From an uncultured Bacteroidales bacterium (GTDB lineage: Bacteria; Bacteroidota; Bacteroidia; Bacteroidales; Paludibacteraceae), in contig CAIKVR010000436.1 in the NCBI GenBank assembly GCA_903830915.1, positions 1-38,771 of the forward strand: 38,771 bases of DNA, read 5' to 3'. Below, piece after piece: positions 1 through 38,771 of this stretch; the first letter of the stretch is position 1, and every line of letters begins with the position of its first letter. Position numbers and translations under genes: made by a program. Below the pieces are notes generated by a model, which saw only the letters and a program-made list of their open reading frames with translations, had not been told where the DNA came from and did no database searches.

Positions 1-136
1 CGGTGTTAAGAGCTGTTGTTCCAAGCGAATAATTAAACCCTTCATACAGATTGGGCGCAGCTGCCGAAACTTTCCCAGCAGAAAAAAACAGAATGGTAGC
101 ACAGGCTACCCAAAGAAAAAAGTAATTAGTTTTCAT
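1..136 (-). CDS. Secreted protein, N-terminal fragment (runs off left edge)
   Basis: Reading leftwards from an ATG at 136-134, an open frame of 45 codons continues past the window edge. It begins MKTNYFFLWVACATILFF, a hydrophobic signal peptide with probable cleavage near GKVSAAA. The next residues, NLYEGFNYSLGTTALNT, resemble the start of the mature region of many large secreted Bacteroidota proteins that carry T9SS sorting tails; that is a resemblance only. The start is supported by the signal peptide and by promoter copy A lying about 115 bp upstream. The function cannot be told from 45 residues. Confidence 0.7.
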   Translation of the reverse strand, partial: MKTNYFFLWVACATILFFSAGKVSAAAPNLYEGFNYSLGTTALNT

Positions 137-253
137 AAAAAAATATAAATTTAAGTGTTTACAAAAAAGGAATAAATCAGATACCATTTTCTCTAAAATC
201 CCAATTCGATTTGTTAAATACAAAACGAAAGTGAACTCTTAAAAAACGCTGCG

Positions 254-319
254 TAAAAGTAGTGGGTGTTTTTTATAATTGAATATGCTTTTTTATCCAA
301 ACATGATACATTTTCGACA
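254..319 (-). promoter_or_regulatory. Promoter copy A: 35-bp direct-repeat element plus -7 box
   Basis: On the minus strand the 35-bp element at 319-285 starts TGTCG and holds half-sites AAAATGTAT and AAAAAGCAT, 21 bp apart. After exactly 23 bp comes TACTTTTA (261-254), one base from the Bacteroidota -7 consensus TANNTTTG. The layout matches copies B, C and D base for base in spacing. It faces the gene starting at 136, giving a leader of about 110 nt. The regulator is not identified; a direct repeat two helical turns apart suits a dimeric activator such as an AraC-type or hybrid two-component protein (inference). Confidence 0.7.
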
Positions 320-345
320 ATTTAATATCATTATAGCGAATATTC

Positions 346-361
346 CTGTATAATTATACAG
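346..361. repeat. 16-bp perfect palindrome
   Basis: CTGTATAATTATACAG reads the same on both strands. It sits in the gap between the stop of the beta-helix protein (382) and promoter copy A. Flanking GAATATTC (upper-coordinate side GAATAT) adds an imperfect outer dyad. No uridine run follows on the minus strand, so an intrinsic terminator is not clearly supported. It could be a protein-binding site or a transcript-end structure. Confidence 0.5.
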
Positions 362-381
362 TACATTCTCAAAAGAATATG

Positions 382-3300
382 CTATTTAACGATTATCTTC
401 ACTTTGCAGTTGACTTCATTTTGTACAATACTTAAAACATAAATTCCGCTTTTTAGATGAATTGGATATGCGTTATTTCCCGATTGCAGTTTAATTTCAT
501 CCATAATTCGTCCATTCAAATCTACAATTTGTCCTATGCAAGGTTTTGATACGTTTGGCAATGAAATAGTGAGTGCTTGATACTGCGAAACAGGGTTCGG
601 CATCACATTTACATCGATTTGTTTTATCGAATTAATGGCAGTGGTTGCTTGTTGTACTATGTTCACTTTTTGGGTTTCGTTACATCCCAGCAACCAAATT
701 TCTACGGTTCTTGCTTTGGTAGAAACGGGCGCTGTAACTGTTATCGTATTGCCATCAACTGCATAACTAAAAAATGTGTCCGCTTTTTTATTAAGCAGAT
801 TTGTAATGTCCAATTTTTTAGTCAGGGAGAATCCTTGATCTGCATTAACAGTAAAGCTTTTAGTGCCTCCCGATAAGTCGAAATTAAGCGTATTTGTTGA
901 CGTTGAAATAGTACACAGTTTAGTGCCCCTTTCGATAGCTCCTGCATCGCGTTTTCCAATTGGTAAGTTTCCGGCAAAGTCTTTCAGGAATGGGCCGTTG
1001 AATTCCCATTTGTAGAGTTCTTCAATGCTGGTTTTGGCATCCGCCAGTGTTCCTTTTGAGATGCGTAGAAAATCGATAGTTCCGGCAAAGAAATTACCAT
1101 TCATGTTTTTGCCTATCAATATATCATTTGCATTCGATATATTTGCCGAAGGCGGTATAGATCCAGTACTTGTCCCGCTGGCAATCACACCATCGATATA
1201 TATGGCACAGGTTTTCGTTTGTCTGTTGGTTTCCACCAATACATGATGCCAATTGCCATCGTTTATAGGTTTCGATCCCGAAAGACCAAAGATAGAGGCG
1301 CCATTGTTCATTAGGTCGAACAAAATATTGCCATCGGCATTCACCGAAAGTTGATAGCCGTAACCTGTAGCACCAAATTTCGATAAAAGTGCTCCTTGGG
1401 TAATGCCTGGATTCGTTTTAAAATAGGCTTCCATAATTGAATTATTGGTCACCATATCTACATTGTTGCACACCAAATTGCTCGATAAGGCACTGCAATA
1501 GGTTTGCACGCCATCAAAAACCAATGCTGCATCGGCAAAATCTTCCAAATCACCTTTTACAAAACTTTGGGCATTCAATCCATACGCTTTTAAATTATTT
1601 TTGGCTACATTTTTGTAGGTTTCGCGACTTGTAAAATCACTGCTGAAGTAGAAATTCTCGCCTTTAATAATAGTTGAATCGGCTTTGTGTTTCTGAAAAT
1701 GCCATTCGCCCACCACGGCACTGAGTGGAAAAGGAGCAAAAAATTTCACGCCCTGGTCAATCACTTCGCTGGTAACAGTTGGACGATAATCGTTTTGTGC
1801 TGGATTCTCGAATGCCCTTGCTGAAGTTTCAAATCCTGTCTGTGACAAGTCTGCTTTGTAGGATTTTAAACTAGAGATAAAACCATCGAGATAATACCAT
1901 ACTGTACCATTATCAAATTTACCCCTAAAATCTCGCCCACTGCTGAAATTATTAGCAAACGATTCATAAGAAAGTCCTGCTGTTGTTGCCGCCTGTGCAA
2001 AAGAAAATTGACAACTATCAGCCACATTACCCAAATAATAATTACGACCATCCATCGCTAAATTGCCACCACCCGAACCGGTTAATGATGCCGAATTGTA
2101 GGCATCGTTGTGCACCCACATGTTGTAAAATCCGAGTACCTGATTGTAAGCCGCACCTGTTTTAGTCCAGCCCTTGCCTTTTACGATATTATTAAATACG
2201 TATTGTTTAAACCCGCCATCGAAATAAAATGGATAGCCCAAACTCGAAGTTGTACCATCAGTATTGTATTTAAGGCCCTGTGCATCTTCTGAAATATTGT
2301 TATATGTAAATACAGGACCACCTTGCCAGGACTCAATACCGCCATAATCATTTACACCTTGTAAGCTATGTGACACCTTGTTGTGATGAACAAAACCACG
2401 AATAAAAGGAACATTCGTACTGTTACCATCGCTTTTTCCCCAAGTGAAATTAAGTGCACTCCCCCAAGCATGTTCAATGATGTTTCCAGAAATTTCGCCA
2501 ACGGTAGGAAATCCGGCAAAAGCCATGATAGCACTGTACCAACGTCCCTGGTGACGCGTACCGGTTTCGAAGACTTTATTTCGTTGCAGGGTTACATCAG
2601 CCATTCCCGTAAAGAAAGCCGAGAAATCGTCCATGTAATTCATTTCATTGTCGGTAAAAACGATATTGTTGCCAACTCCGGGACCTGTGGTTTGAAGTCC
2701 GCCATTCAGGTATTGGAATTTGCAGTTTTTCACCACATTGTTTGAACAAGTACTCATTTTAATGGCTGCAATACCTTCATCTCCAAACCGAACCGCATCG
2801 TTGGTCGTAAATCCGAAGGTAAGCCCACTTATTTCTACATAATTATTAGCCGACAAGGTTAATAAGGTTGATTCTTTGGCTATTTCTATTGTGGTCGTGT
2901 TAGGATCTTTGTCGTCTTCCAAACGAATAAACATTCTCGATCCGTCGTAATAATACTCTCCGGGAACATCCAGCATGTAGGGCGTGTTTTCGGTATAATA
3001 GCGACCGTTCTTTCCAGCAAAATTGGGATCACTCACCGTAATCGAGTTTGTTGCGGCATTGTAACTGTTAATCGGTTGCTTCCAAAGGGTACACATCACG
3101 ACGGCATTGTCTCCTTCGGTAGCCCACACATCACCGCCTGTAAAATAATTGGCTGGAAGTGTAAGGTTTTTTGTATCAGTAAATGTTGATCCAGACTTCG
3201 AGGTGACAGTCCACCATTTCTGCAGGGGCTCATTGGGAGTATCAACGAAGTTTGGCGTACGTGCCAAACGAACACGTTTAATTCCCGTTGGTGTAACTTC

Positions 3301-3879
3301 GCACACCACTTTTGGGCGATTGAGTCCGGAAACTGTTTTATACCAAACCGATGTGCCGTTTGGAATATTGGGTGCCACCGAAGTACTTCCTTTGGTCCAG
3401 CCACCGGTTTGTTGCACCGAGCCGTAAATGGCAGCCTCGCCTGTTCCCCAAGCAGGGTCAGATATCAACCGGATTGGATTGCCCGCCACACCCGATTCTT
3501 TGGCAGTTAATGCGCCACGATAAATGACGCCGCGTTTGAAGATATAGGTTTGAATACCACTGGCTGCGAGTGCAGTTGAAGTTGCAGCTGCATCCCATGG
3601 ATGATGCTTCCAAGCCGTGGTGGTGGTCAGTCCATTGTTATTGTCATTACCACCATCGAAATCGATGTATCGCACCGAACTGCCTTGTACAAAAACGAAA
3701 GGAAGTGGTGTCCATTGTAAATCACCTCCGGGTAAAACAGTAGCCTGAGGAGTTTCCCACGAATAAAGGGTTGTGGCTGTTCCTGCTTTGGTGTTTTTTG
3801 CGTTATTGGTTGCTGTTACCGATTCAAGTACAAAAATGACAGAAATAAATACGAATGCTGCAAAAATGTGAGATTTCAT
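382..3879 (-). CDS. Secreted beta-helix/LamG/BACON-like protein with T9SS tail
   Basis: This 1165-residue protein has a signal peptide (MKSHIFAAFVFISVIFVLES) and probably acts outside the cell on polysaccharide. An N-terminal region with YIDFDGGNDNNNG, usual at the start of right-handed beta-helix lyase-like proteins, leads into repeated short beta-strand motifs with Asn-rich turns (about 340-620). A LamG/concanavalin-like domain follows (about 785-950, with DGNWHHVLVE). A BACON-like beta-sandwich (about 990-1085) ends in KVNIVQQA. The last roughly 75 residues, from NVMPNPVSQYQ to the GIYVLSI and KIIVK end, form a type IX sorting domain. It is a single-gene unit behind promoter copy B. No catalytic family could be assigned with certainty; a polysaccharide lyase or a glycosidase of the beta-helix type is likely. 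Confidence 0.85.
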   Translation of the reverse strand: MKSHIFAAFVFISVIFVLESVTATNNAKNTKAGTATTLYSWETPQATVLPGGDLQWTPLPFVFVQGSSVRYIDFDGGNDNNNGLTTTTAWKHHPWDAAATSTALAASGIQTYIFKRGVIYRGALTAKESGVAGNPIRLISDPAWGTGEAAIYGSVQQTGGWTKGSTSVAPNIPNGTSVWYKTVSGLNRPKVVCEVTPTGIKRVRLARTPNFVDTPNEPLQKWWTVTSKSGSTFTDTKNLTLPANYFTGGDVWATEGDNAVVMCTLWKQPINSYNAATNSITVSDPNFAGKNGRYYTENTPYMLDVPGEYYYDGSRMFIRLEDDKDPNTTTIEIAKESTLLTLSANNYVEISGLTFGFTTNDAVRFGDEGIAAIKMSTCSNNVVKNCKFQYLNGGLQTTGPGVGNNIVFTDNEMNYMDDFSAFFTGMADVTLQRNKVFETGTRHQGRWYSAIMAFAGFPTVGEISGNIIEHAWGSALNFTWGKSDGNSTNVPFIRGFVHHNKVSHSLQGVNDYGGIESWQGGPVFTYNNISEDAQGLKYNTDGTTSSLGYPFYFDGGFKQYVFNNIVKGKGWTKTGAAYNQVLGFYNMWVHNDAYNSASLTGSGGGNLAMDGRNYYLGNVADSCQFSFAQAATTAGLSYESFANNFSSGRDFRGKFDNGTVWYYLDGFISSLKSYKADLSQTGFETSARAFENPAQNDYRPTVTSEVIDQGVKFFAPFPLSAVVGEWHFQKHKADSTIIKGENFYFSSDFTSRETYKNVAKNNLKAYGLNAQSFVKGDLEDFADAALVFDGVQTYCSALSSNLVCNNVDMVTNNSIMEAYFKTNPGITQGALLSKFGATGYGYQLSVNADGNILFDLMNNGASIFGLSGSKPINDGNWHHVLVETNRQTKTCAIYIDGVIASGTSTGSIPPSANISNANDILIGKNMNGNFFAGTIDFLRISKGTLADAKTSIEELYKWEFNGPFLKDFAGNLPIGKRDAGAIERGTKLCTISTSTNTLNFDLSGGTKSFTVNADQGFSLTKKLDITNLLNKKADTFFSYAVDGNTITVTAPVSTKARTVEIWLLGCNETQKVNIVQQATTAINSIKQIDVNVMPNPVSQYQALTISLPNVSKPCIGQIVDLNGRIMDEIKLQSGNNAYPIHLKSGIYVLSIVQNEVNCKVKIIVK

Positions 3880-3910
3880 TATAGTTTCATTAGAAGATTA
3901 TTATCCGCAA

Positions 3911-3976
3911 CAAAACTAGACTATTGTCACCAATTTAAAGTATGTATTTTTATCTTTCTATGATACTTTTTCGACA
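3911..3976 (-). promoter_or_regulatory. Promoter copy B: direct-repeat element plus -7 box
   Basis: On the minus strand the element at 3976-3942 begins TGTCG and carries half-sites AAAAAGTAT and AAAATACAT with a 21-bp period. Exactly 23 bp on is TAGTTTTG (3918-3911), a full match to the Bacteroidota -7 box. A poor -33 region (ATTGG) suggests activator dependence. The predicted start of transcription lies about 25 nt before the ATG at 3879. The remainder of the gap 3880-4103 shows no gene and no convincing terminator. Confidence 0.8.
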
Positions 3977-4103
3977 AGCATAATGATAAAATAAACCTAT
4001 ACCGAAAGAGAACTTAAATTAGAAATTGACAAGTCGGTAAGAATTTTAAACTTTTTTACTCGTTTTAGATTCTAAGCAAGAGAGTAAGTTTCCTTAATAA
4101 GTT

Positions 4104-5177
4104 TTACAATATAATTTTTTGAGTAAAAATTGATTTATTTTCTTTAACTACAGCTACATAAAATCCTTTTTTAAAGGCATTTACATCCAATTTTATGTTT
4201 TCGGTTAATACAGTTTCTAAAACTACACGTCCCGAAATATCCAATAGTTGAAATGTTGGCTTGTTCCAACTTTCGTCAAGCTTATAATTCAGCTGTTTAT
4301 TTCCATCAACCCAAATTGTTGTTCCGGTATTTTTTATAGATTTAAATCCAGTGGAACCGCTATTATCGCTCAAAACCATGCTTCCAAAATTATAGGCATA
4401 TTGCCAGGAACTATTGTTGTCTGCCGGATTTACAAATTTAGAGGAGAAAAAATTATCACGCACCGGATTTACTGCTGAGTTGTCATTGTCGCAATAATTC
4501 ATGGTCAAGCCCATTGCTTTTCCAACAGTTAAATTAGACTTAAATAATGTGGGATTATCTGTTGGAGTATAGTTACTTGTCAGCGCCATTAACGAAAATT
4601 CCCATGTATATTTTGTGCCCACATTGGTACGTTTAAATTCAGGAAAATGATTTTTGTAATTCACGTAAATACCTCCTGACCAGTTAGGTGCATTTGGTGC
4701 GCTATCAAAAATATCAATCGCATCGTAATCTGTAGTTGTATTTCCGCTTGTTATGTGGTAAGCAAAAGCGTTATTATTGGAGGTGTGGTCACCACCCGAT
4801 CGATCTTCATCAATAAAAAGCTCAACCACATCAAAGTTTGGATACGATCCATTGAATTTATCGTAAACATATCCATTTACAAATTTATCGTCGGTAATTT
4901 CTACCAAAAAATAAAGCAGTTGGGTAGTTTTGTTCCAAAGCACCTTAAACCGACCTGTAAAATCAGCTGCAGGAACGGTCTGATTATATGGAATCCATGT
5001 GTAATTCATATCTACCCAACTTGCTGAATTCCAAGCTTCATCAGAGCCGCTTCCATCAATAGTTGGCAAAACTGTGGTGTGCATTGCATTTATGCTATCG
5101 CCTGGATGTTCCATTGCCGAGAGAGAAACAAATACTGAAAATAAAAAAATTACAAGAATGAATTTGAGTTTTGGCAT
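4104..5177 (-). CDS. CBM9-type carbohydrate-binding protein with T9SS tail
   Basis: This 357-residue secreted protein has no visible enzyme domain. A signal peptide (MPKLKFILVIFLFSVFVSLSA) is followed by a family 9 carbohydrate-binding module (about 31-265). Seen in it are the typical PTIDGSGSDEAWNSA entry, the strand LLYFLVEITDD and VVELFIDEDRSGGDH, the usual acidic stretch of CBM9/DOMON-like domains. The last roughly 70 residues form a type IX sorting domain (LDISGRVVLE, KGFYVAVVKENKS, ending QKIIL). It is third and last in unit C, about 105 bp after the GH78 gene. A role in holding substrate or enzyme at the cell surface is inferred. Confidence 0.82.
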   Translation of the reverse strand: MPKLKFILVIFLFSVFVSLSAMEHPGDSINAMHTTVLPTIDGSGSDEAWNSASWVDMNYTWIPYNQTVPAADFTGRFKVLWNKTTQLLYFLVEITDDKFVNGYVYDKFNGSYPNFDVVELFIDEDRSGGDHTSNNNAFAYHITSGNTTTDYDAIDIFDSAPNAPNWSGGIYVNYKNHFPEFKRTNVGTKYTWEFSLMALTSNYTPTDNPTLFKSNLTVGKAMGLTMNYCDNDNSAVNPVRDNFFSSKFVNPADNNSSWQYAYNFGSMVLSDNSGSTGFKSIKNTGTTIWVDGNKQLNYKLDESWNKPTFQLLDISGRVVLETVLTENIKLDVNAFKKGFYVAVVKENKSIFTQKIIL

Positions 5178-5282
5178 TTTGTTTTAATGATTTTTTTAAT
5201 AGTTTAAGTCAACCAATTTCCCAACCATTAAAAAATTTAGGGTCGTTTGGGTTAGGGTTATCTTACAAAATAATCACAATTT

Positions 5283-8060
5283 CTATTTCTGATATTTCGA
5301 ATCAAACGAATAATTACCAGATACAGCTTGATAAACTGAATATCCATTTTTGAATTCTACAAATTTCAGACCTACTGCATTTTCAGCTTTTTGTCCGCCT
5401 TCCAATACTTGTAGTTTAGGCAATGCGGGTACATAAATCAGGGCAGTGGTATTTGCAGGCACACTTACTTTCAACTGAAATTTGGTTCCTTCCACTTTCC
5501 AATCGCTCACAATTCGTCCTACAATGGCATCGTAATATCCTTTGGCGTAGGTGAGATCACCGGTAGGCTGAGGCTTAATTTCAAATTTGGTAAAACCCGG
5601 TGCAGTGGCATTTATCCCCAATAAGGAACGATAAAACCATTCGGAAATAGAACCAAACATAGGGTGATTCTGGGAATCTACCAAGTCAGGATAAGTCCAG
5701 TTTTCATAAAAAGTAGTCGCTCCATTGGCCAACATATTACCCCAACCCGGGAATTCCCGTTGATTGGCAACGGTATAAGCCACATCATTGCGGTTTTCGG
5801 TACGGAAAAAGTCAAACATAAATTTGGTGGCAAAAATACCAGTGGATAAATGACCTTTGTGTTTGTTGAAAATTTCAAGCATCAAACGATCAACTGCTGC
5901 ACTTCGCTCATTTTCGGGAACTAAATGATAATTCAATGCAATAAGTTGGGCTGCTTGTGTTCCATTATCGAAAACGCCTGTTCCAACTTTTAAAAACCGA
6001 GCCACAAAAGCAGCTTTGATGTCGTTAGCAAGTATCTGGTATTTAGCAACATCATTCGATTTATTGAGCAGTTTTCCAAATTCGATCAGAATAAGCACAT
6101 GATGATAATAAAATGCAGTAGCCGAAAGGGCTATCGGTTTTTTATCCAAACTGGCATGGTCGGCAATACATTTTTCTACGATATGATTGGGTGTTACCGA
6201 ATGCATAAAGTCGATCTGCTTCTTGAGCATCTCGTAATTTTTCTTCACAGTGCTGATATCCCCATAAAAATCGTGTAGCACTTTCATTCCGTACGGAAAA
6301 GCCAACTGCCAGCCCGGAGAGCCTGTATCTCCGCCCATCGATTCGGAATTGATACCCACATTGGGGGCGACTCCTGGCATACCACCGTTAGGGCGTACAT
6401 CGTTGGCAAAATCTTGCACCACTTTTCGGTAAAAACTGCTCATGTCGTAATTGTAGCTAAATGACTCGGCAGTAGTGACTACATCGGCACCGTAACCAAG
6501 CTTTTCGCGGGCAGGACAGTCGCTCTGTATGCTAAACACATTGCTCATAAAGGTCCATTTGGCAACCTCCTGAATTTTGTTAAACATCTGATTGGAGCAT
6601 TCAAAGCTACCTGTTTCCTGCAAGTCGGCATTCATGCGGATTCCTTCCAAGATATCCAAATCGGGTTTTTGTGGCAAACCAGTCACTTCAACATACCGGA
6701 AGCTGGAAAAAGTAAACTCAGGGGTAAATATTTCTTCACCAGCACCTTTACATATATAGGTATTGGTATTTATGGGGTCTTTCGGGCAACCTGGTCCGCC
6801 ATTCAAGTTCCACATCTCTTTGAGCATTCCGGCTATTACGGTATAATAATTCAGCGTTCCGTCGGGGTGAATGTCCTCGCCGCCACGCATGGTAACGGTA
6901 GTGCCAGATGGAGCTTTAATCTTCAAGCGAGGAACACCTGCAAAGTTTTGTCCAAAATCGAAAAGATAAACGCCCGGTTTTGGTTCGGTAATTTTTACTG
7001 GTTTTAATATTTTGGTGGCACGCACCGGAGGTATATATTGCGCAATTAATTGTCCTTTGGGTCCGTCTTCCAATTTTGCATCTTGCCATTTTTGGTCATT
7101 AAATCCGGAAATATTCCAACCGTTTTGCTCCAATCGGGCATCATATTTTTCACCCAAATAAATGCTATTCGTTAAAATAGGACCATCGCCGGCTTTCCAA
7201 CTTTGGCCTGTAATAATAGTTTCTGTTTTGCCATTGGTATAAGTAATCCGCAATTGCGCTTTCATACATGGCTTTCCAACAGTAAGTACATTTCGAAGAT
7301 TAAATTCCGTAAAAAGCTTGATGGGCATGGGATTGTACCAGCCATTTCCAAGCATCACGCCCATGGCATTTTCACCTTTCTTGAGCAGGGAAGTAACATC
7401 AAAAGTGCTGTAAATAATTTGCTTTGCATATTGTGTCCAAGGCATATCCAGCATGTTATTGCCCACCCGTTCGCCATTGAGATAGGCAATTGAATAGCCC
7501 AATCCGGCAATATAAAGGCGTGCCGATTTCACTTCTTTTTTTAAAACAAACGCTTTTCGCAGCAAAGGGTTTGGAGTTTCCTTGTAAAAATCGGCATCGC
7601 TGGTAGGTAAAGTTCGCTGGTCCGAAATCCATTTGGCAGTCCAATCACTCGCTTTCATCATACTGGTTTCGAACCAGGTAGGCGCACTCCATGCAGCTAT
7701 TTTTCCATTTTGGTCGGTTATGCGTACTTTCCAAAAATAGCGGGTGAACGATTGCAGTGGTTTACCAGCATAGGTAATTCCAAAAGTGGCATTGGACATT
7801 ATTTTACCTGATTTCCAACTATTTCCTTGTCCTTTTTCCAGTTTAATAAGGTTGTCGCTCACCAGTATTTCGTAAGCCGATTGCGCAATTCCCTTTTCCG
7901 AAGATTGCATTATCCAGCTAAATTCAGGTACGGCATTGTCAAAACCAAGTGGTGTAGAGCGATAATCGGTTTTTAACTGGCTGATTTCAAGCTGTTGACC
8001 AAAGGTTAGCGAAGTAATTATTAAAAATAATAATATGGGGGCTAATTTAAATTTAGACAT
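5283..8060 (-). CDS. GH78 alpha-L-rhamnosidase
   Basis: This 925-residue enzyme releases terminal alpha-L-rhamnose. The start is placed at 8060 because the signal peptide (MSKFKLAPILLFLIITSLTFG) begins there; an upstream in-frame ATG at 8087 would overlap the preceding gene and add nine residues before the peptide. Order: Ig-like N-terminal domain, beta-sandwich domains (SARLYIAGLGYSIAYLNG), (alpha/alpha)6 barrel and C-terminal beta domain. In the barrel, DCPAREKLGYGAD gives D514, E519 and D526 with the 5- and 7-residue spacing of the GH78 acid cluster. TTFYENW gives the probable base E786, and NHPMFGSISEWFY is a family signature. It is the second gene of unit C, between an SGNH esterase and a CBM9 protein, so probable substrates are acetylated rhamnose-bearing glycans. 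Confidence 0.93.
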   Translation of the reverse strand: MSKFKLAPILLFLIITSLTFGQQLEISQLKTDYRSTPLGFDNAVPEFSWIMQSSEKGIAQSAYEILVSDNLIKLEKGQGNSWKSGKIMSNATFGITYAGKPLQSFTRYFWKVRITDQNGKIAAWSAPTWFETSMMKASDWTAKWISDQRTLPTSDADFYKETPNPLLRKAFVLKKEVKSARLYIAGLGYSIAYLNGERVGNNMLDMPWTQYAKQIIYSTFDVTSLLKKGENAMGVMLGNGWYNPMPIKLFTEFNLRNVLTVGKPCMKAQLRITYTNGKTETIITGQSWKAGDGPILTNSIYLGEKYDARLEQNGWNISGFNDQKWQDAKLEDGPKGQLIAQYIPPVRATKILKPVKITEPKPGVYLFDFGQNFAGVPRLKIKAPSGTTVTMRGGEDIHPDGTLNYYTVIAGMLKEMWNLNGGPGCPKDPINTNTYICKGAGEEIFTPEFTFSSFRYVEVTGLPQKPDLDILEGIRMNADLQETGSFECSNQMFNKIQEVAKWTFMSNVFSIQSDCPAREKLGYGADVVTTAESFSYNYDMSSFYRKVVQDFANDVRPNGGMPGVAPNVGINSESMGGDTGSPGWQLAFPYGMKVLHDFYGDISTVKKNYEMLKKQIDFMHSVTPNHIVEKCIADHASLDKKPIALSATAFYYHHVLILIEFGKLLNKSNDVAKYQILANDIKAAFVARFLKVGTGVFDNGTQAAQLIALNYHLVPENERSAAVDRLMLEIFNKHKGHLSTGIFATKFMFDFFRTENRNDVAYTVANQREFPGWGNMLANGATTFYENWTYPDLVDSQNHPMFGSISEWFYRSLLGINATAPGFTKFEIKPQPTGDLTYAKGYYDAIVGRIVSDWKVEGTKFQLKVSVPANTTALIYVPALPKLQVLEGGQKAENAVGLKFVEFKNGYSVYQAVSGNYSFDSKYQK

Positions 8061-8073
8061 ACTAATTGTTTTA

Positions 8074-9087
8074 CTATTTCTGTACAACTATTTTTTTAGA
8101 AACCAATTTTCCATGCTGATTGATATTTACAATGTATAAACCATTATTCATATCAGATAAGTCAAGTTGGACTGTACCCGTTTCTTTTATTTCAATGGTT
8201 TTCAACATTTTACCTGAACTGTTGAAAACCTGAACTAAAGCTTCGTTATAATTTCGGATAGTAAATTCGCCGTTTGAAATGCTTGGATATATTTCTAATT
8301 TTGGTTCAGTATTATTGGAAACTCCTGTATTCAATTTCAATTGTTTCTGAATAGCTGCAAACCATCTTTTAGCCATAAATTCTTGTCCAAGTGGATTTGG
8401 GTGTACCCAGTCGTAAGTCATACATCCGGGAAGTGAGGTGTCGTTGATAAATCCGGTAGCCAAATCCACGGTAATAACCGGAGATTGAATTGTATTTTTA
8501 TCAATAGCAATTTGATTCACATAATTGTTGATGGCCTTCCAGGTTGTAATCGTTTTAGCAACAAACACCACCACATTCGGGTTTTTAACTCTAAGTGCGT
8601 CAATAATGGCTTTTATGTTTGAAACTGTAGTAGTCACAATATTATCCGCATCATTTGTTCCAATGTGCAGCAAAGCGATGTCGGCAGTATAGCTGTTGAG
8701 CCGAATTGCCAAAGATGGCAACGCTGCACCCGTCCAACCAGTTGATGGATTACCATTAAGCAATCCACTGGAAGTGATTCCATAATAGGCATCATGGTCT
8801 CTGTCAAATACATGCCCTGTGTATTTCGAAACGGGCGGAGTAACCAAATTGTTGGATTTTTCGTCGAACCACAGATTGGTATAACCCACCATATCAATGT
8901 CGATTCCCGCAGAGTCGAGCTTTTCCCAAAATGCAGGCCGGTAGCTGAGTTGATTGAGGGTGTTGGTTGTTTTGTTGATGTTTCCCTGAGTGATGGAATT
9001 ACCCATACAAACAATACGAATTGGAGCAGCAAGACTCACTGAAATAGTTGAAAAACAGAATAGAAGAGCGAAAAAAGTTTTTTTCAT
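8074..9087 (-). CDS. SGNH/GDSL esterase with T9SS tail
   Basis: This 337-residue secreted esterase probably removes acetyl groups from plant-type glycans, by likeness to rhamnogalacturonan acetylesterase-type SGNH enzymes. After the signal peptide (MKKTFFALLFCFSTISVSLA), IVCMGNSITQGN supplies the nucleophile S31. HIGTNDA supplies N145, and DWVHPNPLG supplies the D226/H229 pair. Residues from about 262 on (EPKLEIYPSISNGEF, then GLYIVNINQHG and KKIVVQK) are a type IX sorting domain. It is first in unit C, 13 bp before the GH78 gene. A paralogue with the same core, but with a lipoprotein signal and a fibronectin III tail, lies at 20254-21318. Confidence 0.9.
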   Translation of the reverse strand: MKKTFFALLFCFSTISVSLAAPIRIVCMGNSITQGNINKTTNTLNQLSYRPAFWEKLDSAGIDIDMVGYTNLWFDEKSNNLVTPPVSKYTGHVFDRDHDAYYGITSSGLLNGNPSTGWTGAALPSLAIRLNSYTADIALLHIGTNDADNIVTTTVSNIKAIIDALRVKNPNVVVFVAKTITTWKAINNYVNQIAIDKNTIQSPVITVDLATGFINDTSLPGCMTYDWVHPNPLGQEFMAKRWFAAIQKQLKLNTGVSNNTEPKLEIYPSISNGEFTIRNYNEALVQVFNSSGKMLKTIEIKETGTVQLDLSDMNNGLYIVNINQHGKLVSKKIVVQK

Positions 9088-9121
9088 TATGTGAATTTAT
9101 GATAAATTAATAGTCTTATAT

Positions 9122-9150
9122 GGGATTGATTTTTCTTAAAATTCAATCCC
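9122..9150 (-). promoter_or_regulatory. Hairpin in the leader of unit C
   Basis: GGGATTGA (9122-9129) pairs with TCAATCCC (9143-9150). After one T-T mismatch four further A-T pairs follow, leaving a 3-nt loop. Given the -7 box at 9171-9164, transcription should start near 9157, so the stem would begin within about 10 nt of the mRNA 5' end. No uridine run follows, so it is not a terminator. A 5' stabilising stem or a regulator target is possible. Confidence 0.5.
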
Positions 9151-9163
9151 TTATAAAATTGGC

Positions 9164-9229
9164 TAAAGATACAACTATCCTAAATCAAAAATCCATACCA
9201 TCTTAACTGATTATGATACTAATTCGACA
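9164..9229 (-). promoter_or_regulatory. Promoter copy C: direct-repeat element plus -7 box
   Basis: On the minus strand the element at 9229-9195 begins TGTCG and carries half-sites AATTAGTAT and AGATGGTAT, again 21 bp apart; it is the most diverged copy. Exactly 23 bp downstream is TATCTTTA (9171-9164), one base from TANNTTTG. It drives the SGNH-GH78-CBM9 unit starting at 9087, with a leader of about 70 nt. Confidence 0.72.
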
Positions 9230-9270
9230 TGAAAAAATCAATTATTCATTAATTATTATTGAAAATTTGA

Positions 9271-11829
9271 TTAATACTTAATCAATACTGACTGAATCTG
9301 GTTTAATGGCAATATAAAATCGACATAAATCGATTCTTCAACTGTCGAAATCACAAATGGAATCAACTGATTTCCAAGTTTGACCGAATCCGCATTTTTT
9401 TCATTTCCAGCAAGCAATACATGTGCTTTTACCTCATTTCCGCTGCCGGTCACAACCAATGAAAGCTGTTTGTTTTGCTTATCATTTTTGTAACTATAGG
9501 ATAAATATCCATTGGAAGCTGCCAAATTAGTAGTTACTTTTACTGAATCTATACCTGCCGAAGTCCAGCGGGGCGCAAGTGTAACCTTTTCGTAAGCGAG
9601 TGAATTATTTTTCACACCTGCTAATCCTTCCATTAATGCAGCCATTCCGTTTGCAGCAGCCCAATTGTCAGGACCACCAAAAGATTCGCCGGCAACTTTT
9701 ACATAATGGGTTTTATCTGCAAGCGTCAGAGCCAGCAGACTGTAAACACCTCCATCGAGAGCTGCATTGAATTGCAGTTTTTCAATTCGTTTTTGAGGAT
9801 TTGGATTGTCAATAGCTGCCCAGCAAACACCAACTTCTGTACTAACGCCGTTTGGTCCAGTCCACGCAACACCCGCTTTATTTTCTTTCAGATTTGGGAA
9901 CCACCAGCCCACGACATCTTTATCGGCAAAAAGATAGCGCGTAGCTTTTGTGCCATCGCTGTACACAAAGGTCACATCACCCGCTAGCTTACTGGCACCT
10001 GTTTTCGAAATAGTATGTAGCAAGTAAATACTAGTTGCAGTATCATTGATAGACACTTCCGCCCGAGTAGGAAAAGCTTTGTTGGCGGAAATAGCAATAG
10101 CCGCTCGGCGGTTGTTTTTTGCAGGGTCAATCACATTGAAGGTTATGTGCTTGAAATTCTGAATTCCTACAGGCAGGTTACGCATATCGTTGCCAGGTTC
10201 TGTGGTATTCATCCAGTTCAATGAGTTTTTACTGCCCGTATCCCAAGTATCCATATTGGCAGCCGAAGTAATATCAACAGTTCTGAAGATAGGAGCCGAA
10301 GGAGCATTCGGAATTGAACCTGTATAGGCAAAATAGATTTTGTTGTTATATTTTTTGCCCAATTCCAAGAGTCGATTCAAAATATCCGAGCCATAGTTTT
10401 CGTATCCATTTTCGTAGGCACCGCGCGCCAATTCGCCAATGGCATGACCAGCAACACCTCCATTCATGTACTGCCAACGCTCTTGATGATCGCCAAAACC
10501 TTTCTTAAAAGGAGGATAAATGGCATACCATTCGCCAGGAGAGCCCACCGGTAGATTTTCTTTCAAATTTAAATAGGTTTTAATAATGGCCACATTCATT
10601 TCGTGCGGCAAACCACGGTTCAGGGAATACATATTTCCTTGTGCAATTTGCGATTTTTCGTCCACGCCCAAATTGCGTTTCACGGTAGGGTCTTCATCAA
10701 TAAAATGGGTAAAATACTTTCCATTCCACGATAAGGCCTTAAGGTTTTTCAGAATCTCTTCACCACGCCTGCGATAAATCGCTGCTCTGGATGATTCGCC
10801 CATAAAATCATACATCTCCGCCAGTTGGTTACAGGCTTCGAAATAACCAGTATTGTCGCCAAAGAATACACCGAATTTTGTTTTACCCGGAACTGTCACC
10901 ATAGTGGGACTTACAGGCACTTTAGGCGTGTATTCATCATTTACCTGAAAATCCCAGGAATCGATGCAATATGGACGTTTTAGCAGTTGAAACCTTTTTG
11001 ACCAGCGGTCAGAATCATTGTAACAATAATCAAGAGCCATGGCAGCCGATGCAACTGTTTTTTTCATCCATTCATTGTCGCCACTGGCTTTCCAGTGTTT
11101 GTAAAACATATTTACATAGCAATAATCGGAATGATTATCCACCGGCTGACGCACAAACCAGGCATCTTTGTATTTTTTATAATAATTGATGGGGCCATAA
11201 GCAGTTTCATAATAGCGGAAACCTTCCTTACTATCATTTACAAAACTCCAAATCAGTCCATCTTCCCGTTGGGTTTGGCGCAACAAATCAGTGTATTCAT
11301 TGCCATAGGGTGAAAAGTACTGTACACCATTCAACATATTGCTGTTATCCAAATCCCAAGTTAAAAAGACCTTGTAGTTTTTGTCGTTCCACTTTATTTC
11401 TCTATACGCCTTTTGTTCCTCGTCCAGCAACCCTTTTTTAAGCATATCAAAAAGTTCGGAGTATTTTCCACCATCATTCAGTTGTGTGGGTGCTTCCAAG
11501 GTGAATTTAGCATTCGCCATAAATTTCCTTTTTTTGTTCTCAAGCGCAATACTTTGCAGACCAGCCGCACCACCCGCTTTGAAAACCACCCGTTTTGATG
11601 CTTTTGAGCTAAAATACACTTTGCCATTTGCATCGGAAACCGTAACAGTTCCCTCTCCAGCGCAAAAAACAACAACTTCCTCCAAGGGACGAACCACTTT
11701 TGACGATTCAATAATAATAACATCTGACGATTTAACTGAAGTGCTTACTGTCAGGGCGAAAAAGCAAAGTAAAAAAACTTTAAATTGATTCAAGCTTGCG
11801 CAGCTGGAAATTTGTTTTGTAATTTTCAT
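9271..11829 (-). CDS. Large (alpha/alpha)-barrel glycosidase-like exported protein, family not recognised
   Basis: This 852-residue protein starts with a signal peptide (hydrophobic FKVFLLCFFALTVSTSV). A small beta domain (about 40-110) leads into a long region rich in paired helices and aromatic motifs (WDLDNSNMLNGVQYFSPYG, QREDGLIWSFVND, YFEACNQLAEMYDFMG, WNGKYFTHFID, ERWQYMNGGVAGHAIGELARG). This fits six-hairpin (alpha/alpha)6 glycosidases. A C-terminal beta region follows (from about 690). I could not match it to a numbered GH family. It lies 12 bp downstream of the Gfo/Idh/MocA gene and ends unit D; the next gene down starts a new unit at promoter C. No sorting tail is visible, so a periplasmic location is inferred. 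Confidence 0.7.
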   Translation of the reverse strand: MKITKQISSCASLNQFKVFLLCFFALTVSTSVKSSDVIIIESSKVVRPLEEVVVFCAGEGTVTVSDANGKVYFSSKASKRVVFKAGGAAGLQSIALENKKRKFMANAKFTLEAPTQLNDGGKYSELFDMLKKGLLDEEQKAYREIKWNDKNYKVFLTWDLDNSNMLNGVQYFSPYGNEYTDLLRQTQREDGLIWSFVNDSKEGFRYYETAYGPINYYKKYKDAWFVRQPVDNHSDYCYVNMFYKHWKASGDNEWMKKTVASAAMALDYCYNDSDRWSKRFQLLKRPYCIDSWDFQVNDEYTPKVPVSPTMVTVPGKTKFGVFFGDNTGYFEACNQLAEMYDFMGESSRAAIYRRRGEEILKNLKALSWNGKYFTHFIDEDPTVKRNLGVDEKSQIAQGNMYSLNRGLPHEMNVAIIKTYLNLKENLPVGSPGEWYAIYPPFKKGFGDHQERWQYMNGGVAGHAIGELARGAYENGYENYGSDILNRLLELGKKYNNKIYFAYTGSIPNAPSAPIFRTVDITSAANMDTWDTGSKNSLNWMNTTEPGNDMRNLPVGIQNFKHITFNVIDPAKNNRRAAIAISANKAFPTRAEVSINDTATSIYLLHTISKTGASKLAGDVTFVYSDGTKATRYLFADKDVVGWWFPNLKENKAGVAWTGPNGVSTEVGVCWAAIDNPNPQKRIEKLQFNAALDGGVYSLLALTLADKTHYVKVAGESFGGPDNWAAANGMAALMEGLAGVKNNSLAYEKVTLAPRWTSAGIDSVKVTTNLAASNGYLSYSYKNDKQNKQLSLVVTGSGNEVKAHVLLAGNEKNADSVKLGNQLIPFVISTVEESIYVDFILPLNQIQSVLIKY

Positions 11830-11841
11830 GGTTTAAAATAG

Positions 11842-12831
11842 TTAATTAATATTATCATGTCCTTCATACTCCAATCCTATTTGCCTTCTGATTTCATCCA
11901 GTGTTTCTATCAGCAATTTACTGTCGTCCCAACTCCACAAATCACTTTGGGTTTTTCCTTGCTCAATGCATTTTATCACCTCTTCCACTTCGTAATTATA
12001 ACAATTGTCAATGGTTTCCACTTCCAGCGTTTCAGGATTTTCATTCAATGGAACGATGGTCACTTTTTCGGGCAAATGCACCCATTTATCAAAAAGTAAA
12101 TCACCGTTTTCGCAATAAACAGAAGCATTGCAATCGGTGTGTGCCAAAATGCTTGAGTAGATTACTGCCAGTGCATCGTCGGCATAACCAAGCGTAACGG
12201 AGCAGTTGGTATCTACGCCCGTAGGACCAATGCCCGCTGTGGCAGTAATGGTTTTGGGTTTTCCCATTAGTAGTTGCGCTAGGAAAAGCGGATAAATACC
12301 CAAGTCCATGACCGAACCACCAATGAGTGATTTGTTGTGATGACGACTATTTTCTGCAGCAGGTATCCGCAATCCAAAATCGCCTTTCAGCAGTTTAATT
12401 TTCCCCAAACGCTTACTATCCAACACTTCTTTGGCAGCAATTATGCGTGGATTAAAACGCGTCCAAAGGGCTTCCATTAGAAATACACCTTTAGCGCGAG
12501 CAGCATTTATCATTAAATCCACTTCCATAGCATTTACAGCAAATGGTTTTTCACATAACACATGTTTGCCTTTGGCAATGCACATCAAGGTGTTTTCGCA
12601 ATGCAGGTTGTGCGGCGTGGAAATATACACAATGTCCACTTCAGGGTCGGCGGCTACTGCCTCGTAGCTTGAATATCCTAAGCAATTATATTTTGCCGCA
12701 AAGTCTTTGGCCGTTTCACTATTTCGTGAACCCACAGCGTGAAGACGTGCTTGTGGTACAAACGCTAAGGCTTCTGCCATAGTTTGGGCAATATAGCCCG
12801 TGCCAATAATTCCAATATTGTATGTTTTCAT
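11842..12831 (-). CDS. Gfo/Idh/MocA-family NAD(P)-dependent oxidoreductase
   Basis: This 329-residue protein has no signal peptide and is probably cytosolic. It begins MKTYNIGIIGTGYIAQ, a Rossmann GxGxxA fold at the very N terminus, so the ATG at 12831 is preferred to a GTG four codons upstream at 12843. The family signature CEKPFAV gives the EKP motif at 94-96. The C-terminal half (MEALWTRFNPRI onward) is the usual alpha/beta substrate domain. Family members oxidise or reduce sugars, inositols and sugar acids, or take part in NAD-dependent glycoside cleavage; which applies here is not visible. It is tightly coupled to the unrecognised 852-residue glycosidase-like gene, suggesting a shared substrate. 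Confidence 0.9.
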   Translation of the reverse strand: MKTYNIGIIGTGYIAQTMAEALAFVPQARLHAVGSRNSETAKDFAAKYNCLGYSSYEAVAADPEVDIVYISTPHNLHCENTLMCIAKGKHVLCEKPFAVNAMEVDLMINAARAKGVFLMEALWTRFNPRIIAAKEVLDSKRLGKIKLLKGDFGLRIPAAENSRHHNKSLIGGSVMDLGIYPLFLAQLLMGKPKTITATAGIGPTGVDTNCSVTLGYADDALAVIYSSILAHTDCNASVYCENGDLLFDKWVHLPEKVTIVPLNENPETLEVETIDNCYNYEVEEVIKCIEQGKTQSDLWSWDDSKLLIETLDEIRRQIGLEYEGHDNIN

Positions 12832-12913
12832 ACGGTTATGCACGAAATATGATTATACGTTGTGTTATTAATCTTTTCATAAAAATCTATATTTAGTTGA
12901 TTAATTGTTTAAT

Positions 12914-12928
12914 TTTAAACTGTTTAAA
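12914..12928. promoter_or_regulatory. Palindrome upstream of the Gfo/Idh/MocA gene
   Basis: TTTAAAC, one central base, then GTTTAAA form perfect 7-bp arms. It sits 83 bp before the ATG at 12831, in the 134-bp gap that separates the oxidoreductase from the trehalase-like gene. It could be an operator for an internal promoter, but AT-rich palindromes also arise by chance. Confidence 0.35.
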
Positions 12929-12965
12929 GTCCACGAACAAACAAGTTAGCTTGACAAATATCGTA

Positions 12966-14378
12966 TTATTTTTGCTTTTGCAAATAATCATACGCAAAAG
13001 CGTAAGCCCCAGCCGTCCAATCGTACATTAAGTTGGCGGGGTATTCTCTGTCGTTTATTTTTCCATCAAAAGTATATTTTTCATAAATACCTCCAGGCTT
13101 ACGCAATACTGTAGTTCCTTTTTTAGTAAGATAGGACGACGGATTGGGTGCATAATAGTTGGATGCAATTAGGTCTAGGTGCTTCATGGCAATTCGGCTG
13201 GCATCTTCCTTGTAGCCATAGTTTTCCAAGGCCATGATGACCAGCGACTGCATGGGCGACCAAACGGAAATATGATCCCACTGGTAATTGTGTTCTTGAA
13301 CCGTGGTTTCGCAGGTTACAATGCCCGCTTCCCTTTCGAGCAAGCCTAAATTGGCACGCATTTTTGCGGCTTGTTGCACCGACGCAATACCCGCAAAGAG
13401 TGGAGAAAAAGCTGTTGCGGCAGCTACCTTGCTGCTTCGTTTGTTGACATAATCGTAATCGAGGTACAATCCTCGTTTTTCGTTCCAACAATACTTGTTG
13501 ATGAGTGTTTTTCGCTTTTTGGCTGCTGCTAACCACTTGCAACCATTGCTAATGCCCAGCTCTTTTTCCAAATAAGCCAGATTTTTTTCATACAAATATA
13601 AATTTGCATTCAAATCCACTGCAATAAAGTCGGGGCATCGGCTCTCGAAACGAGTAGTGAAATCCATTCCGGTCTCCGCCTCGGCGGCAAAGCGGGAGGC
13701 AACGCTCAGCTTTTCTGCTTCTGCAACCTCTTTTGCGAAACCAAAACGCGACGTTAATTCATGGTCGTACAATTCCAATAATTCCCTTTCGGTGGCATGG
13801 TGAAAATAACGTTGCAAGCCGAGTTTGGTAGTATTCGCTTCAATTCTATTGGCGGAAGTATCGGTCCAAAAACGATATTCTTTTAAAACCGCAACATAAA
13901 GGGGCTTCAACCACTCTTTATCTTTGGTTACATCATACATATCCTTTACCATCAGGCAAAAGTAAGGTGGCTGTGAGCGATTATCGCCCCAGTCGGCATT
14001 GGCATTGGGAATAAAGCCATGCTTATCCAACACATATTTCAGGTTGTTGATACCACCTTTGGCTAACCTTAATTCACCATGCGGCAATAGCCCTATTTGG
14101 GTGTAATACATATCCCAATAGAACAATGTCCATTCGCTAAAGGCATATGCAAAAGTATCGGGTACCATGTTGTTAGACGGTTTGGCACTGTGATTTTTCC
14201 AACCTGCCTTTATACTGTCGTTAATGGCGGACCATTTATCGACAAAACGAGGGGAGTAAACTGTTTTATAATCAGGTGTGCGTTCTGGTTTCGTAATCAT
14301 TTGCTTTGCACCGCAGTTAACAAATAAAAGCAAAAAAACAATTGTCAATATTGGCTTTGAGGATTTTTTGTTAATCAT
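12966..14378 (-). CDS. GH37 trehalase-like lipoprotein
   Basis: This protein of about 470 residues is related to alpha,alpha-trehalases of family GH37, which have an (alpha/alpha)6 barrel. Seen are the family stretches YYTQIGLLPHGELRLAKGG, HGFIPNANADWGDNRSQPP and VDLNANLYLYEKNLA. AETGMDFTTRF holds the probable general acid D239, and GGIYEKYTF the probable base E433. The start at 14378 gives a signal of normal length ending in the lipobox LLFVNC; an in-frame ATG ten codons upstream at 14408 is also possible. Cysteine 22 would be lipidated, anchoring it to a membrane. It follows the 800-residue gene closely. Substrate specificity is not certain, since some relatives act on other glucosides. Confidence 0.85.
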   Translation of the reverse strand: MINKKSSKPILTIVFLLLFVNCGAKQMITKPERTPDYKTVYSPRFVDKWSAINDSIKAGWKNHSAKPSNNMVPDTFAYAFSEWTLFYWDMYYTQIGLLPHGELRLAKGGINNLKYVLDKHGFIPNANADWGDNRSQPPYFCLMVKDMYDVTKDKEWLKPLYVAVLKEYRFWTDTSANRIEANTTKLGLQRYFHHATERELLELYDHELTSRFGFAKEVAEAEKLSVASRFAAEAETGMDFTTRFESRCPDFIAVDLNANLYLYEKNLAYLEKELGISNGCKWLAAAKKRKTLINKYCWNEKRGLYLDYDYVNKRSSKVAAATAFSPLFAGIASVQQAAKMRANLGLLEREAGIVTCETTVQEHNYQWDHISVWSPMQSLVIMALENYGYKEDASRIAMKHLDLIASNYYAPNPSSYLTKKGTTVLRKPGGIYEKYTFDGKINDREYPANLMYDWTAGAYAFAYDYLQKQK

Positions 14379-14428
14379 TTTTGTATCAGTTTTTTTTGAT
14401 TTTATCAAACCTAAATTGGTTTTATCGT

Positions 14429-16831
14429 TTATTTCAAACTCACCGTCACTTCACCTCGACCTTCAAAATCTGCCCAAGTCAGTCCGTCGGCACTGGTCAT
14501 TACTGCTTCAATAGCTTTTCCCTTGGCATCGGTAATGCTAAGTTTTTTGCTAAGTCCACGGAAGCAAACTGTATTTTTGTTGTAAGCTTGCATTTTGTAG
14601 GTGCCAGCATTTGCCGATAATAGCCGTAAAGTAGAGGAAATCAGCACATTCTGTGGTTTGGCCGAAGTTGAAAGAACAACTTCCACTTTGTTGTCTCCTT
14701 TTTTGAGCAAGGCTTCGGGCAATTGGTAGGTTCCTTTCAGTTCCTTTCCATTCACCAACAATTTGCTGATTTTTCCTTCGCCTTTGTAGCTGAAATCAAT
14801 CAACGCACCACGGAATTCGTAGTTTTCCAATTTATCCAAATACTTAGTGGCACGGGCAGCAATACCAAAAGGCAAGCGGCGCACACCCAAATTATTGACA
14901 GCTGCTATCCATGGAGCTATTGAAAACACAATCGGACGCACATCGTGAAACGGGTCGCCATCCGCCACGTCCACAATTTCGGGGATAGTGTAGGCCATAG
15001 GTAAAAACTTGCCCGAACGAACGCTTTGTGGAACCAAATAATCCAATGCTGCCATAATGCTGTCTTCACTAAAAATTTCATTATCCAAGGAAGCCAAAAT
15101 AGAATTATATCCCACCAAAAACATCCCTTGTGGCTTCTCACGCAAGGTTTTGTACAATGCGTTTTGAACTTCAATGTTTTTTTTATGCAAATCCACTTTA
15201 AAAGGAGGTAGAGAAAGTGCCCATTGATAATCCGTCAAATCCATGCCTATTGGTTCTGCGGTCACCATGCGTCCATCGGCAGTAAGCAGCTGACCATAAG
15301 AGGGTAATGCATCCGGATAATCGTACATGGGTTTCAATTTATCTTCTATATTATTTGCTTTTTGAGCATACTCCTCTGCTTTGGCACCTGTTTCCATGGC
15401 CGAAAGCATCCAGTAGCAAGCAGCATTGATGGAGTTGATGTAAATGTCATAGGATTTTACAATCGAATCGCCCTTGTAGGCAGAATTGCTGTAATTACTC
15501 GGTGCACCGTTTGCTTGGTCGTAGCCCGATTCGCGACTTTTCATCAGCGGTGCTTCGCCATAATAATAACGGAAGAATAGTTGCTTTTCCTTGTTGTAGG
15601 AATACCGTTCCAGCCAATCCATGGCTGCTTCCATGTTTTTCAGGTAAATGCCTTTGGTGAATTTCTCATCACCCGTTTGTGTCCAATGCAAAAATGCAGG
15701 CCAAAGTGTATAAAATAGTCCGTCCTCCTCAAACTTATTGATTACTGGTGAAACCAACTGACCATAAAAAATCCCTTTGGGCTCTTCCATGCTGGTAACA
15801 GGATTCTGAATCTGCATATCAGCTTGCCATTTGGCTGGATTGGACCACCCACTCATACAGAAATTTGAGGTATTTAACCCACCGTCACGCGTCCAAGTGA
15901 GATAATAAATATACTGGCTGGTAGTGCGCATCAAACCCTTTTCGTCTTGCATGTTCAGCGCAATGCGCTTGTTCATCTCCAGTAATTTTTGCATTTCGGG
16001 CCGGTTGCGCAGGGTGAACTTGCCAAAATCGATTGCCTTAGCAACTTTTGCTTCGTTCTCGGCAAGGAATTTTTCGGTGGGTGTGTTAGCGATTTCTTGG
16101 GTAAATTGTGTTACGCCTTCGGTTGTTAATTCTGCTCCAATGGCCAATACCTGACCTGCAGCCATTTCAGCACGGGCATACACGCTACGACCCTCTTCAA
16201 GTCGTGTCTGGTGTCGGAATTTACCTTTTCCAGTGCCCAACACAGCAGCAAAATCAAAGGTTTTGCCACGCTCGGCATATTCCACCACAAAGCGGTTGGC
16301 ATCCTGCGTTTTCAATTTTGCCATCCGCCCACTTTTGAGATCAATCACATCGTCTTTCTCAAACCAGACTGTCACAACGGGTTTATCGAAGGTAGTGGCC
16401 AAATGTACCTTTTGATTTTTGAATACCAATACGCTGTGGTTAGGATCATAATCGCAACGCACGAAGTCACCAAAACTCACATTGCTGAGCGTAATGCGTT
16501 CAAAAACATTGCAATGGTCGTCGCGATTTGAGAAATTGCGGTCCGTTCCCAACATGGATTTGCCCGCTTGTGGCGAAATCCAAATCTGAATGGCACTGCG
16601 GTCGATACAATACTCAAAACGCAAGCCCATGCGGTTTTGCATCAGGATAAACTTCTCCGGCGATTTGGCTCCGTATTGCGAAGCATTCATCGCCAGGGCG
16701 GAGTTCAACATTTCCAAATCGTGCTTGGATGTCCATTTATCTTGAATGGGTTCGTCTTTCGCTTGCGCATTGGCAACTGGAGAAAAGAAAATGGTGAAAA
16801 AGGCAATCAGGATTAAAAAGTTTTTTTTCAT
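14429..16831 (-). CDS. Large (alpha/alpha)-barrel glycosidase-like exported protein, family not recognised
   Basis: This 800-residue protein has a signal peptide (MKKNFLILIAFFTIFFSPVANA). An N-terminal beta-sandwich (about 30-260) precedes a helical-barrel region (about 275-680). Tryptophan-rich motifs are seen there: YYLTWTRDGGLN (about 310-320), LFYTLWPAFLHWTQTGD, AAMDWLERYSYN and MDLTDYQWALSLPP. The WTRD motif recalls GH15- and GH63-type barrels, with the Asp as a possible active-site residue, but I cannot assign a family. A C-terminal beta domain (about 690-800) has the strand pattern of a galactose-binding-like module. It lies 34 bp after the GH106 gene and before the trehalase-like gene in unit D. 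Confidence 0.7.
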   Translation of the reverse strand: MKKNFLILIAFFTIFFSPVANAQAKDEPIQDKWTSKHDLEMLNSALAMNASQYGAKSPEKFILMQNRMGLRFEYCIDRSAIQIWISPQAGKSMLGTDRNFSNRDDHCNVFERITLSNVSFGDFVRCDYDPNHSVLVFKNQKVHLATTFDKPVVTVWFEKDDVIDLKSGRMAKLKTQDANRFVVEYAERGKTFDFAAVLGTGKGKFRHQTRLEEGRSVYARAEMAAGQVLAIGAELTTEGVTQFTQEIANTPTEKFLAENEAKVAKAIDFGKFTLRNRPEMQKLLEMNKRIALNMQDEKGLMRTTSQYIYYLTWTRDGGLNTSNFCMSGWSNPAKWQADMQIQNPVTSMEEPKGIFYGQLVSPVINKFEEDGLFYTLWPAFLHWTQTGDEKFTKGIYLKNMEAAMDWLERYSYNKEKQLFFRYYYGEAPLMKSRESGYDQANGAPSNYSNSAYKGDSIVKSYDIYINSINAACYWMLSAMETGAKAEEYAQKANNIEDKLKPMYDYPDALPSYGQLLTADGRMVTAEPIGMDLTDYQWALSLPPFKVDLHKKNIEVQNALYKTLREKPQGMFLVGYNSILASLDNEIFSEDSIMAALDYLVPQSVRSGKFLPMAYTIPEIVDVADGDPFHDVRPIVFSIAPWIAAVNNLGVRRLPFGIAARATKYLDKLENYEFRGALIDFSYKGEGKISKLLVNGKELKGTYQLPEALLKKGDNKVEVVLSTSAKPQNVLISSTLRLLSANAGTYKMQAYNKNTVCFRGLSKKLSITDAKGKAIEAVMTSADGLTWADFEGRGEVTVSLK

Positions 16832-16865
16832 ATATTATTGTCTTAAATTTAATATTTATAAAATA

Positions 16866-19800
16866 TTATAGCAAAATAATACGTAAAGGACCTAATAATC
16901 CTGTTGGTTTTAATGGTTTGTCATTGCTCAAAAACTGCTCCACAGGTCCCGAAGTCCACACGTTTTTAAGTTTTCCATATTGAATATAATCGCCAATAAT
17001 GCGGTTTCTAAAAGCGGTATTTACACTAACTTCCAATAAATTATCTTTTTTCAACAAGTTTTTCACATTTAATTTTGTGCCTGGCAACCAAATAATTCCC
17101 AAACTTTTTCCATTGAGCGATACCGAAGCAGTGGTTTCAAATTGTCCCATATCCAGTTGAATGAATTCTTTGTTCATCCCAAAATCAGTTAGCAAACTAA
17201 ATTTTATCTGATAATTGACCGTTCCGGCAAAGTATTTAATGTCTGGATTGTCAAACTCAGTCAACGATTTTAAATCGGTAATGCTAATTGGTGCGATGGT
17301 GGCATCGTAAGCCGGCAAAAATTGAAGAGTGGCTTCCAATTTATCTACGGTCAGCACTTCTTGTTTTTTGTTGTTCAATAAAGGTTTATCTGCTTTGGCG
17401 TTTACATTGACATTTTCGGCAGCGTTTTCAAATACAAATATCATCGACTCACGGGGCTTAAAAGTAACCGCTATTTTCAGCATTCCATTCTCCATAACAA
17501 ACTTTTCGAGCCTTGAAATACTCCCATCTACAGGATTGAGTATTGAAGCCGTTTTAATACCAACGGCAAAAACACATTCGCGAGTAACCACCGTGTCACG
17601 CTGATTGACAACAAAGTAAATATCCGATTCACCTTGTTTTTTATGAATATACATGAGGTTCAAGGCATCAGACTTGCTGGTGCTAAATTCTGGTGTAATT
17701 TGCGCTTTTTGGATCACGTCAGCTACTGGCATACCTGTAAACACAGTTCCTTTTCCATATCTATTCACCGAAGAATTGCCCCAAACTTTGTTGGCCAACT
17801 CGGTAAACGTATCTTGATGTTGCAAAATTCCTGTCATCGACAATTGCCGAGTAGGTTTTGGTCCCAAGACTTTAGCACCTTGCTCCACTAACTCAGAAAT
17901 TCGGATTAAAGTACTGTATTCCATTTCTGTTGATGCAGGCAAAATAAGTAGTGGATATTCAATGCCATTATCCAACACGATACTTCCATTTTTCACCGTT
18001 GCCTTGTTTTTCAAAATATCCATGTTGCAAGCCATGCCTCTGTAGCCAAAAGGCAAACTATTCACTTGTTCATTGTCGATATATTGCGGAAGTTGGTCGC
18101 CAATATAATACAAAATATTGGAAGCAATAACTCCCTTTTGTAATACCGATTGGATGCGCGATTGGTAGTTTAGCCATTCAGAAGATTGGTTCCAATACGG
18201 ATTATTTCGGTTGAAATGCGAGGCGTAAGTGCCCAAGGTCATGCCCGGCGCTTTATCAAAAGGCTGATGGACATAGCTATGCAGAATAATTTGGTTGATA
18301 CCCGAACAAAAAGCTCGGTCACCATAAATTTTTAAACCAGCAGGCGATTCGCTGTAATGGGTATAAGCCGTATAGGCCTCAGAGCCTACGATAGGCATTT
18401 GGTAGGCATTAGCCGCAAAAACGGGGTAACTTTCAAACGGCTTGGAAGGTTGATATTCGGTAAAGCCATTGCTGTTATTTCCCGACCAAAATTCAAACAT
18501 CGGCATATCGGCATAGCTATTGGTTTTCAAAATATCCAAAGGTGGATAATTGGCATCGCCATAAATGACTTCGGCATGCATTTCCAATTTATTGCGGTGA
18601 CACAAATCACGGAAATGTTTGTAATAATTCGTTTCAATCATATCAGCAATGGTCTTGCGGAAATCGTACAGAAAAGCTTCTGAAAGTTGCACATTCCCAA
18701 CCGTTTCTCCACACAACACAGGTATCCAATTAACCATATTGTACCCACGGTTTTTCTCAAAAGTAGCAGGTAAATTGGCTGTCCAGTTTTGATAGCCGCA
18801 TTCCCAACTGTCAATCAATAAAAATTTGAAGGTATTGCCCACATAATCTCCCGCATTTTGTATTAGTTTTTTTGAAAAACTTGCGAAATGGTGATTCAAA
18901 GCGGTTGTGTCCATCTTATCACATTCAAGTCCTCGTCCTTCAAGGGTTGCAGGGCTGTTAGTAATACCGGTGGTAGTATATCCAAATCGTAAAATGCACC
19001 AATTTCCTTTGGGTGCATTCCAATTGAGTGAACCGTCGGGAGTCAATTTATCAGACAGATTTATAATTTGCTTTTCGTCAATAACCATCTGGTCTGAAGC
19101 TAAGGAGCTTACATCAAACCGATTCCTATTGGGTGCTTTCACAGCCACCGATTTTTCGAACAAATTTGGAATATTGGAAATGAAAGAAGGCTTTTCATCT
19201 TTTCCAAGCAGCTCCACTTCTGCAATTGTAAAATCCAAATTGCCTGACAAATCGGAGAAATCGGTAGTTTCCAACTGAAAGTACTTTGCTTCAGTAAGCG
19301 GAATATCTATTGAAAATGAATTATTTAAACCTAACAACTCTATTTTCTTAATGGGATAGAATTCCTTGCCATTTTCGGATGAAGAGAGCACGTATGAAGA
19401 GGTAAATTTATCCATATCGTTCCAAACAAATCGCTTGCGAGGATGAATGACAATTTTATTGGCTTTGAATTTTTTGTTGAAAGTAAAAAGTATTTTATCC
19501 GCTTTCTTAACGGTTACGGCACTTGATGGATTCCCATCGGCAAGCAACTTACTTACATTTTGATTGTTAAATATAATACTCTGTTGAGCTTTTTGAAAAC
19601 TATTTTCTGTTTGGCTATTTTGATACGCCAGCACCACCACATCTTGGTAAAAATCCTTTTCGGAATAGGGTTGCGCAAGTTTTACCATTTGCTTTTTGCC
19701 ACCTTTGATGTAGGTTTTTGTCCATACAAATTGCTTCATCGATTGCTCTGGCGTAATCCACGGACCACCACTGGTACTCCAGCCATCGCAATTGTGAGCT

Positions 19801-20159
19801 CCCAACGAAATGCCCAAACGATTGGCTTCTTTTATTGCCCACAAAAACAATTCGTGCCACTCGGGTGAATTAAAAGCCACTCTCTTAACACCAAAATCCT
19901 TTTCGTTGAACAAACCCACGTTCAAAATAGTAGCCTGCACAATGCCCTGTGCTTTCATCGATTCCAAATCCTTGGTAATACCTTCTTTGGTGATCGCTCC
20001 GTCCATCCAATGCCACCAAGTATGCACTTTTTGATTGCTGGGGGGATTTTTAAATGCCTCTGCATTAACAATTTTAGAATTGACACTCTTTGTAATTTGC
20101 CCACAGCAAATCACAGACATTAACATTGAAATGGAAAGAATTAGAAAAGATTTTGTCAT
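16866..20159 (-). CDS. GH106-type alpha-L-rhamnosidase
   Basis: This 1097-residue exported enzyme is of the family that cleaves alpha-L-rhamnosyl links in pectin and other plant glycans. Seen are the N-terminal family signatures KVHTWWHWMDGAITKEGI (about 45-61) and HNCDGWSTSGGPWITPEQSM (about 122-141). The rest is a TIM-barrel core with inserted beta domains, including a galactose-binding-like insert around 200-315. The C-terminal sandwich (VSLNGKSLGIIWLPG, ending TGLLGPLRIILL) is typical of the family. The signal MTKSFLILSISMLMSVICCG could be a lipoprotein or an ordinary signal. It is the third rhamnosidase-type gene in the locus, with 94 bp between it and the upstream SGNH gene. Confidence 0.88.
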   Translation of the reverse strand: MTKSFLILSISMLMSVICCGQITKSVNSKIVNAEAFKNPPSNQKVHTWWHWMDGAITKEGITKDLESMKAQGIVQATILNVGLFNEKDFGVKRVAFNSPEWHELFLWAIKEANRLGISLGAHNCDGWSTSGGPWITPEQSMKQFVWTKTYIKGGKKQMVKLAQPYSEKDFYQDVVVLAYQNSQTENSFQKAQQSIIFNNQNVSKLLADGNPSSAVTVKKADKILFTFNKKFKANKIVIHPRKRFVWNDMDKFTSSYVLSSSENGKEFYPIKKIELLGLNNSFSIDIPLTEAKYFQLETTDFSDLSGNLDFTIAEVELLGKDEKPSFISNIPNLFEKSVAVKAPNRNRFDVSSLASDQMVIDEKQIINLSDKLTPDGSLNWNAPKGNWCILRFGYTTTGITNSPATLEGRGLECDKMDTTALNHHFASFSKKLIQNAGDYVGNTFKFLLIDSWECGYQNWTANLPATFEKNRGYNMVNWIPVLCGETVGNVQLSEAFLYDFRKTIADMIETNYYKHFRDLCHRNKLEMHAEVIYGDANYPPLDILKTNSYADMPMFEFWSGNNSNGFTEYQPSKPFESYPVFAANAYQMPIVGSEAYTAYTHYSESPAGLKIYGDRAFCSGINQIILHSYVHQPFDKAPGMTLGTYASHFNRNNPYWNQSSEWLNYQSRIQSVLQKGVIASNILYYIGDQLPQYIDNEQVNSLPFGYRGMACNMDILKNKATVKNGSIVLDNGIEYPLLILPASTEMEYSTLIRISELVEQGAKVLGPKPTRQLSMTGILQHQDTFTELANKVWGNSSVNRYGKGTVFTGMPVADVIQKAQITPEFSTSKSDALNLMYIHKKQGESDIYFVVNQRDTVVTRECVFAVGIKTASILNPVDGSISRLEKFVMENGMLKIAVTFKPRESMIFVFENAAENVNVNAKADKPLLNNKKQEVLTVDKLEATLQFLPAYDATIAPISITDLKSLTEFDNPDIKYFAGTVNYQIKFSLLTDFGMNKEFIQLDMGQFETTASVSLNGKSLGIIWLPGTKLNVKNLLKKDNLLEVSVNTAFRNRIIGDYIQYGKLKNVWTSGPVEQFLSNDKPLKPTGLLGPLRIILL

Positions 20160-20253
20160 AATATTTATTTAAAACGTCAAACGAAAATATTTATATTCCA
20201 GGATTAGTAAGCATCAAGATGCCTTATGGCATAACTGAACAAAACTTATGGTG

Positions 20254-21318
20254 CTATTTCAAGAAACTTATTTCTTTTGCAACAGACACATTGTTAGCAA
20301 AATCTACCGCCGATACAGTCACTTTGTATTCATTTCCCTTTTTCAAGTTGGTAAGGGTAAGTGAATTATCAGTTAACAAGGCGATGCACTGCTTTTCCTT
20401 GCTGCCACACTCCGACCGATGCCAGTTAACCATTTCATTATTTACCCTAATATTGTACCCTGCAATGTATTTATTGTCAGTAGCCGGCGTCCAAGTAATA
20501 GTTACCGAACTATCGGTCTGCGCTGTCACTTTGGTGTTGGCTATAAAGCTTGGTTTTTGTTTGTCGCCAATGCTTTTAAAAGCTTTGTACCAATTGTTTG
20601 CCATCGTTTTTTGTCCCAATACATTCGGGTGTGTCCAGTCGTAAGTCATGGTGCCAGGCACATCGGTGCAGTTCACCCAACCAGCTGCCATGTCCACATA
20701 CCTAATTTTAAGCTTAGGATATTTCATTCTCAGTTCATCCATAAGCGGTTCCACAGCATGGTTTACAAAGCGCACCCAAGGCGTATTAAGTTTGGCCAAA
20801 AAGATAGTTGTTTTTGTATTTTTAAAATAGATTTGCTCCGCAATTTCTTTTAAAGCAGTAATCGTTTTCAGCGAATCACCTTTACTGTCGTTGGTTCCAA
20901 TATGCACAAAAGCCACATCGGGTTTCTCTAATTTCTGCAATCGCTCGTGGAGTGATGCATATTGAACACTATCGTGTGTGAAGCCGCCATCAAGGATTTC
21001 AGCTGTTCTGATGCCATAATAGCCTTCGTGGTCGGTGTCAAATGTATGACCAGTGTATTGCGAAACTGGAACTTTCACTCGCTTTAACCGACTTTCTTTG
21101 TGCCAAATATTGTTAGAACCCAGCATATCTACTTTATATCCAGCCGAATCGAGTTTTTCCCACAACCAAAACCGATAACTAAGCTGCGTGATGCTGTCGC
21201 CTTTCACTCTGCCTTGCGTAATGGAATCGCCAAAGCAAAGCACATTCAGCATTCGAGGCTGGCAGGAAGTGAGCAATAATAAGAGTGAAAAGAATACTAA
21301 TGGTTGGGAAATTTTCAT
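20254..21318 (-). CDS. SGNH/GDSL esterase lipoprotein with fibronectin III tail
   Basis: This 354-residue esterase has a lipobox LLTSC (Cys19). The catalytic core carries S32 in CFGDSITQGR, N143 in HIGTNDS, and D227/H230 in DWTHPNVLG. Residues about 262-354 form one fibronectin type III domain (SVTITWTPATDNKYIAGYNI, NEYKVTVSAVDFANN). The core is clearly paralogous to the esterase at 8074-9087: both share QLSYR, WEKLDSAG, YTGH and YYGI blocks. The address differs, with a lipid anchor here and T9SS export there. Deacetylation of glycan substrates is inferred. It sits 21 bp downstream of the GH28-like gene in unit D. Confidence 0.88.
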   Translation of the reverse strand: MKISQPLVFFSLLLLLTSCQPRMLNVLCFGDSITQGRVKGDSITQLSYRFWLWEKLDSAGYKVDMLGSNNIWHKESRLKRVKVPVSQYTGHTFDTDHEGYYGIRTAEILDGGFTHDSVQYASLHERLQKLEKPDVAFVHIGTNDSKGDSLKTITALKEIAEQIYFKNTKTTIFLAKLNTPWVRFVNHAVEPLMDELRMKYPKLKIRYVDMAAGWVNCTDVPGTMTYDWTHPNVLGQKTMANNWYKAFKSIGDKQKPSFIANTKVTAQTDSSVTITWTPATDNKYIAGYNIRVNNEMVNWHRSECGSKEKQCIALLTDNSLTLTNLKKGNEYKVTVSAVDFANNVSVAKEISFLK

Positions 21319-21339
21319 ACGAAAAAAATTGTTTTAAGC

Positions 21340-22683
21340 TTATTTAAATATCAGATTATCAGTATGAATGGTAGTCATACCGCTATTGTAAGTACTGTTG
21401 GCTTTCACCCCATGAATATAGAAATTTTCGAGGGTTACGCCATTAACCTTATTACTATCATCAAAGCCCATAATTTGTGAATATGGGAATATTTCGCCTT
21501 CTACAGTGATGTTTTTAAAGGTCACATTTTCTATTTTCCCTCGTATCAAGTCTTTCGAATAACGCGATTTGAGTATTTTAAAATCAATTAACCAACCGCG
21601 TGAATCTTCTACACGAATGTCGTCGTAGAGAATATTTTTCACCACCGCCCTGTCGCCATTGTGTATGGTAAAAGTACCTTCGGGACCTTCCACATGTATC
21701 AAATCACAATTCCGGAAAGTCACATTTTGGATGCTGTCGCTTCGTGTTTCAAACCCAATTTCCAAGCCATTGCCCCATGCACCGTTCCACATCACCGAGT
21801 TTTGAACGAGTATATTATTCACATTAAAGCTACTGTTGAATTTGGTATAATAATTCACACCCGACTTCACGGCTACGCAATCATCTTTAGTGCGAATAAA
21901 ACAACCATCCACCAACACATTTTGGCTACCCACAATGTCGATACCATCATCCACGGGATTGTCTGAAACAATTTTCAGATTGCGATAAGTCACATTTTTC
22001 GAAGCAAAAGCGGCACAATTCCAATGCTTTGCTTCACTAATAATAAATCCTTCAAGCAGTACATTTGTACTCTCAGAAATCTCAATCGGCCGCGCTTCCT
22101 GTTCTTTGTATAGGTTGTTGTCGATTATGCCACGACCCAAAAACTTGATATCCTTCCCTTTATCGGTTTTAAAAGAACCACGCACAATAGCACCGCCAGC
22201 AATATAAACCGTTTGGTTACTTTTAAACGTTACGATTCCAGGTGTATGAATTTTTCCGCCTTCATAAAAAAGCACATTTTTATCATTTTTATTGGGAATA
22301 CTTGTTTCAATAGGATTTGCAAAAATAAACAATGGACGTTTGATGTTCTTGTTGATTTCCACACTCAGATTTTCAGGTTTATCTAAACTGAAACTTATTG
22401 TATTGCGGTACAATTCACCGGCTATGTTTCGGCTTTTGGGACGAATGTCGTAATTGTAGATTGGTGAAAGGAACGTTACTTTCAAGTCCACCTTTCCCTG
22501 AAAGGAGAAATAAGCTATTGCAGCTGTTCGGGTATTATAGACAAACACTTTCTGCCCGTTTACTTCCAGTTCAAAATCTGGTGCAGATGTTGCCTCTTTT
22601 GGAGCATCGTAAAGCACGAGATTGTTCGCAATTATTTGAATAAACGGAAAAGCCAAAAATAAAAGGATAGTGATTTTTTTCAT
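21340..22683 (-). CDS. GH28-like right-handed beta-helix glycosidase
   Basis: This 447-residue exported protein has a signal peptide (MKKITILLFLAFPFIQIIA), a small N-terminal beta domain (about 22-125) and a right-handed beta-helix. GH28 polygalacturonase landmarks are DDGIDIVGSQNVLVDG (245-260) and TKDDCVAVKSG (265-275), which supply the acid cluster D245, D246, D249, D267 and D268. Where polygalacturonases have a GHG with a catalytic-site histidine, this protein reads GAWGNGLEIGFET, with Asn in the His position. It may therefore act on a linkage other than plain polygalacturonan or belong to a related beta-helix family. It lies between GH125 and SGNH genes with gaps of 14 and 21 bp. Confidence 0.82.
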   Translation of the reverse strand: MKKITILLFLAFPFIQIIANNLVLYDAPKEATSAPDFELEVNGQKVFVYNTRTAAIAYFSFQGKVDLKVTFLSPIYNYDIRPKSRNIAGELYRNTISFSLDKPENLSVEINKNIKRPLFIFANPIETSIPNKNDKNVLFYEGGKIHTPGIVTFKSNQTVYIAGGAIVRGSFKTDKGKDIKFLGRGIIDNNLYKEQEARPIEISESTNVLLEGFIISEAKHWNCAAFASKNVTYRNLKIVSDNPVDDGIDIVGSQNVLVDGCFIRTKDDCVAVKSGVNYYTKFNSSFNVNNILVQNSVMWNGAWGNGLEIGFETRSDSIQNVTFRNCDLIHVEGPEGTFTIHNGDRAVVKNILYDDIRVEDSRGWLIDFKILKSRYSKDLIRGKIENVTFKNITVEGEIFPYSQIMGFDDSNKVNGVTLENFYIHGVKANSTYNSGMTTIHTDNLIFK

Positions 22684-22697
22684 TTTATATTTTTCAA

Positions 22698-24119
22698 TTA
22701 ATAAATTCTTTTCAATAATTCGGGATAGTCATTTTCTACTTTTATTAGCAATTCACCATACAATGTATTGGCCCAGGCAAACCAGGATCGGGTATATTTA
22801 TTTGCATCTTCTTTATAGAATGTTTCGTGCACAAACCCGGTTCCTCCATGCGTGTATTTCAATTGTTTCAGGCAAGCCGCAACTTCATTTTTATCTTTGC
22901 TGGTCAATGCTTTCATAATAATAGCCATGGGCCAAATCATGTCTCTTCCGCAATGCGGACCACCAATTCCTTCACCCGCAACACCTTTGTAAAAATATGG
23001 ATTATCTTGGCTCCATACAAAATTTCTGGTATGCTGGTAAATTTTATTTTCAGCATTGGTATAACCCAAATAAGGTAAAGAAAGTAACGAAGGTACGTTG
23101 GCATCGTCCATCATCAAGTAATTGCCATACCCGTCCACTTCATAGGCGTATATTTGACCATATTTTGGATGGTTCACAATACCGTATTTTTGAATGGCTG
23201 CATCCACCTCGCTTGCTAAAGTGCTGCAATCTTGAGCAAATACTTTATCCTGTTTGATAACTAATTGCATTTCGGCCAATTGGCGAAGAGACACTACGGC
23301 AAAGCAATTGGAAGGAATAAGGAAGGGATAAATGGTGGCATCGTCAGATGGGCGGAACATGGAGCAAATCATACCTATGGGGCGTATTGGATTTCCATAA
23401 CCGTCAGCAAACTGTGTATCGATAGGTTTCGTAGTCAGTCTGGTAAAGGAGTAAGGACCCGCATTTGTTTTACGCTGTTGCTCCTTGAAGGTTTTTACAA
23501 TCAGCTGCATAGCCTTTTGCCAGTCTTGATCAAAGTGTGAAACATCGCCTGTCAATTTCCAGAAGTTATAACTCAATCTGATTACATAACACAAACCATC
23601 AACCTCCCATTTGCGTTCGTGCAATTCAAGTTTCATAGTAGTGTTGTCAGACTGCCAACCTGGATCGGGTTCTGAATCTGAAAGATTATAAGCATTGGCA
23701 TAAGGATCAATCAACACAGATTCAACTTGGCGGTTAATAACACCAGCAATCACTTGCTGTAACTTACTATCATCTTTCATATAAGGCATGTAAGGCCACA
23801 CTTGTGCCGAACAATCGCGCAACCACATGGCAGTAATATCGCCTGTAATAACAAAAGTGTTGGGCTTTCCGTTTTTCATGCTGAAATTAACGGTTCTATC
23901 CAGTGTATTTGGAAAACAATTATTAAACATCCATGCCAACTCCTTGTCTACAATGGTATTTTGCATTTGTGCAATTTTTTGTTCTATTGGCGCACTAACG
24001 AAGTTGCGTTGTTCTACGTCGACACGAACCTTTGGAAAAGTTTGGGCAAGAACCGAAAAAGTCGATGTTGTAAAAACAATTACAACCAATGAGAATTTAA
24101 AAAATAAGTGCTTTTTCAT
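22698..24119 (-). CDS. GH125 exo-alpha-1,6-mannosidase
   Basis: This 473-residue exported enzyme removes terminal alpha-1,6-mannose with inversion. Family signatures are clear: TGDITAMWLRDCSAQVWPY (92-110), SDSEPDPGWQSDNTTMK, HERKWEVDGLCYVIRL with the probable acid D174, CSMFRPSDDATIYPFLIPSN, and GTGFVHETFY with the probable base E432. RSWFAWANTLYGELL forms the usual C-terminal helix. Its length is near the family norm. The signal peptide is MKKHLFFKFSLVVIVFTTSTFSVLA. It is packed with GH13 (12 bp upstream) and the GH28-like gene (14 bp downstream), so it is surely co-transcribed with them. It implies mannose in the target glycan, or fungal or yeast mannan. Confidence 0.95.
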   Translation of the reverse strand: MKKHLFFKFSLVVIVFTTSTFSVLAQTFPKVRVDVEQRNFVSAPIEQKIAQMQNTIVDKELAWMFNNCFPNTLDRTVNFSMKNGKPNTFVITGDITAMWLRDCSAQVWPYMPYMKDDSKLQQVIAGVINRQVESVLIDPYANAYNLSDSEPDPGWQSDNTTMKLELHERKWEVDGLCYVIRLSYNFWKLTGDVSHFDQDWQKAMQLIVKTFKEQQRKTNAGPYSFTRLTTKPIDTQFADGYGNPIRPIGMICSMFRPSDDATIYPFLIPSNCFAVVSLRQLAEMQLVIKQDKVFAQDCSTLASEVDAAIQKYGIVNHPKYGQIYAYEVDGYGNYLMMDDANVPSLLSLPYLGYTNAENKIYQHTRNFVWSQDNPYFYKGVAGEGIGGPHCGRDMIWPMAIIMKALTSKDKNEVAACLKQLKYTHGGTGFVHETFYKEDANKYTRSWFAWANTLYGELLIKVENDYPELLKRIY

Positions 24120-24131
24120 TTGTCTATATTA

Positions 24132-25841
24132 TTATTTGAATTTTAGAATGGAATATGATTGAGCCGAAATTTGAATTTCGGTTGTCCCAGATTTTGATTT
24201 CCATACAGGGGGTGTCCCTAGCAACAATTTTTTTGCCCCTTTCAATTCCCCTGTGATGGTGGCAGTTGCTGTTTTATTGCTTGGGTTTAACACCACCAAT
24301 ATCTTATCATTTCCCAGCACGCGCATAAACACAAAAGGATAAGTATCTTTTTGGGCATAAACAGGAATAAAACTAGCATAATTGGAGAGCGCCTTTTCCG
24401 TTTTATGAAGCTTTACCAACTTTCTTACAAAGTTCAACAGCGAAGTATTATCTTTTTCTTGTGCCAAAACAGTTGGAGCAGTTTTGGAGCTATCCATCGG
24501 CAAGTAAAGCTTTTCGGAAGTGGCGGAAGAGAATCCTAAGTTGGCAGTACCATCCCATTGCATCGGGGTGCGGGCGCCTGCTCGCGTTCCATAACAACCC
24601 TCTTTGCCAGATTTGATATTGAGGTGTCGCATTCCAATTTCATCGCCGTAATAGACAAAGGGAACATTGGGCATGGTAAAATTAAACACTTGTATCATTT
24701 CCAAATCACGCTGACTGCGTCCTTTGTTATTGATTCGCACCACATCGTGGTTGCCAATGGGTAATGAAATATAGCCTTTCCCATTGGTAGCAGCATATTG
24801 TGAAAAATAATTATTTAAGAAATGGCTGATACTCCCTTGTCCGGCAGCTCTGAAGAAACTATTTTCACGCGTAAACAAATCTTCATAGCCTTCGAACCAA
24901 TGCATAAAATCGGCATGAAAACCCGCATTCACAGCCGCTTCTGGAAAACCCCATTCCGAAACCATAAAAGCATCGGGATATTTTTCATCCAACATTTTTC
25001 GCACATCTTGCCAGAAGTACTTGATACTTTGGTTCGGGTCATTTTTAACCAATGAACCGGCCATATCTACCCTAAAACCATCGCAACCCATATCCAGCCA
25101 ATACTTCATGATATTTTTCATCTCCGTACGCAAAGCAACTACATCGGGGTGTTGGGTACTTAACTGCCAGGGCTGCTTTGGATCGGGCGTTCCGTATCCG
25201 TAATTCAATGCCGGCTGATGCCAAAAGAAATTGGTCATATAATTTCCGTCTCTTTCGCAATAACCCTGTATGAAATTTTCTTTAAACTTACTGTCGCCAT
25301 CAAACCAGGTTCCGCTGGTCCAGATATACCAATTGCTGTATTTATTAACTGTAGGACTGCACGAAGCCTTGAACCAAGGATGGTCAATGGAGGTATGACC
25401 AGGCACAAAGTCGATAATAATCCGCAAGCCCTTCTCTTTGGCAATCCGAAAGAGGTCTTTGGCATCTTGGTCCGTGCCATAGCGCGGTGCCACGTGGTAA
25501 AAATCCGACACATCGTAGCCTGCATCGCGAAACGGTGAAACATAAAACGGATTGAGCCAAATGGCATCCACCCCCAAACTTTTCACATAATCCAGCTGAC
25601 TGATAATTCCCTTCAAATCACCTATCCCATCGCCATTGCTATCCTTAAAAGTTTGTGGATAAATTTCGTAGAAGCTGGCCGTATTCATCCATTCCGGACC
25701 CGCTGGTTTTTTGGCGACCTGAATTGAATCCGAAAGAGGAAAAGACGCCATTTGAAATTCATTTGTAGTAATTTGAGCATTAGCTAAAAAACAAGCACTA
25801 CATCCAAAAAGAATTGCTAAAAAATTAAGTTTACTGTTCAT
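24132..25841 (-). CDS. GH13 alpha-glucosidase/alpha-amylase
   Basis: This 569-residue exported enzyme of the alpha-amylase superfamily acts on alpha-glucosidic bonds. Conserved regions: I DFVPGHTS (144-151), II GFRVDMA with nucleophile D259, III MVSEWG with acid E296, and IV IGNHDVVR with D366. The opening YEIYPQTFKDSNGDGIGDL and the calcium-type DSNGDG loop resemble the oligo-1,6-glucosidase/trehalose-synthase branch. Region I has Gly where many members have Asn before the His. The C-terminal beta domain runs from about 480. The signal peptide is LNFLAILFGCSACFLANA. It lies 8 bp after the esterase gene and 12 bp before GH125. Confidence 0.93.
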   Translation of the reverse strand: MNSKLNFLAILFGCSACFLANAQITTNEFQMASFPLSDSIQVAKKPAGPEWMNTASFYEIYPQTFKDSNGDGIGDLKGIISQLDYVKSLGVDAIWLNPFYVSPFRDAGYDVSDFYHVAPRYGTDQDAKDLFRIAKEKGLRIIIDFVPGHTSIDHPWFKASCSPTVNKYSNWYIWTSGTWFDGDSKFKENFIQGYCERDGNYMTNFFWHQPALNYGYGTPDPKQPWQLSTQHPDVVALRTEMKNIMKYWLDMGCDGFRVDMAGSLVKNDPNQSIKYFWQDVRKMLDEKYPDAFMVSEWGFPEAAVNAGFHADFMHWFEGYEDLFTRENSFFRAAGQGSISHFLNNYFSQYAATNGKGYISLPIGNHDVVRINNKGRSQRDLEMIQVFNFTMPNVPFVYYGDEIGMRHLNIKSGKEGCYGTRAGARTPMQWDGTANLGFSSATSEKLYLPMDSSKTAPTVLAQEKDNTSLLNFVRKLVKLHKTEKALSNYASFIPVYAQKDTYPFVFMRVLGNDKILVVLNPSNKTATATITGELKGAKKLLLGTPPVWKSKSGTTEIQISAQSYSILKFK

Positions 25842-25849
25842 GATTTTTA

Positions 25850-26755
25850 TTATCTATATTGCGTATTATTAAAATACTGTAAATTACAGAGTAAGCTGCG
25901 TATTGTATTTTCATTCCACACATGACCACCTTCGGTTTCGTTGTAAATATGCGGAATTTTCAACTCATTGAGTCGCTGATGAAAAGCAAAATTTGTTTTA
26001 TATAAAAAATCTTCCTTGCCAACTTCTATTACAAAAGCAATGTCCTTTCGGTCGCGAATATGGTTTACCAGATTGAAGCAACTGTTGAGATGATAATTCA
26101 TCTTATTTGTAAAATAATCTCCCAACAATTTGGTGGCATTATCACCCGTATCGTCCCACGACAAATCTTCTATTGTAGTTCCTAAATTCAACACGCCTGC
26201 TCGTTCTATCGCCACAGAGAAAGTATCGGGATAACGACAAAGTAAACTCACAGCACCATAGCCACCCATACTGAAACCGCAAAGAATGCGTCCGTTCCGG
26301 TTGGTTTCTGTTCGGTAGTTATTGTCTACAAATGCTGTTAGTTCCTGACTAATGAAAGTAGCTATTTTGCTTTCTTTTAAAACAGGTGAATCCATAAAAT
26401 AGGTATTACCAACAAGCGGAATAACGATTATTACACGGAAAATGTCAGCCATTTCCTGCAAACGTGTGGATGGATTATTCATTTGTCGCAAACCCTCTTC
26501 GGTGAAAGGCATGTCATTAGTACCATACAGCATGTAAACCACCGGATAGTTTTTTTGGTCTTTTTCGTAATTTGCCGGTGTAAAAACCAACATGGGAAAT
26601 TCACGATTCATACAATTACTCGTAATTTTCATGAATTTACCGTATGATTTGTCTATTTTTTCAGCAACAGTGTAACCTTGATGTTGAGAAAATACAGAAG
26701 TGCTAAAAACGAAAAATGGGACGAGTAAGAAGTAGGTAAAAAAATGTTTTTTCAT
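25850..26755 (-). CDS. CE1-like alpha/beta-hydrolase esterase
   Basis: This 301-residue exported esterase is of the esterase-D/feruloyl-esterase type. The catalytic triad is visible: S162 in GFSMGG, D249 in VGKEDF and H278 in GGHVWNE. The N-terminal stretch FPMLVFTPANYEKDQKNYPVVYMLYG is typical of the family. The signal peptide is MKKHFFTYFLLVPFFVFSTSVFS. It is the first gene of the tight esterase-GH13-GH125-GH28-SGNH cluster and follows the GH27 gene by 66 bp. Removal of acyl decorations from glycans is inferred from family and context. Confidence 0.85.
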   Translation of the reverse strand: MKKHFFTYFLLVPFFVFSTSVFSQHQGYTVAEKIDKSYGKFMKITSNCMNREFPMLVFTPANYEKDQKNYPVVYMLYGTNDMPFTEEGLRQMNNPSTRLQEMADIFRVIIVIPLVGNTYFMDSPVLKESKIATFISQELTAFVDNNYRTETNRNGRILCGFSMGGYGAVSLLCRYPDTFSVAIERAGVLNLGTTIEDLSWDDTGDNATKLLGDYFTNKMNYHLNSCFNLVNHIRDRKDIAFVIEVGKEDFLYKTNFAFHQRLNELKIPHIYNETEGGHVWNENTIRSLLCNLQYFNNTQYR

Positions 26756-26821
26756 GCGATTGTTTGTATTATTATGATTTAATTATTCCCAACTCAAAGA
26801 AAATTTTCCATAGTGAATCAA

Positions 26822-28342
26822 TCATCTACAAGGTTTTACCTTTAGTAGAATAACGCCATGCGGTTCAACTTTTGCACTAAATTTCGATTTATAACTACCT
26901 ACATCTTTATGAAGCCATAAATCCCGTAGCTGCTGCTTGCCTTTTAGCTGTATATCCGAAAAATTCAAGGTGACCGTCACTGGACTTAATCCCGTATTAA
27001 ACAATCCTACCGCCTTTGAACCATCTTTGAGGTCACGTGCCCATATTTGAACATTCCCTTGTTTTAGAATTTGTGTAGCCTGTTTTCCCAAGGCATCCTG
27101 ATCGATGACTATAACTTCTTTATTGCCTAAAATCGATAAGGTCTCAGCTGACATGGTACTCAGGTCATTTCCTGCCATGAGCGGCGCAGCAAGCAAGCAC
27201 CAAAGACTGAAATGGGTACGATATTCGATGGAGCTCATGCCTCCATTGCCAACTTCCAGCATGTCGGGGTCGTTCCAATGTCCCGGTCCGGCATAGGGAG
27301 CTAGCGAGCTTTGGCTGAATCCAATCTCCGACATTGATTTCCAGTTGTCCTGAATATCGCCGGTTGTACGCCACAGGTTACCCCCAACTTGAGTGCCCCA
27401 TTTCCAAACATCGCCCATCCCATATTCACAAAGGCTGTAAACAATGGGACGTCCGCTATTTACCAGGGCAGTTCCCATTTTCTGAAAAGCGGCTTGCAAC
27501 TGCTCATTGGTATAAACCCTGGCAGCACTGCACCAGTCGTATTTAAGGTAATCGATGCCCCATGAAGCGTATGTCTTTGCATCCTGCTCTTCATAACCGT
27601 AACTTCCTACATAACCACCGCAGGTAAGTGGACCGGGTGAAGAATAGATGCCTAATTTTAGACCTTTTGCATGAACATAATCGGCTAATTTTTTCATGTT
27701 CGGAAATTTATCATTCGGAACTATATTTCCCTTCAGGTCGCGAGAGCCTTCCCAGCAATCATCGATATTAATATACACATAGCCCAATGCGGCCAACCCG
27801 CTATTCACCAGTTGATCGGCAGCAGCCCGCACTATCGAATCAGTTACATTAGCCCCAAAATGGTTCCAACTATTCCACCCCATAGGTGGCGTTTGGGCAA
27901 GTCCATTGGAAGGTACTGTGGTTAATGCCGGAAGAGGAATAAATGTTGGAGGTTTTGTTTCAGACTCCGGCACTTGGTAAGCTACACCCTCTTCCCAAGG
28001 TTTATTGGTATGCGCAATGACTACCTTTAATTTATCTCCAGTCATTTTAAGGCGATAATCGCGATTCCAATCAGTGCTAAAAACGGCTTCGTCTGCCTCC
28101 ATTCGGGGCTTGGAAAACGATAGATCAACTGCACCGTTAATAACAATTGTACCCTCAAACAATTTATTATTCGGACGAATAATAAAATAGGATGTGAGGG
28201 TAACGTTCCCAGGTTGAACCATATCCAACCGCCAAGTTCCGAAAAGAGTGGACGGACAAACTGTTGATTTGTCGGCATTATGAGCCATTATGGAGAAGCT
28301 GGTACCAGTCAGAAATAAAAGGGCAAAAAGAAGTTTTTTCAT
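26822..28342 (-). CDS. GH27 alpha-galactosidase with N-terminal beta domain
   Basis: This 506-residue exported enzyme hydrolyses terminal alpha-galactose with retention. The GH27 core starts at TPPMGWNSWNHFG (151-163). The nucleophile is D269 in YLKYDWC and the acid is D329 in RTTGDI; INIDDCWEG and GHWNDPDMLEVG are further signatures. The C-terminal antiparallel domain ends in ILLKVKPCR. Between the signal peptide (MKKLLFALLFLTGTSFSIMA) and the core is an extra domain of about 110 residues (STLFGTWRLDMVQPGNVTL to VAYQVPES). This predicted small beta-sandwich or lipocalin-like module may bind glycan. It follows a 275-bp gap, so an internal promoter is possible, though I see no copy of the locus element there. 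Confidence 0.93.
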   Translation of the reverse strand: MKKLLFALLFLTGTSFSIMAHNADKSTVCPSTLFGTWRLDMVQPGNVTLTSYFIIRPNNKLFEGTIVINGAVDLSFSKPRMEADEAVFSTDWNRDYRLKMTGDKLKVVIAHTNKPWEEGVAYQVPESETKPPTFIPLPALTTVPSNGLAQTPPMGWNSWNHFGANVTDSIVRAAADQLVNSGLAALGYVYINIDDCWEGSRDLKGNIVPNDKFPNMKKLADYVHAKGLKLGIYSSPGPLTCGGYVGSYGYEEQDAKTYASWGIDYLKYDWCSAARVYTNEQLQAAFQKMGTALVNSGRPIVYSLCEYGMGDVWKWGTQVGGNLWRTTGDIQDNWKSMSEIGFSQSSLAPYAGPGHWNDPDMLEVGNGGMSSIEYRTHFSLWCLLAAPLMAGNDLSTMSAETLSILGNKEVIVIDQDALGKQATQILKQGNVQIWARDLKDGSKAVGLFNTGLSPVTVTLNFSDIQLKGKQQLRDLWLHKDVGSYKSKFSAKVEPHGVILLKVKPCR

Positions 28343-28617
28343 TTTATAAAAAGATATTTATATGCATTTATGTTGCTTATGTATTCCTAAGAAGCCGAAA
28401 TCAGTTATTTACAAATCATCATTTAACCAAAGTACGCTTCCAAAATCCAATACACGATCAGTTTTCTATCAAAAATTCATTGGAGGAGGAACATCTCCTG
28501 CCGCTGTAGCCCATTTCATATTGGGATTTTTTTATTTCTAGTTCAATGTAGCGTGCTGTCGTCACTAACTCAAAAATTAATTCTGCACGATTGCTTATAA
28601 ATGATACGCCGTAATAT
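28343..28617. other. Intergenic gap, possible coding remnant
   Basis: This 275-bp gap lies between GH27 and the GH78-like gene. No promoter element of the A-D type and no TANNTTTG box facing GH27 were found. On the minus strand at 28519-28469 a 16-codon frame (MKWATAAGDVPPPMNF, then TGA) looks more protein-like than chance and may be the tail of a lost gene, but there is no homology to support this. Confidence 0.3.
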
Positions 28618-30375
28618 CTAACGAATAACTTTAATCCCTTTGGGCAAAGTAATGGTTGACTTTATGCTACCATCATTCCGTTTTTCATGTTTTAGGTATA
28701 TAACGCCTAGTGGAGTTGGATACGTGCCTTCTACCCATTTTAAATCGCCCAAATGAGGTTCGATTCTAATTTTCCGGCAACCAGCTTCAAGTACCGTAAC
28801 TCCCAATACATGTTGCGATAGCCAAGCTGTTGGCCCTGACGACCAACCATGGCAGAAGCTATTGCGCAAACCTTTGTAACAATAAGCTCCATATTGAGCG
28901 TGTACATCTACTTTCCCAACGGGTGTTATCTCATCAATTCTGCCTGCATTTTCCATCCATTTTAGATCAAAATCTTCCCAAAAAGTGGTGGCTCCTAAAT
29001 CAATCATGCCACCCCAATAGTTTCGAATTAAATCTATGGCTCCGGCATAATCACCTGACATTGCCCGTGCTTGAAGTACGTAATATCCGTAAAAAGTTGA
29101 AATCCCCTCCGTCGGTTTAACTGACAAGTAATCCTGATTTACTTTTTTTGCATCTTCCAATTGCGATAAGGCCAATAATGCAGCAGCCGATTTGCTCTGA
29201 TTCGGGTCTGGAATATGTTTTTTAAGTAACTGTTTAGTGCTAGTATATTGTATTTCTTTCTCCTTTTGATTAAATAGGGTTGCTATTTTTACACCGGCAT
29301 CAAAAGTCATTATCATCATCGATTGTAATCCTGCATGAATAGCTTGTGAATCCGGACTGGTTGGCCAATCAAGGAAACGCCATCCATCTAAGTTTTCTTT
29401 CCCATCTGCATCGATTTTTTTCTCTAGCAAATCGAGTGTAGCATACATGTAATCCATGTTTTTTTCCAAGTATTTCACATCTCCATTGTTCAGATACCAT
29501 TGATATTGTATCAATATCCACCACATAGAATACGAACTTATCCCATTCATATAGTCGGGCAGTTTTGTAATATTGCGTGTCAGGTCGAGACTTTTTGGCA
29601 CCACTTCATTGTATCCAAACACCGAAAGGATGGTCATTACTTCTGGATGCATATCACCTATCCATACCAATCGATCCCGTTTAATACCATCCCAAAGAAA
29701 ATTTTGCATATTCAAATAAACCGTATAGGCACCTGTTTGCCAAATCTGGTTCAATCGATCATCGTTCGACTTAAATGAACCTAACCATGGGATATCTCGT
29801 TGAACGGCTATTGCTCTAATTTCTTTCAGTTTAAGTTCTCTTTTTTGGTCGAGTAGTTCGATTTTCACAAACCGGAATCCACTATTTCCAATTTCTATTG
29901 ACCCCAACGAAGGCACAGAAAATTCATATTCTCGAATAGCATGATCGTTCGTAGCAGATGATCCCTCTACTTTGCTCATCGCTTCACTCACTGATTCTCC
30001 CAAAGTAATTTTCACTTTTATAGGCGAGTTCCCGGCACACATCCCCGTTACTAACTGAATACCTCCATGCATTTCTTTACCAAAATCAAAAAGAATGGCA
30101 CTATTTACCTTATCCCCTCCTTTTATGACACATAAATTATCACTTAATAAATCGGGTTGACCATTGCCGGCTTCCAATAGTTTTTGCGAATTTATTATGA
30201 ATTGTCCAGAAGTGTTCGATTGCCATACAATTTTCAAAGGAGTAACATATTCCCTTGTAAAAATGTCTGGTTTTCTTGTATTGCTAAAGTTCTGAGTAAG
30301 CTGAGCGTTACAAAAATCTATAAATACAAAAAATGTCAGTACTACAATAGTGATTATTCTTAAATTCAGTCGCAT
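28618..30375 (-). CDS. GH78-like alpha-L-rhamnosidase, short form
   Basis: This protein of about 585 residues has a start chosen at 30375, where the signal peptide MRLNLRIITIVVLTFFVFID begins; in-frame ATGs at 30384 and 30435 would only lengthen the n-region. It has one beta-sandwich domain (about 25-195), a barrel and a C-terminal beta domain. In the barrel, WDGIKRDRLVWIGD gives D229, D234 and D241 with the same 5- and 7-residue spacing as the GH78 acid cluster of the enzyme at 5283-8060. Asp replaces Glu at the middle position. GATTFWEDFD supplies the probable base E467, and CHGWSSGP is a family tail motif. It lacks the extra N-terminal domains of the longer enzyme, so specificity probably differs. 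A 195-bp gap (30376-30570) separates it from the interrupted upstream gene. Confidence 0.85.
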   Translation of the reverse strand: MRLNLRIITIVVLTFFVFIDFCNAQLTQNFSNTRKPDIFTREYVTPLKIVWQSNTSGQFIINSQKLLEAGNGQPDLLSDNLCVIKGGDKVNSAILFDFGKEMHGGIQLVTGMCAGNSPIKVKITLGESVSEAMSKVEGSSATNDHAIREYEFSVPSLGSIEIGNSGFRFVKIELLDQKRELKLKEIRAIAVQRDIPWLGSFKSNDDRLNQIWQTGAYTVYLNMQNFLWDGIKRDRLVWIGDMHPEVMTILSVFGYNEVVPKSLDLTRNITKLPDYMNGISSYSMWWILIQYQWYLNNGDVKYLEKNMDYMYATLDLLEKKIDADGKENLDGWRFLDWPTSPDSQAIHAGLQSMMIMTFDAGVKIATLFNQKEKEIQYTSTKQLLKKHIPDPNQSKSAAALLALSQLEDAKKVNQDYLSVKPTEGISTFYGYYVLQARAMSGDYAGAIDLIRNYWGGMIDLGATTFWEDFDLKWMENAGRIDEITPVGKVDVHAQYGAYCYKGLRNSFCHGWSSGPTAWLSQHVLGVTVLEAGCRKIRIEPHLGDLKWVEGTYPTPLGVIYLKHEKRNDGSIKSTITLPKGIKVIR

Positions 30376-30570
30376 GGTATGCATGGTATATTGTTGTTTT
30401 ATTTCAAGTTTATTTTTTCTTGCTGCTAGAAGCATAAATAATTTATAATGTCAAAATAGATGTGACAAAATTTTACAAACGATAAGTCGCAAAGAATGTT
30501 TTTGGTTATGATATTGTTTAACTGCGACATAGCGTTCAAAACACCACATTATTTTTGTCGTATTTTTGAC

Positions 30571-32235
30571 TTAAAACAGAACAACAACAACATTATTCCC
30601 GTTTGTGTATATTATTTTTAGGGCTCCCCCTTCATCAAGTTTTTTCCACAAATAACCTTCAGCATTCAGTTTGGTTAAAGATTTTAATTTTGCACCCGAA
30701 ACAGTAACCGATTTGGGTTTGGATGTTACACGTAATACCACTTCCGATTGATTATCATAAGTTGAAAAACTTATTTTATTTTTTTCGTATTTTATTTTTT
30801 GGACAACCGAACTAGATTTTAGTAAATGATTTCCAGCAGGCACCCATTCTGGTATTGCAGCCATCCCCTCCATAAAGTGACGAATATAATCGGTATAACC
30901 ATCGGAGAACCAAATTTCAGTGCCCCAATTATGACCGGTTTGCACAACACCATCAGGTTCACTCATATAAGTTGCATGATTAAAGTAACGATATGCTTCT
31001 TCTTTGAACCATGCATCGCCTGTACGTTCGTACCAAAGAGCACAAATGGACGCATAACGAGCGGTATGGCTTCCCATAGGCAAATAACAGCCAGTTTGTT
31101 CGTTAATTGCATTCATACCCGGCTCACTAAAGGTATTTTTTACCCACCAAATTAAACCAGGTACTGTAGTAGCAATATTAGGATCTCGATTAGGATTCTT
31201 TATTATGTAACGCGCCATTTCCATGGGCGAATTATTTACTCTATTCAAATTTATTGGATCGATACGAATGTCTTCGAAATAACCTTTCCAGATGGATGTT
31301 TTCACAGGACCTTCCGAAGTAAATAACCAATACCAAACGATTTCAGATGCTTTTTGATAAGCTGCAACTTTGTCTGCCGGTAGTTTTTCGCGACTACCAA
31401 TGCGAATTAATTCATCAATTAAACGTAAGTTTTCAACCACATGAGAGGTGTAGTCTTAGGTAACTTCACCCTTTTCAGCTTTCACTCGAAAAGGCCACGG
31501 AGATGTAATTTTTAATGTTGGCCAATATAGTCCTTTATTATCACTTTTACCCTTACGCACACGTTTTGCTAAAGCATCGGCACACTGAATAGCTGCTTCG
31601 AGATATTTCTTTTCGCTTGTAATTTGATAAAATTTTAAATAATGAATTCCCATTTCTCCAATTTTATCTACTTCCAACGCATAAGAGCCATCGCCTCGAC
31701 CAATATTTTCTTCTGTTCTGGCGGTATCAAATTTAGATGCTCCGTCGTAAATAATTTCACCAGCTTCCGAACTTGCATAAGGTACAGATGCCCATTCCCA
31801 ATTTGAAGGAGTGGTGCCGTACTTAAGTTGATGATCGAGCGCCAGACAGGCTATTGAAATCATAGATTCATCACCTGTAAAATTCCGCCAATCTATAGCC
31901 AAACTTTGTACTATGCCGCCATTTACTACAATTGGATTATGTGGCCAATCAGAACCAAAAAAGCCGCCTTTTCCATCCCGATACATTGAACAGTGTGTCA
32001 AATACAAAGGAAGATGGTTTGTAGGACTCAACGGACAATTTTTCCAAAAATTAACTGCTTGTTGTACTACTTTTTCATACGCTGCCCCTGGTTTTTGAGG
32101 CATATAGCGTGCTAATAGTTTACCTGAGTTATCAAGGTTTACTTTTGCGCCACACATACTGTCTACTTTATATTGTGCATATACCAGAACCAAGGTTCCG
32201 ATTAGAAAAAAAAAGGTGAAAATGAGCTTTTTCAT
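30571..32235 (-). pseudogene. Exported (alpha/alpha)-type glycan-active protein split by one in-frame TAA
   Basis: Two open stretches, 32235-31459 and 31455-30571, are in the same frame and separated only by a TAA at 31458-31456. Read through, they give 554 codons with one stop at codon 260: ...AEKGEVT, stop, DYTSHVVENLRLIDE.... The protein starts with a signal peptide (MKKLIFTFFFLIGTLVLVYA). It shows helical-toroid motifs on both sides of the stop (QSLAIDWRNFTGDES, MGIHYLKFYQITSEKKYLEAA, SHTARYASICALWYERTGDAWF, EAYRYFNHATYM) and a C-terminal beta region. A single substitution from CAA, AAA or GAA would explain the stop. The family is not recognised; a glycosidase or lyase fold is likely. Recent inactivation or a sequencing error are the main explanations. 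Confidence 0.82.
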
Positions 32236-32313
32236 TTGATATATATTAATTTGAACTTTTATAAATTCGAAAACATAATTTGATAAAAGAATTTAGTATA
32301 ATAAACAGTTTCC

Positions 32314-33885
32314 CTATTCATTCACCAAACCCTTATCCACATTCATCAATTTTTTTGTAGAAAACACAGTAATGCTCATTCCGGGTATTTTATCCTTTAT
32401 TTTCAAACCACTTGTTTCTTTTAATGGATTCATTTTTACAGTATTTTTGTTGCGCTGACAGTAATCAAACCGATAAGTGTACCATTTTTTGTAATTGTTT
32501 TTTCCTTTTATCACAAAATTAGCATTAAGTGTTTCTTGCTTGTCGTTTACCACCAATATGGTTGCTTGAGTTTTGTTCGGACTAATAAACGACGCCACAT
32601 GTAACGCAGGAATTGAATCTTCGGGCGAATAGTTTGAAATGTCAGTTTTCACTACATACGATTTTCGGTAAATATAACGGTTAAGCATTCCGTAACCATA
32701 ATAGGTGTTTTCCTTGGGTTGGTATTTTTCAGGGTTCAACATTTTAAAATTCTTACGGTCGTAAGTCTCGATAAAGCCCCATTGACCATCCAAATTATTG
32801 CGGTTTAGTAAACTCCAACGACTAAAACCATCCACACCCAAGTTGCTAAATCGTACTGCAAATTCAACATCCTTCAGCATTGCGGCGTACATTGATGGGC
32901 CACGATCGTCACGTTTAAGTCCAAACTGCATGGTGCCGTGTTCTGAAAAGAAAAAGGGCTTGTTATTGTCATGAGCAATTTTTACTGCAGCTTTTACTGG
33001 TTCGGAAAACAGTTTCAAGGTTGGATTCCAATCTTTACTTTCGCGATTATCCCACCAGTCGTTTATGGTCATGTACTCGTGATAAGTAAAGGCATCCACT
33101 AAGAGTGTATAATTTTTTTGAGTATTTTGCGATTCCCAGAAATAAAACATTTCTTCGGGACCTGTCATGGCAATCTGAATTTTTTCCATTTGTATTTTAC
33201 TTCGCAATAAAGTGAGTGCAGGAATAATTGATTGCGAAGTGCGTCCATCTGCATTTTTCCACCACGACCAGCCATGATGCGGTTCGTTGGCAATCCCCAA
33301 ATAACTGATGCAGGTATATTTTTTTACGTACAATAAATGTTTTAGCAAAGCAATAATGCCATCCGACCATGCATCAATATCGGCAGGTCCACTTTTGATG
33401 ATTCCCAAAGCATCGCTTTGCAATTCTTTATGAGCTAGCCATTTTGCATTGGGGTACATTTCCTGCAATTGAACAGTTACGCCATTCTTCTCGAAATAGT
33501 CGAGGTAACGGTACAATACCTTCATCTCCCTGTTATCGAAAGAAAACTGTCCTTTTTCGGGTTCAAAAACGCGGTGTTCCACACTCAAACGGGTATAATC
33601 CATGCCCAACCAGTCCATGTACGACTCGATTTTTTCCCACGCATTTTCATCGTTTGCCTCAGGAGTTGCACCCCATGAGCTTCCACCCCAACTGCGATAA
33701 CCACCGTTGCACTCGTTCAGCACCACCACCGAATCCATAATGGCAAAAGTATTCATACCAAATCCTGCAGCCATTTTATTGACTACTGAGTCGGTGTTTA
33801 TACTGATTTTTATTTGTGAAGTAGCCATTAAGCTTTCAAAACAAACAAGGAACGAAAAAATTAAATATTTTAATTGTGTGTTCAT
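32314..33885 (-). CDS. Clan GH-A glycoside hydrolase
   Basis: This 523-residue exported protein is predicted to be a retaining TIM-barrel glycosidase. YLGIANEPHHGW (195-206) carries the acid/base E201 in the usual Asn-Glu-Pro, and FFFSEHGTMQ (311-320) carries the nucleophile E315. The C-terminal roughly 120 residues are a beta-sandwich (HVASFISPNKTQATILVVND), as in GH30, GH39 or GH5 relatives. I cannot fix the family. The signal peptide is MNTQLKYLIFSFLVCFESLMA. It is the first intact gene after promoter copy D, and a fragment of another gene lies between. The gap to the next gene is 78 bp. Confidence 0.82.
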   Translation of the reverse strand: MNTQLKYLIFSFLVCFESLMATSQIKISINTDSVVNKMAAGFGMNTFAIMDSVVVLNECNGGYRSWGGSSWGATPEANDENAWEKIESYMDWLGMDYTRLSVEHRVFEPEKGQFSFDNREMKVLYRYLDYFEKNGVTVQLQEMYPNAKWLAHKELQSDALGIIKSGPADIDAWSDGIIALLKHLLYVKKYTCISYLGIANEPHHGWSWWKNADGRTSQSIIPALTLLRSKIQMEKIQIAMTGPEEMFYFWESQNTQKNYTLLVDAFTYHEYMTINDWWDNRESKDWNPTLKLFSEPVKAAVKIAHDNNKPFFFSEHGTMQFGLKRDDRGPSMYAAMLKDVEFAVRFSNLGVDGFSRWSLLNRNNLDGQWGFIETYDRKNFKMLNPEKYQPKENTYYGYGMLNRYIYRKSYVVKTDISNYSPEDSIPALHVASFISPNKTQATILVVNDKQETLNANFVIKGKNNYKKWYTYRFDYCQRNKNTVKMNPLKETSGLKIKDKIPGMSITVFSTKKLMNVDKGLVNE

Positions 33886-33922
33886 AATTGTATTAAAATT
33901 AGACTTTCATAAGTGTTAGTTT

Positions 33923-34207
33923 CTAAGTATTTTCAAATCTGCAAACATTTGTAAACACATTTACAATGCCTTGGTTATATATTTCCACAAATTGAAGATC
34001 ACTTGGCAACATATTGCCACTCTCGTCGGTTGCTCTAAATTTGCTTCCGGCAATAAGTGCATCCATTATTTTATCAAAAGGCGAATTATATTCATTTGCC
34101 AAATTAATAGCACCCACCAATCTGTCTTCGGAACTTAGTTTGCGCATTAAATCGCATCCGACCCTGTAAATGGTGTCACCTAATGCTTTATTCTGAAACC
34201 GATGTAA
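33923..34207 (-). pseudogene. 3' fragment of a mannitol-1-phosphate 5-dehydrogenase-like gene
   Basis: About 94 codons match the C-terminal end of MtlD-type dehydrogenases: HRFQNKALGDTIYRVG, then RKLSSEDRLVGAINLA, IMDALIAGSKF and IYNQGIVNVFTNVC, ending in TAG. The family pattern RF-N-L-D-RVG-RKLS-DRL is easily seen. Intact members have about 380 residues, so roughly three quarters is missing. The open frame extends upstream to a TTG near 34237, but those residues (VVRFYFCIL) are the -7 box region of promoter D, not dehydrogenase. The fragment would lie in the leader of the unit D transcript, before the glycosidase ATG at 33885. A deletion next to the promoter is inferred. Confidence 0.78.
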
Positions 34208-34214
34208 TAGTATG

Positions 34215-34280
34215 CAAAAATAGAATCTTACTACCAATAAATTAAATGCTTTTTTATCTGATTATGATACTTTTTCTACA
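34215..34280 (-). promoter_or_regulatory. Promoter copy D: direct-repeat element plus -7 box
   Basis: On the minus strand the element at 34280-34246 begins TGTAG (TGTCG in the others) and carries half-sites AAAAAGTAT and AAAAAGCAT, 21 bp apart. Exactly 23 bp downstream is TATTTTTG (34222-34215), a full match to TANNTTTG, with a poor -33 region (ATTGG). It faces the dehydrogenase fragment and the long enzyme unit D. Confidence 0.8.
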
Positions 34281-35232
34281 TATTAGCAGAATATAGACTA
34301 AAGTTAATAACCGTTTCAAAAAGCAAAGCCATCAAGATATAAATCCCTATTGCTTTACCGTTATTATTCAGACCAATATCTCATTTAAGTCTAATCTACA
34401 AATTCCGGCAAAGGCATATTAAATATTAATATCATTGGACTTTGCTTCTTGAATGGAATTTCACCCACCAAAGCTTTCTAATTTCTTTTACATAAAAAAA
34501 GTATTGATAAACATTTCGGCTTGCAAAAAACATAATGCGTATTGTTGAAAATGAAATAATTACAGTCCCAATTAAAGGTTATTTAATTCAGAAATTAAGT
34601 CTGAAAATCTGAGACTAAATTGAAACAGGCAATTTATAAACAAAGATGACTTACTAACAAGTAGGAATAAAAGTGAGAAGGTTCTCTTTTCTACCCTTAC
34701 GCTAAAACGTAAAGCTAAAAAGCGACATTAAAAAGACAAACCATACAAAATCAAGTTTTTGTAGGTATTTTCATTATTCTAACATATATTTAAGTTGTAG
34801 GTTAAGACACAATTTAGTCATAATTGGTAAAATTTTATTATCTCATTCGTGATAGATTTTAAATTTTTGTTCAATTTAATAAACTTTATCCTTTATTGTA
34901 ACTTGCAAATTGAAAAAAGTTACAAAGCTGCAAGTAATTGTACTCGAAAAAGATTTATGAAATTAGAGAAATTTTTGAAAGAGTTCAGAAAAACATCCTT
35001 GCAAAAATTCAATAAATAATTGCTTTTTCTTTTAAATATAGAATAGCTTTCTAAAAACATAAGAGCTTTTTTGCTTTCAATATATTTAAATGCCATATTA
35101 AAGTTCCTTTCACCTGCCACTTAACGCCACCCCCTGCCAAACGATGACAGCACACTCCTAATATGATAATAGGTTGATTTACAAACATAACTTTACCGGC
35201 GAATAAAGTATTCACCATAAAAAAGTAAAGTT
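34281..35232. other. AT-rich gap between glycan locus and conjugative-element module
   Basis: No convincing gene, RNA gene or integrase lies here. A 66-codon minus-strand frame at 34920-35120 is Lys/Phe/Asn-rich and has no recognisable motif, so it is not called. The right end holds a GC-richer patch (about 35111-35156) with two CCTGCCA copies 20 bp apart, then the inverted repeat over the next start codon. The boundary of the mobile element probably lies in or near this gap, but I see no defined end sequence. Confidence 0.5.
35113..35139. repeat. Direct repeat CCTGCCA, 20-bp period
   Basis: CCTGCCA occurs at 35113-35119 and 35133-35139, almost two helical turns apart, in a GC-richer patch of an otherwise AT-rich gap about 100 bp upstream of the DUF4099/DUF3945 gene. 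It is a possible regulator site of the conjugative element, but two 7-bp copies are weak evidence. Confidence 0.3.
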
Positions 35233-35235
35233 ATG
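35186..35235 (+). promoter_or_regulatory. Inverted repeat enclosing a start codon
   Basis: CATAACTTTAC (35186-35196) is the exact reverse complement of GTAAAGTTATG (35225-35235), whose last three bases are the ATG of the next gene. Between the arms are 28 nt with an inner GAATA/TATTC hairpin. In RNA the stem would bury the start codon and the bases just before it. As DNA it would be an 11-bp dyad operator. Confidence 0.6.
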
Positions 35236-36594
35236 AATGAGAATGTAAACGACCAGGATGTGCTGTTGGTCACAGACAAAAAAGGCAACGGATTGGATGT
35301 TGTATCAGAAATAGGTAAAGATGGAAAGATGAAGTCTGTCAGTCCGAAATCTGAAAATGAACCATTATTTTTAAAGCTTGACAAGCAAGGGAATGTATTG
35401 GATAATTTCTTTTCCAATTTTCGTAATCAGTACAAAGATCCCACACACTTCCAATTCTTCAAAGTACCGGCCAAGCTGGTCGAAAGCATGTCTGCTCTCT
35501 TGCAGGAAATGCTGAAACAGCCGGAAAATCCCTTGAACAAGGAAACGCTCGATAAACATCGCGTTTCATCTGTTGAAATTTCGAACAAGCAGAGCTATCA
35601 ACCTATTGATGAAAGTCGTATTGATTGGAAACAGTTGGAAAAATTGGGCGTCACACGCGAAACGCTGGAAAAGACAGGTAGTCTCGATGCGATGCTGAAC
35701 TGGGGAAAATCACCCGTACTAATCCCCATCACACCTAAGTTTGACGAAATGACGCTTCGAACCGATGCACGCTTGTCTTTTCGGGAAGTCGAGGGGAAAT
35801 TGACAGTAGCTATTCATGCTGTACGCCGGTCACCCGAATTGGATAGACCGTTCTTTGGTATTCATTTTTCAGATGCTGACAAAAAGAACCTTCTCAACAA
35901 TGGAAATGCCGGACGAATCCTTGCCATTGAATTTCCCGGACAACAGCCAACTCCTTCCTATATTTCAATTGATAAACTGACCAATGAATTGGTGGCTGTC
36001 AGAGCTGACAAAATTCGTATTCCGAATGAAATAAAAGGTGTGTCTCTTGATGATAAGCAGTTGCAGAGTTTGAAAGATGGTAAGGCTATTTATTTGGAAG
36101 ATATGTTATCCAAAAGTGGAAAGCCCTTTAATGCTACAGTTCAAATCAACGCAGATAAACGGGGAATTGAATTTAGTTTCGACAACAACCAAACTCAAAG
36201 CCAAAATCAAACGAATTCCGAATTTGCCATTCCCTCTAAATTGGGTGGGATAGATTTGCCTGAAGCCGACCAAAGCAAACTCAAAGAAGGTGGAACCATT
36301 CATGTAACCGGCATGAAAGACCGCGAAGGTCAGGAATATAGTGCGTATGTGAAAGTAAATACGGAAGAAGGCAAACTGAATTTATATCGATGGGATCCTG
36401 ACAAATCCAATGCAAAAGAAGTAAGTCCTGATGAAACGAGTAAAACGCAGGTAGCAGTAAACACGGATGGTAAAACCAATGAAGCCTCCAATAAAATAGA
36501 TGCACCATTGAAAAAAGGTCAGACGAAACCAACAGAAGGTCAAGATAAAAAAGTGGATGATAAGAAAACTGTTAAACCCAAATTACATAGATAG
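35233..36594 (+). CDS. DUF4099/DUF3945 protein of a CTnDOT-type conjugative element
   Basis: This 453-residue soluble protein has no signal. A DUF4099-like segment (about 126-206, IDWKQLEKLGVTRETLEKTG...NWGKSPVLIPI) is followed by about three DUF3945-like repeats. These start near 208 (FFGIHFSDADKKNLLNNGNAG), 262 (IPNEIKGVSLDDKQLQSLKDG) and 333 (IPSKLGGIDLPEADQSKLKEG). The Lys/Thr-rich tail (about 395-453) is disordered. Such proteins are standard cargo of Bacteroidales conjugative transposons, often next to a topoisomerase gene, and their exact role is unknown. No topoisomerase is present upstream here. The start is the ATG in the right arm of the inverted repeat. It is on the opposite strand to the glycan locus. 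Confidence 0.88.
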   Translation: MNENVNDQDVLLVTDKKGNGLDVVSEIGKDGKMKSVSPKSENEPLFLKLDKQGNVLDNFFSNFRNQYKDPTHFQFFKVPAKLVESMSALLQEMLKQPENPLNKETLDKHRVSSVEISNKQSYQPIDESRIDWKQLEKLGVTRETLEKTGSLDAMLNWGKSPVLIPITPKFDEMTLRTDARLSFREVEGKLTVAIHAVRRSPELDRPFFGIHFSDADKKNLLNNGNAGRILAIEFPGQQPTPSYISIDKLTNELVAVRADKIRIPNEIKGVSLDDKQLQSLKDGKAIYLEDMLSKSGKPFNATVQINADKRGIEFSFDNNQTQSQNQTNSEFAIPSKLGGIDLPEADQSKLKEGGTIHVTGMKDREGQEYSAYVKVNTEEGKLNLYRWDPDKSNAKEVSPDETSKTQVAVNTDGKTNEASNKIDAPLKKGQTKPTEGQDKKVDDKKTVKPKLHR

Positions 36595-36656
36595 CAAATG
36601 TCTAATTGTATTCAGAAAATGATTATTTATAAGAGTCAAAACAAAAAACATTAAAC

Positions 36657-37100
36657 ATGAACAAAAATATCGAACCGGTTGAGTTGTCCTATTACCGACT
36701 CAGCCTCCAGTCTTTCCTACAGGACAGCCATCCCGAACTGGCAAATGATTCCGAATTTATTGCAAGCCGTGGCGACCTGGCTGTCCAAACTTATTCACAA
36801 AGCATAAAGGCTGGGCAATCCCACAATCACGCCGAAGCATTGGCAAGTGAAGTGCTTTATAAAGGCCTTTACTTTTCAAAGCACGATACTCTTGTCAATG
36901 TGTTGTGGAATGAGTTTTATCAGGAAGTGCCGCAAGGTTCTGCCAATCATCTGGCTCAAAAACTACTTGCCTTTTGTGAAAGTGTTTTTGCAAAATATCC
37001 CCTTTCGGATGATTTTGCTTATGAGCCGGAATTCAATGAGCTGTATACTGAACTGACAGGAACTATCGTCATTTGGATGGAAGAACATGAGCTTCAATAA
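36657..37100 (+). CDS. DUF1896 family protein of the conjugative element
   Basis: This 147-residue soluble, mostly helical protein shows the DUF1896 pattern: SYYRLSLQSFLQDSHPELA (about 11-29), FIASRGDLAVQTYSQSIKAGQSHNHAEALASEVLYKGL, then FAYEPEFNELYTELTGTIVIWMEE. The family is known from Bacteroidota conjugative elements and lies next to the large methylase/helicase gene, but its function is unknown. It follows the DUF4099/DUF3945 gene by 62 bp, and its stop overlaps the next start by 14 bp, suggesting coupled translation. Confidence 0.88.
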   Translation: MNKNIEPVELSYYRLSLQSFLQDSHPELANDSEFIASRGDLAVQTYSQSIKAGQSHNHAEALASEVLYKGLYFSKHDTLVNVLWNEFYQEVPQGSANHLAQKLLAFCESVFAKYPLSDDFAYEPEFNELYTELTGTIVIWMEEHELQ

Positions 37101-38771
37101 AAAGGCACATCTCGCTGCCAATATAGAAGCGATACGGCTGGCGTTTGCACTTGAAAAAGAGCATCGCCAGCCTACTGTGGAAGAGAGAGCAACTATTCAG
37201 AGTTATTCGGGGTTTGGCGGATTGAAATGTATTCTCAATCCAGCCCAAACCTTGTCTGATTATGCCTATTGGCCAAAATCGGAACTAGAACTTTTTCCAT
37301 TGGTGGCAGAGCTTCAGGTTCTTATTCGTGAGAATTGTAACACGGAAGAACAGTACAAACGATATTGGGGAAGTTTGAAGAATTCTATTCTGACATCCTT
37401 CTATACTCCTTCGGAAATTGTCACCACGATTGCAGATACTTTGCAAAAAGGTGGGATAACTCCATCCCGTTTTCTTGATCCATCAGCAGGTATGGGAGAG
37501 TTTATTTCCGCTTTCCAACAATCAGCACCGGAAAATAGCTCCATTATGAGTTTTGAGAAAGACATGCTGACAGGAAAACTCCTTTCGCAGTTATATCCCA
37601 ACAACACGGTTACTATCAATGGCTTTGAAGAAATAGAATCTCGCTACAATAATTATTTTGATGTGGTCTCTTCTAATATCCCGTTCGGGGACGTTTCCGC
37701 TTTTGATTTCGGTTTCTCCAGAAGTAAAGACAAGGCAAAACAACAATCTACCCGAGCCATCCATAACTACTTTTTTATCAAAGGAGTTGAGACTTTGCGT
37801 GAAGGAGGTATTCTGGCCTTTATCACATCGCAGGGCGTAATGAATTCACCTCAAAACGAAGTGATCCGCCAATGGTTGATGGATAATACCAATTTTGTTT
37901 CGGCAGTACGATTGCCCAATAACCTGTTTGTTGACAGTGCCAATACTGAGGTCGGAAGCGATTTAATTGTCTTACAAAAAAACTCAGCTAAAACAGAATT
38001 GACTGAAGATGAAAAACTGTTTGTAAAGAGTTCCTTGCTTAGCAGTGGTGTTGTAACCAACAGCTATTTCAAGAACACCCAACGAGTAGTTCACACCAAA
38101 GGCAGCCTCGATACCGACCAATACGGAAAACCGGCTATGGTGTTCTTGCACGAAGGAGGCGTAAAAGGCATGGCACATGATCTTGGGGTTATGCTTACCG
38201 ATGATCTTTCTAACCGGCTAAATCTGGAGTTGTACGAACAATACCAACTTCAATCACCTACTCACCAACTTCAATCACCTACACTATTGCATCAATCACC
38301 AGTTCAACAGTCTCAATCAAATACACAACTAAACCCAATCTCAATCGATGCCAATTCGATTATTCATCAGCCAAAAATCGAAGCACGGGCAGAAGCACCG
38401 ATTCTGACGCTCTATGACCTTTTCGGTATGAACGTCGAAGAACGTTCGCAGATAATTGTCAAACCCAAACGCAATGGTCCGAAACGAATTCAAACCCGGC
38501 AGCCTTCACTTTTCGATTTACCCTTTGAGACAGCGGAAGTTAAAGCAGATGCTAATCCAACTTTAGCAAAAGTTCCGACACAAATTCCAATTTCAACACC
38601 GATGGAGCCAGAGGTTTCAATGGAGCCTCGTCCATACAGCGGAATACGAGAACCGCATCTCCAAGTTGGCTCGTTGGTGAACATGGAATCTCAAGTGGGT
38701 TATATATCCGAAGTGTATAACGATGGAGCAATATTTACCCCATTGAAGTTAAGCTCACTCCAACAGGAAAA
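37087..38771 (+). CDS. N6-adenine DNA methylase (methylase/helicase fusion type), 5' part
   Basis: The frame opens at ATG 37087, inside the end of the DUF1896 gene, and is still open after 561 codons at the window edge. Methylase motifs are clear: FLDPSAGMGEF (129-139) is the SAM-binding motif, and SNIPFGD (196-202) is the NPPF-type catalytic motif in variant form. TSFYTPSEIVTTIADTL and GGILAFITSQGVMNS are usual neighbours. A Gln/Pro/Ser-rich linker (about 383-430) includes a 7-residue repeat. Relatives in conjugative elements continue into an SNF2-type helicase for a total near 2000 residues, which is expected but not visible here. Protection or processing of transferred DNA is inferred. Confidence 0.88.
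   Translation, partial: MSFNKKAHLAANIEAIRLAFALEKEHRQPTVEERATIQSYSGFGGLKCILNPAQTLSDYAYWPKSELELFPLVAELQVLIRENCNTEEQYKRYWGSLKNSILTSFYTPSEIVTTIADTLQKGGITPSRFLDPSAGMGEFISAFQQSAPENSSIMSFEKDMLTGKLLSQLYPNNTVTINGFEEIESRYNNYFDVVSSNIPFGDVSAFDFGFSRSKDKAKQQSTRAIHNYFFIKGVETLREGGILAFITSQGVMNSPQNEVIRQWLMDNTNFVSAVRLPNNLFVDSANTEVGSDLIVLQKNSAKTELTEDEKLFVKSSLLSSGVVTNSYFKNTQRVVHTKGSLDTDQYGKPAMVFLHEGGVKGMAHDLGVMLTDDLSNRLNLELYEQYQLQSPTHQLQSPTLLHQSPVQQSQSNTQLNPISIDANSIIHQPKIEARAEAPILTLYDLFGMNVEERSQIIVKPKRNGPKRIQTRQPSLFDLPFETAEVKADANPTLAKVPTQIPISTPMEPEVSMEPRPYSGIREPHLQVGSLVNMESQVGYISEVYNDGAIFTPLKLSSLQQE
38244..38282 (+). repeat. In-frame 21-bp tandem repeat in the methylase linker
   Basis: CCAACTTCAATCACCTAC occurs at 38244-38261 and again at 38265-38282, a period of 21 bp, or 7 codons. 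It gives QLQSPTH then QLQSPTL, followed by degenerate HQSPVQQSQS. It looks like slippage-prone spacer DNA joining the methylase to the rest of the protein. Confidence 0.7.

Follow-up and report, generated by a model that had tools for sequence, protein, structure and literature searches.

The window, by which we mean the whole analyzed stretch of 38,771 nt on contig CAIKVR010000436.1 (assembly GCA_903830915.1), comes from an uncultured Bacteroidales bacterium of the Paludibacteraceae. Four similar promoter-like stretches, copies A–D, stand on its minus strand ahead of the genes collected in Table 1. The Laminin_G-like protein behind copy B has a weak match to a T9SS sorting tail (21.8 bits, cut-off 27), and the corresponding match of the CBM9 protein behind copy C falls just below the cut-off. 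Judging from orientation and spacing, the copy C genes probably form one operon. The long run behind copy D, a putative single operon, encodes a 523-aa protein without known function, GH78-like, GH27, esterase, GH13 and GH125 proteins, followed by GH28, GDSL, GH106, trehalase-like and oxidoreductase proteins, among others. Because it encodes GH78, GH106, GH28, GH27, GH125 and GH13, this is not a typical mannan locus, and any substrate named for it would be a guess. PDB searches with two window proteins without known function returned nothing useful, and no Rfam family matched the window at gathering score.

Table 1. Copies A–D and the genes behind them. Model E values are per genome and come from a sequence-only model that had A–D among its 36 training sequences, and are thus not independent.
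Feature	Position	Strand	Model E
Copy A, 35-bp element with 21-bp direct repeat	285–319	−	1e-10
Copy A, −7 box TACTTTTA, 23 bp from element	254–261	−	
Copy A target, secreted-looking protein; gene runs off window edge	ATG at ~134	−	
Copy B, 35-bp element	3942–3976	−	1.9e-12
Copy B, −7 box TAGTTTTG	3911–3918	−	
Copy B target, 1165-aa Laminin_G-like protein	382–3879	−	
Copy C, 35-bp element (weakest of the four)	9195–9229	−	3.5e-8
Copy C, −7 box TATCTTTA	9164–9171	−	
Copy C targets, GDSL esterase with T9SS tail, GH78 rhamnosidase, CBM9 protein	4104–9087	−	
Gene downstream of copy C	8074–9087		
Copy D, 35-bp element	34246–34280	−	2.5e-12
Copy D, −7 box TATTTTTG	34215–34222	−	
Copy D targets, long gene run	9271–33885	−	
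Gene downstream of copy D	32314–33885		
Remnant frame, C-terminal part (~91 residues) of mannitol-dehydrogenase-family protein	33923–34237	−	

The sequence-only reading that preceded this work had described four 66-bp minus-strand stretches (254–319, 3911–3976, 9164–9229, and 34215–34280), each with a 35-bp element opening TGTCG (TGTAG in D), exactly 23 bp, and TANNTTT(G/A). Stretches and layout agree with the sequence letter for letter, and the shared pattern is TGTMGAA...GTATCAT...TAA...AT over 35 bp, then 23 bp, then the −7 box. Pairwise, the four elements are identical at 23–29 of 35 positions, the spacers at 3–12 of 23, and the 60-bp flanks, compared ungapped, at 14–26 of 60. Spacer and flank identities this low mean that recent duplication of the whole region is no explanation, as had been argued before. 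Plain duplication of A–D was accordingly rejected: flanks and spacers are unmatched, and copy D also heads the orthologous operon in two other genomes (G188 and G192), where the flanks have diverged. In G188 it is followed by genes for a D-lyxose isomerase, a 401-aa protein, a mannitol-dehydrogenase-like protein and the 523-aa protein. The window keeps promoter D and, between it and the first intact gene, the dehydrogenase remnant; ~2.85 kb of the G188 arrangement, from the promoter up to the C-terminal part of this enzyme, are missing.

Distribution of the copies

The genome is a 4.74 Mb draft in 436 contigs, 87% complete with 4.9% contamination. A pattern built from the four copies and allowing up to three mismatches gave nine matches in it, compared with none in the reversed-sequence control. 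Four are those of the window, four lie on contig C30, and one is at the end of contig C435. Copies inside genes or before unrelated genes would have spoken against a regulon; all nine are intergenic, and the genes first behind them encode SusC, GH130, T9SS-type, GDSL, or unassigned proteins within the same glycan loci. Outside the window these first genes are a susC gene (C30:28027–31251), a GH130 gene, genes for proteins of 256 and 1979 aa, and a gene cut by the end of C435. The 1979-aa protein falls in the same BLAST cluster as a relative's protein with a T9SS tail. The TANNTTTG box stands at 23 bp from the element in four of these five copies and at 24 bp in the fifth (C30:31501), which makes 23 bp in 8/9 copies of the genome.

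The copies fall into slightly different types. Position 4 is C in 4/5 of the window and C435 copies and in 0/4 of those on C30, and positions 32–33 read GC, AC or GT in the former where the C30 copies have AT. In a draft with this level of contamination, C30 and the window contig (C436) may derive from different organisms. The genes downstream of copy A and of the C435 copy share their first 45 residues, so this pair is a duplication. It lends something to the view that the copies resemble each other through residual duplication of promoter regions and not through selection, a view that is scarcely credible given the same geometry ahead of different genes in other classes (below).

Contig C30 encodes SusC, SusD, GH130, an MFS transporter, GH3, GH94, GH97, GH116, GH2, a sulfatase, and an AraC-type protein, P0002. 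The mannan-PUL markers GH130, transporter, susC and susD are all found, and C30 carries a mannan-type SusC/SusD locus. An epimerase-family protein is also present but carries a T9SS tail, whereas the marker of beta-mannan PULs is a cytosolic epimerase. No GH26 or GH5 mannanase was found among the C30 proteins scanned, several C30 ORFs lying outside the scan and the contig being cut; GH5 or GH26 genes adjoin the P0002 homologue in genome G001 and in Christiangramia.

We then scanned 300 genomes of the GTDB family with the three-mismatch pattern and a reversed control, counting matches by hand. The 48 genomes of the genus gave 68 matches against 23 in the control, so weak single matches are partly chance. 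A general feature of the family was rejected, there being no excess in the 252 genomes outside the genus (48 matches, 48 in the control). The near relatives bear titles such as Paludibacter or Bacteroidales MAGs, among other names.

For the genus, a matrix of the 35-bp element only, without the box, was made from the nine own copies and run over 34 chosen loci with a threshold of at least 17 bits. These loci surround 42 matches picked by eye as good from the 59 genus matches outside the own genome. The scan gave 46 new sites, namely 41 of the 42 picked and five more in the same loci; the remaining picked match (L077 in G178) had no site of at least 17 bits. The box begins 23 bp from the element in 45 of the new sites and at 24 bp in one. 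With the own-genome copies included, all 55 genus copies are followed by TANNTTT(G/A), 53 at a distance of 23 bp and two at 24 bp, which extends the fixed geometry claimed for the window to its relatives. The 17 matches first left out (16 with three mismatches, one with two) were checked afterwards: none has a box at 23 bp, two reach at least 17 bits, and in 16 a frame is open over the whole 300-bp stretch. Lying mostly in open frames without a box, they look like chance matches, and the true copies separate clearly from them. Of the 48 checked genus matches of at least 17 bits outside the own genome, 45 have the box at 23 bp.

With 600 bp of context on each side, no frame of more than 86 codons contains any of the 55 sites. 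The first gene downstream is susC-like in 17 cases and a GH130 gene in three, by BLAST cluster. The others include GH28, acetylesterase, D-lyxose isomerase, GH2, GH65, GH127 and BNR/T9SS proteins, with Pfam run on nine representatives, and also GH116 relatives; one site has no downstream gene within the stretch examined. The nine own copies against an empty control, four of them in the C30 PUL, and the 46 further copies of the genus support the earlier proposal of one regulon. Copies before susC-type and T9SS genes and near an AraC gene, which it had proposed to look for, were likewise found.

Anatomy of the element and its spacer

The consensus of the 53 copies with 23-bp spacing reads TGTAGAAAAAGTATCATATTnnGATAAAAAAATATGnTTTTT, then TATTTTTGCA, with strong conservation of G2, G11, C15, and G23 (1.6–2.3 bits); second-order Markov sequences served as shuffles for this matrix. 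The A-rich blocks recur every 21 bp, as would be expected of UP-like or bent A-tract elements phased at two helical turns and acting without a dedicated regulator. The conserved G and C positions make such a reading very improbable, as do the restriction of strong copies to a few glycan loci (nine in 4.74 Mb) and the fact that the presence of the motif tracks one regulator gene (see below).

Among shifts of 8–29 the best direct-repeat register is 21 bp, in keeping with the two half-sites of 21-bp period described earlier. Column permutation gives 0.0004 for shift 21 and 0.004 for the best of shifts 15–25. The summed score at shift 21 is slightly negative (−4.6; best inverted register −7.4), so that the half-sites are alike but unequal; in majority letters they are G-N3-AAAAAGTAT and G-N3-AAAAAATAT.

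The proximal half-site ends ~20 bp ahead of the box, at what we take to be the place of a −33 element. Sigma-A promoters of Bacteroidota have a TTTG element at −33. In the −33 zone TTG occurs in 10/53 copies against a shuffled mean of 11.1, without enrichment, and a T-run is conserved instead; the description of the −33 regions as poor is supported. Promoters of the A–D type thus carry the −7 box of a Bacteroidota sigma-A promoter and lack its −33 element, a layout that is presumably that of class II AraC-type activation. The spacer bases had also been called unconserved, which holds among A–D but not across the 53 copies, where positions 38–41 are T-rich (0.60–1.30 bits), G is favored at 36 (0.59) and A at 53 (0.74). 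The TANNTTTG box corresponds to the Bacteroidota −7 consensus as given in the available text of PMC9723704.

A candidate AraC-type regulator

The sequence-only reading placed the regulator outside the window, and an AraC-family gene does lie on C30, ~250 bp from one of the copies. Its product P0002 (G000:C30:40829–41710, 294 aa) has a C-terminal double AraC HTH (PF12833, 1.7e-23; PF00165, 2.1e-12), the helices of both HTHs being present in the structure model. The N-terminal part has predicted strands between residues 19 and 95 (block pLDDT 71–94). Foldseek retrieves AraC-family proteins with P0002, and the sensor domains of RhaR and AraC at low similarity only. The HTCS architecture (periplasmic sensor, kinase and receiver fused to an AraC HTH, ~1350 aa) is absent from P0002, which matches only AraC HTH families. 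An identity with RhaR (BT3768) was rejected, the NCBIfam RhaS, RhaR and AraC models scoring far below cut-off in the comparison made with them.

The genome has 29 AraC-HTH matches (27 over cut-off), and P0002 is the only one on a contig with sites. Of the 48 genus genomes, 19 have a full-length orthologue (at least 64% identity), three others have fragments, and five have homologues of 49–55% identity. Scored against the motif (E ≤1e-8), 17 genomes have both orthologue and motif, two the regulator only, two the motif only, and 27 neither (Fisher 6.1e-9; 1.4e-5 to 3.3e-9 over nine threshold combinations). Common ancestry confounds this test, as does the location of regulator and sites within one cluster. 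Discordant or partial cases are G188 (three sites, orthologue not detected in a genome 82% complete), G208 (motif and an orthologue fragment only), G170 and G172 (orthologue with weak sites only), and G079 (no strong motif, and an orthologue fragment interrupted by stops). Weaker sites (11–25 bits) lie near the 49–55% homologues in 5/5 loci. Around paralogues of ~40% identity no site exceeds 5 bits in 7/7 stretches, three of which are shorter than 8 kb. All 38 family members in the alignment have Arg220, a residue of the first recognition helix, where the five aligned paralogues have His. One ~40% paralogue of the own genome appears to be split over contigs C204 and C411.

It is also conceivable, though unlikely, that an HTCS or another AraC paralogue binds the sites and that P0002 is a mere neighbor in the C30 locus. 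According to the accessible part of PMC3878776, Bacteroides HTCS motifs consist of direct repeats spaced 21 bp apart on average, and the mannan PUL of Muricauda, as far as the available text of PMC9860051 describes it, holds both an AraC regulator and an HTCS. Ten of the 29 AraC-HTH matches lie in frames of HTCS size (1137–1469 aa), and the small but consistent difference between the window and C30 copies would also suit a second regulator. Yet a tblastn search with the P0002 HTH (E ≤0.01) over 44 sequences that surround sites or orthologues, up to 59 kb long and mostly <20 kb, found an HTCS-sized AraC gene next to a site in G034 only, and the ~40% paralogues lack nearby sites, bar one 2.1-bit match. 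The distant loci described next, picked by similarity to P0002 alone, still hold site and spacing, with none in the reversed control. The regulator of the sites is therefore most likely the one-component AraC protein P0002 and not an HTCS. The dimer of AraC type proposed earlier is thus retained, with the 21-bp direct repeat fitting it, and the hybrid two-component option is disfavored.

Beyond the genus we considered named loci of P0002 relatives, the best 80 of 256, and 67 of these lie outside the close group; they were selected solely by P0002 similarity, and several are sister species of one genus, counted separately. With a 4-bit threshold the element-only scan of these 67 gave 50–51 matches, the difference of one being due to rounding at the threshold, compared with 13 when the sequence was reversed, five entries being register-shifted duplicates and ~13 matches being expected by chance. 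A box at 23 bp follows 20 of the distant matches and none of the 13 reversed ones. In all, there are 22 distinct boxed sites (20 at 23 bp, two at 24 bp) in 22/67 loci, and 45/67 have no boxed site at 4 bits. Thirteen of the 22 precede a susC homologue. Most are from Flavobacteriia, Phocaeicola and Emticicia relatives being represented too, and their half-site has the form TGATAAAATAATATTA. Of the best 80 loci, 46 include a GH130 relative, as in beta-mannan clusters, and P0002 homologues adjoin GH130 genes in Allomuricauda, Salegentibacter, and Leeuwenhoekiella, among others. The Christiangramia locus (GH26, GH26, epimerase, GH130, symporter, AraC, GH5, susC homologue) has the composition of the published marine beta-mannan PULs covered by the available portion of PMC9860051.

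Proposed regulon and known systems

We consider it likely, from sequence evidence, that copies A–D are activator-dependent sigma-A-type promoters of one regulon, bound by a P0002 dimer. The protein, a predicted sensor barrel with two HTHs, would bind as a dimer to both half-sites of the 21-bp direct repeat on one DNA face. With the proximal half-site reaching into the position of the absent −33 element, RNA polymerase would be recruited to the TANNTTTG box. AraC-type class II activators recruit RNA polymerase in this way. The window's rhamnosidase-rich locus and the mannan-type PUL of C30 (GH130, SusC) would both belong to this regulon. Binding by P0002, activation, a mannan-derived oligosaccharide as effector and the transcription starts are all inferred, the effector sugar being a guess.

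A broader reading is possible, if short of probable: an activator of beta-mannan loci that is widely shared may have been enlisted in Paludibacter-like bacteria as a wider plant-wall switch, through which a mannan-derived signal turns on both a mannan-type PUL and a separate rhamnosidase/polygalacturonase-like locus. Because conjugative-transposon-type genes occur on both site-bearing PUL contigs, the regulon may be mobile, with regulator, sites and targets moving as one unit. It is notable that a locus rich in rhamnosidases seems to be under a mannan-type regulator. If the model is true, beta-mannan loci in many Bacteroidota gain an assigned regulator together with its DNA site and promoter geometry, and their regulons become predictable from sequence. 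It would also suggest that a single glycan signal can govern loci for a chemically different glycan. The copies would also form a natural series of activator-dependent promoters for learning how an AraC protein works with the unusual −7 box of Bacteroidota.

In Escherichia coli, class II activation by AraC and RhaS uses direct half-sites ~21 bp apart, the proximal one overlapping the −35 region. Here the core is the Bacteroidota box instead, and we saw no evidence of looping or apo-repression. The beta-mannan PUL of Muricauda has an expressed AraC-type factor, FG28_RS02325, plus an HTCS, the AraC-type gene lying in a locus with GH26, GH130, epimerase and SusC/D (PMC9860051, available text). 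The P0002 homologues that adjoin GH130 genes resemble it in gene content; unlike the account given there, ours proposes a site and a promoter geometry and includes a locus that is not mannan-like. In HTCS regulons of B. thetaiotaomicron, direct repeats with ~21-bp spacing stand before PUL operons and are read as sites of AraC-HTH dimers (PMC3878776). P0002 shares the repeat spacing but is a one-component protein with no sensor kinase, and a fixed distance to the −7 box, as found here, goes unmentioned in the accessible part of that paper. CgrA resembles P0002 in protein type, being an AraC family regulator of the one-component kind; it acts positively in a PUL for a different substrate. The carrageenan regulon as defined by RNA-seq includes distant susCD genes, although control of these by CgrA itself is not evident from the available text (PMC5698469). 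Judged by titles, abstract openings and passages, with subscription journals mostly outside this scope, we found no description in the literature of the assignment of regulator, site and geometry proposed here. The kind of system is already known, from direct-repeat AraC-HTH sites before PULs (PMC3878776) and from a one-component AraC regulator (PMC5698469), as far as the accessible text of both goes; the proposed regulator-site assignment for P0002 appears to be new.

Segment absent downstream of promoter D

About 2.85 kb is absent from the window immediately downstream of promoter D by comparison with G188, a related genome of the same genus. There, this segment comprises a D-lyxose isomerase gene, a gene for a 401-residue protein, and the greater part of a gene for a mannitol-dehydrogenase-like protein; of the latter gene, the window retains just the C-terminal portion.

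Features discussed, with their coordinates
Feature	Sequence	Position	Basis
Promoter D	window	34215-34280	
Mannitol-dehydrogenase-like remnant, C-terminal part only	window	33923-34237	comparison with G188
Genes with DUF3945, DUF4099, Toprim_Crpt, DUF1896 and N6_Mtase domains	window, right end	35233-38769	
Proteins with no Pfam family match	window	9271-11829; 14429-16831; 30571-31440; 31456-32235; 32314-33885	
Gene behind copy A	window	1-134	
Gene behind C435 copy	L013	5529-5663	
Tandem P0002 orthologues	L236 (G148)	13834-15803	
HTCS-sized AraC-type gene, site and susC gene	L045 (G034)	4130-4821	

Genes behind the element copies and candidate regulators

The genes behind copy A and the copy on contig C435 have their first 45 residues in common, despite different promoters, and each is truncated by a contig end. 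They are apparently two paralogues.

Among relatives, G148 carries a tandem pair of orthologues of P0002, the proposed AraC-family regulator (69% and 65% identical to P0002). In G034, an AraC-type gene the size of a hybrid two-component regulator (HTCS) immediately precedes one site and its susC gene, and the P0002 orthologue lies on a different contig; the same site may here have passed from one kind of regulator to the other.

Unmatched proteins and conjugative-transposon-type genes

Five window proteins had no Pfam family match. One of these, of 523 residues, is kept in the orthologous operons of G188 and G192 (86-89% identity); it could be a glycan enzyme that has yet to be described.

The window contig and C30, both carrying glycan loci, may be part of a conjugative element. 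TraG, TraJ, TraM and TraO genes lie inside the first 10.5 kb of C30, and the gene set at the right end of the window is typical of Bacteroides conjugative transposons.
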